A stretch of DNA of 64,000 nt from Chaetoceros tenuissimus (Eukaryota; Bacillariophyta; Thalassiosirophyceae; Chaetocerotales; Chaetocerotaceae), in contig BLLK01000054.1 in NCBI GenBank assembly GCA_021927905.1, forward strand, positions 1 to 64,000, in the 5' to 3' direction. The notes beneath the pieces were generated by a model that ran no database searches, was not told where the DNA came from, and worked only from the letters and a program-made list of their open reading frames with translations. Within the stretch, counting starts at the first letter, position 1. Each line of letters starts with the position of its first letter. Both the position numbers and the translations under genes were made by a program. Positions 1 through 64,000 of the stretch are shown here, piece after piece.

Positions 1-128
1 ATACATCATTATAATGGTGATACCAATTTAATTCAGCAATTCTGGGACATATACTTTATTCTTGTACATTACAAGCTCAACTCCATTGAGTTTATCCAGT
101 TTATATTCAGAGTCCTTTTCATTAGACA

Positions 129-3100
129 GCTTTCCTAAATGAAACTCCCTTGTCCATACAGAAATTCCGGTCATACTCCCTCTTTAACAACCAACCATTT
201 CCCACATGGAATGCATCTCCAAATGACTCCCTTCGCCACTTCCAGTCATCCCATCGCCTATCAATCGGCACCGTCAATTCCAACACATGCCCTATACAAA
301 GAATCTTTCGCAGATATTCGTCACCTCTCCTATTTTCTTCTGATTCCACTTATAACCACCAATACCATCATACCGTTGCTGCTAGCATCCTCATGCACCT
401 TGATACAAGTCTCACCGAGCATCCTCTAAGCATTCCACCCAAACCTGTCTTACTTCGAAATCATATCCTTGCCAAGACCTATGGAACGGCTCATACTGAC
501 AACAACATGGGAGAATCCCAGGCGCTTACCATGTCTCTTAATACAAGTCCTCTTCAGGCACCAGTTATCTTCCTTCTAGACTCAAAAGTTGTCCTGCTAC
601 AGGTCTTCCTATACTTTCACCCGCAGTCGCAGACCATAAGACATCATCTCCTTAAGCATATGCACACTACATCCATACATCATTACTCGGAACTTAGCCA
701 AGCCCTGCAGCAGCACTGGCCCGATCCTACCAGTCGACCAGCACAGGCAACATACTCCGATCAAATTCCTATCTCAGTCCAGACTCAATTCGAGGACCTC
801 CTCACAACGCTTGCTCAGCAAATAGGAAATAACACCATAGCAACCCTCAATCAGGACTCAGCAACAACCCCTGAGGAGACACAAGACTCGACATACACTA
901 ATTCTACAATAGGCCTGCGCATAGGACATCATCTTTTCCTTCACATACATTCGCACCAGCTCACCAACTTTGGTAGGATCCGTACCAAAACTATCGACGG
1001 AGTTCAAGTTAAAATTACACCACGCCCTAATCTGGCCCTAGCATTGGCTAACACTTGGGCAGATAGAGCAGCATCAAGGATGGCCCAGACGCTACTTGAG
1101 GCACTTCCACACTTCCTTCTCGCAGACATCTCTCATCCGCCGATGCAAACTCTTCAATACATCTTTCAGCACAGGGCGTGACTGGTCAACACTGACATCA
1201 CACAATATATACTAAATCAATTCACGAGTCACAACTACAAGCTTGCCATCGAGAATCCGGCGCAATGGTTCCTTCGCTTCTGTCCATACTTCTCTGATCC
1301 CCTTAATACATTTCAAAACTCCAAAACTCTCAGAAACATAGCGCAAGAGAAGGCACATTCCCACCAGCGAATGATCCACATTTTTGACGACTACAGAAAA
1401 TGCTTCCAGCTCTCCTGTCATCCAAATGAAACCATGCCAAAAACAAAAATCACTACCACAATGCTATCTTGTCCCTTCTGCCCAGATTCCACAATTCCAG
1501 CTTCCACAGCTCACTTCCACCTTGCATGTACACATGGCACAATCTCGAATAAACGTCGAACTCTCCTGGGACCAATCAATGACATCCTTCGTAATCTCGA
1601 CAGCCTCACTAGATACATGATAAATACCATCCAACCTAACCCACAACCCAATAGATTTATCCCAAGATTCTCTCTCTTCCTTCGCGCAGCCATTCAGAAT
1701 GCAACGCTCATTACACCACTGACAGAAAAGGAACAACAGGAATACATTAACACTACCATCTACCCACCATTTGCAGAGCTCGGATATCCTAGTAAGCCGC
1801 ATTGGATTGGAAACCCCACTGTCCATCCACCTCTTGCGCCTACAGATGCTCATTACACGCATCTTATGGGTCCATCCAGTACAAACCCAACTTATCCAGA
1901 TGAACACACTGCCGTCATTGCCTTACTCGGACTACTCCCAAGGAATACCCATCTTGCAATAGAAGAATACATCCATATGATAACCACTAAATACACTCAA
2001 GCCATCTGCATTCATCAGACAGCACAGGAAAGACTGGATGCGAAGCCTCTCACAATTGCGGAAGTATATGTGCATCTACAATCAACAGAGGGCGCCTCTG
2101 CCGAACAAGATACACTATACCATCTCATACAGCCTTCCGATGCAAGCACACTATCAGCATATTGCATCAAAATGTACCATCGACTACTCCAGCAGCTTCA
2201 AACTAAAACAGAAAAACTCCAAAGCAAAATACAGAGTGTACTCAATGAGTACAAGGACAACCAGATTCAAACATATAAAAAAGCCCAACCTTCAAAAGAA
2301 GAAGAGCCTCCTTCGAAAAAGCCAACACCAGTCCCGAGCAAGAAAAGACCAAAGGCTCCATGCCAGGGAACATGGTGCACGCTCAGACAGTTTGCGGCCA
2401 TGCCATATACAATGACAGGTACAGCATCTAACTGCAGCCAATGTACGCTCATGCAAGAAGCGGTTCAGCTCTCCACTAAAATTATTGCACAACTCATCCC
2501 GAGACCATCGGCCATGGCGCTCATTTCCCAGTATACACCACTAGCACCACACCAAATGCAACTCCATACTCTAGCCAATAATACGGCGGCAAGCCCAGTA
2601 CCACTGGATGAAATCAGAGATATCATCTGCAATTCCATTCCTACCACCATCATTAACCAAATATCACCAAGGCTGAACTTCCTTCACCCGGACGATGCGC
2701 ACTATAGTGACCCAGATCACTCCCTCCAGGACTTAGTTCTCCAACATGTGGCATATGCGACCCTAATATCTACTTCCCCAGCTCTCACACATGAATTTCC
2801 ATCTCTCCGTAATCCATATCACATCCATCGGCTACTTACAAGAGCAACAACATTCTGCAAGTGCACAGAATCGGCTCCAGTTGTCCACAATAATGCCAAT
2901 ATATGCCGACAATGCTCGTCCCTCATCAAAAACAATCATCGTCCGACAGATGTCTCCCAAGCGACATACACCACCTGTATTTCCTGTGATCAAGTCATCC
3001 ACGATATTAAATATCCAAATATGCCCTGTGAATCATGCTTCCTTACAGCAATCATCATCCAAAATAATCCAGCACAAACATGGTATACACTCACGTATCG

Positions 3101-4123
3101 GACACCACCCAACATGAGTACAGTTGTACATACTACTCCATACAGCTACATTAGTCACCTCCTTCCGTCCACGGTGCACCATCAAGCTATTCCTCCAGAA
3201 GAAATATTCCAACCAAGACAGGAGCCTCTTCTACGAGAGCAATACCCTTTCACTGAAGATCCTGACTTTCACTTTCAGGAACTCCTGGAAGATGTACCAT
3301 TCACTGAGCTCAAGCCATTCCCACCGCGACCGCAACCAATGGAATTCCCTGATCAATATGCGGAAGCTACATCACATAATATAGTTACCAAAGTCCATCA
3401 AACATTCCATCCCAACAAATTTCCATCTCTAAGGCCACTGTACCTCACATACAGTCACCCGACCTTCCCATATTTCGACGGTATCCAAGAACCTAAGTTT
3501 GGACACTATCCAGAGGCATATATTGACACAAATCTTCCAAATCTTGCAAAAGCACTTCCATATATCCAAATTCGGCAAGTCCCTATAACACAAGCTCATC
3601 CGCTTCCGACAAAACAACTCCAACTAACAACCGACTATCAAACCATCATAACATGGAGCTTTACGGATCACCCTAAAAGGAACCCCAACCAAAGACTTGG
3701 CCCTATACCAGAATCATTCATCTCCATCCACCGTTCCAATATCGCATGTACTTTCATGCCGGATCACAGATTGAGGAACTGCCCAAATACCACTTTCCAC
3801 AACATACCATCCCTGTACACTATATCCGCCTGCGCCCGAAGGAGACACCAACACAGCATGTTCTAGCAGCAATCTACCTCACAGCAACAATTCCGCCACA
3901 ATGCCTCAGCTACAACACAATACAAGACTTCGGTATTCTAAATCCAAACAGAATGACCAAAATATTCAGAGAAATGACATATCTTCACGCAATCCTCCAT
4001 GACGACTCCTACCTAGACTCAATGCAACACATCACCTCACCCTGGACACTCACCTATAATAAACCAAAACTGTACAACTCCATCACAAGAAAATATCAAT
4101 ACATTGGTGAAGGAATAGAGTAG
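129..4123 (+). pseudogene. retrotransposon polyprotein: RT tail, RNase H, zinc finger, Cys-rich C-terminus
   Basis: One frame runs from about 129 to 3866 and is broken only by TGA at 1179-1181. A frameshift near 3720-3750 moves coding to the frame that ends at 4123. RNase H is suggested by a Glu in GESQAL (about 513), an Asp in LLDSKVVL (about 579) and an Asp in NTWADRAA (about 1062), which match the spacing and context of the family's E, D and D. Next comes a finger of pattern C-x2-C-x12-H-x4-H (about 1470-1537). A long region follows with PCQGTWC and several C-x2-C pairs around 2340-3070. Copy 2 aligns throughout, so the arrangement is real. I recognise no endonuclease; the Cys-rich part could contain one or bind nucleic acid. 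As it stands it cannot make the whole protein. Confidence 0.75.
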
Positions 4124-4333
4124 GTACATCATAAAAACCCTAGTGGCTTTCTGCGAAAGTCACTAGGACACACCGAGTTACAGGGAGGAGAAATCCGTCT
4201 GTAACTAGGGTCACAGTATAAATAATGTGATCTCGGTCCCGCAGCGTCCTATGTTAACACCTTTTATCGCTGCCTGAAATATCGGCGTGATAGCGGGAAG
4301 GGTGGTAGTATGTCCAAGGTAAACTAGAAAGAT
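4124..4333 (+). promoter_or_regulatory. structured 3' UTR of retrotransposon copy 1
   Basis: Three stems can be drawn. Hairpin I is 4139-4167 (CCTAGTG..CTTTC pairs with GAAAG..CACTAGG around a TGC loop). Hairpin II is 4176-4206 (AGTTACAG with CTGTAACT). Stem III pairs GCAGCG (4241-4246) with CGCTGC (4268-4273). Copy 2 has the same order of stems at 42429-42665 with different bases that still pair. The UTR ends with TAAACTAGAAAGATA (4320-4334), also present in copy 2, just before the repeat tail. By analogy with other non-LTR elements, this may be the site the RT recognises on its own RNA (inference). Confidence 0.65.
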
Positions 4334-4380
4334 AACCTAAACCTAAACCTAAACCTAAACCTAAACCTAAACCTAAACCT
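4334..4380 (+). repeat. (CCTAAA)n telomere-like tail of copy 1
   Basis: About 7.8 uninterrupted copies of CCTAAA (TTTAGG on the other strand). It starts directly after the conserved 3' UTR end and stops where Ty3/gypsy pol sequence begins. It is one base rearranged from the TTAGGG-type repeat present at 21264-21285. It is either a telomere-type tract or an element-specific 3' microsatellite tail. Confidence 0.9.
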
Positions 4381-4480
4381 CATCTAAAAGTTTCTTCAAA
4401 GTAGAATTCCTCTTCTTCAATTCCTTTTGTTGTTCTTCACAGAGTAGCTTCTTCTCCAATGGGAAATTAGCTTGAATACT

Positions 4481-4804
4481 TCATACTTGTCTGTTTGAAA
4501 ATAATTCTTTTACTTTAGTGTTGGTGGATTCAATCTTGTCCTCCTCAACATTGTTGCTTTTCAAGCCACTAAGCGTATCAGCTACAATGTTGTCAACACT
4601 GGATATTATATTAGGTCCAAACTCTTCAAGTAGAAGTCTCCATCGCATTACTCTTTGAGATTCTCTCAAGGTTGCTTCGTAAACTAAGTTTTTATGATCA
4701 CTATAGACATTTATCTCATATCCAAATAAAATATTGCAAAATTGCTGAAAACTTTCAACAATAGAGAGAAGTTCTTTCTGATAGTCTTCGACAGAAGAAG
4801 GCAA
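4481..4804 (-). pseudogene. Ty3/gypsy RNase H fragment
   Basis: A 107-residue open stretch contains YSDHKNLVY and VMRWRLLLEEF, the usual Ty3/gypsy RNase H context in which the Asp of SDH is catalytic and the following segment leads to the end of the domain. It lies just downstream, in minus-strand order, of the RT and is separated from it by frame breaks. The frame continues past its stop as a charged linker (QANFPLEKKLL), which normally precedes the integrase. The integrase itself is absent. Confidence 0.7.
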
Positions 4805-4923
4805 TAGGCTTTCCTTCTTGACTGACTACAGCACCAAGCTGCTTATCAGATGTATCTGTATGTATGTCAAAGGGCTTACTCCAATCAGGGTAAGTGAGAA
4901 AGATTTCTTCTGTCACCATTTGT

Positions 4924-5640
4924 TTAAGTTTCATCCATTTCTTCTGTCCAAGTTATTTTCATTTTACCTTTCTTGCCAGCTGCAGCATCGATGAGTGGCA
5001 ATAGGATATGAGATCTTCTTTTCCACATATCTCTATAAAATTGTATCATGCCAATAAGAGATTTCATCTCTTTTGCAGTTCTTGGTTTATGAAGATCAAT
5101 GATCCCATGTACTTTCTTTGGATCAGGTCTTAAAATCCTTCTTTTGATATGATATAGCCTAGGTATGGAATTTCTTGAACACCAAAGCTGCATTTTGGAG
5201 CATTGACTTTCAGTCCAGCTGCTTGAAATCTTTGGAAGATCTCTTCCAATTGTTGTAAATGCTCATCAAAACTGCCAGTTCCAATGCATAGAATATCATC
5301 TATGTAAGTACGAACACCTTTAATGTCACCAATCAAGTCATAAATCTTTGACTGAAATACATCACCTGAGACAACCATTCCCATAGGTAAGCAAGTATAT
5401 CTGAATTTACCCAATTCAGTTACAATAGTAGTAATATCTTTACTACATTCCGCAAGTGGGATTGTATAATATCCCATATTGAGATCCAATGCTGAGGCAA
5501 ACGTGAATCCTTCCAGTTGTTGTAATGTATCTGCAATTCTTGGGATTGGAAAAGGCTTCCAAACTACCTGTCCCTTAACCTTCTGAAAATCTGTCACGAA
5601 TCTAATTGTTCCCTTTTTCTTTGGAATAATAAATACAGGA
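4924..5640 (-). pseudogene. Ty3/gypsy reverse transcriptase fragment
   Basis: RT core motifs are clear on the minus strand: ALDLNMGYYTIPL (palm, first catalytic Asp), FRYTCLPMGMVVSGDVFQS (template-grip region) and TYIDDILCIG, with the YIDD catalytic pair intact. KCSFGVQEIPYLGYI closes the palm. The rest, with the thumb and connection (LHKPRTAKEMKSLIGMIQFY), is in another frame from 5193 to 4924. A stop and a frame change upstream near 5597-5650 separate it from the protease part. This is Ty3/gypsy rather than copia because of the LPMG...DVFQ and YIDD context. Confidence 0.8.
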
Positions 5641-5706
5641 GTCCCCTATTCTGATTCATGTACTACTTCCAGTACACCTATTTCAACCAATCTTATCAGT
5701 TCCTTT

Positions 5707-6267
5707 TTAAAAAGTTTCTTTGTTTATTTTTGGCACAGGATACCATCTGGAATTTACTAGCTTAGCTCCGTCTTTGAGTTTTATTTTGACTGGATCGGTT
5801 TTCCACCTACCTAACGTTCCATCGAACAATGATTCAAATTTCTTTAGTTTTTTCAGAAGCTTCTGCCTCTGTTCTCTGTTCAAAGATGTAGCATTCTCTA
5901 CAACTTCTTCTAAGTTTGCTTTTTTGTAATTCGCATCTAGATTTTTTGTTACTTGTTCTGTTTCTTTTTTAGTAGCCTTCGGCTCAGCTGATTTTAAAAA
6001 TGTAGCTTGTATTTCTGCTCTTGTTGGGTGAGTATCCTTCCAGATATCACTAAAACTTTTCATTTGGACAACCTTGTCCTCCCATTTTATTGTCTTGTCA
6101 CTAAATCTTATGTCAATATTGAGTTTGGAAAGTATATCGTATCCAACTCCTTCTGGATTTGGGTCGATGTCAAAATCATGTAATATTTTTGTAGCACCAC
6201 CAAATTCATCAAGTGATATGTGAAGAGGAATCTTTGCATTGCATGATAAAGGTCCTGCTCCGGTCAT
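5707..6267 (-). pseudogene. Ty3/gypsy protease-to-RT linker region
   Basis: An open 186-residue stretch sits between the gag and RT parts. Its start (GGATKILHDFDIDPNPEGVGYDILSKLNIDI) resembles the second half of a retroviral-type aspartic protease domain. The DTG active-site half is not visible and would lie in the broken sequence around 6270-6650. The C-terminal half, rich in Lys and Glu and ending in NSRWYPVPKINKETF, is the usual approach to the RT, where polyproteins have a conserved PxP segment. I assign it by position and composition; it is not independently diagnostic. Confidence 0.5.
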
Positions 6268-6733
6268 GTATTCTACATTCTGTTTTTCACCAGTTTCTTT
6301 GATGACTATTTATTGATCCAAATGATCGCATAATACAATCATATTTGTTTTTATTTTTCTCCTTTATCTTTTGGATTATAAACAGTCGCCAACCTGACTG
6401 GTGTAGCATCAGCTGGGGGCTCCAACGGATTTAATTTTGATAAGTTATGTCTTCTCAGACGCTTGGAAATAATTCTATCGAATTTATTTGAAAAGGAAAA
6501 CTTATTCAAAGTTTTCTTTATTTTAAGTTGTTTCCTACTTTTACCAACCTTCTTGGCTCGACGGATCTTGCCCAGTATCTCTAAGGTGAAGTTCTCTTCA
6601 GTTTTATTCTCATCCGTTTGGTGTTATCAATGGTTACCGTCAGAGTCGCTATAATAGCTTTTCATTTTCATGATGGTTTTCTTCATCACCTAAATTAGGG
6701 AGTTCATCTCTTTCTTCATCTCCTGATGTTCTT

Positions 6734-7889
6734 TCATCTCTTTTTCCATGTCATTGCACTCATTGAACTTCTTGTCCTTGATGGTGCAGTCATCAGTGTT
6801 AAGGTTTTAATAGTATCTTTTACTGACATCCTTGCACCATTTGCAAAACTTTTTCTTGCGATTGTTGCTGTTGTTGCAATAATTGCGTCTTCCACGCTGG
6901 TTGCTGTTATCTTGAGAGTTCTCTCTCTTTCTTTTCTTCTCTTGTTTGTGCTCTTTCTGAGCTTTCTTGATCTTCTTTTCTGCTTGGTCCTTTCCTTCAA
7001 AGTTGACCATTGCTTGAATGCAGGTGGCATTGTCCATATGACGCCAGTCCTAGGCATGATTGTTTCCAATGTCCTTTTGGTTTCCCCTCTTGTAACCCAT
7101 AGAAGATTGTTTGTCTGATAGCATCGTTGTCGACGGGTCTATCATGCTTCTTCCAGTCTGCATCAGTGAAGTCTACAGCTCCCTTTTTGCTTAGAGGTTG
7201 AATCATCTTTAGCCTTTCAGCGAAAAGCTTCATTTCATGGTCAAGTACTTTGACGTTCATGTCATACGGCTTCACAATCTGGTACATGAAATAGCGAAAG
7301 TGCTTCTCAAACGCTTGACCATGGTGATGCCAGAGCTGTTGCCCACTATCCACATAATGGCATGCTCGTAATCTTGGAGTGCTCTCTTCTCAGCTTCTTC
7401 AATCTTTTTTGTGTTCTGGCTGTGTTGAGCCTTGAGGTATCTCAACCCTTGCACATTAGAGGTAATCCAGTTCTCAAACGTTTCTTCATTCTTCAAGGCT
7501 TTTTGAGACAGGTCATTGTCTAGCTCGGGGTCCAAGTCCTTCAGGAAGATCATTCTAGCTGCCTCCATCGCATCCACAAAAGAGTTAATCGCCAAGGAAT
7601 GCAGGAACCTTTGAATTGAGTTGAGTCTGTTGCTGAGAGACTTGTTATCAGTCCAACCTCTCATGTTGGAGGCAAACTGCACTCCAGTACTATTGAGGCT
7701 ATCCACTCTTGGGACCTCTACTTTGAGACTGTTCTCGCCTCCTGACTTCTTTTTGGGGTCCTTCTTGACCTCTACTTCCACTGTAGGAATCTCGTCCTCA
7801 ATTTCAATTTTGAGGGGAATCAATCTCATTTGGAGATCAATCCCAGCCTCTCTTTCGCCTGTGTGCTTAGCAGCTTTTGCTAGTTTCAT
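6734..7889 (-). pseudogene. Ty3/gypsy gag-like region
   Basis: The minus strand from 7889 encodes about 205 residues (MKLAKAAKHTGEREAG...) including an alpha-helical stretch with KALKNEETFENWITSNVQG and HAIMWIVGNS. After a frame change it continues (HGQAFEKHFRYFMYQIV, DNDAIRQTIFYG). The end near 6807-6860 is basic and Asn-rich with FCKWCKDV, a probable remnant of a zinc knuckle. It lies just upstream of pro-pol in the right orientation, so gag is the natural reading, but sequence similarity to known gag is not obvious by eye. Confidence 0.5.
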
Positions 7890-8114
7890 TGTAGTTGTAT
7901 TTTTAGTTGTAGTTGGTTTGGATGACTTTCCACTGGAATGTTTTATAACACTGCCTTTGATATCTAGTGGTATGTAAATTGTGATTAGTTTAGCTATTTA
8001 AAAAGAGTCCATTGGCTTCTTGACATGAAGCACAGCGCTTCTCAAAAAGATATACTTCAACAAGACTCTATTGCTGAAGGGGCTATAGTAGCATTGGGAT
8101 TGTGGCATGAAAGG

Positions 8115-8372
8115 TCATTTAGCCGATATACAAATATTCATATCAGACCATCTATGGCAATGTCTAAAATTGCCAAGGTATTCGATTTCATCTTGACAGA
8201 AGAAGCATACATTTGAGTCAAGGATTCTCAAGTAGGATAAACTTTTTTCTAGCTCCTCCAGATGCTTCTCATATGAACTTACAATCTCAAGGCCAGAGCT
8301 GGTATCAGTGATACAAATGTGGTAGTTCATAGGATTGCATTGTATTGCTTGAACAACACAGTTTGTTTGCAT
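8115..8372 (-). pseudogene. small Ty3/gypsy RT scrap
   Basis: An 85-residue open stretch contains SSYEKHLEELEKSLSYLR and CFFCQDEIEYLG. This is the classic segment after the catalytic loop of a Ty3/gypsy RT (HL..L..VL..L, then KCxF....EYLG). The catalytic YxDD itself would precede it and is not seen. It is a separate insertion or leftover from gypsy-1, since it lies on the gag side of that element. Bases 7990-8115 and 8373-8635 show no gene. Confidence 0.6.
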
Positions 8373-8635
8373 GTGCCAAAATTTACGTTGTTTTAACTAC
8401 TTAATTTCACCCAAACTTGAGGTTTTTACAATGACATTCCTATTGTCATCGGGTTTAATAGGAACTTTGTCATTGAATCCTTGAACCTCTTTCCCATGTC
8501 CAACTGAATTGTAGTTGTAGCTGTTGTTATAATGATAAGAGTGGTGTGTCATTCTGGTCTTATCAACTGGAACACTAAGCTTTGGACTTGATTTATGTAT
8601 ATAGGATAGTATCTACATGTGATTTGTCCTTTAAT

Positions 8636-9486
8636 TTAACTGTTACCATTGGTTGGTTCAATGGCTGCAATGTTTGTGAAGTCATGTGTTGTTGCCATTT
8701 TTTCTGCCAAGCCTTTGGATAGATGGCCAATTTGATTGTGAATGTACATGGTAAATGTGAGCCCGCTCCAATGGCCCATTTTCATGATCATGATGTCATC
8801 TATGCCTGCTAATTTTAGTGTCATTGCTCCGTCTGCTCGTAGAGAGTGCACTCCCACTAGGTCTGGATCAATGCCAGCTTTGTCCAGTCCCAAGATTTTG
8901 ATGCATGTGCGTATCTCGGTAATCATGTCTTTTGGTGTGACTGTTTGCCATTGCTTGGAGGCATCATCCCAGTAATATGAAAGAAGTTGTGACTTGTTGC
9001 CTCTATTGCTCAATAAATGGTGTACCTTTTCATTCAATTCTGCCACTGCATTTACGTTTGCTTTATCAGCTTTGCTGTGATGAATTGTTTGTCCCATCTT
9101 TCCATTTTTCTGGTTGGTGATCTTGAGAGTGGCTTCCTTTCTTGAAAGGACCTTTTTGTCCTTCCAGAAGCCTACATCAGCCACAGTGAACTGCTTGGTA
9201 TGTGTTGCAGCCTTCATTTTTCCTTGTTTTGTTGTGATATCTCGGCGCAGTGTATTCCCCCACACATAGCAAATAAAAGAATGCAACCAAGCACAGTTGA
9301 CCTACTGCCTTTGCCTTTTGGATATTTTGATTCTTTGCCACATTTGTATGCTAATTCAACTACAGATACTGGTACTGCTAATTGTGGTACAGGTGGAGCA
9401 TCCTCTCTTCTCATTCCATCCAACATTTGTTTGAAGGGGAGTGTGTAGTCTTCCCCCTTTTTGAATGGTACTTGTTCTCCAGCCAA
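8636..9486 (-). pseudogene. tyrosine recombinase / phage-integrase-like protein, broken
   Basis: The main open stretch (9286 to 8636, 216 residues) ends with the catalytic block of tyrosine recombinases: HSLRADG (the HxxR box, near residues 146-149), MKMGHWSGLTF (second His/Trp) and MYIHNQI (likely nucleophile Tyr). ITNQKNGKMGQTIHH lies upstream. The preceding part (9486 to 9214) is in a different frame and carries a degenerate FxxLLRVGEYT-like segment, so a frameshift near 9230-9290 breaks the gene. Proteins of this type are numerous in diatom genomes (family knowledge) and are associated with mobile DNA. Coding similarity upstream of 9486 is too weak to define a start. Confidence 0.7.
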
Positions 9487-9691
9487 TCAAAGGGACATTG
9501 AGACTGCTGCAATTTCATCTTGGTCTCTGATAATAGGTAAGTGCAGACAGAGCATGGCACAGAGTTCATGAATCTGCTCTGTAAGTGGAGAACAATCTCA
9601 AGGAGCATTGAACTGTATAGTCCATGGCAGAACTTGGCTGAAAATGTAATTGGTATATTAAAATCCAAGTGGAAGCGGAGAATGGTATTAA

Positions 9692-10514
9692 CAGTGGAGT
9701 CGCGTAAGAATACCTGATTTTTGTGAGTTTTTGCTGCAAAGTGAAAATGCTAATTTCGGCTCCAATCGACGCGCGATAAAGTAGTAATACCTTTCTAAAA
9801 GCTCTTTTTACGCTTGTTTCGAAACTGCAATCCATGAGAGCGCGCAAGCTTTCTGAGTCGAGAAAGTACCCTCTAAAATAGCTCACTTCGTTCATCTCAC
9901 AGTTTGGTTGCAACCATATTTCTCGCCACAAAATGAGTTTACGAACGCGAGAAGTTACAAATAAATTCTTGAAGTTATTGTGTGAATGAATATGTAATTA
10001 GTATAGCCATAGATCAAGAAGAAGTATATCTATCGATTGCCTCTTTGGAGTGATTTTCTTTGATTCTTTCTCGTATGTACGGACTGTACCAACAATGGCA
10101 CAATCTCTGTGAAATCAAGTGAATTTGAAGTCAATTTTGAATCATGAATCGACCATGTCTTCTATACACACAAATAAATCATTTTGAAGTCAACCTACAA
10201 CAAATATAACTACATAAATAATTAGAAAACTATTGAAATGAACATTATGTAACTTCTTGCGTTCGTCAACTCATTTTGTAGCGAGAAATATGGTTGCGAC
10301 TCAACACCCAATATTTAAAAAAGTGACGATCTCGTCTTACGAAAAGCTAAATTTCTCAACTCAGAAAACATGCGCGCTCTCGTCGATTACAGTTTTGAAA
10401 CAAGCGTAAAAAGAGCCTTTAGAAAGGTATTACTTTATTATTGCGCTTCGAACGGAGCCGAAATTTGATTTTTCATTTGCAGCACAAAATCGGTATTCTT
10501 ACGCGACTCCACTA
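9692..10514. mobile_element. DNA element with ~270-bp terminal inverted repeats, TTAA flanks
   Basis: The left arm (9692 to about 9962) and right arm (about 10243 to 10514) are imperfect inverted copies. The outermost bases read CAGTGGAGTCGCGTAAGAAT on the left and the complement on the right, with one terminal mismatch. TTAA flanks both ends (9688-9691 and 10515-10518), as expected for a 4-bp target duplication. The ~280-bp centre has no coding potential. It is a non-autonomous, MITE-like element. TTAA duplication suggests a piggyBac-type transposase, but the CAGTG end is more like Tc1/mariner, so superfamily is open. Confidence 0.75.
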
Positions 10515-10599
10515 TTAAGGAATGTTCCTACTAGCTTGTGGGACTTTGGATTTGTCTGGGAGTCTGAGAACTATTCACATACTGCTAAACCTGGAGTTA

Positions 10600-10735
10600 A
10601 AATTTACAACTGAGTAAAAGGAAGTAAACTGTTTTCTTGCTGAAGAAGTGTTCATTCATAACTGAGTGAAAGGAATTGGTATTGCATCCTTCCTAGAGAA
10701 GTATTAATTTACGACTGAGTAAAAGGAAGCAATGC
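10600..10735 (+). repeat. three ~52-bp direct repeats
   Basis: The phrase ACTGAGTAAAAGGAA (middle copy ACTGAGTGAAAGGAA) recurs at 10609, 10661 and 10714, spaced 52-53 bp, with partial similarity (TTTAC.ACTGAG and a Gly/Lys-type GAAGAAGT segment) between repeats. It lies just beyond the TIR element. No function is evident. Confidence 0.6.
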
Positions 10736-10938
10736 CTAATCAAAGCTTCAACATCTTTTCCCAAGGCACCAAGAATGCTCATGAAGCAGTATTTACCGTC
10801 AGGATGCTATGCAAGCTTCTGACAACTCTTTTAGACGAGTACTTTATCACTAAATTCATTGCTAATGACCTTACCACAGGTGAAAACCTTGAGCGTTGTC
10901 AACAATCTACCACTAATCACTTCTCCTGTTGTAAATGA
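10732..10938 (+). other. short open frame, unrecognised
   Basis: A 68-residue open frame (MPNQSFNIFSQGTKNAHEAV...) follows the 52-bp repeats. I do not recognise it. It has no clear motif and sits amid transposon debris, so it may be a scrap of an element or chance. The bases up to 11049 show nothing else. Confidence 0.15.
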
Positions 10939-11049
10939 GTAGAAAAACAAATGTACATCTTCTTATGTGTGCAAACACAAAGAATTTAAGAAAACCCTCC
11001 TTAAATAATTGGATACCTTTCTGATTTCTCTCCATACAGAATCTACCCT

Positions 11050-11640
11050 TTGACAATTTTTTACGTCAGGTATCTCAAGCTGTTCGATCCGATCCAGAAA
11101 ATGGAATCATCCTGTTTAATATATCAATGGAACAATATTGGCTGGTACTTCACCATTCTTGATTTTATCCAATCAGGATGTAATCCAGTATCAACATCAA
11201 CACTATACTCAGCTGAGCTTGAGACGTATAGGAACGGCTTTGGGCAAAGCATTTCATTTTGAAATTATGGAATTTCATATACCAGCTCTGGGCCAAAAAA
11301 AAACAGAATACTTCATCACACTGACACCTGTAATAAGTTTCGTTCCCTCCCAGGTTTTATCTATTCACATCACTTTCAATTGGACCCAAAAACTTTAGAA
11401 GACTTATCAACTGAAACAAAAAAGGAATGGCTCTTACTAATTTGTTCAGCTAGAGAAGCACATATGATATGCTCAGATAGATGCATTGACTAATTGCAAC
11501 ATCCTATGTGAATGGACGATCCCATTGGAAGGACATAGCTTTAATTGCATGCACAATATCCTACCAAGCGATCCTACAAGAGCTTAGTCTTCTGAAGGAG
11601 AGGGAAACTAGCCCTCTTCTTTAGGTGTGCTAACACTATT
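11050..11640 (+). pseudogene. unrecognised repeat-family coding relic (plus-strand copy)
   Basis: The segment around 11360-11560 reads, across frame breaks, as SHHFQLDPKTLEDL, then TETKKEWLLLICSA. The same text occurs inverted at 12008-12241 (SHHFCLDPNNIQDL, KTKKEWLLLIRSA), and its opening part appears again at about 21121-21235 on the minus strand. Three copies in different orientation mark a dispersed coding repeat, probably part of a retroelement polyprotein. Downstream, about 11840-12000 reads as QPNGIFYNYHCWNADPIDL, also coding-like. The family is unknown to me and the reading frames are broken. Confidence 0.4.
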
Positions 11641-12007
11641 TGCTCCATCGATTGGGTCTGCTTTCCAACAGTGAGATTTTAAATGATACCCTTTGGCCGT
11701 AAGACGTTAGGGATAGGGTCACCATTTTTCTACTCTTACCTCTTTGAAGTTTCTTCTAGATAAGTAGACTTTTATTTAGGTGTACTGTTTCTATCATTAT
11801 ATAAAACACAAGATTACAGAGATTATGATTACCTAAACCAAGGTATTGTCTTACAGCCAAATGGTATCTTTTATAATTATCACTGTTGGAATGCAGACCC
11901 AATCGATTTAGCAAATACTGTTAGCAAACCTAAAGAAGAGAGCTTGTTTCCAACTCCTCCAGAAGCCTAAGCCTCCAAACAAGAGGATTCTGAGCATGCT
12001 AGTGAAT

Positions 12008-12241
12008 CTATGTCCTTCTGATAGGATCTAGACTGATCCATTCACATAGAATGTTGTTGGAGGTGAACACATCTATCAGAGCATCCATATGTGCTACTTT
12101 AGCTGATCGAATAAGTAAGAGCCATTCCTTTTTTGTTTTGGTAAAGAGATCTTGTATATTGTTAGGGTCCAAACAAAAGTGATGTGAATAAATAGAACGT
12201 GGTAGGGATAAGCCCCTATTCAGTTCTATTTTGATTGACAT
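12008..12241 (-). pseudogene. unrecognised repeat-family coding relic (minus-strand copy)
   Basis: This 77-residue open frame (MSIKIELNRGLSLPRSIYSH..., KTKKEWLLLIRSAKVAHMDAL) is the cleanest copy of the family described at 11050-11640, in the opposite orientation. Together the two make an inverted pair about 0.5 kb apart. The flank to 12331 also resembles 21200-21260 (both contain GAATTCATCA). I infer a retroelement fragment but cannot name the protein. Confidence 0.4.
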
Positions 12242-12331
12242 TTCAAGGGATTACAGACTCCTGAATTCATCAATGGTACTAGTATTGTGGAGCAGTCTAT
12301 TATGTTCTGCCCACATTTGGTAAGTCATGTT

Positions 12332-12617
12332 ATATCGCTGTGCAGCTCTAAATTAGACTAAACTAGAAAGATACCACTATGAATAGGTGCTGAAACACTT
12401 GTTACTATTAGATAGATTCTAAGCTATACAGAAACTATGATACTCTGAAAGAGCCAAAACACATCAACAAAAGATACCGAGAACCCTCCTACTGAGCTTG
12501 AGAAGCCTAATACTTAGCCATATTAAGTGAGGAGACAGACCTTCGCTCTAACCCATACAGCGCTACGATAGCACATAAAACAGGGCGTAAAAACAGGACC
12601 ACACCAATATTAAACTA
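12332..12617 (+). repeat. direct repeat, left copy (LTR-like)
   Basis: About 286 bp that recurs at 15966-16243 in the same orientation, beginning ATATCGCTGTGCAGCTC and ending CACACCAATATTAAACTA. The copies differ by substitutions and small indels. The left copy alone holds the 15-mer TAAACTAGAAAGATA (12359-12373), also found at the 3' end of the CCTAAA-tailed retrotransposons. No target duplication is visible at the outer edges, so calling the pair LTRs is tentative. Confidence 0.6.
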
Positions 12618-13434
12618 CTCCCCGCAATGCGATTCTCGTATTGGACTAATATACCCAAAAGGGGACCTGGTTTCCAAGCAACGCCAGGAGGTACAACTGC
12701 AAAGAGAAGGACCTACGCTTGCAATCCTTGCAATTGCATCATCGCCATTGCTGACTCTGCTCATATTGAGCATATACTTACTTCAATCAATATACCTGTC
12801 CCTGGAATGACTGCTAAAATTGAAACACGAGATGGTCCACTCATTCAATTGAGTCCTCTTACACTTTCAAACAATATGGTATGAACATGCTGTCTCCTAA
12901 GCCATGCTGCTATCAGAACGCATACTCAACCCTCGTTGTCAGTACAAACAATGACAAAAGGTCAGCGCCACTTGAGTTCAATGCAAATGTTCACACAATT
13001 CTATGAGTATGTTGAAAATTCACTTCTCAATTCTTCACTCTGTTACAAAAATCCAAATATCATCTCCGATTCATTCTACTACAACAAGATGACTTTTATC
13101 TCGAACTTCCTATAATGGGCATACACTAATGCTTCCATTGCAACTTTGGGTATACTTCTCCCTTCGAATACAATCCATTATATTCTTCACACACATTTGC
13201 TGGTGATGACACAGTCCTTGCAACTCCATGCTACAACTGTCAAAGTGCATGCTAGGCACCAAAGTAATAAAGCAACAAAATGCAATTGGACAATGAATAC
13301 TTATCACACTCATGCTTATTGCGCCTTGTGGATCTTGACCTTTCTAGCATCTACTGCAGCTAGTCAATCAATGCACAGCCCAATGGAGTAGTAACTCTGA
13401 GATGGGACTTCACCTGTTCTTTAAGTATCTAGCA

Positions 13435-13565
13435 TTGGTTGGCATAATGTATCTACTCAAGATACCATGGTTGGCATAATGTATCTACTCAAGATACCCA
13501 ATGGAGCCACCTTCTTATGGTTGGCATCTTGTATCTTCGCTGTGATACCCACTGGAGCCACCTTT
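13435..13565 (+). repeat. short tandem repeat, ~36-48 bp units
   Basis: Three to four imperfect units begin with GGTTGGCATAATGTATCTAC or GGTTGGCATCTTGTATCTTC and contain GATACC. The last two also share TGGAGCCACCTT. The sequence is locally duplicated, with no coding or regulatory role visible. Confidence 0.7.
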
Positions 13566-15756
13566 GTTGCCTACAATTGAAATAATTCCACTCATTCGAA
13601 ACCATAGCACTCTCGCATTCGACATATTATCGTTCTGCATTCCACACTTTTATGTAAACCTGGCAATAATTTCTCTGCAAACAGCTGTAAACGATGCAAT
13701 AGTTACTCGGCAAAGAAGCCTTGAACCAGGTGTGACGCAATCACACACTGCAGTATCAATTTCTTCTCCCTCAAGCCTGAAATTGGCGAGTTAGCAGGAC
13801 ATCTTGAACCTATGCAATAATGAATTCAGCATCTGCCTGTTGAGTAATATCATGATGTAATAATAAAATCCAGATCGTGTTTTGATTAATGCATATGCAC
13901 TATACCGTATGGAGATCATTTTCACAATCAATACGTTCGGTCGCTCTGTATCTAATGCTTTTCCAACTTGATATCTTGATGGTAATAATGATCCCTCCTT
14001 GATACGTGCTCAATGCTCTGACAAAGTTCGCCTAAGTGTCAAAGTTTACACTCATCGACAATTACAATGCAAACAACTCTGCAATCTTATATCGCGATCC
14101 AAATGTTATTCTCACTGCCAAGCTCAACTTTTTCGTAATCTCGTAATCAATATCTAGGGAAATCCTTAGTCCCACAATGTAATTCATTCTCTTGATGCAC
14201 TTTTGACAAAGCTATGAGATGATAGGACATTTGAATTGCGTTCGTGTTACATCAAGACTCTCGAAATAAATACACCATAAGTCGTATCCATCGTCCCTTT
14301 GACAACACAATTACAAATCACCATCTGCACGTGTTTCTGTCAGTGAAACAAACAAAATAATTATTTCAAAACCATGTCAACTTGTGCGAATCATACAAGT
14401 CTTGTGGTCCAACAAGGTAAATGAATAAAGGAGACTGTAGGCTCTTGCCAAACAGGTCATCCTCTTTGTATCAATCCCCCCATTTCATATAGAAGTCAAG
14501 ACACTTCACATCAGTAATACAATTTCTCTTTCAGGAACACGCTCATAATTTCAAAATGACAACATGCGAGTCTCTGTAGATAAGCAAACGCAAACTCATT
14601 GTCTAACGATTGAACGCTGCATCATTAAATGCATATCAGGATATAGCCACGTTCACATATGATACGCTATACCATTTTTCATTCAATTGGTATACCATGC
14701 CCTCCACCATTCAAGATCGCAATACCTGTAAGAGCATTCGATGCTATGACGTTGAGCAGGCGATGGTAATTCCTGTACACTGTACTTATTCAGCCAGCAT
14801 ACATGAGAATGATACACAAACAATTCATATCATAAGGAATCTTTTCGATACAATCTGCTGCCACTTGCAACAATTTGGGAATATGACTCAAAAGAACGGT
14901 TAGTGAGGTGAATCATGAAATGTATGCATAATCAGCAGCGACTCATAACTCGGAATAGTTACCATGACCAAGTGTCATAATTTTGCATATGCCTCTGCTA
15001 CCATGGAAGATGACGGTCTTCTCATTTCCTTTAAATGTCATCTATTACTGAAGCGGGGTGCAATATGAAACTATTTTCACTCAATACTCTACCAGAGTAA
15101 ATGCTATATTTGGAACGCATCTTTGGACCGAGAATCAAAAAGATCAATGCAGCCAAAAATACATGCAATCCCTGAATTTCTCTTTGCCGCAGAAATATTT
15201 TCGTTCATCGCTCTGCTATGAGCACATAAGTCAATACATTTTGCTGTCACTATCCTTTCCCCCATTTTGATTTGAGGAGCTAAAGGTATAAGACATGGTA
15301 GATGTAAAGTAATAAACTTCTTCTAGCTACGGAACATTCAATTTCCAATCTCTCTATTTCATAAAAGGTTGAGTGAGTAAAGCAAACAATTTAATTGTGA
15401 AATAGCTACTTTCACCTTGCTGCAAAGTACCACCTGGCCTTTTGCATCTTGCTTTACTCTTCAACTGTAAATGATACTGCAAGTAGCTTCACTTTACATG
15501 TGTCCCTTTACACGCTACATTGGCTCTTCCCAATGTATGCAGCCTGAACAAGGCTATGAATGTTGCTATAAACAAATATCATAAAAGGATAACTCAAATC
15601 CTGTTGTAAATGATATGTTAGCTTATGTTAGTAGTTGTGCAGGCACATCAAGGCCTTTTCTCATCCTATGCATCCATCATAAGATGGTATACGTATCATG
15701 AACTACACATATCTTGCAATAGGTAGCTGGTGATCAGTCAGCTCAACAAAAACTTA

Positions 15757-15870
15757 TATCTTCCTCTCGACGTCTCGAAACTCAAAGAATCTCATGTAAT
15801 GAGGCTGCCATTCGGTATGCCTGGGGTTGTATCTGATGCCCTGTTTCAGAGCCCAATCAGAATACTATGA
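15757..15870 (+). pseudogene. possible Ty3/gypsy RT scrap
   Basis: Thirty-seven residues (YLPLDVSKLKESHVMRLPFG then MPGVVSDALFQSPIRIL) resemble the LPFG....D.FQ segment of Ty3/gypsy RTs, as in gypsy-1 at about 5300-5400. The match is short and a stop follows. It could be chance, but it fits the idea that 12618-15965 is a dead LTR element. Confidence 0.35.
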
Positions 15871-15965
15871 ACACAACAAGCTCAAATTAACAAATAAAAG
15901 ATAGTAACTCAACACCATACCTTCAAGCGAATCCAAAACGCTATGGGTAATGATAAACTGATTAA

Positions 15966-16243
15966 ATATCGCTGTGCAGCTCTAAATTAGACAGATATCA
16001 CTATGAATAGGTGCTGAAACACTCGTTCCTTTTTGGATAGATTCTAGGCTAGTTCTAAACTATAAGATACTCTGAAAGAGCCAAAACACATCAATAAAAG
16101 ATACCGAGAACCCTCCTACTGAGCTTGAGAAGCCTAATACTTAGCCATATTAAGTGAGGAGACAGACCTTCGCTCTAACCCATACAGCGCTACGATAGCA
16201 CGTAAAACAGGGCGTAAAACAGGACCACACCAATATTAAACTA
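15966..16243 (+). repeat. direct repeat, right copy (LTR-like)
   Basis: Partner of 12332-12617. It lacks about 11 bases that the left copy carries (the part making TAAACTAGAA) and has scattered substitutions. It is followed directly by another repeat family at 16250, so repeats are stacked here. Confidence 0.6.
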
Positions 16244-16249
16244 GTATAA

Positions 16250-16500
16250 TTAGTATTTTGATATGTAACAACTATATCTTGTCAGTTTATCAAGTCCAAA
16301 TAGCTCTAACCAAGAAAGAAATTCAAGTAAGTAAATATTTGTTTGACTATTGACAGTTTGATGTGCTTATACCTTGCATGCTGCTTTGGCCTCTGAAATA
16401 AAGGTGCACAAACTGATGGCATATAAAACGAGGTCTGAATATGGAAATCGGATAATAGAAAGTACTTGTGTTATATAACATAGTACACCTTGGCTCACAG
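16250..16500 (+). repeat. direct repeat upstream of a gag relic (LTR-like), copy 1
   Basis: About 250 bp that recurs at 20785-21030 (shared blocks such as CAACTATATCTT, ATGCTGCTTTGGCCTCTG and AATAAAGGTGCACAAACTGAT). Both copies are followed within about 150-260 bp by copia gag remains in the same orientation, which suggests they are 5' LTRs or leaders of two related, decayed copia elements. Confidence 0.6.
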
Positions 16501-16647
16501 ATGGAAAGAACCTCAACCAATATTATTTGAACTCAGTCTGATCAACTGGAGTTAAGCATATGGAGCAAGTGACTGCGTGAGCATTCCTATGGAATGAAAT
16601 GAAGATATTTTGCTAATTAAATTTTCAAAATTTTTCAAATCAGTAGA

Positions 16648-17277
16648 ATGGATGATACTCTGACTTTCACTGCATTTGTGAAGAATGTTCTAGGCGTAAC
16701 TATTGCAAGAGCTCACACAGAACTGGTTGCTTATATCCCAATATTGATAACAATTTCAGAAGCTGACATTGATGAGTTCATCAAACAAGTCCATTCTTCC
16801 AACTCTGGTCATGCTGCTGCACAGCATATTGTTGACATGCCTGCCTTGGCTGATAATCTCAAGGACTATCCTTTACTCTCAAAGATAGAGCAAATTGTAA
16901 TGCCCTCTATGATGCTGAAGGTCTTGCTGCTTTGGATCAGGCTCAGTTGACTCTTATGAAGAATTTCATGATCAAGCATTGCAAGATAAGGCAAATGATG
17001 AATCTGTAACTCTTCCAGATATTGACATCCCTAAGTTTACCTCAGATAACTTGATGACTTTATGTCAAAGTTCCTAAAAGTCTTCTTCTGTACAAAAGGA
17101 GTTCATGGTGTATCCATTGACTATCTTGCTAGTGAAGGTGATGGGAATTTCAACAATATCCACCCAAGTAGGAAATTAAAGCTTAAAGCATGTTTGACCA
17201 GGAGAGGTCCAAAGTTTCAAGAAGACTCCAAGACTCTATTTGGCCTGTACCTCCAATATATCGGTACTAGGTTTTAA
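16648..17277 (+). pseudogene. copia gag relic 1
   Basis: Two open pieces in different frames (16648-16950; about 16985-17277) make a gag-like protein: MDDTLTFTAFVKNVLG, then LPDIDIPKFT, FMSKFLKVFFCTKGVHGVSI and RRGPKFQEDSKTLFGLYLQY. The second part matches the relic at 21287-22190 base for base in places (GATGAATCTGTAACTCTTCC versus GATGAATCTACAACTCTTCC). The texture is that of copia gag proteins from diatoms (family knowledge). No protease or pol follows; the next coding sequence is the host-like methyltransferase. Confidence 0.6.
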
Positions 17278-17837
17278 TTTGCATTTTCAACAAGTAGCAT
17301 TGGAAAGATACCTATAACAACGACTAGCTATGTTAGTCTACATGGCTACGCAGCAGCAACTTTTGAAATGGCGATTGCTTGCACAAACTGCCAGAACACA
17401 TCAGGCTGTAGATGTGACTAGGTTTATGAATGGATGAACACTTGGAAGACCTTTGATGGATCTATATCTTAGACCACATCATGAGAGCCCCAGTATCGAA
17501 TTGATGATTTAGATTCAGATGAAAGTGATGAATAATGAAGTAATATATCAGACAGCAATATTGTGAATAAATATTGCGATCAAAAGATTATGACAAATTG
17601 TAATATTATTAACATTTTTTTCGTAGTGACTTATTTCTTATTTCTTTCCTTTCTCGGATGTTCAAATAGTAGTACGAAAGCAACTGTAGGGAGAGACTAG
17701 CTACTGTACACTGCCTGTGGACATATTGGCTAGTCACAGGCGAATACTGGTCAAAAATTGCCTGTGTTTTCTCTCCATGACTACGTGGTTTTCACACCAA
17801 TAAACCTAATTCATTTTGGAGGGGAGCAAAAACAATA

Positions 17838-18806
17838 ATGGTAATGTTACAAAGACAAAAACGAAAAGCATTAGTTTATTTCAGTTGTATGAATTATTTT
17901 TACATCTTGCTATTTCTTTTTTTCATCTCTCTTGCATGCAATATTTTCCAATATTCAGTAAATGACGTATCTTCTTCATTTCCAAAGTTGTATGAATCTT
18001 CAGAAATTTCATCTAAAACTGGATTTCGTCCTATCTATGTTTACTCAAATAGAAAATATGCTATGAGAGAACTACCAAAAAGAGATGATTACATCGGTTT
18101 CAACTCAAAAGGAAAATTACCTTTCTCCCAAGTTTGTCAAGATTTAATCATTGAAGAACTGATGAATTCTCTTCAAGCAAAAAAGAAATCAGGAAACGAA
18201 AAACTTTTCTTTGTGGATTTAGCAGCTAATCACGCATTGAAACTGAGTAATACTTTGTACCTGGAGCAAAACGGATGGGAAGGATTGTGCATTGAAGGGT
18301 CTCCAGAATACTGGTACGATTTAGCTCGTTACAGAAATTGTCAAATAATTGGTGCTTTCGTAGGTGGGAATGAATATGATAATGGAAATAGAATTGAAGT
18401 TGCACTTGGAAGTGTCTTTGGAGGTATAATCAATGAACAAATGGACAACAAACCAGGAGAAACAAATCGCATGACATCAGCAAAAGTTACTCGAGAAATT
18501 GTCAGTTTTTCGACGATTCTAAAAATTTTTAATTCTCCAAAGATGATTGATTATTTATCTCTTGATGTTGAAGGTGCAGAAACACTTATTTTACAAGATT
18601 TTCCTTTCGATCAATATACGTTCAGATTTATGACAATAGAACGCCCAAAGCCTGATTTGATACAATTACTGAATAATCATGGCTATAGAGAGGTTAAAAA
18701 ACTTGTTGAATGGGGAGAAACACTTTGGATTCATGAAAGCTCTGTTCTTTTGTCAACCAAAGATATTGTTTTGATTGTCGAAAATATTTTTTCAAAATGC
18801 AAATAA
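17838..18806 (+). CDS. FkbM-family methyltransferase, membrane-anchored
   Basis: An intact 322-residue protein. A hydrophobic stretch near residues 17-38 (FYILLFLFFISLACNIF), following basic residues, looks like a type II signal anchor, so the enzyme probably faces the Golgi/ER lumen. The SAM-binding core follows: LFFVDLAANHALKLSN (about 122-137), a Glu in LCIEGSPEYW, and later DYLSLDVEGAE (about 239-249), the hallmark second motif of FkbM/Methyltransf_21 proteins. These enzymes O-methylate sugars or other hydroxyls; the substrate here is unknown. It is AT-rich, has no intron, and is isolated among transposon relics. The ATG at 17838 gives the anchor directly after the start; an ATG at 17844 is equally possible. 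Confidence 0.8.
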   Translation: MVMLQRQKRKALVYFSCMNYFYILLFLFFISLACNIFQYSVNDVSSSFPKLYESSEISSKTGFRPIYVYSNRKYAMRELPKRDDYIGFNSKGKLPFSQVCQDLIIEELMNSLQAKKKSGNEKLFFVDLAANHALKLSNTLYLEQNGWEGLCIEGSPEYWYDLARYRNCQIIGAFVGGNEYDNGNRIEVALGSVFGGIINEQMDNKPGETNRMTSAKVTREIVSFSTILKIFNSPKMIDYLSLDVEGAETLILQDFPFDQYTFRFMTIERPKPDLIQLLNNHGYREVKKLVEWGETLWIHESSVLLSTKDIVLIVENIFSKCK

Positions 18807-19721
18807 TCGATCATTTATAAAATTATATGATCATCGATTTTTGTACTTTTTAGTTTATCTCATCATGTCGTATTTGTAAAAATGCGCCTCAATTTTGGAT
18901 GAATTTCATTCCCACTTCCCCGCTGCTTTTTCAACACATGAACATAACGAAAAACAAAGCACAACAACTCTGCAAAGCATTATTTCTTATTTTTTATTCA
19001 AATATTTATTATGAAAAGGTTTGGAGATATATGAACATTTAAACAAGGTAGTGGTGCTGATTTGCTGGATAATGCAAAAAGGCTGGTAAGTGGATGAATT
19101 TCTCATTTTACGTTTGACTTGATAGAAGAGTTGGCTGTCTAACTAAATAATTCTTTTCAAAGAGATGGAGTGAAGATATTCTCTTGAAATAAGCTAATAA
19201 GGGCAAAAACCTATGAATTTTCACATGATACAGATAGTAAAAGAATGGATAAAAGAGACATAACTGGCAAAAAAAGGGAATGTAAAAATTCACGAAGCTT
19301 TTCATACATCATATGTCATATGTGCTTGATCAAAAAAGGTTTATTTGTATATGGTAGATAGAGATGTGAGAAAAAAGAGAATAAAGAAAAATGCGCATGT
19401 TCCAAATGATGCAGATAGATAAATGAAAGGACCATAGAGTCAATAGTTGGTCCGAAACAAAAGGAATTTTGAATTTCTACATGATTTTGATTGTTGCAGG
19501 AGCGACATTGAATTTCAAAAATTCATTATCATAAGCATAATATTGTAGGAATTTTTATCCATTGCTACTCAAATAGAATATCTTAAGAATAATTTTCTTC
19601 ATATGCTTTCATGAACATTTTCTCATTGTATCTACGTTATATATAAAACTCTATTTGTCGCACAGCCTTGTCATTTTAAAAAGAAAACAAAACTTGTTAT
19701 AAATTGAGCATAATGCAAAAC

Positions 19722-19950
19722 TAAATTTACATTCTGTATATGTTATTTTACATTCTGTAAAATTGAATTAACATTTTGTACATTTAATCTTACATTCTGA
19801 ATCAAGCTCACCAACTTTCTCCATCGTGGTCCTCCAAAAGTTGGACTTGATAAAGTTTACATAATGTAGAAGTAAATTTTCATTATGACGACACCTATTA
19901 ACACTCTGTAGAATTTACTTTACATTTTGTATATTAAATTTTAAATTCTT
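19722..19950 (+). repeat. array of TTTACATTCTGTA-like motifs
   Basis: At least seven variants of TTTACATTCTGTA (or ACATTTTGTA, ACACTCTGTA, ACATAATGTA) occur in about 230 bp, spaced irregularly at roughly 20-35 bp, with one interruption around 19800-19850. The sequence is non-coding and AT-rich, and the function is unknown. Confidence 0.55.
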
Positions 19951-20510
19951 TATTGAATGTGAACAAAATAGATAATAGCTCATTATCCTTTACTCCATTG
20001 CAGTGTATATTTGTCTTTAAATTATCATGTAGCAATTAATGCGCATATTTAATATATTCCACTGCTACTTTTATGTCCAATTGTATTGTATATAATGTTA
20101 CAATGTAGCATAGCAGTTTTTTTTAGAGCTAGGAGAAAGCTATTCTCGACATAAATGAATATTCAACTTTCTACATATGTGAACGATTCTGAAATGAAGT
20201 AAACCTTTCCCACTGATGCCCTTCTAAAATGCCCTTCTAAAATGCCCTTGGTTTTGCTGGTAATTCTCTTGACACTGCCATTCATACTACTTCATTCATA
20301 TTATCTGCATCAATTGTTTCAACTTTTGTGGGATGAAATTCAATGGTTAGAAAGGATCCGGACGGTAAATAGGTAAATAGTGACACTACAGGGAAACTTA
20401 CCCAAATTATGGTGCTCTAGTCATCTAATTTTATTCTTCATCACTAAATAAATACATTGCTTTTATTTCAATCTGTTAAAAAAGTAAGTAGACCAGCACA
20501 TAATATTGCT

Positions 20511-20567
20511 GCACATGTTTGTGTTTCATCGTTGTTGGCACATGTTTGTGTTTCATCGTTGTTGTTT
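20511..20567 (+). repeat. tandem duplication of 27 bp
   Basis: GCACATGTTTGTGTTTCATC plus GTTGTTG occurs twice back to back, just outside the right inverted end at 20580. A smaller tandem (CCCTTCTAAAATG) lies at about 20219-20247. Confidence 0.8.
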
Positions 20568-20784
20568 TTTGAAAATCTGAGCGGGGAAGTGGGAATGAAA
20601 TTCAAAATTGTGTGCTGAAATACCTAGAAAGATATGGATAACTTTAACGGTTGTACTGGCTAATGGTGAACAATTTCGACGTCCCATGCTCAGAAAAAGA
20701 TTTCCACTATTAGGTTTGTAGATTTTGAGAACCCGAACCCTACTTTGTATCTTCAACACACATCACTTTAGATATTTACATTAC

Positions 20785-21030
20785 TATTTTGATACACAAC
20801 AACTATATCTTTTCAGTTTATCAGTCCAAATAGCTCCAACCAAGAAAGAAATACAAGTAAGTGAATATTTGTTTGAATAGTGGCAATTTTGTGCAATTAT
20901 ACCTTGTATGCTGCTTTGGCCTCTGCAATAAAGGTGCACAAACTGATGACACATAAAACAAGGTCTGAAAATAGAAATGTGATAATGGAAAGGACTTGTC
21001 TTATACAACATAGTACACCGAATGAACCTC
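20785..21030 (+). repeat. direct repeat upstream of a gag relic (LTR-like), copy 2
   Basis: Partner of 16250-16500, about 85% alike by eye. It is followed by a minus-strand scrap of the 11-12 kb repeat family (about 21121-21235), an interstitial telomeric tract and gag relic 2. Confidence 0.6.
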
Positions 21031-21263
21031 TCCATTTGAACTCATTCTGCTCAACTGGAGTTATGGTTGGGAGCTCAGCAGAAGCATATGGAGCTAGTAT
21101 GAGCTATTCCTTTTTCGTTTCAGTTGGTAAATCCTGTAATGTGGTTGGGTCCAATTGAAAGTGATGTGAATAAACAGAGCTGGGGAGAGAACACAGTCCT
21201 GGATCCAGTTCTATTTTGATAGATAACTCTAAAGCTTCAAGACCCTGGAATTCATCATTTGTT

Positions 21264-21285
21264 CCCTAACCCTAACCCTAACCCT
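21264..21285 (+). repeat. interstitial TTAGGG-type telomeric repeat
   Basis: Nearly four CCCTAA units. The tract sits exactly where the recognisable gag relic 2 begins on its right (TCAATGATGAATCTAC), while the left side belongs to another repeat family. A junction sealed with telomere repeat is a common mark of break repair with telomere-type addition (inference). Confidence 0.85.
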
Positions 21286-21286
21286 C

Positions 21287-22190
21287 AATGATGAATCTAC
21301 AACTCTTCCAGAGATAAAGGTGCCCAAATTCACTACAAAAAACTATGATGACTTTATGGCAAAATTCCTTACTGTTGTCTCACATACTAAAGGTGTACAT
21401 GACGTATCTATCAATTATCTTGTTGATGGAAATTTTTAAGATAATCATCTGAGTAGAAAATTGAAACTTAGAGCTTGCTTGTCAAGAAGAGGACTGAAGT
21501 TTCTATCTCCTATTTATTGGAGCAAACATTGCAAAACAGTTTTAGCCCCGTAGACAAGGTTATAATCTCCATCTTGCTTTTGTCAATCACTTTGCAAATG
21601 ATACATACCTTCAGAACAAGGCTGCTAAAGCCGAAAATGATCTGACTAAGTTGAATTACTCTGGAGACAAGCTTTATTTGGAAATGAAAGACCACTATAA
21701 TCACATGACAAATTGTTTCAACAATGTGGCAAATGGTAGTGCCCAATACATACTAAATGATCATCAGAAGATCCAGAGATTCTGTCGAGAATGACACTGC
21801 TACTAGATACCATATTCTGGAAAAGGAGGCTTTTGATAATATCCAATTGATAATATCCAAGGTGTGAAAGACTTCAATGCATATTACAAATTGTTTTCAT
21901 CCAAGCTTCAACAATATCCCTAACCCTAATGTCAAACCTTAAAAGGAAATGGATCCCATACTGACAATAGACATATCAACCAGGTCAATACAGGAGGTAG
22001 AGGAAGATCTGGACATGGTGGGCAATATTGAAGAGGAGGTAGTACTTACCAGAATAATGACCCTTACCACAACCCTCCAGGCCTTTCTTATTTCACAGCA
22101 GGAGCAAGAAACTATCCTCAAGAAATGTTTTCCAAAATTCCAAAATACAAAAGGCTGCTGTACAACAGGTGATGACCAATAATGAATGGA
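21287..22190 (+). pseudogene. copia gag relic 2
   Basis: Similar to gag relic 1 at its start (TTLPEIKVPKFTTKNYDDFM-like, with VSINYLVDG and RRGLKF). Later parts read HFANDTYLQNKAAKAENDL, MKDHYNHMTNCFNNVANG and, near the end, a Gly/Arg-rich segment (NTGGRGRSGHGGQ) followed by ARNYPQEMFSKIPKYKRLLY. That order of helical body, GR-rich tail and short conserved C-terminus is typical of diatom copia gag (family knowledge). Several stops and frame changes, and a small CCCTAA insertion at 21918-21929, break it. The gypsy-2 LTR starts immediately after it. Confidence 0.6.
21918..21929 (+). repeat. two CCCTAA units inside gag relic 2
   Basis: CCCTAACCCTAA lies between TCAACAATAT and TGTCAAACC. It is short enough to be chance, but a longer tract of the same repeat lies 630 bp upstream. 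Confidence 0.5.
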
Positions 22191-22191
22191 A

Positions 22192-22362
22192 TGTAACACA
22201 TAAAAAAGGGATGATAGTATCTTATAATTAAAAGCTATTCAGAAAGGTGTTGGATATGTTGTTGGATATCTGTTGGAAGAATTCTTCAGAATCTTGAGAA
22301 TAATGAGACTCGTCATATCTTTGACATCAATCGTGGAGCTATATTAGTAAATGAGTGTTACA
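22192..22362 (-). repeat. gypsy-2 3' LTR (left)
   Basis: 171 bp with perfect 8-bp inverted ends, TGTAACAC and GTGTTACA. On the element strand a purine-rich AAAGGGAAACCGA lies just before it, as expected for the polypurine tract. Confidence 0.8.
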
Positions 22363-22744
22363 TCGGTTTCCCTTTAAAAAATAAAAAAATTGTTAAGGTG
22401 TGAGTTCATAAAGATGAAGATTTGCGCTTTTTCTTCTTTGATTTGGTGACTGGAATTTTGGGTATATTTTGAGGTCCAAAAGTTGGTGGTTCAAGATACT
22501 CTTCGATACAGATATCTTTGAAGGATCTCCAAATAGAGAGGGGTACAAGATTCTTTGTACGATTCAACGAGTTTATTGGAATAAAATTGAAGGGTCCAAG
22601 TAGCTGTATGGAAGGAAGGTGAAAAGATTCAGCCCATTAAACATATTTTTCTTCACTAGGAAGTTGGTCAGGTTGGAACAGGATACGTTTCCCATAAGTG
22701 ATAATATCATCGTTTCCTGTAGTGTACTCATAACAAAGAGGCCA

Positions 22745-24152
22745 CTAACGAGCAAGTTCATTGCTGTTCTTTTCATCGTTAACGTGCTTAGCATGAAAGA
22801 CACACCAGTAATTCTGTGTTCGAATAGGATCTAAATTAGCATCTTCAGTAGATACCAGGTCGATTTTGTATTTGATGAAGAATAATTTGTCATGAGAAGC
22901 AAGGATAGATTCGTGTAGAGATGGGGAAGTGGATGGTTTCAATGTAGGTGTTGATGAGCTAGATGTAGATGCAGATGGTGGAGGAGTTGATGGAGGTGAA
23001 GGTGGAGTAGGAGGATGTGGTGCAATTGCTTTGATATCAAGATGATGTTCTGGTTGATCTTGCAAAGGTTGTTGTACAATGGTTGGAGGGAAAAAAAATG
23101 GATCGGCACGAGATTCTATACAGAGTGGTCTATGAAGAGGATTCTGGATTGGAGGATGGTCATAGTTGAGGAAACGTTGGTCTAAAGTGTCAAGTGGGTC
23201 AGATGGGTAGAGGTTTGGAGGGAGGAGGTAAAGATCACAATCTTGATGCTTTTTGATTGCACCATTTGGTTGGCCATATTGTTGAACATCATAGGAATTG
23301 TTTCCATGATCTTTGACAATTTGGTAAGGACCACGAATTTGGTAGGAGAGTTTACCAACTTTATTATTCTCAGCAGAGCTTTGGACTTGGACGTGAACTG
23401 TGACTGCATCGCCAACCTTGAAGGTTGGTAGAGTTTTAGAACTGTTTTTGCGTCTTTCTTCAATTAGAATTTTAGCGACTTCTGTTGCGAACTTAGAGTT
23501 GTTGGACATACTGCGAAGATATTCATAGAGTTCTGACTGGTTGGATTCATTCAAAGAAGGAAGAGGTCTAAGCTCTATATCCAGAGGAAACATTAAATCT
23601 TTTCCAATAGCAATGAGGGTTCGAGAAATATCTGTGCCGTGTACAGGAACAGAATTCCATGCATACTGGGCCAATTTGTATACTTGATGGATGACGTGTA
23701 AAGTACCTTGTTCCTCTGCAGAAATAGTGACAACTTTGTTGAGAAAACGGTGATAATGCTCGACTGATAATCCTTTATGATTACCACGAGCTAGAGGCCA
23801 AAAGTGCACTTTTAGGATCTTACACATAGCTTCAAATGTGCCACGGAAGGAGCTTTCAGCATCAACAACGATGACAGCGCAAGTACCGAAGGTAAGTAGA
23901 ACGTGCTCAATGAAAATGTGTGCGAGAGTAGCAGCTGTAGTGTCAGAAGCAATGCTTGATACGACAAAAGTAGACAAGTCGTACATGCAGTTGAGGAGAT
24001 GGATATTCTTTGAGGATGACGAAGATAGTTGACATCCTCGTTGTTTTGTTAGGCGAGGCAAAATCTCCAAAAAAACCTGTCCCCTTTTTTGGAACGGTAA
24101 AATGGCCTATAATGGCCTCTCCCTTGCTATACCAAAGTCCAAACTGTAGCAT
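22745..24152 (-). pseudogene. Ty3/gypsy integrase
   Basis: The long open stretch (24070 to 22745, 441 residues) holds the integrase core. IVVDAESSFRGTF carries the second catalytic Asp, and GLSVEHYHRFLNK the Glu region (an H-for-E-R-type variation of NGxVERxHR). A C-terminal module follows: VGDAVTVHVQV, LSYQIRGPYQIV and LYLLPPNLYPSDPLDTLDQRFLNY. A Pro/Ser/Thr-rich tail then reaches QNYWCVFHAKHVN. The first Asp and the LLKNCYWWP-like start lie upstream of 24070 in another frame (to 24152), so the gene is broken there. It inserts element cDNA into the genome. This copy is probably inactive. Confidence 0.75.
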
Positions 24153-24259
24153 GTTCTACAGATAGAGAAACAAAATTTAATGTATAAAGTTTTCAGATAT
24201 ATGTTATATATTATATAAATATGACAATATATAGTTTGTATTATGTTTTACATAAGTGT

Positions 24260-24811
24260 TCAATTAGAAAATAATAGACTTCGTGTATGCATTTTTCGTT
24301 TGATTAGTTGGTGCTTTTCTACCTGCACGCTTGTACGTGGTGCTGTGTGCATTGAGTGCGCAGTGTACCGGTCCCTCCAAAGGGGACAGGTTTTTGTAAT
24401 GAAAGTGATCTCACCATCATGTAATTTCTGATGATAAAATTTGTCGATGTTATTATGGTCAGCAGTGGACCACTTATTGTTGTCATGATTGGAGAGCCCA
24501 TGAATGATAGTATTGGTAGAGGGGTCATTGGTGTATGCTTCAGTCCAATTAAAAGTTGAGGATATTGGGGATGGAGCAGACTGATTTGTGTAACATGGAA
24601 AGGAATCGCAGATGTCAGATGGAGCGAAAGGAAGATTCTCTAAGAAAGATTGTGTAGAGTCTATTTGTTGCAGTAGAACTGATGCAAGTGATGGTGGCAT
24701 GGAAAAAGGCAACAGTTCGTCTAGAGTGGAATCGGAAATAGTAAAGGTGGATTGGAATCCGTAACACGAAAGCAACTCGGTATTGGAGATGGTACGGAGG
24801 CAATACAACAT
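24260..24811 (-). pseudogene. Ty3/gypsy RNase H-integrase linker
   Basis: A 183-residue open frame between the RNase H and integrase parts. It includes NWTEAYTNDPSTNTII and KFYHQKLHDGEITFI, the type of segment that leads into the integrase HHCC zinc domain in Ty3/gypsy polyproteins. The rest is low-complexity Ser/Pro/Leu. The frame breaks on both sides. The assignment rests mainly on position. Confidence 0.5.
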
Positions 24812-24880
24812 ATCAGAGTGACAAAAAGGAATACTGAACCGTGATGATGATTGTAGGTGACTGTTCGCTGTTGGATTAGG

Positions 24881-26158
24881 CTAGGTACCAATTCCACAAG
24901 GGTCTAGAATTGCTAAATGAGAGACTGAAGCTGATGGGGCAAGGATAAAGACGGAAGGATCTTGGATTGTTGGTCGAAATGTAGGGTCTTCATGTTGGAC
25001 AAAGGAGTGTGTGCAATTGGACCAGTGGTTGTTGTCTGGATTGATGTGAGGAGAAATGGAAGACTGCATTAAATCAAGATGTAAAGCATCCTAGATGGAA
25101 GGAGATGAGTCGCAAGAGGCAAAAGTGAAAACTGTTCTTGTGGTAGAGATAGACGCTCCTGAGTTGGCTGCATTCATACGGTGGCAGCTGTAAGTCCATT
25201 CCAGTGAAGAAAAACTTTTTATTTGCGAATTCGTTGATACCATTGCATATTCATCGGAGAGAAATGAGGAAGGGCACCAGAGGAGAATGAACTGAAGGTT
25301 GAAAGATTCCCTTATGACATTAATGGCTGATTGCAGGATCAGTAATATCCATGAAGGTGCATTGAGGTTGTTGTTGGGTAAATAGGCTGCAAAGATTGTG
25401 TTTGTGTCAATGAGGTATGTAGCAAGAGCATCGGTCGTTGGTGACATAGGTAAAAGGTGAGCAGTATACTTGAAGTTTGCAGAGAATGCTGAGAAAGCAG
25501 CTGAAGAAGTAAAACGGCGTTGGATGACTGACGGAGTGCTGAATATGCTGGACCATGACGATGGGAAGGAGTCCAAGGTGTCATTAATGCATGTGATATG
25601 GACATGAGGTGTTGCAATGGCGACTTCATGTAAAGATGTTGATTTTTCTGATGCGGTTGAAGGTTGGAATGAAGTGAAGGCGGATGAAGTGACTGGGGGT
25701 GAAGAGAGTGTGAATGCTGGAGTAGAGGTGCTTTGGAAATCAGCCTTTGCATAAAAATGTTTGTACTTGGCAAAGATACAAGAGTCAGGAAGTGCTGATG
25801 TATGAATCACTGGAAGTGGTGCTGTTGGTGTTACGACTGTTGTTTTGTGTAGAGATGCAAAAACAGAAGGATCATATGCAGCAGGACGAGCTTCACAGTC
25901 GTAGAGTTTGAGGTATCCCGTGAAGGCAAGATATAAAGCTATACACTTGTCATGGAACCGATTAAGAGCATCAATGTCAGTCATCATTTTGCAAGAACGA
26001 TGGACGATAACAAAGTTGTAACCTAACATTTCTTGTGCCCATCTAGCTATCTGAGAGATACTCCCATTATACTTGAAGATCTCCTTCATGGCTAGACAAT
26101 CACACATCCAATAGAATGGATGCACTAAGCCCCAAAGAAACTTTTTATTTTGACACAT
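24881..26158 (-). pseudogene. Ty3/gypsy RNase H end and long spacer
   Basis: The open frame from 26158 to 25091 (355 residues) starts in the RNase H domain: PFYWMCDCLAMKEIFKYNG (Asp in CDC), ISQIARWAQEMLGYNFVIVHR and MMTDIDALNRF (final Asp). A long Ser/Thr/Pro-rich spacer with no motif follows. A short further frame runs to 24881. In minus-strand order it follows the RT frame ending at 26198 and a stop near 26190. The stop between RT and RNase H means the polyprotein is not continuous. Confidence 0.65.
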
Positions 26159-26197
26159 AGCCCAACGACCAGTACCAGCTTCACCAACAAAAGAATG

Positions 26198-27742
26198 TCA
26201 ATGCTGTTTGGAGTGGGAACAGGCTCTACTGCCAAAAGAAAGAGGAAGCAGACAAGGTCCTGAAGGTGATAAATCAAACAAGTTCTTGCCAGTTTCACGA
26301 AGGGTGGTGACTGCAGCTAATGATTCCTTGTCTCGCGCTGGTTGCATGAGTATCCAACTCATGCCAAAAGCACTCCAATCAGTTTTCAGAAACAACAGTA
26401 GATCAGGATCATATCTAGCTAAGATGGGAGATGATAAAATAAATTCTTTGGATTCATTAAAGAGTTGGACGAGGTCTGGGGTCCAAGCAGAAGGTGGAAT
26501 TAAAACACGAAAAAATTGTTTTGCCAATCGACGAAGAGCTTTATTCTTCAATTCGATGAGGGGGTTGAATTTTGCATAAAACTGGAAGCTGATGAAGGAT
26601 AAAAGGCCTTGCCCATTGGTAGGAAGCTTCCAATCTCGTAAAAGGTCAAATTTGCTACGAGCTGGGCAGTTACCGGTGCTGGTAATATCATGACCGACAA
26701 ATTCGCAACGGGGGTGAAAAAAATCACATTTGTCCAGTCTGAAGCTAACTCTGTAGCGAAGGAAAGTCTTGCAAATTGATTCAAAGTACACAACAAGCAG
26801 TTCTTTTGTGCAGCAGTAGGACAAAATATCATCAATGATAGTTTTGGAGTCGATGACTACTTTATACAGTCCAATGTAAATGTTGTTGAAGGAAGAGACA
26901 AAAATTGGAGTGTTGTTGATGTATCCAAGCTCTTTGACAGCAGAAAGGAAAGTGGAATCCCATTCTTCCTTGAGGATACGCATAACGCAAGTATAAAAGG
27001 GAGGAGCGTTCATTGGACCAAAAGGCATGATGGTGTAAGTGTATTTCTTTCCGTCTGGAGCAGCGAATCCGAGCTTCTCTCTGTCTTTTGCTCTGACTGT
27101 TATCTGGTGATAGCCTTGACAAGCATCGACAGTGATGAAGTAAAGGTGCCGGCCTCCACTGGTAATGAAAGCAACAGCATCAACGCAACGGGTCATTGGG
27201 TACGCAAAAGGCTTAGTTACTCCGTTAAGAGCACGATAGGATACACACATACGCCATATAAAATCTTCAATGGAGGTACAAGATTCTTGATAAGGCTTTG
27301 GAGCAAGGACAATCTTGGAAATCCAAGGGCCATGACATTCTTCTATCCAACCATTGTCCAGTAAATCTTGGATCTGTTGCATGATGATCTTGGCCTCGTG
27401 GTAACCATAGGATTGGTTTACACATTGGACCAGTTTGGCATCACCCGTATCTATGCCAAATTCAAATCCAAGGATTGGGCGACGAACACCAATTTTACAA
27501 AAACAATTCCAGTACAAAATGATAATGTTTGTGATGGTTGTTCTATCGGCGGAAGAGACAGAGTCATGGAAAGAAAGACACTTATCGAGCTCCTCTTGAT
27601 GAGTAGAAGGATCAAACGTGATGATATCATCACGAGCAGGAACTTCAGGAGTACTTTTTAGGACGGAAAAGGCATCTGCTGCCATGAAACTTGTAATCAA
27701 AGTAGCCGTCATCGATGTCGTCGAAGTTGAGAAGGCTGCCAT
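26198..27742 (-). CDS. Ty3/gypsy reverse transcriptase, open frame intact
   Basis: A 514-residue open frame with a full RT: VDACQGYHQITV (first catalytic Asp), YTIMPFGPMNAPPFYT, then IIDDILSYC (the two Asp of the catalytic loop, IIDD instead of YVDD), RLDKCDFFHPRCEFVGHDI, and the connection with LLSFISFQFYAKFNPLI. About 55 residues separate the PFGPMNAP segment from the IIDD loop, longer than usual, and include LGYINNTPIFVSSFNNIYIG. The start Met is only the first in the frame, since the protein is normally part of gag-pol. It copies element RNA into DNA. Confidence 0.8.
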   Translation of the reverse strand: MAAFSTSTTSMTATLITSFMAADAFSVLKSTPEVPARDDIITFDPSTHQEELDKCLSFHDSVSSADRTTITNIIILYWNCFCKIGVRRPILGFEFGIDTGDAKLVQCVNQSYGYHEAKIIMQQIQDLLDNGWIEECHGPWISKIVLAPKPYQESCTSIEDFIWRMCVSYRALNGVTKPFAYPMTRCVDAVAFITSGGRHLYFITVDACQGYHQITVRAKDREKLGFAAPDGKKYTYTIMPFGPMNAPPFYTCVMRILKEEWDSTFLSAVKELGYINNTPIFVSSFNNIYIGLYKVVIDSKTIIDDILSYCCTKELLVVYFESICKTFLRYRVSFRLDKCDFFHPRCEFVGHDITSTGNCPARSKFDLLRDWKLPTNGQGLLSFISFQFYAKFNPLIELKNKALRRLAKQFFRVLIPPSAWTPDLVQLFNESKEFILSSPILARYDPDLLLFLKTDWSAFGMSWILMQPARDKESLAAVTTLRETGKNLFDLSPSGPCLLPLSFGSRACSHSKQH

Positions 27743-28066
27743 CTGCTAATGATGCAAGGTGGAGGTGTTTCAATAGCAAAGCATGGAGCAGACGAGGCAA
27801 TCACAGATGTGGATGTAGATGAAGGTGTATGTGCAAATGTAGATGTAGATGTAGATGTAGATGTAGATGTAGATGTAGATGTAGTCTTATGGAAGATGGC
27901 TGTGCATAGTGGTTGCAGGTGTAATAGAGACTGGAGTACAAGTAATTGGCATATTATGATATCTGGCAGCCATATCCATAGATACAGCTGTCACCAGAGT
28001 CTGAGTCTGAGTTTCGTCAACTGGCTGTGAAGATTGAGGGCGAACAAAGGATGATGAGTCAAAGGT
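27743..28066 (-). pseudogene. gypsy-2 gag/protease remainder up to the gap
   Basis: On the minus strand this reads from the gap as SSFVRPQSSQPVDETQTQ, then AVSMDMAARYHNMPIT, before a stop and a simple-sequence run ((GTAGAT)n at 27838-27883). It connects to the RT frame at 27742. It is probably the end of gag or a pro-region spacer; no DTG active site is visible. Confidence 0.4.
27838..27883 (+). repeat. (GTAGAT)n microsatellite
   Basis: About 7.5 perfect 6-bp units, with more degenerate units just upstream (27808-27825). On the plus strand it would read Val-Asp repeats, but that frame is not a gene. Confidence 0.95.
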
Positions 28067-28166
28067 NNNNNNNNNNNNNNNNNNNNNNNNNNNNNNNNNN
28101 NNNNNNNNNNNNNNNNNNNNNNNNNNNNNNNNNNNNNNNNNNNNNNNNNNNNNNNNNNNNNNNNNN
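28067..28166. other. assembly gap, 100 N
   Basis: Exactly 100 N, a conventional scaffold gap of unknown size. It hides the 5' LTR of the nested copia element and the end of the gypsy-2 gag. Confidence 1.
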
Positions 28167-28248
28167 TCTAGAATTTCATCTTTCGAAGAATCCTATGCAG
28201 CAATAACTTGTTCGCAAACAACAATGCAGATATAGAGCTTTTCATACA

Positions 28249-29657
28249 TTGGTATTTTCTCTCTACACTGGATTATACTTGCATAAGACTCCGGACTATA
28301 AGTTGCTCCATTGTGATCTCAGAAGCACTTCTCTTGCTATCTTCATCGATCGGATGATTGAATTCTTTCACCAGCAAAGTGTATGTGGTGTTGATATGGA
28401 TCATTACCGTGAATTTTGTTTGTTCATTGGACAGCTACCTGCGAAGTACCAGTACCATCTCAATGAAGCCATGCGGACACTCATGAACTCTAGTCAGTTC
28501 TATGACTCTTGTAATCGTGTTCCCCCAGGTTGCAAATGCGATGGTTGGCTTTTCTTTTGTACTCAAGTCTTTATCTCGGTCGGTATTCCATCTGATTCAG
28601 CTGCTGCTTCGTCTGGTGTCCCTAGCATTCGTTCTGTTTCTACAGAGCTTCCTGCTTCTACCTCTACACCACAGCTTCATGTCAATCCGGTCCAACGAAA
28701 GCAATTTCCTTGCTTCCTATGTCAGGAGTCCCATAAGTTCCTTCGTTGTCCTCATATCGAGGTTAAACTCAGGAATGAAAAGTACCGCTCTCAATTCGAT
28801 AAGGTTTACCCTCCTTCTTCTCCTCAAGTTGCGGCTATTTCCAATGGTGATGAGGAACCATCTCCTTCCAACGAGGATGATACACAGCAAGAATCTCACA
28901 CTGATGTTGCCTCTGGTTTTGATGATGATGTTATTGATAACTCAAGAAGTCTCTTCGCCGTCAGTAGTGAACTTTACAATGACGACACTTCTTGTTATAG
29001 TGATGATGGTGAAGTTCTCCTTCAGTTGTATCCAGTTCAGCGCTATCCAGTCTGTTCACATTGTCGCTCCTTTGAGCACCCTTCACATCTCTGTCCTGTT
29101 GTCAGTGTTGATGTCGCTGATGGATATGAAACTGTTCCTTTTCATGATGATGATATCTGTATCAACGCTGTTGATCAGCTTTCATCAGGGGAAGATGGTG
29201 TTTCATTGCGCAATAATGCTCTTTTAGACGATAGTGATGTGCCTTCCAATACTGCCATTTCTATTGGGGATGTTGTCTCTTCCTTGCATGACGTTACATT
29301 AGCGGGGGAAGATACTGAAGATTCTGCTGCTGTATCCAATGACATTGTTTCAGTGAGGGAAACTGAGTTTGTATCAGATGTCTCTGTTGAAGATACTGCT
29401 GCTGTATCGACTGCTAATGCTCTAGTGGGGGAAGATTGCAATTGGTCTAATAGGATTTATCGTGATACTGTCTATACTTCTTCTGTTGTCGCTGAAGCGC
29501 AGAGCAATTGGATGCTATGGCTGTCTTCTTGGATTCTTCTCTTCAAGGAATTATTCCCGATGCAGATGATGAAGGGTTCATTTACAATGCTCTTGATGAA
29601 GACGAGGATGAAGTTAGATCTACTTCTTCTATTTCTTCATCATCTGCCAGCGCATGA
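28249..29657 (+). pseudogene. copia E gag with two zinc knuckles
   Basis: Two CCHC knuckles are visible: CFLCQESHKFLRC (C-x2-C-x3-H-x4-C) near residue 156 and CSHCRSFEHPSHLC (C-x2-C-x4-H-x4-C) near residue 268. They are separated by an acidic stretch rich in Asp and Ser. After about 29505 the coding frame shifts by one base into GIIPDADDEGFIYNALDEDE and stops at TGA near 29657. The first frame simply runs on to 29670 as a shadow. The N-terminus probably lies before 28249 or in the gap. Gag packages the element RNA. Confidence 0.65.
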
Positions 29658-30698
29658 GATCCATGCGTAGTGGCTAGCGCCGCTACACCTATTGGTGATC
29701 CACCGCATCATGAGTTATCTCAGATAAATCCTGTTTCTGCTTCTATCACTGTGCCTTCTTCTGGTTCCCTAGTCTTTCCTAAGTTTACTTCTGAGCTTCA
29801 TGATTTGCTCCAGGTGCTTGCCTCTCATAGACTAGAAGACACTGGTGCAGACGACAACACTACACACGACCAGTCCATCATCCATGATCTTCGACTCCTT
29901 CCTGAAGACCAATGGACTAAGTTCAAGGACGTGGGTAAACATCCTCATGTCAGCAAGTATGGTGGATATGCCCTTGTTCAACTAGATCATCCTCCTGGCT
30001 CTTTCAAACGTATACCAATGCGGTATACTCAGTCATTGCCCATTACAGTTGTTAATTTCACAAAATTTAGAGACCCATTGAAATGCATCGAGTCAGAATT
30101 TACTTCCTATTTCCACTCGTTACGGCAGTTCATCTGTGTGTGGAAGTATACCGATGGATCATTTGAAATTTGTTCTCTCTTCAAGCTACAAATTTTAAAT
30201 CCAAGTATTGAGCAAGACTACACTCCTGAATTTGTCCGTGTGTCTCCCAAAACGTTGCAACGATACAAACGAGGAGAGTATGTGACCGATTCCGACTTCA
30301 AGCATGTTTTCTCTGTTGATTCTATTTTGGGATATACAAATGATTCTTCTACGCAGCTGCTACAAGATCCATCTGCTATTCACAAAATTGCACGTAATAC
30401 ATCTACATCTCCTTCTGTTGTCCCTACCGATGACACAGATTCTGCTACCGTCTCAACTACTACTGGTAATTCTTCCACAGCTCGTTCTCGTTCTGTAACT
30501 TTTGCTCCAGGGACTAAAACTCCCGTTACATCACCTTTGGCTTGTCCAACTGCGTTAGGTCTTCCATATGCCTCTCATCCAGCCAAAGATGTCATCGAAG
30601 TTCTTCGTACAAGTGGTGGTATTTTTGAAAGATTTAGATGCTATTGTACCTTCTGCTCCTCCTGTTTTAAAGCCTCCTGCTTCTCGCTACAACAATGA
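29658..30698 (+). pseudogene. copia E pro region (unassigned part of pol)
   Basis: The frame continues in phase after the gag TGA. It holds a possible but weak DTGA protease-like motif (HRLEDTGADDN, about residues 51-61 of the open stretch), a segment with PHVSKYGGYALVQLDHPPGS, and a Ser/Thr-rich end. The last part (from about 30600) is in the wrong frame, because integrase coding starts at 30568 in another. I cannot confirm the protease; gag-pro spacer is an alternative. Confidence 0.4.
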
Positions 30699-31569
30699 GG
30701 TTACTATGCAGCTTTGGCACCATCGATTGTGTCATATGGGGAATGCACAGCTTTCGAATCTTTGGAAATACGTTGATGGTGTTCCTTGCATTCCTCAACC
30801 CCATCCATTAATGTCATGTTCTTCTTGCATGGGTGCAAAGATTCGCAAAAATGGGAAACCAGTTTCACATTTTCATTTGATCGAGGCAATCCGTAATGAT
30901 CCAAATGGCCGTTTCTTCCAGCATGTTTTTGCCGATCGTGGGTTCATTGTGCAAAAGTCTAAAAATCTTGAACGATACAAGAGGCTTTGTGCGTACAACA
31001 GAGATAATAACAACTTGTGCATTGAGTGCGTATGGTCCACATATGTCTTCTTATATACCTCCGATAATAAGGAAATGCCCCTTCTTTGGCTTGAGTGGCT
31101 TCTCAGCAAGTATGCTCCTCGTGATGTCAAGGAAAAGACTTTTTGCATGGATGGCAATGACACTTTATGTAAACTGTTTCAGAGTAGAGGTTACCGTCTT
31201 GAATCTACTGGAGGCAACAATTCCGCTGCTAATCCATTACCTGAACGATTCAATGACACTTTGAAAACTAATATTGTTGCTACTATCAAGGGTGTTGAAT
31301 GGACCATGAAGGTATGGAACGATGCAGCTTATCATCTTGCTCGCATCTATAACGTCCTCCCTAAAGCTTTAGGTATTGTTGGTTTTACTCGTGCCACTGG
31401 TCGACGTCCTAATCTCCTCAATCTTTGTTTATTTGGTTGTCCAATGGAAGCTTTCAAACCCGGCAAACACGATCTCGATAACAAGGGGCGGTTTGGTAGA
31501 TTTGCTGGATATGATACATCCATGAAATTGTTTTATTATTATCCATTCTCAAGGAACGAATCCAGTTGA
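30568..31569 (+). pseudogene. copia E integrase
   Basis: It begins with the copia pre-integrase signature LWHHRLCHMGNAQLSNL and a CSSCMGAK pair, completing an HHCC zinc site. Core positions follow: Asp in FADRGFIVQ, Asp in FCMDGNDTL and Glu in AANPLPERFNDTL. LFGCPMEAF and GRFGRFAGYD mark the copia-typical end. Surrounding residues are unusual (for example AANPLPER in place of QNGVAER), so the enzyme may be dead. It overlaps the previous frame and is out of phase with it. Confidence 0.7.
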
Positions 31570-33182
31570 AATCTGTTGATGTAATTCGACCTGTTTGGGC
31601 ATATCGGATTAAACTTCATACTTCCAAGAAAGAGGCTAGGTTCTGTGGTGGTGGACAACATATCAAACCAAAATCAAAACAAGAATACAAAACTTACACC
31701 GCTTGTGCTTCTGCTTCAGGTGTTCGTTTAGTCACCGCAATAGCAGCTCTTGAAAATAGATTGCTATTCACTGCTGACGCTAAAAATGCGTACGCGCAGT
31801 CTGGTCCTTTATCTAAAGCATGTTTCCTTGTGGTTGATGAAGTATTCAGAGATTGGTATTTGGATCGCTTCAAGATTGAACTTGCGATTGGTATGCTCAT
31901 TGAAGTCAAGTCTTCGATTCAAGGGCATTACGAGGCTGGTTCGAACTGGCAGAGAAAAGCTGATACTGCCATGGCTTCCATTCAGTTTCATCCATGTCCT
32001 CATGATCCAAGTATCTATAGCCATCAGAACAAGGATATTGTCGTTCATCAGATTGACAACTTCTATGCTGCCATGAAGATTGAAGAGGAATTCGTATCCT
32101 TTCTCAACAAGCTTAAACAGCACATGAATATTGATCGTGAAGGCAATCTTGCTACGGACTACAATGGATTTGAGGTACATCAGTTCAAGGAATATATTGC
32201 TTTAGGTGTTGGCAAGTACATATCAAAGTTGTGCGCAACTCTTGGTTGGGAGGAGAGACCGTGTTCAAAGAATCTTTTTACTGCACCTCTTACTGGAGAC
32301 TTGCTCAAAGAGATTGACAGTGCTGAAAAGGGACCTGTAGGTTCTTCTCCAGAAGGCCTTGCTTTGCGTAAAGAATTTGGTTTTAACTACAGATTCCTTC
32401 TTGGTGCTCTGCTTTACTGTGGAGTTATTGTCAGAGTCGATATTGCATACTCTTTGGGATTGCTCTCTAGATTTGCTGAGTATCTAGCGCTGGTACACTA
32501 CAAAGGTTTGAAAAGTGTTCTTCGATATTTGCGTGATACGAAAGATTGGATGCTTATCTATTGGCGTATTGAACCTCTTGAGTCTTTGCCTTCAGGTCCT
32601 TTCCAACCGTTAGACGAACCTGATGACTGTGATTATCAATATCCTTCTGATCCCTTTCATGTAGATTCGTCTCATGCTAATTGTAAGCTGACATGCAGAT
32701 CTACAGGAGGTCATAATATTATGCTTGGTGCTACTGTTGTCTTGTGGTCTTCAAAGCTGCAACAGCTTGTAGCTCTATCTTCCACTGAAGCAGAGTTCTA
32801 TCAAGCTGTTACGTGCTGTAAAGCAATTATCTGGTTACGCCATATCATGAATGAAATTGGACGTCCCCAATTTGCTCCTTCTCCGGTCAATGAAGACAAT
32901 ATTGCTGCTATCATGATGATCAATCAAAAGTGCCCTACTTCTCGCACTCGTCACATGGAATACCAATGGTATGCTATTCAAGAATGAAAAGAACAAGGTT
33001 TGGTGAAATGTCACTATATTCCTACTGCTGATAACTCTTCTGATAACTTGACGAAGGGTTTGGCTCACATTCTCCATCATCGTCATGCGAGACGTGCTAT
33101 GGGTCACTTCGGAAGTCCTTACAGTAAATTGTTTCCACATTTGAAAACACGTTCTGAGGATAAACAAAAGAATGATGAATAA
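31566..33182 (+). pseudogene. copia E reverse transcriptase and RNase H
   Basis: RT landmarks are ARFCGGGQHIKP, FTADAKNAYAQSG (palm) and VVHQIDNFYAAM, where the catalytic pair should read VDD but the second Asp is Asn. RNase H has FHVDSSHANCK (first Asp), VVLWSSKLQQLVALSSTEAE (Glu) and NEDNIAAI (Asp). TGA at 32985-32987 interrupts the frame, which then resumes (KEQGLVKCHYIPTADNSSDN, LTKGL) to 33182. The HQ-DD context resembles a copia group known in diatoms (family knowledge). The altered catalytic site argues against activity. Confidence 0.75.
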
Positions 33183-33226
33183 GAAATCCAACAATGCTGC
33201 TGCTGAATGATTGGATTTGGGGAAGA

Positions 33227-33465
33227 TGTTGGAATACAATGGTGTCGTGGAGATACTAATTTATTCTACGTATGTATGTATCTTGCATGAGGGTTCTCAT
33301 TATTGGATAGTATCTACCAATCCGATAAGGATGGCATTGTAATTCATTCTTTGTTTTTCCAAAGGCTTCGTCACTGCAGTAGAGCATCGAATACGGGATT
33401 CGACGCTCTCACAATAAGTTGATAATAAAGATAATACATTGGTAACGTTGATTATTCCGTTAGCA
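33227..33465 (+). repeat. copia E 3' LTR
   Basis: Starts TGTTGGAATAC right after a purine-rich tract. The end at GTTAGCA (33465) is tentative, because the matching 5' LTR is not in the sequence. The next five bases would be the target duplication (TCTAT). Confidence 0.5.
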
Positions 33466-33983
33466 TCTATCTAGATTCAACTTCATACCAATTCCAAAAG
33501 TACAGAATCTTCCGATTCTAAAAGTGATTGGAATCTCTTGTTGAAGTACAGACATAAGCTCAGCAGGAGTATGGTTGTCCTCAAGGCAAAGAAGTTCATC
33601 AGAGAAATGGTAGAATGCATTCTGGCGATAGTGAATTGGCACATTGAGGCATGGAAGAGAAGGAAGGAATACAGATCTCTTGTCTTTTCCAATGATCACA
33701 TCTTTCATGCCAAAAACTTGAAGGACTTTAGAGATGGAATGGAAGAAAAGGAAGGAATACAGATCTCTTGTCTTTTCCAATGATCACATCTTTCATGCCA
33801 AAAACTTGAAGGACTTTAGAGATGGAATGGAAGAAAAGGAAGGAATACGGATCTCTTGTCTTTTCCAATGATCACATCTTTCATGCCAAAAACTTGAAGG
33901 ACTTTAGAGATGGAACTAGACGAAGGACCAGAAGAAGAACAATCTCTAGAGGCAGAACGGGAAGCAGAGCATTGAGCAGACAT
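33466..33983 (-). pseudogene. gypsy-2 gag, 5' part, broken by an 88-bp triplication
   Basis: The ATG (33983-33981) follows the primer-binding-like site by only about 25 bases. The protein starts MSAQCSASRSASRDCSSSGP, continues ISKVLQVFGMKDVIIGKDKR, and, beyond the repeat, reads LNVPIHYRQNAFYHFSDEL and ELMSVLQQEIPITFRIGRF up to the copia E insertion. An 88-bp unit is present three times (33648-33911). The two extra units add 176 bp and change the frame, so the gene is dead for that reason alone. I see no zinc knuckle in this part. Confidence 0.6.
33648..33911 (+). repeat. three tandem 88-bp units
   Basis: Units start at 33648, 33736 and 33824. The last two are almost identical and the first differs at a few bases (GGCATGGAAGAGAAGG versus GGAATGGAAGAAAAGG). 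They lie within gypsy-2 gag. Confidence 0.95.
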
Positions 33984-34008
33984 AGGTTACTGGTGGGTGG
34001 GTATTTCC

Positions 34009-34026
34009 TCTTAAGATTCGGTGCCA
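34009..34026 (-). other. primer-binding-like site of gypsy-2
   Basis: On the minus strand TGGCACCGAATCTTAAG lies with no spacer after the GTGTTACA end of the 5' LTR. A TGG start at this position is the normal complement of a tRNA CCA 3' end. The tRNA was not identified. Confidence 0.7.
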
Positions 34027-34195
34027 TGTAACACATAAAAAGAGGGATGATAGTATCTTATAATTACAAGCTATTTTGAGAGATGTTTGGATATGTTGTT
34101 GGATATCTTTGATAAGAAAAATTGTTTGGAGTCTTAGAATAATGAGACTTGTCATCGGATAGACTTTGATCATGGAGCTATATTAGTCGAGAGTG
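34027..34195 (-). repeat. gypsy-2 5' LTR (right)
   Basis: Matches 22192-22362 from TGTAACAC through GGAGCTATATTAGT..GAGTG. The last five bases of its outer end are lost or mutated (GAGTGGGATG where GAGTGTTACA is expected). Substitutions between LTRs are numerous, so the insertion is old. Confidence 0.75.
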
Positions 34196-35497
34196 GGATG
34201 ATAAAGAAGAAGGGGAGAAAAGGAGGAAAAAAGAAGGAGATTCCTCATTTCCAATTACTGTAATCATTTTTTGTTCGCTTTTGTTATTTCGATTGCGGAA
34301 TTAAAAACATGGCCTCGGAACAATAGTTTGAACTCATTCTTATGATTACATAATAAGATAGATCCTAAATAAATATTTCCTGATTTCAATTTATATGTCT
34401 GGAATACTTTTGCGGATCAATTATATTTTGTTTTCGATGCATTTCTAAATAATCCAAGTATATTCAAAAAGGATTAGATTATCAGGTATATTATTGCTCT
34501 CACTTTAGCCACCGATTATCACTTCAATTTACTGTCTGCTCAAACTCCAATTGAATCAAGTCATTAAAAGTTTGCCGAAGAGACGATAGCCATCCAAATT
34601 GGTTCAAAACCATAGAAATAAAATCCAGCGATGCTCCCTGATGCAATTTGACTATTTATGACCAATAGGAATGTAAGCCACATTTCCTTGCAATAAATAG
34701 TTTTCAAGGGGATCATCTTCATCCTCCCATCCCATCGTTGAGTGCATGAGAAGATACAAACCCTTCTTTTTTCTGTATTTTATACGCCAATAATATCTTC
34801 AAGTCCATGTAAAAGAAATTTGATATATTCCTTTGTCCAATATACGTGGAACTTTCTATATTCCTCCACAAATGCATTCTCTAGCTCATCAAATCCATTC
34901 AAATCATATGAAAGAATGCATTCATATGTATTTGCCCAAACTTACATGCTACAGAATTTCACCAAACAATCCCTATTCTGCGTATTTTCATCCTCATTTA
35001 TCTCATTCCTTATCATAGATATCTAAGCCTATCATTTCTACTATCTTGGATGCTTCTTGGAGCACTCAGGGAGCGAGCGAGTGAGCGACCATATTTCTTC
35101 CTTCGCAATAGTTGCTGCTATTTTGAATCATGTTAAATCCTACATTGTATAACTCGACCCTCTTTCTTCCTATATCAACGGATAAAATCTTGATGAAATA
35201 TGTTCAATCATTGTTCAAGTATTTGAATGGAAAATAAAAGAACTATGGCGGTTTGAATCAGTGTAATGAATATGAAAATGAGAATGCATGATCGTTACGT
35301 TGAATGTACACTACTAACTGAACAATCATTAAAAATGGTCCCGCAGTGGTACAGTAGCCTAAATCAGGGCTAAATCAGTCCATTTTTAACAGCTAATTTC
35401 TCAAAAAGCCAAAAGGGGATGATCAATAGTTCTGATAATTAGATTAGGTAATAGTTTGAAGATTTTTTTGAAAAGATGGATCTAATACATTGTCATT
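34196..35497. other. 1.3 kb without recognisable gene
   Basis: AT-rich sequence between the gypsy-2 and copia A elements. Short open frames (for example 34742-35026, plus) have no motif. A small imperfect palindrome with TTAAAAATGG and CCATTTTTAA arms lies at about 35330-35392. I see nothing else. Confidence 0.6.
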
Positions 35498-38053
35498 GAA
35501 CTCGTTGGAAAATGACTCGTGGCTGACTACGAAAATGCTATTGAAGCGTTGTAGAGTCGTAGTGTAGATCAGTCTATGTAGATGTTTTAGAAACGGGTTG
35601 TTTCTTTTTAATGAGCTTTGCTCATTAATACCTTTCATGAATCTTACGTTATGCTTCTTCACCGCTTCTGCATACGTGGAACGTTTACTTTCAGCGATCC
35701 TCGATGCCTGTGACGTCACCGAATCGTCAACCTTGTCGTCGTCATTTTCCCTATTTCCAACGCGCTCCTCGAGATCGTTGTACTTGTGATAGAGCTCGCT
35801 CATATGTGTCCATCCCATTAATGCTGCTCTAAAATTCTTAAACAATGACTCTTGCACCGGTTTTGACATAAAGTCTGCTAACATTTCCTCAGTTGGACAA
35901 TACACCACTTCAATGTCCCCATTCTTTATCCTGTTAGTGACCCAGAAGTATTTGATCACTATGTGCTTGCTGTTCCATGTACACAAATCTCGTCCATTCT
36001 TCAGGAGTTTGATTTCTGACTCATTATCCTTTGCAATGTAATTTTTGAGTTTGTATCCTAACTCTCCCATTAGCATTTCAAAGTAGATGTTCTTTGGCAT
36101 ATACTCACTTGTGCCGACATGCTCCGTTTTGGTGGAACTGCGTGTATTCATTTTCTGCTTTGTGGATTTAGTGTCCACTAATCCTGTACCAAACGATATC
36201 AATCCTCCTGTATGTCCTTGCATGTCCCTGTGAACAGCATGTGCTGAATCAACCATTGTCAGCATTTTGTGCAAACTATCTGCTCCAATTACTCTTTTGT
36301 CGTTCAAAGTGGTTTTAATGAAGCTCATCAGTCTCATAAGCTTATGCCAATCATCCTTGTTGGGTTCATGGACCCTCGTCATTAGAAAACTGTTTGTCGA
36401 CTCTAGGTCCAGTCTTGTTCTCTTCATAGCCCAAGCCACCTTCATTACATACTTTAACATCATGTCAGCCTTGTCTTGTGATAGCTTCGGTGAATCTTCC
36501 CTGACTTTAAACAGCCAATTGCTACCAGGTGTCGAATACGTTCTATTCAATGTTTTTCCAATCTCTTCCTCAAAGTCTTTTACCATGCCTAAAAGATACT
36601 CAATGGTATCCATCAACAGTTTTCCATTGTCTCTAAATTCCAAGTTGATTCCTAAAAAGTCTAACTTCTTTCCTCTTTGAATAGTCAGTCCAGGGAACTC
36701 CTCTTCAATTCTTGAGAGCAATCCAGTTATTACGTCTTCTTTCATGTGTCCAACAATGTTGTCATCTACGTACCAACTGATGGTACAGGGTTTGCCATCA
36801 ATGTATTTTTGTGCTATGCACTTGTCTATTTTGTTGATTTCGAATCCTTCCTCCTTCAAAACAGTCAAGTAAAGCTCATACCATAGAAGTGCAGACTCAA
36901 TCATTCCATACAATGCCTTCAGTATTTGCACGTAAAGCACTTTCTTTCCATTCTCGTATCGCACATCTTCTTTAAACTCAGGGTTTACATCTACCATGAT
37001 ATCCACAAACTGGCCCTCGATCTTCAGTAGTACAAACTTATCCGGGGGTAGATCAGCATGTAAGTATGCACCTGGTACATTGAAGACTGCTACATCCCTC
37101 TTTTCATGTGCAAATACCACTAATAAGGCCATGAGTGATTCTACAGCTAGAGTGGCTGATGAGGCATCTTCTCTTGGTACAAACTTCCTATGTTTACTAC
37201 CATCTGCGCATGTTCTACCTTTTATCTTCCCATCACGCTTCTCCTTGATCAAGTTAATTGCTCTGAGTGCACATTTCTTATCTTCGTCAGTTAAGTCCTC
37301 ATACTTCACCCTTCCTACTACTGCCATATCGTTCAACTGCTTGTATTCCTTGAATAGCGCTGCAACGGCACACTCCTTGAACAACTCTATTCCTTTGGAT
37401 GCATGCATTTGGTTGAAACACATTTCGTCAAACATATGATTCACTACCGTAGAGTTCATTTGTCTCGTAGTGGTATGGGTAAGAGGTTTCTTGAGGTTCA
37501 TGAACTGGAAACCGTTCCCGTAGCTTTTTCCACTTGTGCTACCAATGTTACCTAATGGGTCAGAAGGCTGTCTACGTTCCCTTTTTGACTGTCTATTTGG
37601 TTCACTGTCAAAATCCTCGCTCCTTAGTTCTTGCTGAGTATCCTCGCTCCTTGATTCTTGCAGATCATCTTCCGGCTGTGTCTCATTATTCTCATCTTCA
37701 TTCTCCATGTCGCTCCTTAGTTCTTCACCTGACTGCATGTTATTGGTAGATTGAGCATCTTCTTCTACTGCTGGATCGATTGTAATATTCGGTTCATCGT
37801 CGTCTTCCACATCTGACGCAATTCCATTGTCGTCATCATTACCATTTTGGAATTCATTAGCTTGTTCAACTTCATTTTCATCCTCTTCGTCCTCAGACTC
37901 CCAATTTTCATCTGATTCATCATCCAAAGGTTCAAAACTCTCTTCAGAGTCATAGGAAGAGCTGCCATCCTCAGTTTCGTCGTTGTAAAGATCTTCGTCA
38001 CTGATGGACTCATTGTCTGGGGTATACGATTCATCGTCAGATTCTATAGACAT
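35444..38053 (-). CDS. copia A reverse transcriptase-RNase H, open
   Basis: An 869-residue open frame. An acidic N-terminal spacer (about 1-150, Asp/Glu/Ser-rich) precedes the RT: VAVFNVPGAYLHADLP (palm), LKALYGMIESALLWYELY and CTISWYVDDNIVGHM, with YVDD intact. RNase H has MVDSAHAVHRDMQGHTGGLI (Asp) and MNTRSSTKTEHVGTSEYMP (Glu), ending at ADFMSKPVQ and ALMGWTH. The last ~100 residues are encoded in the LTR and flank and are probably incidental. Upstream integrase coding ends in another frame at 38060, so the polyprotein is broken there. It is copia by domain order. Confidence 0.8.
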   Translation of the reverse strand: MSIESDDESYTPDNESISDEDLYNDETEDGSSSYDSEESFEPLDDESDENWESEDEEDENEVEQANEFQNGNDDDNGIASDVEDDDEPNITIDPAVEEDAQSTNNMQSGEELRSDMENEDENNETQPEDDLQESRSEDTQQELRSEDFDSEPNRQSKRERRQPSDPLGNIGSTSGKSYGNGFQFMNLKKPLTHTTTRQMNSTVVNHMFDEMCFNQMHASKGIELFKECAVAALFKEYKQLNDMAVVGRVKYEDLTDEDKKCALRAINLIKEKRDGKIKGRTCADGSKHRKFVPREDASSATLAVESLMALLVVFAHEKRDVAVFNVPGAYLHADLPPDKFVLLKIEGQFVDIMVDVNPEFKEDVRYENGKKVLYVQILKALYGMIESALLWYELYLTVLKEEGFEINKIDKCIAQKYIDGKPCTISWYVDDNIVGHMKEDVITGLLSRIEEEFPGLTIQRGKKLDFLGINLEFRDNGKLLMDTIEYLLGMVKDFEEEIGKTLNRTYSTPGSNWLFKVREDSPKLSQDKADMMLKYVMKVAWAMKRTRLDLESTNSFLMTRVHEPNKDDWHKLMRLMSFIKTTLNDKRVIGADSLHKMLTMVDSAHAVHRDMQGHTGGLISFGTGLVDTKSTKQKMNTRSSTKTEHVGTSEYMPKNIYFEMLMGELGYKLKNYIAKDNESEIKLLKNGRDLCTWNSKHIVIKYFWVTNRIKNGDIEVVYCPTEEMLADFMSKPVQESLFKNFRAALMGWTHMSELYHKYNDLEERVGNRENDDDKVDDSVTSQASRIAESKRSTYAEAVKKHNVRFMKGINEQSSLKRNNPFLKHLHRLIYTTTLQRFNSIFVVSHESFSNEFNDNVLDPSFQKNLQTIT
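35503..35762 (-). repeat. copia A 3' LTR (left)
   Basis: 260 bp with inverted ends CGTTGGAAA/TTTCCAACG. It contains the palindrome TGACGTCA (35711-35718), a consensus bZIP/CRE site also present in the other LTR. The pol reading frame runs through the whole LTR and out at 35444. Confidence 0.9.
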
Positions 38054-38059
38054 ATTACC

Positions 38060-39341
38060 TCAAGGGATAATGTCCAGCTTTGGAAAACCTTCTTCATCCA
38101 AGTACTCGGCGTGTTGTTGTTCTGCTAGCTCATGTACTCTATCTATTACTTCCTGAGTGGTTGCCAGTCTGGTCCATTTGAAGCCATGGATGCGGTTTCC
38201 AGTTTTGAGTGACATGAAATAATATCCACCTTGGTTGTTTGATGGTCTCAACGCAATTGCTCTAGCAGCTCTTGGTGTCTTTTCGTTAGTCATCGTTCTG
38301 TAAACAATGCAGTAGTTCAAAAAAGATGCCTTCAAAGTGCCCATATCAACTGGACCATTCCCTCTTACAATAGTACCTGGACTCATGTTCTTAGAGATTC
38401 CATTTTTTCTCACATAGTGGTTGAGCCACTTTATGATATCGACTAAGATCTCATCTATCACAAGTTTTGGTACTTGTTTGAAAGGACTACCATGCCAGTA
38501 GCAACGTTGTCTCTCTTTGACAACTCTAATCTCTCTTTCAATGTATGGATTATGTTCTCCAGCTGAGCATGTTTCTAGTGCTGCATCAATCTTTCCTTCA
38601 AGTTTCTCAAATTCATTATCACCGAAGACGTATTCTATCTCGAAACCTCTGTCTTTGTGTATTGCAATAACCCTATTGACTGCTTCTATGACTTCCTTAG
38701 TCGGTCTGGAGTACGTGATTTTTCCATTGGCATTTTTTCGTCAAATGTTGAATGTCATTATCGCCAGGAAGAGAATCTTTCGTGTCCTGATGAGTAGGTA
38801 TGGTGCATTATCCAAAAAGAAGAAGTCTATGTCCAGTATATCACATTTGTGGTGTTCTAATAATGGTGCAGGTAGAGGAATTCTTTTTGGTGGTGCAAAA
38901 ATCTGACCCTTAGTCCTTGTCATCTTTCCCATGAGTAGTGGCTCTGCCATGCCACCATGAATTGCTGCAGCTCTTGTTACATCGTCCGGTGTGACAGGAG
39001 CATTGATGAAAGCTTGTCCTTTTCCTGAGAGTGCCTCCTTGAACTGTTGGTCAGAAGGCCACCCTACTTGTCCTTGTAGTTCACGTGCTTTTTCCGCTCC
39101 TTCGATTTCCTGGCGACTAAAATATTCCTTATTCTTAGAAACAGTGGAGAAGAAAGATGTGTGTGTGTCAGGTAAAAGAGGTTCTAGTTTATCTGCTGAA
39201 GTATCAAAACCATAAAGTCCATTAGCCAGTCTTTTGAAACGCATGCCTTCAGTCTCCGTTACATGCACAACAAAGTAATCGTCATTCCGAGAGTCAAAAG
39301 TAACAGAATAGTTGTCAACGACATCGCAAAAACCTAGGATG
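38060..39341 (-). pseudogene. copia A integrase region
   Basis: Pieces in three frames. 39472 to 38741 has the pre-integrase part (RLANGLYGFDTS, VGWPSDQQFKEAL) and LLEHHKCDILDIDFFFLDN, which holds the first catalytic Asp. About 38740-38462 reads VFGDNEFEKLE (second Asp) and AGEHNPYIEREIRVVKERQR (Glu). 38461 to 38060 is the C-terminal part (LNHYVRKNGISKNMSPGTIV and NQGGYYFMSLKTGNRIHGFK). All three catalytic residues can be seen, but frameshifts separate them. The GDNEFE and GEHNPYIER phrases are typical of copia integrases in diatoms (family knowledge). Confidence 0.75.
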
Positions 39342-40677
39342 TTTGCCAAAGAATTGGAGTTTACATACGCCTTGATTTTTGGTAGCACTTTCACATTTCC
39401 GCTTTTCGTGTAGTCCAAAGATCCACCATTGCTGTAAGCTCTAATACCGGCACACACACATATCTTAACCACCTGTTCAAAGTTGAAGAAGGATGAGAAG
39501 GTCGAGCCAGTATCGATAATGATAAGTGTTGGCGAAAGAAAACTCTTGTTTCTTGCGTAAAAAGATAGGAATACTTGGATAAATTGATACTCACGGTTGC
39601 CATCGCCATTATTGGGGCAAACATTACCGAAATGTCCATGTTGGTTACAACAATAGCATTGAATCTGCTCTTAGCACTCCATTCGTACCAGCAACTGGTT
39701 GGCACTGCATGAAGCTTAAGCCACTTCCATTATTCTGAGTATTACCATTCTGTCTGTTGTTGTTGTTTGGACCATTATTTGTGCCTGACCAGTGTTGCAA
39801 CATATGAATCGCTGACAAGAGATCAGTAGGGTACTTATCCTCTGCCAAAAGAAGGCTGTTACTCAAGTATTTCCATATCTCTCCATACCGCTTTGGTTCT
39901 GGGAAGCTCCGTATGGTCTAAGATATCAACATCCGCCTGGTTTACTAGTTCCTGAAGGTTGATGATCCCATTGTAATATTCTCTGGTTGCCTTGTCTGAA
40001 CTTGTACAGATTTTTAATTGAGCAGAATGCAGTGTGAAAATCATTGGATGAAGCTGTTACCCTGTGGACGATCCTCTTGATTGTCTTCAGCAGCCAGATA
40101 CTATCAAAGGCTTCAGCCTTATCCTCATAGTCGTGCTCCGCTCGGATATCAGCGACTAGTGCTTTTGTGCATTGACCAATAATTATCCCCCACAAAGTAG
40201 TCATGTTCGATGTGGTAACATCCATCTTCTTACTAAAGATGGCCATCTGGGACGACTGGTACAGTTTTACCGCTGCCAACTTATCAGCATTATCTGCCTC
40301 CCGCTTCACTTTCTCGACGTCCGTCTCTGTTGCAGTTGCCTCTGCTAATGTGACCAATTTTTCCATACAACGAGTCAAAGTCTGGAGCTCATCGCTCAAG
40401 AAGTTATTTGGGTCCTCAAGTTCCACAATGCCCCTGGCAATTGGTGCTGGTTGTTTGAAATTGCGTAGCACATAATTCTCAAGCTCCTTCAAGAAGTGGG
40501 TAGTGTTCTGGGTCCAAGCTTCCTTGCGAGTCCCTAGTACTGGTAGGCTTGCTTCCTTGCCTTTGAAGTTCCTTAGTGCATTATTGTTGTTCCTGTTCCA
40601 ATCCCTAACCGGGATGCGTGTCGGTGGCTGCCTCTCATCGCCTGATGAAGGAGCTGGAGCTGGTGCTGGTGCTGGTA
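39342..40677 (-). pseudogene. copia A gag and protease start, left duplicate
   Basis: The same segment as 49408-50743; I noticed two base differences (near 40154 and 40161). It encodes most of gag, the zinc knuckle CYCCNQHGHFGNVC (about 39630, C-x2-C-x4-H-x4-C) and the protease start IIDTGSTFSSFF (about 39510). A frameshift near 40050 splits gag. At 40677 the gag text stops in the Ala-Pro repeat and retrotransposon copy 3 begins. On its left it continues into the integrase, so this copy belongs to the 3' half of copia A. Confidence 0.8.
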
Positions 40678-40678
40678 A

Positions 40679-42388
40679 GTGCATGAGCATGCTTGCTGCG
40701 ACTGTGATGTTATTCTAGTGATTTAGTGCTGAGTCTGATGCAAAGAGCAGAGGTGATGAGTATCTATGGAATACTCTTTGGATGATGTCATTGCGAGGTC
40801 TTGATGTACTGAGTGGAAGTCAATGTTGAGATTGGAATTGTCGCAGCGATATATGGGGGGACTTTTCCCAAGTAGGATAGTCTTTGTTATTGAATAGAAG
40901 TCTAGGTTGGAAAGGAGTTGTTGCCAATGGCGTTTCATTGAGGAAAGTTAATGGATCGGTGTATGATTGATGTGTGTCCATTCGGAGTTGGAGGTAGTGA
41001 GAGAGGTGGTTATATTGTGCAGCCGTTCGAATGGTTAAACGTCTGCTGGCTGGAGACATTTCTGGCTGAGTGCGTATGTTTGATCTGATATGGTGTGGAG
41101 AGGCATTCCGAAAATGCCTTAGGATTGTGATATGGTGACCTAGGTCCATGATATAAGTTAGAGATAGTAAGTAGGTGGCTACGATATAGGTCTGATGTAC
41201 TGGAGTATTTTGTGTTGTTTTCATTTAGTAGATTGTTTAATGGCGACAGATTATTCTTTGTTGATGGAGCTGGGTACCCAAATTCACTAGTGGCTGAGTC
41301 TTCTTGGTGCAAGATAGAGATAGCGTTGTTAAGAATTGGGAACTCTGTAGGCTGGAGGAAAATGCCAAGTAGTGCCAATTGATCTATTGCATGTGGAAGT
41401 AGATTCATCGGATTTGATGTCGTGGATGTGATGGTGATTTTATGTAGCATTGCTCGCATTCTTGTTTGGAGAAGACTGGATATTGCTGGATTTGGAGTAT
41501 TCAGGGAGACAAATAGTTCTCTCGCCATTGCTATGGCTAGTTGGATGGTAAGGGAGCCTTTGAAGTTTTGGCCAAGGATCCCTTTTGGAAGGAAGATGTT
41601 GTGAAACGTGTCAGCTGGCAATCAGAGTTTGTAGGCCTTTGTGGCAAATTTATAGAGTGTGATGTGATCATCTTTTATTGCATCCTTGAGACAGTAAGAC
41701 ATTGCTAGTGTGTTGAATCCAAGTGTGGAGGTAACTAGGGTGACAAATTGTGACGTGAAGGTATCTGGGGTGAGGAATCTACTCTGGAAGGATTTACACG
41801 CTACATGCATCTTTGAGAAGTGTTTAGAATAGTTTAGATTCGTGTGTCCGTTCCGATTGCTGTATGTGCCAAATTGTCTCATTAGGGAGGTATCAGAGAG
41901 TGCTGCCATGTTATCAGTCGGAATTCTCTCTTTCCTTACTGTTTTTGTGAGATGATGCCAGGAAATGTAGAAGAATTGCTGAACAGGGGTATCTTTATTG
42001 AGATTGTATATTCATATATGACTTTTCTTAGCATTGATACTGAGTTTAGTGACTATGGAGACAACATTAGACATGTGAACGTCTCTGTCTATGTAATCAT
42101 TCAGAGCTTGGAGTGTTTTAGCAGTGATGTATGCTGATGAATCATTGCAGAAAGAGTGTTTATCAAGAGTTGCTGAGTAATTATATTTTATATCATATGG
42201 ATGTAAAATTTCAGGTGTATGCCCTGGTGGTTGAGAATATGATTGCAGCAGTATTGTCCACAGTGCAGCACTCAGCCACGCAACAGCATTGGCAATGGCA
42301 CATGATAGTGCAGAGCCTTGTCAAATTCCACAGTAGAAAGACGTTTTGACTGGGCCATACGGAATGGTTGTGAGAACTGTGACATTGT
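40679..42388 (-). mobile_element. CCTAAA-tailed retrotransposon, copy 3 (5'- and 3'-truncated)
   Basis: Matches 46329-48038 with a constant offset of 5650 bp; I saw one base difference (near 42250). On the minus strand it starts inside the RT just before the GI-stop-QG segment and ends, without the 3' UTR, at the copia A gag. The (CCTAAA)n tail of copy 2 joins directly to its 5' end. Frames inside read as in copy 2: RT end, MAALSDTSLMRQFGTYSNRN and MPADTFHNIFLPKGILGQNF. The same stops are present as in copy 2, so they predate the duplication. Confidence 0.85.
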
Positions 42389-42428
42389 TTTAGGTTTAGG
42401 TTTAGGTTTAGGTTTAGGTTTAGGTTTA
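42388..42428 (-). repeat. (CCTAAA)n telomere-like tail of copy 2
   Basis: Nearly seven units (TTTAGG on the plus strand) between the 3' end motif of copy 2 and the truncated 5' end of copy 3. Confidence 0.9.
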
Positions 42429-42665
42429 TCTTTCTAGTTTACCTTGAACGTACTATCACTGGTCACGCTATCACACTGATATTTCAGGCAGCGCTATCAG
42501 GTGTTATCACAGCATGCTGCAGGACCGAGATCACATAGGAACTTCCTTTAAAGCGTGATCATGATTACAGATGGAGCTGATCCTCCTATCTGTAACCCGA
42601 TATTTTCCTAGACGCTCTCGCAGGGAGCATCCAGGGGAGGGGATCCTCCTTGAGTGATTTTTTAC
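42429..42665 (-). promoter_or_regulatory. structured 3' UTR of retrotransposon copy 2
   Basis: Hairpin I at 42607-42635 (CCTGGATGCTC pairs with GAGCGTCTAGG), hairpin II at 42563-42597 (GTTACAGAT with ATCTGTAAT, extended by AGGAG/CTCC) and stem III from GCAGC/GCTGC (42487-42520). They correspond to the stems in copy 1 (4124-4333), with base changes on both sides of stems. TAAACTAGAAAGATA lies at 42427-42441 next to the tail, as in copy 1. The block TGATCTCGGTCC and CGCTGCCTGAAATATC is also conserved. Confidence 0.7.
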
Positions 42666-45600
42666 CTAATCTATTCCATCGCCAATACATTGATATTGTT
42701 TTGTATTAGTATTTGTCATTGTGGGTGCATTGTATGAAAGTGTCCATGGTGATGTGATATATTGCATTGAGTCTAGGTAGTTGTCATCGAGGAGAATAGC
42801 TTGGAGGTACGAAATTTTCCATATTTGATGGTTTGAGTATTTCAAAGTCTTGGGCAGTTGTGTAATTCATACATTGGGGTGGAATTGTTGCTGTGAGATA
42901 AATAGCTGCTAGTACATGGAGCGTAGGAGTCTCTTGCGGCTTGAGTGAGAGATAGTGCATTGGAATAGTAGTGTGTGGAAGGTCTGCTGCGGGTAGATCG
43001 TCTACCTGTGGTCCTGGGTGAAAGTACATGTGATATTGGAATGGTGATGATAATGTCTCTGGTGTAGGTTCCAGTCTCTGGTTTGGGTCTGTATTAGGGT
43101 GATCTCAGAAGCTCCATGATATGATAGTTTGGTAGTCTGTGGTTGTTTGTAGTCTTCTTGTTGGAAGCGGATGGACCTGGTCGATAGGGACTCGGTGAAT
43201 TTTGATATATGGAAGTGCCTTTGCTAGGTTGGGAAGATTTGTGTCGATATAGGCTTCTGGGTAATGTCCATATGTCGGTTGTTGGATGTCTTCGAAGAAG
43301 GGAAAAGTGGGGTGTTTGTAGGTGAGATACACCTCCTTTCCATGGGGAAATTTTCTTGGATGGAATGTTTTATGTATTTTGGTGACAACATTAGGTGTGG
43401 CACGGGCTGGTATTGTGTATTGACTTGGGAATTGCATCAGAATGGGTCTCAGAGGGAATGGTTTGAACTCAGTGAATGGAGCATCTTCATCAAGTTCTTG
43501 GAAGTGGAAGTCTGGGTCTTCAGTAAATGGATATTGTTCCTTTAGGAGTGGTTGAAGTCTTGGTTGGAATATGTCTTCTGGAGGGATTACTCGATGATGG
43601 ACCTTTGAGGGTATACTATTTTTGATGTAGCTGTACAGCGTGGGATTACAGTTGGGAGTTGTTCTATGCGTGAGGGTGAACCATACACTTGCTGGGTTAT
43701 TTTGAATGAGAATTGCCGTGAGAAAGCAGTACTCGCAGGGCATATTTGGGTACTTGGTATACTGGAGGGCTCTATCACATGTGATACATGTAGTGTATGT
43801 TATATTAGAGTCGGAGAGGTGACGAAGACTTTTCGGGATGAGGGAGGAACAGGGCTTACAGATGTTAGTGTCATTGTGTTTGACAGGGTCAGATTTGGTG
43901 CACATGCAGAATGTTTTGGCTCTTGTGAGTAACTTATGAATGTGATAGGGATTCCTTATGGATGGGAATTTGTGGGTCATTGAAGGTGAGGTAAGTATGA
44001 GACTGGAATATGCAATGTGTTGCAGGACTAGATCCTGAAGCGGTTGGTCCGGTTCCTCATAGTGGGCATCATCTGGATGTAGAAAGTTTAGTCTTGGCAA
44101 AATTTGGGTAATGGTAGTAGTGGGTATCGTGGTACAGATCAGGGCCCTTATGTCATCCAAGGGAATCGGAGTGGCTGCTGTATTGTTAGCCATGGTATGA
44201 AGTTCCATCTGATGAGGCGCAAGTGGTGTGTATTGGGAGATCATCGCCATGGCAGATGGTCTAGGTATGATTTGAGCAAGAATCTGGGTTGAGAGTTTAA
44301 CTGCTTGTTGCATAGTATCGCAATGTATGCAGGTGGTGGATGTTGTAGTCATAGTGTATGGCATTGCTGCAAATTGTTTGAGAGCACACCACGTTCCTGG
44401 ACATGGTATCCTTGGTCTTTTCTTGCTTGGAGTTTGTTTAGGTTTCTGCAAGGGCATGGTCGTCTCTGGAGGAGGTAGTGATGCCTTGTACTTGGAGATT
44501 TTGTCATCCTTGTATGTATTTAGGACACTTTGTATACGCTCTTGAAGTTTTTAAGCTTCATTTTGGAGCTGTGCTAGGAGCCGATGGTAGAGCTGTGTGC
44601 AGAATTTTGAAAGTTGTTCCGTCTTTTTCGATGGGAGCATGTCGATGATGTGGCAATGCATGTCTGATTGAGGCTGTATTGATTGCAGATGTAAAGAAAC
44701 CTCAGTTAGGTTAATAGGTTTCCCATGTAGTCTCTGTTGTGGTGTTTGCTGCAGACGAATAGCTTGACTGTATTTGGTAGTTATCATATGGATGTATTCT
44801 TCTACTGCGAGATGGGTATTTGTTGGAAGTAGCCCTAGGAGAGCAGTGACTGCAGTATGTTCATCTGGATAGATGGGAGTAGTACTTGATGGTCCTACAA
44901 GATGTGTGTAATGGGCGTTCGTAGGCTTCAGTGGTGGATGGACAGTTGGATTTCCATTCCAATGCGGTTTAGTTGGGTATCCTGTCTCCACAAAAGGCGG
45001 GTAGACAGTGGTAGATATGTAGTCTTGTTGGTCTTCTTCTGTCAGTGGGTAGATCAGCGTTGCGTTTTGAATCGCTGCTCGAAGAAAGAGGGAGAATCTT
45101 GGTATGAACCGTTGGGATTGTTGATTCGGATTTATAGTTTGTGCCATGTATTTTGTGAGATTGTCGAGTTTAGCAAGGGTATCATTTATTGGTTCAAGAA
45201 GTGATTCGATATTTTGCCATGCATGCATACAAGATGATAATGCATTGATGTAGCTGGAAGTGTTGATCCTTCACAGAATGGACAATAGAGCATTTGTGTC
45301 GAGATCTTGGCTGTAGGGACAGTGTCATTTGGATGACAAGCTTGTTGGATGCTCTTCCTGTAGTCGTCGAAGATGAGAAGTAGTCTTTGATGGGAATGAG
45401 CTTTCTCCTGTGCTATGTCCTGAAGTTTATTTGATTTCTGGAATGTGCAGAGGGGATCTGAGAAGAATGGCGAGAATCGGAGGAACCATTGTTTCAGATC
45501 TGCAATGGCAAGTTTGTATGTATGACTCGTAAACTGATTTTGTATATATTGAGTTAAGTCAGTGTTTATAGTTCTTGCTTTATGTTGTAATGTGTATTGA

Positions 45601-46326
45601 AGGATAGTAATTGGAGGTTGTGGTATATCTTGCTGAAAGAAGAAAGACAGTAAGTCAATAAGTGCTTGAGCCATTCTGGAGGCTGCTCTATCAGCCCATG
45701 TGTTTGCCAATGCTAGGGTCAGGTTTGGGTGTGGTTGGAGTTGGATTGTTCCTTCCTTGGTTTCCTTGGTGCGCAGCCGTCCATAATTTTTAAGTTGATG
45801 AGAGTTTATATGAAGAAAGAAATGATTGGACATGTTCTTTTGGAGGCGCAGAGTCATCAGGCTCAAGCGGTGGAATTATTTATCCTGATTTAGGTCCATG
45901 ATGGAGGTGATGCCTACTTGTTGGGAGAGCAGCTGGACTGTTTCCTCAAATTGGTGAGGGACAAGCTCAGGGTAAGTAGCTCTTGTAGGACGAGTAGTGG
46001 GGTCTGGCCAGTGATGCTGAAGAGCCTCACATAGTTCAGAATAGTGATGAATGGATGTAGTGTGAACATGTTTGCGCAGATGATTGCATATAGTCTGCGA
46101 GTGTGGGTGAAAGTATAGAAATATTTGGAGGAGTACGACCCTCGAGTCAATGAGAAAAATTGCAGGGGCTCAAAGAGGGCAAGTGTTCAGTGATATCGTT
46201 AGTGCTTGGGATTCGCCCATATTGTTATTGGTGTTGGCTGTACCATACGTCTTTGCAAGTACATGGTTACGGAGCAAGATTGGCTTCGGTGGAATGGTAA
46301 GGGGATGCTGCGACAAATTCGTGTCA
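42666..46326 (-). pseudogene. copy 2 polyprotein, C-terminal half (RNase H, finger, Cys-rich)
   Basis: Frames in order: about 46320-45870 (DSRVVLLQIFLYFHP, RNase H Asp), 45866-45186 (LANTWADRAASRMAQ, RNase H end; then CPFCEGSTLPATSMHYHLVC, finger), 45228-44551, 44457-43105 (PCPGTWCALKQFAAMPYTM; FCMCTKSDPVKHND; TTCITCD; MPCEYCFL) and 43029 onward, ending GDGID at 42666. It aligns with copy 1 throughout, about 75% identical in the PC.GTWC region. Breaks include TAA near 45875, frameshifts near 45200 and 42820, and a TGA after ISWSF (43105) where copy 1 has Thr. The Cys-rich region has at least four C-x-C or C-x2-C pairs conserved in both copies. Confidence 0.75.
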
Positions 46327-49221
46327 AGGTGCATGAGCATGCTTGCTGCGACTGTGATGTTATTCTAGTGATTTAGTGCTGAGTCTGATGCAAAGAGCAG
46401 AGGTGATGAGTATCTATGGAATACTCTTTGGATGATGTCATTGCGAGGTCTTGATGTACTGAGTGGAAGTCAATGTTGAGATTGGAATTGTCGCAGCGAT
46501 ATATGGGGGGACTTTTCCCAAGTAGGATAGTCTTTGTTATTGAATAGAAGTCTAGGTTGGAAAGGAGTTGTTGCCAATGGCGTTTCATTGAGGAAAGTTA
46601 ATGGATCGGTGTATGATTGATGTGTGTCCATTCGGAGTTGGAGGTAGTGAGAGAGGTGGTTATATTGTGCAGCCGTTCGAATGGTTAAACGTCTGCTGGC
46701 TGGAGACATTTCTGGCTGAGTGCGTATGTTTGATCTGATATGGTGTGGAGAGGCATTCCGAAAATGCCTTAGGATTGTGATATGGTGACCTAGGTCCATG
46801 ATATAAGTTAGAGATAGTAAGTAGGTGGCTACGATATAGGTCTGATGTACTGGAGTATTTTGTGTTGTTTTCATTTAGTAGATTGTTTAATGGCGACAGA
46901 TTATTCTTTGTTGATGGAGCTGGGTACCCAAATTCACTAGTGGCTGAGTCTTCTTGGTGCAAGATAGAGATAGCGTTGTTAAGAATTGGGAACTCTGTAG
47001 GCTGGAGGAAAATGCCAAGTAGTGCCAATTGATCTATTGCATGTGGAAGTAGATTCATCGGATTTGATGTCGTGGATGTGATGGTGATTTTATGTAGCAT
47101 TGCTCGCATTCTTGTTTGGAGAAGACTGGATATTGCTGGATTTGGAGTATTCAGGGAGACAAATAGTTCTCTCGCCATTGCTATGGCTAGTTGGATGGTA
47201 AGGGAGCCTTTGAAGTTTTGGCCAAGGATCCCTTTTGGAAGGAAGATGTTGTGAAACGTGTCAGCTGGCAATCAGAGTTTGTAGGCCTTTGTGGCAAATT
47301 TATAGAGTGTGATGTGATCATCTTTTATTGCATCCTTGAGACAGTAAGACATTGCTAGTGTGTTGAATCCAAGTGTGGAGGTAACTAGGGTGACAAATTG
47401 TGACGTGAAGGTATCTGGGGTGAGGAATCTACTCTGGAAGGATTTACACGCTACATGCATCTTTGAGAAGTGTTTAGAATAGTTTAGATTCGTGTGTCCG
47501 TTCCGATTGCTGTATGTGCCAAATTGTCTCATTAGGGAGGTATCAGAGAGTGCTGCCATGTTATCAGTCGGAATTCTCTCTTTCCTTACTGTTTTTGTGA
47601 GATGATGCCAGGAAATGTAGAAGAATTGCTGAACAGGGGTATCTTTATTGAGATTGTATATTCATATATGACTTTTCTTAGCATTGATACTGAGTTTAGT
47701 GACTATGGAGACAACATTAGACATGTGAACGTCTCTGTCTATGTAATCATTCAGAGCTTGGAGTGTTTTAGCAGTGATGTATGCTGATGAATCATTGCAG
47801 AAAGAGTGTTTATCAAGAGTTGCTGAGTAATTATATTTTATATCATATGGATGTAAAATTTCAGGTGTATGCCCTGGTGGTTGAGAATATGATTGCAGCG
47901 GTATTGTCCACAGTGCAGCACTCAGCCACGCAACAGCATTGGCAATGGCACATGATAGTGCAGAGCCTTGTCAAATTCCACAGTAGAAAGACGTTTTGAC
48001 TGGGCCATACGGAATGGTTGTGAGAACTGTGACATTGTGTAGTGATTCTGCAATCCATTCTATGAACCCTTTAGGTGGGAAGCCCATGAGATGGAACGGG
48101 AGCATTTGTAATTCAGTTGTGATTCTATCAAAGAATTTTTCTTTGTCTTCATCGATCTGGCAGAGGAGGATATCTTCTTCTGGTCTATCTAGTGTATCTT
48201 GGACTGCAAGGAGGTGATTTAGTGTACAGTCATCACAAGAGTGACCTGGTCGGTAGGCTGCAATGGTATCATCGTATATGCCTAGTTTTTCAACTATGGA
48301 CGAGAGGGCTTGGGCAACTATGTAGGAGTCATATGCATGAAGAATGGATATAGGACGTTTATCAGTTGAGTCTGGCTTGTCTATAAGAACTCTACCTGTT
48401 AATTTAAGCTGGGGCGGGAGTAGACGGGTAACCAGGATAATGTTTGCAAGTTGATCCAGTGCTCGCATCCAGCAAGGGTGAAGGCGCGCAAGGACATTAA
48501 GTGTAAAACCATACAAGCGTACTGTAGATGGCGTGTATTTAATTTGCTGTTTCATTGATTTGATTGGATTTGTGTAGACAAGAGTGTCCTGAGATGTAAT
48601 AGAGCATTGTTCAATTCTTGCTTGATACGGCCATTGGACATGTGGTGATTGTGTATTGGCAGCATGTTTTTCATGCAGATGCTTTGTGATTTTTGGAAAG
48701 ACTCCATGTGCCTCGATTATTGCTTCTTGGACTCGCATTGGGAATTCTTCGGCATTGGGATGATACTCCTTAAGATCGGCTCGCGAGAATGTTCTGTCCG
48801 GGTCAAAGATGATGCCACATGGGCCAACGTCATCTGTATCTATGTCTACAAAGTGAAGTGATTTACCAGGAGGTAGATCAGCTTGGTGTTGTTGTGTAGC
48901 TCTTGTGGCTTCTTTCTGTTGCTGTGGGCCTACTGCTGGGACATGTGTTGGCGCCGCTAGTGGATTAGTGTAAACTGGTATTGTAGTGTTAGCAGCAGGT
49001 AATGGATTAGTTTTGTTGTGAATGAGGGGAGCTGGTTTAGACGAATCACCAAATAGGTGATGGAAGTCAATGAAGATGTTGTCAAATTGATTGTTGATAT
49101 ATTTGGTGCATTTTTTTAGAGTGTTTATGTATGTAGTCTTGATTGTTTTTGCAAATGAGATAGTTTTGAGTTTGTCTAGAATGTGTTCTGACTTGGAATA
49201 TTTCGAAATTCGCTTGGACAT
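46327..49221 (-). pseudogene. copy 2 reverse transcriptase half
   Basis: The open frame 49221-47971 (416 residues) carries GRVLIDKPDSTDKRPISIL, AAYRPGHSCDDCTLNHLLAV, CQIDEDKEKFFDRI (motif A, Asp) and VLTTIPYGPVKTSFYCGI, then TGA (47971-47973) in the middle of the GIRQGSALS motif B. Further on, SFCNDSSAYIT (about 47790) occupies the position of motif C, with Asn where the first catalytic Asp is expected, and LSINAKKSH resembles the next motif. Downstream pieces 47559-47272 and 47271-46660 read on after another TGA (KAYKL-stop-LPADTF). These are non-LTR RT motifs. The N-terminus before the first Met (to 49407) is Lys-rich and may also be coding. Confidence 0.8.
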
Positions 49222-49407
49222 TTCTTGACTGTTTTCTTCGTGTGACGTATATAGCCGAGATATTTTTCATGATGATTGAGAAAGACCTCCTCTTTTGTCT
49301 GTAGAGGAGCAGGAGAGTCAAGGGAGCAGATTGGAGGGAGTTTTTTGATGGTGCTTTTAGTTTGTTTGCTTTCTTTTTGTTGAGACTTGCGTTGCTTCTC
49401 ATCTTCT

Positions 49408-50786
49408 TTTGCCAAAGAATTGGAGTTTACATACGCCTTGATTTTTGGTAGCACTTTCACATTTCCGCTTTTCGTGTAGTCCAAAGATCCACCATTGCTG
49501 TAAGCTCTAATACCGGCACACACACATATCTTAACCACCTGTTCAAAGTTGAAGAAGGATGAGAAGGTCGAGCCAGTATCGATAATGATAAGTGTTGGCG
49601 AAAGAAAACTCTTGTTTCTTGCGTAAAAAGATAGGAATACTTGGATAAATTGATACTCACGGTTGCCATCGCCATTATTGGGGCAAACATTACCGAAATG
49701 TCCATGTTGGTTACAACAATAGCATTGAATCTGCTCTTAGCACTCCATTCGTACCAGCAACTGGTTGGCACTGCATGAAGCTTAAGCCACTTCCATTATT
49801 CTGAGTATTACCATTCTGTCTGTTGTTGTTGTTTGGACCATTATTTGTGCCTGACCAGTGTTGCAACATATGAATCGCTGACAAGAGATCAGTAGGGTAC
49901 TTATCCTCTGCCAAAAGAAGGCTGTTACTCAAGTATTTCCATATCTCTCCATACCGCTTTGGTTCTGGGAAGCTCCGTATGGTCTAAGATATCAACATCC
50001 GCCTGGTTTACTAGTTCCTGAAGGTTGATGATCCCATTGTAATATTCTCTGGTTGCCTTGTCTGAACTTGTACAGATTTTTAATTGAGCAGAATGCAGTG
50101 TGAAAATCATTGGATGAAGCTGTTACCCTGTGGACGATCCTCTTGATTGTCTTCAGCAGCCAGATACTATCAAAGGCTTCAGCCTTATCCTCATAGTCGT
50201 GCTCCGCTCGGATATCAGCAACTAGCGCTTTTGTGCATTGACCAATAATTATCCCCCACAAAGTAGTCATGTTCGATGTGGTAACATCCATCTTCTTACT
50301 AAAGATGGCCATCTGGGACGACTGGTACAGTTTTACCGCTGCCAACTTATCAGCATTATCTGCCTCCCGCTTCACTTTCTCGACGTCCGTCTCTGTTGCA
50401 GTTGCCTCTGCTAATGTGACCAATTTTTCCATACAACGAGTCAAAGTCTGGAGCTCATCGCTCAAGAAGTTATTTGGGTCCTCAAGTTCCACAATGCCCC
50501 TGGCAATTGGTGCTGGTTGTTTGAAATTGCGTAGCACATAATTCTCAAGCTCCTTCAAGAAGTGGGTAGTGTTCTGGGTCCAAGCTTCCTTGCGAGTCCC
50601 TAGTACTGGTAGGCTTGCTTCCTTGCCTTTGAAGTTCCTTAGTGCATTATTGTTGTTCCTGTTCCAATCCCTAACCGGGATGCGTGTCGGTGGCTGCCTC
50701 TCATCGCCTGATGAAGGAGCTGGAGCTGGTGCTGGTGCTGGTACTGGAGGTTGACTATTAGGCTCGCTCATGCTTCGTGGTGGCAC
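49408..50786 (-). pseudogene. copia A gag, right copy
   Basis: The main open frame is 50786-49992 (264 residues): an Ala-Pro repeat, RNNNNALRNFKGKEASLPVL, a helical body, then a frameshift near 50110. It continues as RILEYYNGIINLQELVNQAD in the next frame, the knuckle CYCCNQHGHFGNVC and IIDTGSTFSSFF. At 49408 it is cut by the 5' end of retrotransposon copy 2. This copy retains the true gag start (MPPRSMSEPNSQ) and the leader ORF beyond it, so it belongs to the 5' half of copia A. Confidence 0.75.
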
Positions 50787-51118
50787 AGGTTCTCCGGCTT
50801 CCTAGTAGTAGTCTTTCCCAACTGTAGTCTTACTGTGATGAACGCCTTACCAATGTGTTCTACCTTTGCTATGTCACCCCTCTTCCCGTATTTTGCTTTT
50901 GTTCTCAACTTTACTTCGTCGCCAACCCTGAAATGACCCTCCTCTTTTGTCTCCTTTGGTACCTGGGTCTCCTTTCTTCTGGCGTCTGTACTGATTTTAA
51001 GTCTATCTATCTTATCCGTTAGGTCCTTGATTACGTCCTTTAGAGCTTTTAGTTCCGCTACTAGTTTGTGGTGTTTTTTTTTCAATGAGCTGTTGATATT
51101 GAAGTGTGTTCTAGCCAT
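50768..51118 (-). CDS. leader ORF before gag: coiled coil plus KOW/SH3-like segment
   Basis: A 116-residue open frame between the 5' LTR and gag, overlapping the gag start by 19 bases in a different frame. Residues about 10-50 (LKKKHHKLVAELKALKDVIK, LTDKIDRLKI) look like a coiled coil. Residues about 68-108 (FRVGDEVKLRTKAKYGKRGD, IAKVEHIGKAFITVRL) resemble a small beta-barrel of the KOW/SH3 kind, ending TRKPENL. An ORF at this place is not part of a standard copia element. Its role is unknown; RNA or chromatin binding is possible. Confidence 0.5.
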   Translation of the reverse strand: MARTHFNINSSLKKKHHKLVAELKALKDVIKDLTDKIDRLKISTDARRKETQVPKETKEEGHFRVGDEVKLRTKAKYGKRGDIAKVEHIGKAFITVRLQLGKTTTRKPENLCHHEA

Positions 51119-51159
51119 AAGCTGTTGTGTTGTTGACTATGGATTTTAAAAAGAAACAA

Positions 51160-51439
51160 CGTTGGAAAATGACTTGTGGCTGACTATGAAAATGCTATTG
51201 AAGCGTTGTAGAGTTGTAGTGTAGAGTATCTCGGTCTTCTTAGATTAGTCTATGTAGATGTTTTAGAAACGGGTTGTTTCTTTTTAATGAGCTTTGCTCA
51301 TTAATACCTTTCATGAATCTTACGTTATGCTTCTTCACTGTTTTCTGCATACGTGGAACGTTTACTTTCAGCGATCCTCGATGCCTGTGACGTCACCGAC
51401 TCGTCAACCTTTTCGTCGTCATTTTCCTTATTTCCAACG
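51160..51439 (-). repeat. copia A 5' LTR (right)
   Basis: 280 bp with the same ends as the left LTR and the palindrome TGACGTCA at 51388-51395. Relative to the left LTR it has an extra ~20 bp (AGTATCTCGGTCTTCTTAGA) and several TG where the other has CG. Confidence 0.9.
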
Positions 51440-51444
51440 GAACT

Positions 51445-52612
51445 AGCTTAATTGATATAATCAATCAACAAATAAAAATATTTTTTTTGTAATATGAGTG
51501 AAGTGAAATAACAGATAGAAGCAGAGAATAAAATGTGTCAACAATAGGGTTTTTGGTATTTCATTACTTCATATGACTGTAAACCCTTATCAATTGTCTT
51601 CACTACAATTCCCATTACCCTTTTCTGTTTCATGTCACTGTTTTGTGTAGCAAATAAACACCAAGAGAGGTTAAATTTGCTTCAGCATTATCAAGGCTAG
51701 ATAGATAGGGAGCAAGAAATAACTCAAACATACACACAAACTACTTCTACTTCAAGGGATTGTTGGCACTTGTGAGCTTTACAGCTAGACACTCCTTTTA
51801 CAAGAGACTTTAAACATGCAACTTTTCCTAAAGCTTCAATTGCAATTCAAAAAAAGATCTCTTATTATAGTTTCTGAATGTATCTGCAGTAAGAATTATA
51901 TCCAACTTAATACACACCTGAATGTGATAAAAACTTTGCAGAGGAAGTTGCAGTCCTTTTGTTTGAATGGAACATAGTGACATAGCTGGTGTCAGCTTGG
52001 AAGCCAACTTAGAGTTTTGTATCATGTTACTATCTTGTTAAAATTGTAGTCACAAATAGTATTAAGTCAAAGGGAGTTTGTTGAATCTATTCTAAAGAAT
52101 GAGTAGAGTAGAAAATTAAGATCCAATGTAAGCTGAATATCAAAAAAACATAAATTGTTATTGCCCTCGTTTGCACTTTATCCAAATATCCATCAGCAAT
52201 ATAGCATCCAGGACTGTTGTTCCTATGGCACAGAAAGAGAGATACTCCAAATAAGACCAATCATTCATTCCAACCATATTATTCAGAACAACAAAAGGCA
52301 CTATTTTGTGGTTGGTATTTGTAAATAATAAAAGGGTATTTCTTCCAACAATGTGCTATCTATGTAATTTGAAATTGAAAGATAATTATTGAGAATCAGT
52401 GAATAAATTCAAAATCTTCATGATCAATGACAACATAATGAATTATTTGAGTACAAATTTGCTCATTTTCTTTACTCAAGCCTCAATTTTGGATGGTTGA
52501 TGACGACTTTCCCCCGCATTTAAGGGGGGGTTGAATTTACAAATAACAATGTTTACTATCGAATGCTTTGGAAAAAGGCTGTCTCTCAAAGAAAAATTGA
52601 TGTCTTGATAAA
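51445..52612. other. 1.2 kb without recognisable gene, upstream of GT10
   Basis: AT-rich, with no coding frame I can support. GCCTCAATTTTGGATG at about 52482-52497 is also found at 18886-18901, downstream of the FkbM gene. In both places a C-rich CTTCCCC or CTTTCCCCC run follows. This may be a dispersed repeat or part of the GT10 promoter. Confidence 0.5.
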
Positions 52613-53822
52613 ATGAAAACTACAACTCTATTTTACTTCTTTGCAACGCTGAGTTTTTTAAGTGTTAACATATTTTTTTCATCAGAAAAACATATCTTTC
52701 TAAATTTTCAACTTGAACAAAAATTTGAAATTGATGAACAGAAAAGAGTTTTTTTTTGTACAGACACTTCTGGAAATGGTTTTGGGGAAGCAAAATCTTT
52801 TGCGAAAAATGTATTTCCAGAATTTCAAATCAACGTTTTAAAGGAAAAAAAAATTCCAAGGGATTTCTTTCTGAGTAATTTTTCGAATTCGCATGATATT
52901 TTTATGGATAATTTCCAATTCAGATCTTGTAGTTATCATTGGATGAAATGGCTTTTTACTCACTTCAATGGTCATGTGATACTTTTTTCAGGTGAATCAG
53001 AAAAAGAAAAACCATTTAACCACTACACCGCACAAAGAGACCATCTTCATGGTTTTGGACCACTATTAGAACCAAGTAAAAATGATCATGTAATCACATA
53101 TATGCAATACACTTGGATAGACAGATTTCATAAAATCCTCACTCCCGATATTTTATTGAATGGTTTTGTTGATAATAATTTTGAATTGAGAGAAAAATTT
53201 TTGATTTATGCAAATTCAAATTGTGTAAAATTTAGAGAAACTGCAGTGTTTGAATTGAGTAGCATTGGGACTGTGTATTGTAGCGGAAAATGTCAAGGGA
53301 AAAAGATTGGTTTGAATTCTTCGGAGAATATTATCAACATAAGGAAAGAGTACAAAATTAATGTAGGCAACTGGTGGAAGAATGTCGATCTTTATAGAGA
53401 ATTCCAATTTTGTTTCGTGATGGAGCATGAAAAGGATCATAAATCATACATAACTGAAAAAATTCTATTAGCTTACAGTGCTGGTAAGTTCTTACCCTAA
53501 AGTCACAATTTTCTACTTAATTCTTCCTCACAAAAAGCATCACAAAAAAACAGGATGCATTCCTATTTATTATGGTCCAGATTTAATTTTTGACATTTTT
53601 AATAAAAATTCATTTGTGTTTTACAACATATCAAATCCAAGTCCTGCATTGAAAATAGTAAAAGAATTAAGAAACGACAAAGAAAAGATGAAGGAGATGA
53701 AAAATCAAAAAATACTTTCTAATGGTTATAAAACCTTACAGAAATACTTTTCTTTTAATGATGAGGTTGGAGATGGACACTTGAAAAAAATTCTTCGAGA
53801 AAAAATTGGACTAAAGGAATGA
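52613..53822 (+). CDS. GT10-family alpha-(1,3)-fucosyltransferase, one intron
   Basis: Exon 1 is 52613-53483 and exon 2 53554-53822, giving 379 residues. The 70-bp intron has GTAAGT at its 5' end and ACAG at its 3' end; phase 1 joining makes AYSAG-CIPIYYGP continuous. An N-terminal hydrophobic segment (FYFFATLSFLSVNIFF, residues 6-21) fits a Golgi signal anchor. The catalytic half has the GT10 signature: FLIYANSNCVKFRETAVFEL, YREFQFCFVMEHEKD, SYITEKILLAYSAG and CIPIYYGP, with the Glu and Lys of YITEKI in the GDP-fucose site. It adds fucose to glycans; the acceptor is unknown. The gene stands alone between mobile elements. Confidence 0.85.
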
Positions 53823-54022
53823 ACTTCCGTTTCATTTAAGATTTTTTTTTTAAGTTTTCTGCATTAGGTCTATTTATCAAATTGACTATAGCCACTATAT
53901 TTCTAACTTTCAATTGTCGTTGATCAGAATGTGCAGTACTAATCATAGGCAAGCCTATGTGGAATGAAGGAGCCCAAAAGTCTACTCCCTAGCTACGAGA
54001 AAGAAGTCTCAACCTTATTACA

Positions 54023-55165
54023 ATGACAAATCATACCAAGTTGTTATGGAAAGAAGGTGACGGAGCTAGTGCTGAGGTTGACTCTGAGGCATTTGACAAG
54101 TTCTTGGGCATCAAGGTTAACATACCATCCAAGGATGGCGAATCAACTGTCATTGGAAAGGTGACAAAGCGCAAGTGTGATCATGACAATAGTCTCATAG
54201 GCCAATATAATGAGAATCCTATCCTTAATACAGCTCTATACCAAGTTGTGACTCTTGATGGGAATATCCATGAGTATCCCGCCAACCGCATAGCTGAAAA
54301 CCTATGGGAACAAGTCAATGACTACGGATGGGACTACAATGTATTGTATGAAATTATGAAATCATAGGCCATAGAAAGGAGGAAGATGCAATCTCCAAGG
54401 AAAATGGTTGGATTACCTCAACATCTGGCACAGGTAAGAGAGTGGTGACTACTAAAGGATGGGTACTGGAGGTGGGGACATCTTTTGTTTTTGTTCCTCT
54501 GAAGATTATAAAGGAATCAAATGCAGCAGATGTAGCTGATTATGCAAAGCGAGTAGGAATTGCTGATGAGCCTGCCTTTGCATGGTGGTGCCCTCAAGCC
54601 ATCAAGCAGAAAGACACCATTGAAAACAAAGTATGCAAGAGAATATGCAAGCATTCCTAGTGGATTTCATTGCAATCCTGAAGGACTATGAAGAAGCAGT
54701 AGTCCTAGACAGGGCAAACCGTAATACATTGTGGCAAGACGTCATAAAGAAGGAAATGAGCAAGGTTGAGGTGGCTTTCCACTTCAATCAGTATGGTTCC
54801 ATACCAGTTGGATTTCAGAAGATTGCATGCCACATCGTATATGATGTAAAATTTGATTCAACTAGAAAGGCAAGATATGTAGGCGGAGGACACATGGCTT
54901 CAGTTCCAGCAGCACAAAGTTACTCAAGTGTTGTTTCAAGAGACTCAGTCAGAATAATGTTTCTTATCGCAGCTCTCAATGATCTAGATATCAAGATGTG
55001 TGACATTGGAAATACATACTTGAATGCTGAGACCCGTGACCACGTCTACTTCATCTCTGGTCCTGAATGGGGGAGTAGAGCAGGACTTCCCTTGACTATT
55101 GTAAGGGCACTGTATGGACTCAAGTCAAGCAGAGCTGGGTGGAAGAAATCCTTTGCATCATATAT
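54023..55165 (+). pseudogene. copia C pol: integrase tail to RT palm
   Basis: Three frames in sequence. 54023-54367 (KFLGIKVNIPSKDGESTVIG and YPANRIAENLWEQVNDYG) is the region between integrase and RT. 54366-54660 (KRVVTTKGWVLEV, ADYAKRVGIADEPAFAWWCP) leads into RT. 54633-55165 (KARYVGGGHMASVPAAQSYS, SSVVSRDSVRIMFLIAALND, KMCDIGNTYLNAETRDHVYF and IVRALYGLKSSRAGWKKSFA) is the RT palm. The Asp of CDIGNTYLNA is the first catalytic residue. Two frameshifts (about 54370 and 54640) break it. The wording is close to copia pol proteins of diatoms (family knowledge), and this is one of the best clues to the host. Confidence 0.75.
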
Positions 55166-55696
55166 CCGGCATGAGCCCCCAGGTTGCAATATGCAACTTT
55201 CCCCCCTGTCCAGGTTGCAATATGCAACCTGAGAGGCCTACGAGGTTTTCTACGTGAAAACCATATGTGAGGACAAAAGTCACAGAAAATACGTGGTAAA
55301 AAACACAAATAACTAGTAAAAATAATGCTAATAATGCAGCTAGTGTAAAAAGATTTGATACATTTTTTAGTACATACTTTGATGGAACATGGTCAAATAC
55401 ATGTGTCCGAAGTGTTGAGCGTCTTCCATTCACTCATATACATGACATACTCACATGTTATGTAAGCCAAAAAAGGGGGGGGAGAACTCATCATACACAC
55501 TATATTCACGACAGGTTATTGATCCTAGATGCTTCGCAGCCACTCAAAGTAAAATTTCAAGACACAAAATACGACTCAATCAGGAAAATGTTGTCTTGGA
55601 GCACCTAATATTACTACAATCTAGTCTGGTAAAGCATCGAAATGAGCGTATATATACTTTATTTAGTATTTTTATAAGACATAGGTTGAGTGTTTT

Positions 55697-55954
55697 TGAC
55701 ATGAAAGTGACTTTCTGAGCGTCTGTACGTCGTCGGTAAGAATGGTGATCGCTGGGATCCATTGCTTTCGATGATTGATTTGGTGTCAAGCACTCCGTGC
55801 TTGAGAGAGAGAGATGGAGGATCTCTCAACTACATCTTTACATCTATCTATAATTCAAATCAACTAATAGTAATAAAGGGATTTACTGTTACAAACAATC
55901 TATAAATACAACTATCAATTAATTCAATCGAAACAACTCCTTCTGCAACTGTCA
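55697..55954 (+). repeat. copia D 5' LTR
   Basis: Begins TGACATGAAAGTGAC and ends CTGCAACTGTCA. GGTTATTAGCCCGAATACA follows directly, the likely primer-binding site. Confidence 0.95.
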
Positions 55955-56199
55955 GGTTATTAGCCCGAATACAACGTTGTTTCTATTGTAACCAAAAGAG
56001 TGAATTATCAACATCAAACAATCAATAGTGAAACCAATCACATCAACTAGCTTGTAGGTCCAAGAGAATAGACTTAGAAGATAATCAAATACCACTACAG
56101 AGTGAAGAATCAGTATCAGCTAATTCGGCCAGATCAAGATCACAGAAAGCACCGTTTTAGCAAGAAGAACAGTGAGCAAACGTCACATAACACATAAAT

Positions 56200-57795
56200 T
56201 TGCGAGAAACACAACTAGTTTCAGCCATGAGTGGTTTCAGTAGTCCAAACATTAGGAGTATTCCACTTGATCCATCAGCTATTTCAGCGGATTTTACAAG
56301 TCTAACAAGGTCCCAGAAAAAGAGCCTAGATAAGAAGGACCTAGAAGATATCATAAGACATAGCATCGAGCTACCTTTTGATTATCAGTATGAGAAGATC
56401 TCTCATCATCAGAAGAGTAGCGAAGGTCTAGCCAAGGAATCTTTCAAGGCTACAGCTTCGATGCACAGGTTGAATCAGTCCTTATTGAAGCGCCTTAAGA
56501 AGTATGATTTGAACAGTTGGTTTGAATCGATGCCTATGGTGAATCCTGACCTTGGTTGGAGAAGTGATCAGGATCAGCTTGATCTATTTGCCAATTTAGA
56601 TGCTCTCGCTGTACTTGAAAATCAGGAAAAGATCTTTGATTCTATTGCATGGATCAATCATCATATCGAAGAAGAAGAATGGACTAGAGAGCTAGACTGG
56701 TCCAAGGAGATCATCTTAACAGCTTGTTCCACCACAATGAAGGAATATTTGCTAAAAGAGGAAGAGACAGTAATGAAGATGCATCAAGGTGCCTATGGAG
56801 GTCCAGTTATCTTCGTACTGCTAATCAGCCATCTTCTTAAGAACTCGAGAGAAGCGTTGAACGACTTGTGGGAGTTTATGAAGAACCTTAAAGTTACTGA
56901 TTATGAGAATGAAGACGTACATACCATGGTGTACGAGCTTCATGTCAACTTCGAGAGAATCTATCGAGTTGTCGATGCTGGTAACTTTAGAATGCCAACA
57001 GATTTCATGACTCACCTAATCCAGATCTTTCAGACTTCCAGTTGTAAGAAGTTTAATGATCACTTCGTGAAGTTAGAGATCGATATGTCAGTAAACAGAA
57101 TCTTGAAGAGTAATGCAAATTGCTTCTCTACTTTTGCACATCGTACTGGATCGAGTCTCGAATGGATGGATGTCCTCAATATTGCCTCGGATGCTTACAA
57201 GCTCTACGAGAAAGACTGGATTCCTGCAGTCGAAGAGCAAGGTCCAGGTAATCATGGATTTCTGGGAAAAGAGTCTGGTGGGAAGAAGAAAGGTCCATGC
57301 CGCGGCTGTGGTGGGGATCATTGGATTCGTGAATGCCCTAAGAAGAACCAGAATCAAAACAATCGTAATCAGGATAATAATCGCAAGGATCCTGACATCG
57401 TTCTGCCATCTGCGGATACTTGTACTAAAGTTCAGTCTAATCCAAATCGTTGGACCAAGAAGGTTGGCAATGAGACTGTTCATTGGTGTGGAAAGTGTGT
57501 GAAGCGCAACTTGTCCGATGGATCTCGTAATACAATCAGGGGTCGCTTGACAAATGAAAGAAGCAAGCACTTCACTGATGAACATCGTGGATCACAGCCT
57601 CGTCAAGGTCCCCGTGGAGGAGGTGGAAGAGGTGATGGAGGAAGAGGAGGAAATCATGATCGTGCGAATCTAGCAAATACTACTCCTACTCCATCTGCTG
57701 CTGGTACTGTTGCTTCCGATACTGATGATGTTGTAGCAGACTTGTCCGCAGCATTGGCTGATTCTGACGTCAATGGTCATCAACCTCATCAGTGA
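56200..57795 (+). CDS. copia D gag
   Basis: 531 residues, intact. Either the Met at 56200 or the one at 56227 (MSGFSSPNIRS) may start it; the second looks more natural. A helical capsid-like body (about 30-350) is followed by the zinc knuckle CRGCGGDHWIREC (C-x2-C-x3-H-x4-C, about residues 367-379), an Asn-rich linker, a second Cys pair in HWCGKCVKR, and a Gly/Arg-rich RNA-binding tail (GPRGGGGRGDGGRGG). It assembles the particle around the element RNA. It stops at TGA 57793-57795; pol begins shortly after in another frame. Confidence 0.85.
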   Translation: MRETQLVSAMSGFSSPNIRSIPLDPSAISADFTSLTRSQKKSLDKKDLEDIIRHSIELPFDYQYEKISHHQKSSEGLAKESFKATASMHRLNQSLLKRLKKYDLNSWFESMPMVNPDLGWRSDQDQLDLFANLDALAVLENQEKIFDSIAWINHHIEEEEWTRELDWSKEIILTACSTTMKEYLLKEEETVMKMHQGAYGGPVIFVLLISHLLKNSREALNDLWEFMKNLKVTDYENEDVHTMVYELHVNFERIYRVVDAGNFRMPTDFMTHLIQIFQTSSCKKFNDHFVKLEIDMSVNRILKSNANCFSTFAHRTGSSLEWMDVLNIASDAYKLYEKDWIPAVEEQGPGNHGFLGKESGGKKKGPCRGCGGDHWIRECPKKNQNQNNRNQDNNRKDPDIVLPSADTCTKVQSNPNRWTKKVGNETVHWCGKCVKRNLSDGSRNTIRGRLTNERSKHFTDEHRGSQPRQGPRGGGGRGDGGRGGNHDRANLANTTPTPSAAGTVASDTDDVVADLSAALADSDVNGHQPHQ

Positions 57796-57807
57796 CTAGG
57801 GTCAGCA

Positions 57808-59433
57808 TTGCTCCAATGCAAGCATTTCGGGGTAATGATTTGCTTGGGGAGCCTCTTTCATTTGCATAATTTTACATGGTACAGTGTAATGGGGTTGTTG
57901 CCTGCACTGTTTTATCTTAATTCATATCTTGAAGCTGTAGAAAAGGGACTACAGACTTCATTCTACATCGCTTTGTGGACTGTTACCGATCCAATCTTGA
58001 TGGTGACGAGTCCTGGGATCGTCTTTGGAGTTGCGCTTGGGGATTTAGACATCGATCATTGGTTATACCGTCTTCGCTGCTTGCGCTGCTCTTGGTTTGC
58101 TTGTGCTAGTGATGTGCTAGTACGACAGTTTCTCAAGGTTGCTAAAATCTACAGTACCTTGTTTGTAGCTCGAATGCTATTTGAGTTACCATCTCTAGTT
58201 GATGGTTGGTTTCCGTCTACTAGAATCTTATCTCCGTTGTTGGGTGATCAAATCTTTCTGTGCTGTTGGAGAACTCTTCTAATTAATCAGTGCTGGAAGA
58301 GAGATCGTTGGAAGCGTCATTGGGATCGTCAACGACGTTTGCATCGAGCTATGACAATCAGTAGTCGCCGTGCTCTCTTTGCTAATACTTCTTTTCGTGA
58401 TCGAGTCCAGTTGGAAAGAAATCTTCGTGAAGCTCAAGAACATGCTGCTGCTGTTGCTGCTACTGCTGCTGTCATTGCTGCTGAATGTAATAAGGTCGAT
58501 TCATTTTATGAACCTTTATTTGAGGCTGAGTTGGAGCGTCTTTCATCACTTTATGAGACATCCATGTTGGCAGCTTCAGATGAGCCTGCTCATCGCATTC
58601 AATCTTTGCTCAATAATATCGACGTGCTTGAAATGCACGGAATGCTGTCATTGTTTGAACGTCCTCAGACAGTTCGTTCTATCCATATGGATGAAGTATA
58701 TCGTCTTCGTGATCTGGATAACAATGATGAGCTCTTTGATCAACTAGTCGAAGAAGGGATGATTCAGCCTCCTTTCTCGTGTCAGGATCGAATGCTGTAT
58801 GAAAGCATTGTTCCTCTTGCTGTGGTAGACTTGAAGGCCTGTAATGCTGTATCTATCGATGCCAAGGAGATGCCAATTGTCATTGATACTGGAGCCTCTC
58901 GTTCTCTCTCACCTCATCGCTCTGATTTCACCTCTTATCGTCCTATCAAAGACATGGCAATAGGTGGGATCACTGCTAACAGCCGTATTGCTGGTGTTGG
59001 AAAAGTTAGGTGGGAAGTTACTGATCAAAATGGTCTTAAATCTGTTATCATCACTGAAGCTTATCATGTTGTGGATGCTACTATTCGCTTGTATTCACCT
59101 CAATTTCATTTTCGTGAGCACAATGCTGGTCGCTTGGAGATGGATGCTTTGGGTATTTCTTTAACTTTACCTACACCAACAACTCCGGTCTTGTCATTCC
59201 CGTTCAATTCTTTCAACAATTTGCCTCTAATGCTACCGTCATCGCATCCAGATCTGCAAAGTTCCCTATTCCAATCTGAGGGACATTTCAATCTGTCCAA
59301 TCTATCACCGTTCTTGCGTGAGGTACCTGTAGTCGAGCGTTTCAATCTTGTGAAAGCCGACATGGAAGTGCTAGATGCAAAAGAAAGAGTCTACGCTCAC
59401 AGAAGCTCAGAGGGAGCTTCGACTATTACATAA
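57808..59433 (+). CDS. copia D pol: N-terminal spacer and protease
   Basis: 541-residue open frame. The first ~190 residues are hydrophobic and Leu/Trp-rich with no known domain. From about 190 a helical Arg/Ala-rich region (RDRVQLERNLREAQEHAAAV) leads to the aspartic protease MPIVIDTGASRSLSPHRSDF (active-site DTGA near residue 353), followed by GGITANSRIAGVGKVRWEV, its flap region. It cleaves the gag-pol polyprotein. Frame is lost near 59375-59433, where integrase coding continues one base over. That may be decay or a sequencing error, given the near-identical LTRs. Confidence 0.75.
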   Translation: MLQCKHFGVMICLGSLFHLHNFTWYSVMGLLPALFYLNSYLEAVEKGLQTSFYIALWTVTDPILMVTSPGIVFGVALGDLDIDHWLYRLRCLRCSWFACASDVLVRQFLKVAKIYSTLFVARMLFELPSLVDGWFPSTRILSPLLGDQIFLCCWRTLLINQCWKRDRWKRHWDRQRRLHRAMTISSRRALFANTSFRDRVQLERNLREAQEHAAAVAATAAVIAAECNKVDSFYEPLFEAELERLSSLYETSMLAASDEPAHRIQSLLNNIDVLEMHGMLSLFERPQTVRSIHMDEVYRLRDLDNNDELFDQLVEEGMIQPPFSCQDRMLYESIVPLAVVDLKACNAVSIDAKEMPIVIDTGASRSLSPHRSDFTSYRPIKDMAIGGITANSRIAGVGKVRWEVTDQNGLKSVIITEAYHVVDATIRLYSPQFHFREHNAGRLEMDALGISLTLPTPTTPVLSFPFNSFNNLPLMLPSSHPDLQSSLFQSEGHFNLSNLSPFLREVPVVERFNLVKADMEVLDAKERVYAHRSSEGASTIT

Positions 59434-60478
59434 CAAAATGGGACATCTGCATATGAAGCGTATCCAGAAGCTGCTGCATCACAATTTGCCTCTGGATTCG
59501 AGACAATCTGATGGAGAGCTGAATCCTCCAGTTGTCTTTCGATCAAGATCTGCTGGAGTTAAGTCCTGCTCAATACCGTTGTGCCGTTCTTGTGTCCTAT
59601 CTAATCTCAAGAAGCGCAAAATCGATAGTCAGCTCAAAGCAAATGATCCAAAGAAAGAGATGGCACTGCAGAGAAACCATTTGAATCCTGGAGAATGTGT
59701 TTCATTGGATCAATATGTTGTTCCACATCGAGGACGACTGTATAATACTGCTGGCAAAGAAAGAGAAGCTTTGAGATACGGTGGCGGAAGTCTAGCTGTG
59801 GATCATGCTTCGAAGAGAGTATTTATCACTCATCAAGTATCGTTAAAGGCTGAAGAGACTCTAGTCTTCAAGCGTAATTTGGAGCGAGATGCTGCTGATT
59901 GTGGGTTTGAAATACAGAGATATCATGCCGACAATGGAGTGTTCGTGGCCAAGGCTTTTATGGATGACTGTATAAACAAAGATCAGAAATTGCAATACAG
60001 TGCCTCAAATACTCATCATCAAAATGGAGTAGCTGAGAGGTATATTGGTACTATCACTCGTATGGCAAGAGCTATGTTGATTCACTGTGCTTTGCTATGG
60101 CCGAAGCAGAACAAGCTGGAACATTGGCCAATGGCGATGGATCATGCTGTTTGGGTGTGGAATAACTTGCCGATGGATGATGGTTTAAGTCCAGAAGAGA
60201 AATGGACCGGATCCAAAGCACCAAGCTATAATCATTTGCGCCGTGCTCATGTCTGGGGCTGTCCTGCTTATGTACTAGATCCAAAGCTAGCTGATGGTCA
60301 GAAGATTCCTAAGTGGAGTCCTAGATCGAGACAAGGAAAATTTATGGGATATTCGAAAGATCATTCGAATTCAGCTGGATTGATTCTTAATCCGAAATCA
60401 GGATATTTGTCTACTCAGTTTCATGTACTTTATGATGACAAGTTTGAGACTGTACTCGTGATCAGCAGAGACAAATAG
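59375..60478 (+). CDS. copia D integrase
   Basis: 367 residues. The pre-integrase zinc site is LLHNKMGHLHMKRIQ with CRSCVLSNLKKRK. The catalytic triad is complete: Asp in LAVDHASKRVFI (about 148), Asp in YHADNGVF (about 191) and Glu in HQNGVAERYIGTI (about 226). VWGCPAYVLDPKL and GKFMGYSKDHS are copia-typical downstream motifs. It ends at TAG 60476-60478 only because of a one-base frame change near 60450; the next frame continues AQDVDWQRIIEREG. Confidence 0.85.
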   Translation: MQKKESTLTEAQRELRLLHNKMGHLHMKRIQKLLHHNLPLDSRQSDGELNPPVVFRSRSAGVKSCSIPLCRSCVLSNLKKRKIDSQLKANDPKKEMALQRNHLNPGECVSLDQYVVPHRGRLYNTAGKEREALRYGGGSLAVDHASKRVFITHQVSLKAEETLVFKRNLERDAADCGFEIQRYHADNGVFVAKAFMDDCINKDQKLQYSASNTHHQNGVAERYIGTITRMARAMLIHCALLWPKQNKLEHWPMAMDHAVWVWNNLPMDDGLSPEEKWTGSKAPSYNHLRRAHVWGCPAYVLDPKLADGQKIPKWSPRSRQGKFMGYSKDHSNSAGLILNPKSGYLSTQFHVLYDDKFETVLVISRDK

Positions 60479-60481
60479 CTC

Positions 60482-62960
60482 AGGATGTTGACTGGCAGAG
60501 GATCATCGAAAGAGAGGGAGCTCATGAAATCAATTATGAAGTTCAGGATGAAAATCTTGTACCTGACTTCTTGGATGATGAGTGGTTGGATGAAGAGGAG
60601 ATTCGATACAAGCGTGAAGCTCGTGATGGACGAATGCAACGTCATGCTAGGAATGTTGTTCCAAATCCGAATGCTCGACAACCTGCTCTTCGTGATCCTG
60701 GTATTATTATCGTCATGCTAGGAATGTTGTTCCAAATCCGAATGCTCGACAACCTGCTCTTCGCGATCCTGGTATTATTGTGGTTGGTGGGAATCGCCGC
60801 CAAGTACAAGTAGAAAATCAAGCACCTGCTGTAGCTCCAAATGATGCTCCTACTCCTGATCCTAATGGTAATCCTGTTCCTCAATTGCCTCCTTTAGCTC
60901 CTGCTGAAATCGATCAAGCAAGAGATCAAGCTGAAGGGATGCGTCGTACAAGACGTAATAGGAATGCACCTGAAAGATTGGAGTATGATCGTCCTGGTGG
61001 TCCGAATCAGAGAAATAGAAGGGACATCGCTGGACTATACAGTTGTGGAGCTGCTTGCACTAGCAAGGCTTTTGTCTCACATTCAGCGGCAGAAGGATAT
61101 CAAAATACTACTCTGAAGAGAATTGATCTAGATAATCATTTTATCCAAGGATTGTCTTGGGAGGAAAGTGTATCAGCGTTGTCTGCTAAGGATAAATTTG
61201 CCAATGACAATGCTAGAAGATTCTTTGCTCGAATGGAAGTACTTCAAGATCCAGAATCATTGGATATGAGTGACTTTCCAACTCTGGCATTTGCTGCTCG
61301 TGCAAGTGCTGATGATAACCCAAGATTTGATGAAGCAATGAGAGGTCCCAATGCTGAAGGATTTTGGCAGGCGTCTGCGAAGGAGATCACAACCTTGCAG
61401 AAGATTAATACTTGGACTCAAGTACCTCGTGAGGCTGGTATGAATGTAATAAAGAGCACTTGGGCTTTTAAAATCAAAAGGTTTCCAGATGGGCTTATCA
61501 GGAAGCTAAAAGCTAGGTTCTGCGTTCGTGGAGATCAACAAATTGAAGGAGTGGACTTCTTCGATACGTTTGCGCCAGTGGTACAATGGTCAACAATAAG
61601 GATGATGTTTATCTTGTCCCTGCAGCTTGGTTTGGCTTCAGTTCAAGTAGACTACGTATCAGCATTTTGCCAGGCGCCAATTGATGAAGTAGTCTATGTA
61701 GATTTGCCTCGAGGTTGGCAAACTCTGAATGAGTATGGGCTACAGGAGAAATTCAAACCTAATCATGTTTTGAGATTGAATAGATCGTGCTATGGATTGC
61801 GTCAGAGTCCAAAGAACTTCTTCAATCATCTGAAGAAGAACCTAGAGCGATCTGGATTGAAGCAGAGTGTCTTTGATCCGTGTCTTTTCATTTCAGATGA
61901 AGTGATTTGCGTATGCTATGTTGATGACTGTCTGTTCTGGGCCAAGGATAGAGCCATGATCGATGCAGTTATTGACAAAATCAAGGAGAAAATGACACTT
62001 GAGGTAGAAGATAGCGTCGACGGTTTCCTTGGCATTAAAGTAGAACGAAAACCGAATGAGGAAGGTGAAGAAGAAATTCATCTAACTCAAGCTGGGTTGA
62101 TCGATAGAGTCATTGTCGCTCTTGGACTTGACTCTGAGAATTCTAACGGTGTCAAGATTCCTGCTGAAGCCAACAAGCCTCTTCCTAAAGATTCAGAGGG
62201 AGATCCTATGGACCAAGGCTTCAATTATCCAAGTGTCGTGGGGATGATGATGTATCTTTGCAACAATAGTCGTCCTGATATCGCTTTTGCGGTACATCAA
62301 TGTGCAAGGCACAGCTTTCGTCCGACTCGATTGCATGCTCAATACTTAATCAAAATTGGGCGTTATTTGATCAGGACTAGGGATAAGGGCCTAATCATCA
62401 AGCCAAATCCTGATGTAGGCATTTTCGACATTGACTGTTATGTCGATGCCGATTTCGCTGGTCTGTTCAGTTCTGAGGATAAGCAAGATCCTCATTGTGT
62501 AAAGTCTCGAACTGGCTACGTGATCATGGTTGGTGGATCCCCCGTCGTATGGAGTAGCAAGTTACAGCCTGTAATTGCAAGCTCTACGATGGAGAGCGAA
62601 TATATCGCTTTGTCAACGGCTTGTAAGGAGCTGATCCCAATCAGGAACATCGCCTCTGAGATTGCTGAAGCTTGTGGAGTAACTTTGGAAGACATAGCTT
62701 CTATGCACACAACAATCTGGGAAGATAACGTAGGATGTCTAACTTTGGCAAATTTGGAGTTACCTTTGCTTACTCCTCGTTCTAAAGCCATTGCTGTACG
62801 TTATCATTGGTTCCGTCAGTTCGTATCTAAGGATCAAGGTAGAGATGGTGGTATTGTCATCAAGAAGGTCGATACCAAAGATCAAATTGCTGATATCTTC
62901 ACAAAAGGTCTTGCTTACTTACAGTTTTCTACTTTGAGAAAGATGCTGATGGGATGGTAA
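60482..62960 (+). CDS. copia D reverse transcriptase and RNase H
   Basis: After an acidic linker and the 71-bp duplication, a 726-residue frame (60780-62960) carries the whole RT and RNase H: RKLKARFCVRGDQQIEGVDF, VQVDYVSAFCQAPI (Asp), LNRSCYGLRQSPKNFFNHLK and VICVCYVDDCLFW (YVDD intact). RNase H has CYVDADFAGLF (Asp), VVWSSKLQPVIASSTMESEY (Glu), WEDNVGCLTLAN (Asp) and QIADIFTKGLAYLQF. All catalytic residues are present. The linker part 60482-60714 is in the frame before the duplication, so an intact ancestor needs only one copy of that unit. Confidence 0.85.
60640..60781 (+). repeat. 71-bp tandem duplication in copia D pol
   Basis: Units 60640-60710 and 60711-60781 (both begin CGTCATGCTAGGAATG) differ at very few bases. 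Seventy-one is not a multiple of three, so the frame changes across it. Confidence 0.95.
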
Positions 62961-63022
62961 TACTGTGACTTTTCATGTTTGTCTGCGATCTCATTCAAAT
63001 ATGAATTTCGCTCGAGAGGGAG

Positions 63023-63280
63023 TGACATGAAAGTGACTTTCTGAGCGTCTGTACGTCGTCGGTAAGAATGGTGATCGCTGGGATCCATTGCTTTCGATGA
63101 TTGATTTGGTGTCAAGCACTCCGTGCTTGAGAGAGAGAGATGGAGGATCTCTCAACTACATCTTTACATCTATCTATAATTCAAATCAACTAATAGTAAT
63201 AAAGGGATTTACTGTTACAAACAATCTATAAATACAACTATCAATTAATTCAATCAAAACAACTCCTTCTGCAACTGTCA
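63023..63280 (+). repeat. copia D 3' LTR
   Basis: Matches the 5' LTR at all but one position seen. Preceded by CTCGAGAGGGAG (polypurine tract) and followed by GTTTT. Confidence 0.95.
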
Positions 63281-63648
63281 GTTTTGAGTCTGAGAAGTAC
63301 CTAGATATTACTATATTTGCTGCCAAAGTATGCATAAATCGTGAATTTCCCCCTTTTTGGCCATATGTAAGATGTGACTATCAAACATATGTGTGTGAAC
63401 TGAGGACGCAGAATACTGCAAACATGTGTGGTAGAGTAGATGCAATATTAGTGTGAAGCAAAACACATGTAAATTCCTTTCTTACAACAAGTATACTATA
63501 GCATCATTTTTGTTAGTGTTTTGTACTATGATTTTTCTTAAGAATGTGTCTCTCAGTATGGTTTTCTCGTAGAAACGTCCGTAGGGGTCCAGGTTGCAAA
63601 TTGCAACCTGAGAGGCCAAAAAACCGCGAAAAACCTCATGCCGGATAT

Positions 63649-64000
63649 CAAGCATACTCTCGGATATGACCCGTGTGTCTCATCAGATGATAATGTTTAC
63701 CTGAAAGCCATGAAAGACAAAGATGGTAATGACTATTACTCCTATCTTGTGGTATATGTTGATGATGTATTGGGCATACACAAGGATCCAGACAAAGTAC
63801 TACAACTTATCAATAGAGATTATACATTGAAAGAACCCTCTTCCGCACCAGACATGTATTTGGAAGCTGACTTTGCACAATATGAATTATTTGACAAAGA
63901 AACAAACTCTGTTATCAACGCATGGTCTATGTCTGCTGATAGCCACATCAAGAAAGCTCTTGCAATTGTCAAGGCTAGAATGGACAGAAAGAATATGAGA
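63649..64000 (+). pseudogene. copia C pol: RT after the insertion, continuing off the window
   Basis: Reads KHTLGYDPCVSSDDNVYLKA, YYSYLVVYVDDVLGIHKDPD (YVDD catalytic pair intact), LINRDYTLKEPSSAPDMYLE and SADSHIKKALAIVKARMD. It resumes exactly where 55165 left off. The frame is open to the end of the window, where RNase H should follow. Confidence 0.8.

Follow-up and report, generated by a model that had tools for sequence, protein, structure and literature searches.

Two tracts of the telomere-like repeat (CCTAAA)n stand out in the 64,000-nucleotide stretch of Chaetoceros tenuissimus DNA analysed here (the window), at 4334-4380 on the plus strand and 42389-42428 on the minus strand. What do these tracts terminate, how did it reach its present sites, and does the repeat tie it to telomeres? 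Each tract terminates one non-LTR element. A preliminary description had read the two elements, E1 and E2, as diverged copies with a shared end motif followed by (CCTAAA)n, and sequence comparison upholds this: they are 69% identical across 4.1 kb and have the end motif AAACTAGAAAGATA(A)CCTAAA in common. Matches to CCTAAACCTAAA number 11, against about 0.02 expected by chance. E1 (1-4380, plus strand) consists of the C-terminal half of the element, from the RNase H motif region onwards, the 3' UTR and the tail at 4334-4380, an (AACCTA)7.8 microsatellite; its ORFs occupy 126-1181 and 1182-3866. It lacks the 5' part because contig C40 (72 kb) begins at window base 1. E2 (42389-49407, minus strand) is 5'-truncated and contains RT, the RNase H motif and a Cys-rich C-terminal region. 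Its protein matches are interrupted by stop codons; its RT is recognised weakly by Pfam, as an RVT_1 match. The (CCTAAA)6.7 tail of E2 (42389-42428) is preceded by a 3' UTR with a conserved folded core (42429-42668, limits approximate; both on the minus strand). Both elements adjoin LTR-retrotransposon DNA, in agreement with the earlier placement of the copies inside LTR retrotransposons. Elsewhere in the window, at 33651-33915, there are three repeats of an 88-bp unit with 98% identity.

Searching the 41-Mb assembly (68 contigs), we find copies that number about 25 and fall into at least five families, so that the proposed single lineage with several diverged families holds. The 3' UTR has 13 matches in the assembly, and copies were also located by RT and C-terminal matches. 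The copies vary in their 5' truncation and share a common 3' end, and the element itself has no terminal repeats. An intact ORF of 2,279 amino acids is found at C48:0.93M, in a copy that is itself 5'-truncated. E1 is 93% identical to this element in protein sequence. The ORF has an RVT_1 match above the Pfam cut-off (E 1.6e-7) and a CPFC...H...C motif. The RNase H residues D-E-D-H-D are invariant in four copies, a motif-level assignment with no Pfam match, and would point to an RNase H activity. The Cys-rich C-terminal region (approximately 890 amino acids) is present in both window copies and 39-68% conserved between families, and has no convincing match in Pfam. Together these data support the RT/RNase H/Cys-rich architecture of the preliminary description, with the RNase H recognised at the level of motifs. 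For the RNase H and C-terminal regions, AlphaFold gave models with pLDDT values of 38-39, too low for use, and searches of solved structures by sequence gave no relevant relative.

The window copies are cut before the N-terminal region (E2 by 5' truncation, E1 by the contig end), which is recovered at C32:2.21M. There, residues 36-252 of the ORF match the APE-type endonuclease domain PF03372 (E 2.2e-6; 28 bits against a cut-off of 24.5), and the motifs QE, GDLN, IDHI and SHH are present. This endonuclease shares its reading frame with the stretch that lies ahead of RT in another family, and a 212-amino-acid ORF without known domain lies upstream of it. A search with the endonuclease family PF14529 gave no matches. 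At the other end of the element, GATAA or ATTAA stands before (CCTAAA)n in every family found, the diverged ones at C14:1.73M, C19 and C48:0.98M among them. The conserved fold proposed for the 3' UTR is borne out by a core consensus from nine elements with 23 pairs, five of which show two-sided changes that keep the pair; this covariation lends the putative fold modest support. An Rfam search of the 3' UTR returned no family. From these parts, a full-length element would consist of an APE-type endonuclease, RT, a motif-level RNase H, a long Cys-rich C-terminus, a structured 3' UTR and (CCTAAA)3-8.

An endonuclease N-terminal to RT, a non-LTR RT without LTRs and, as described below, target-site duplications (TSDs), probably left by target-primed reverse transcription (TPRT), in ten of the 13 loci that could be tested place the lineage among the APE-type non-LTR elements. 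I elements carry a 3' microsatellite tail. I-like LINEs share with the diatom lineage this type of tail, the APE endonuclease, RT, RNase H motifs, a CCHC-type Cys motif and one long ORF2-like protein, whereas the Cys-rich extension of approximately 890 amino acids and the kilobase TSDs set the diatom lineage apart. The clade list of Repbase includes Ambal and RTETP (PMC4455052).

How were these elements inserted? By comparing each locus with itself, we find long direct repeats of host DNA that adjoin the insertion on both sides in 10 of the 13 testable loci; the copy on C13, which lies in satellite DNA, and E1, which has no upstream flank, were left out of the testable set. The repeats measure 174 bp (C28), 583 bp (C21), 1090 bp (C48:0.93M), 1139 bp (C19), 1336 bp (E2 in the window), at least 1495 bp as read and about 1807 bp as judged from where the inserted piece starts (C14:1.10M), at least 1500 bp (C14:1.73M), 1832 bp (C58), about 2240 bp (C32) and about 3230 bp (C48:1.74M). 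In each case, one copy stops where the insertion starts and the other starts where the insertion ends. In the window, the upstream copy (49408-50743, minus strand) adjoins the 5' end of E2 and is part of the gag/protease region of a host Copia element; the downstream copy (39342-40677, minus strand) is followed by the remainder of that Copia element. The two are identical at 1334 of 1336 positions (99.85%). Both outer flanks were read at eight loci, the far end at the two C14 loci having been read in part, and they differ at all eight; the repeat therefore ends at the insertion junctions, and the empty site can be reconstructed as flank-repeat-flank. Repeats of different loci show no cross-matches, which rules out that LTRs were taken for TSDs. 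We accordingly read the flanking repeats, on their geometry, as TSDs of kilobase scale (about 0.2-3.2 kb). The insertions at C62, C48:0.98M and C32:0.57M have no long flanking repeat, so long TSDs are not universal. Inspection by eye of target sites at the first nick revealed no evident consensus. The continuation of the tail overlaps the start of the TSD by 1-3 nucleotides in eight of nine loci, a weak signal, since about half of it is expected from the way in which the TSD edge is defined; comparable 5' junctions overlap by 0-1 nucleotide.

Some of these insertions are chained. Between the tail of E2 and the downstream target repeat lies an extra internal element fragment (40679-42388, minus strand) that corresponds to 46329-48038 with 99.94% identity over 1,710 bp. 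In the direction of cDNA synthesis, the insertion starts at the target with an internal fragment, from which synthesis would have jumped to a CCTAAA tail to continue into E2. At C14:1.10M, three pieces from two element families lie inside one repeat pair, and two of them are joined at a tail. These chained cDNAs fit template jumping by the RT, with stepwise insertion as an alternative. End-to-end template jumping is the subject of work on the R2 RT that is cited in PMC2718515. Chains consistent with a jump to the 3' end of a new template are common to R2 and the diatom lineage, while the diatom chains are genomic insertions, in some of which the jump would have led to an internal position or to another family. 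A further arrangement is seen at C48:1742000-1760528, where two near-identical element copies with the same 5' start point alternate with three flank copies (TSD-element-TSD-element-TSD, with a repeat unit of 7.64 kb). It is likely that this array arose by unequal recombination between long TSDs.

Taking together the anatomy, the tail, the TSDs and the chained cDNAs, all of which are read from sequence, we infer that this LINE-like lineage inserts by TPRT completed at a distant second-strand break, and give this reading a probability of roughly 0.7. The endonuclease would nick one target strand, and from the 3' OH at the nick the cDNA would be primed on the CCUAAA tail. On reaching the end of its template, the RT might jump to the tail or the interior of another RNA. 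The second target strand would then be primed at a distant break, hundreds to thousands of bases off, rather than at a nearby nick, which would leave TSDs of about 0.2-3.2 kb. A parallel is known for human L1, whose TSDs usually measure 5-30 bp; in cells deficient in XPA, XPC or XPD, and so in nucleotide-excision repair (NER), most measure hundreds of bp and the longest 6.8 kb, and the authors read them as the product of a distant, unrelated second nick (PMC5223499). In both systems, insertions of TPRT type are 5'-truncated and have TSDs between some hundreds of bp and several kb long; the long TSDs of L1 come from mutant host cells, whereas those of the diatom belong to copies of several families that reside in the genome. 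A search of the host for two NER components, ERCC1/Rad10 and Rad4/XPC, found the domains of both. Their presence rules out complete loss of NER as a simple explanation, and the exact human parallel is therefore unsupported. We suggest tentatively that TPRT in this lineage uncouples the first- and second-strand breaks, with kilobase TSDs as its normal product.

The cause might instead reside in the host. By analogy with L1, any APE-type non-LTR element in this genome might gain kilobase TSDs through altered second-strand nicking or flap processing. Such a host effect fits alongside TPRT with a distant second-strand break and differs from it only in the seat of the cause. The spectrum of TSD lengths is similar to the one seen for L1 in cells deficient in XPC or XPD, but the Rad10 and Rad4 domains speak against a host defect, and we regard this account as possible but rather doubtful. 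The genome does contain a second non-LTR lineage, at C48:740601-746000, whose single ORF combines an endonuclease, an RT, an RNase H and a CCHC motif; RT matches identify relatives at C16:2261238 and C35:1628.

It could also be supposed that insertion is coupled to replication: a nascent or gapped 3' end would prime the cDNA, and strand invasion would rejoin it behind the replication fork. The flanking repeat would then be a tandem duplication that encloses the retrocopy, and no staggered double nick would be needed. The wide range of repeat lengths, from 174 to about 3230 bp, is compatible with this, as are the 5' junctions, whose minimal overlap is what is expected of a second end placed by chance; the L1 study itself proposes ends from replication or repair as primers (PMC5223499). 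On the other hand, the lineage has an APE endonuclease, which could make the first nick enzymatically, and nothing points specifically to replication. We consider this route unlikely.

Could the repeats have been created by the assembly, through false duplication of the flanks at heterozygous insertions? An unfinished assembly of 68 contigs can hold such errors, and several repeat pairs (C21, C58, C19 and C14) are 100% identical. Identity within pairs nevertheless extends down to 98.3%, with 32 mismatches in the C48b pair, four in C32, three in C28 and two in the window, and a 10-base gap in C48a. The two copies of a diverged pair have therefore aged separately, which counts against duplication by the assembly. 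Moreover, the ten loci are alike, repeat and insertion end together on both sides at the loci read through, and joins without sequence overlap would require spanning reads. An artefact is thus most improbable.

The component parts of this picture are already known. The TSD of the rotifer element R9 measures 126 bp. A title cited in PMC2861651 terms this natural TSD of a non-LTR element exceptionally long. R9 is specific to rDNA, whereas the diatom TSDs are variable, lie at unrelated sites and are mostly about 5 to 25 times longer. In the open-access literature searched, we found no natural kilobase TSDs of non-LTR elements and no resident lineage in which they predominate, though such a search cannot prove that none exists. 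The making and priming of the second strand by LINE-type elements has long been an open question. A family in nature with TSDs mostly of 0.5-3 kb would separate the second-strand step from the first nick and offer a comparative handle beside the data on L1 in NER-deficient cells. It would also provide a route by which a retrotransposon could duplicate genes or exons at every insertion, and the duplicated flanks would be substrates for precise excision or tandem amplification via recombination. If the two breaks are indeed uncoupled, each insertion would amount to a tandem duplication of host DNA that TSD recombination could reverse or amplify, as the C48 array suggests.

Finally, we return to the tail. 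The preliminary description suspected a link to telomeres and proposed an assembly-wide search for clustering at contig ends. We find the copies spread, most of those located lying deep inside contigs of 0.9-3.8 Mb, and their tails unlike the host telomere repeat, an outcome named in advance as counting against the link, which we abandon. The accompanying caution that the host telomere might not be TTTAGG was well placed: (TTAGGG)n is carried by the start of C13, the end of C27 and the start of C28, whereas the tail unit is TTTAGG. Of the copies located, the one on C13 alone is closer than about 12 kb to an end with telomere repeats. That the elements are telomere-associated, with a tail that pairs with the telomeric overhang, might be argued from the single base that separates TTTAGG from TTAGGG and from the C13 copy, 9-12 kb from a telomeric end, but the TTAGGG telomere, the mostly internal copies and the duplication of internal chromosomal targets, impossible by end-addition, exclude it for practical purposes. 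On the same grounds (tail unit, mostly internal copies, TSDs), the lineage does not belong with elements of the SART/TRAS, HeT-A or Athena type. Many non-LTR elements carry 3' microsatellite tails. With a TTAGGG host telomere and mostly internal copies, the CCTAAA tail is therefore, as far as sequence can tell, a 3' microsatellite and no telomere-derived feature. Positions 1-12300 of C13 contain a telomeric CCCTAA array and arrays of an approximately 330-bp satellite, and one element copy lies within the satellite arrays. Several interstitial TTAGGG arrays are found on C15, C36, C39 and C55, at distances from the contig ends of between a few and tens of kb, and recur within a contig. The window contains short interstitial CCCTAA tracts at 21264-21286 and 21917-21929, within retroelement-like sequence; the former is bordered by ATTCATCATTTG and CAATGATGAATC, which form an imperfect inverted pair. 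The assembly also contains 11 strong matches to silicon-transporter genes, which mark the host as a diatom, and at C17:442278-446357 three silicon-transporter domains follow one another on the same strand, with two stops in the third.
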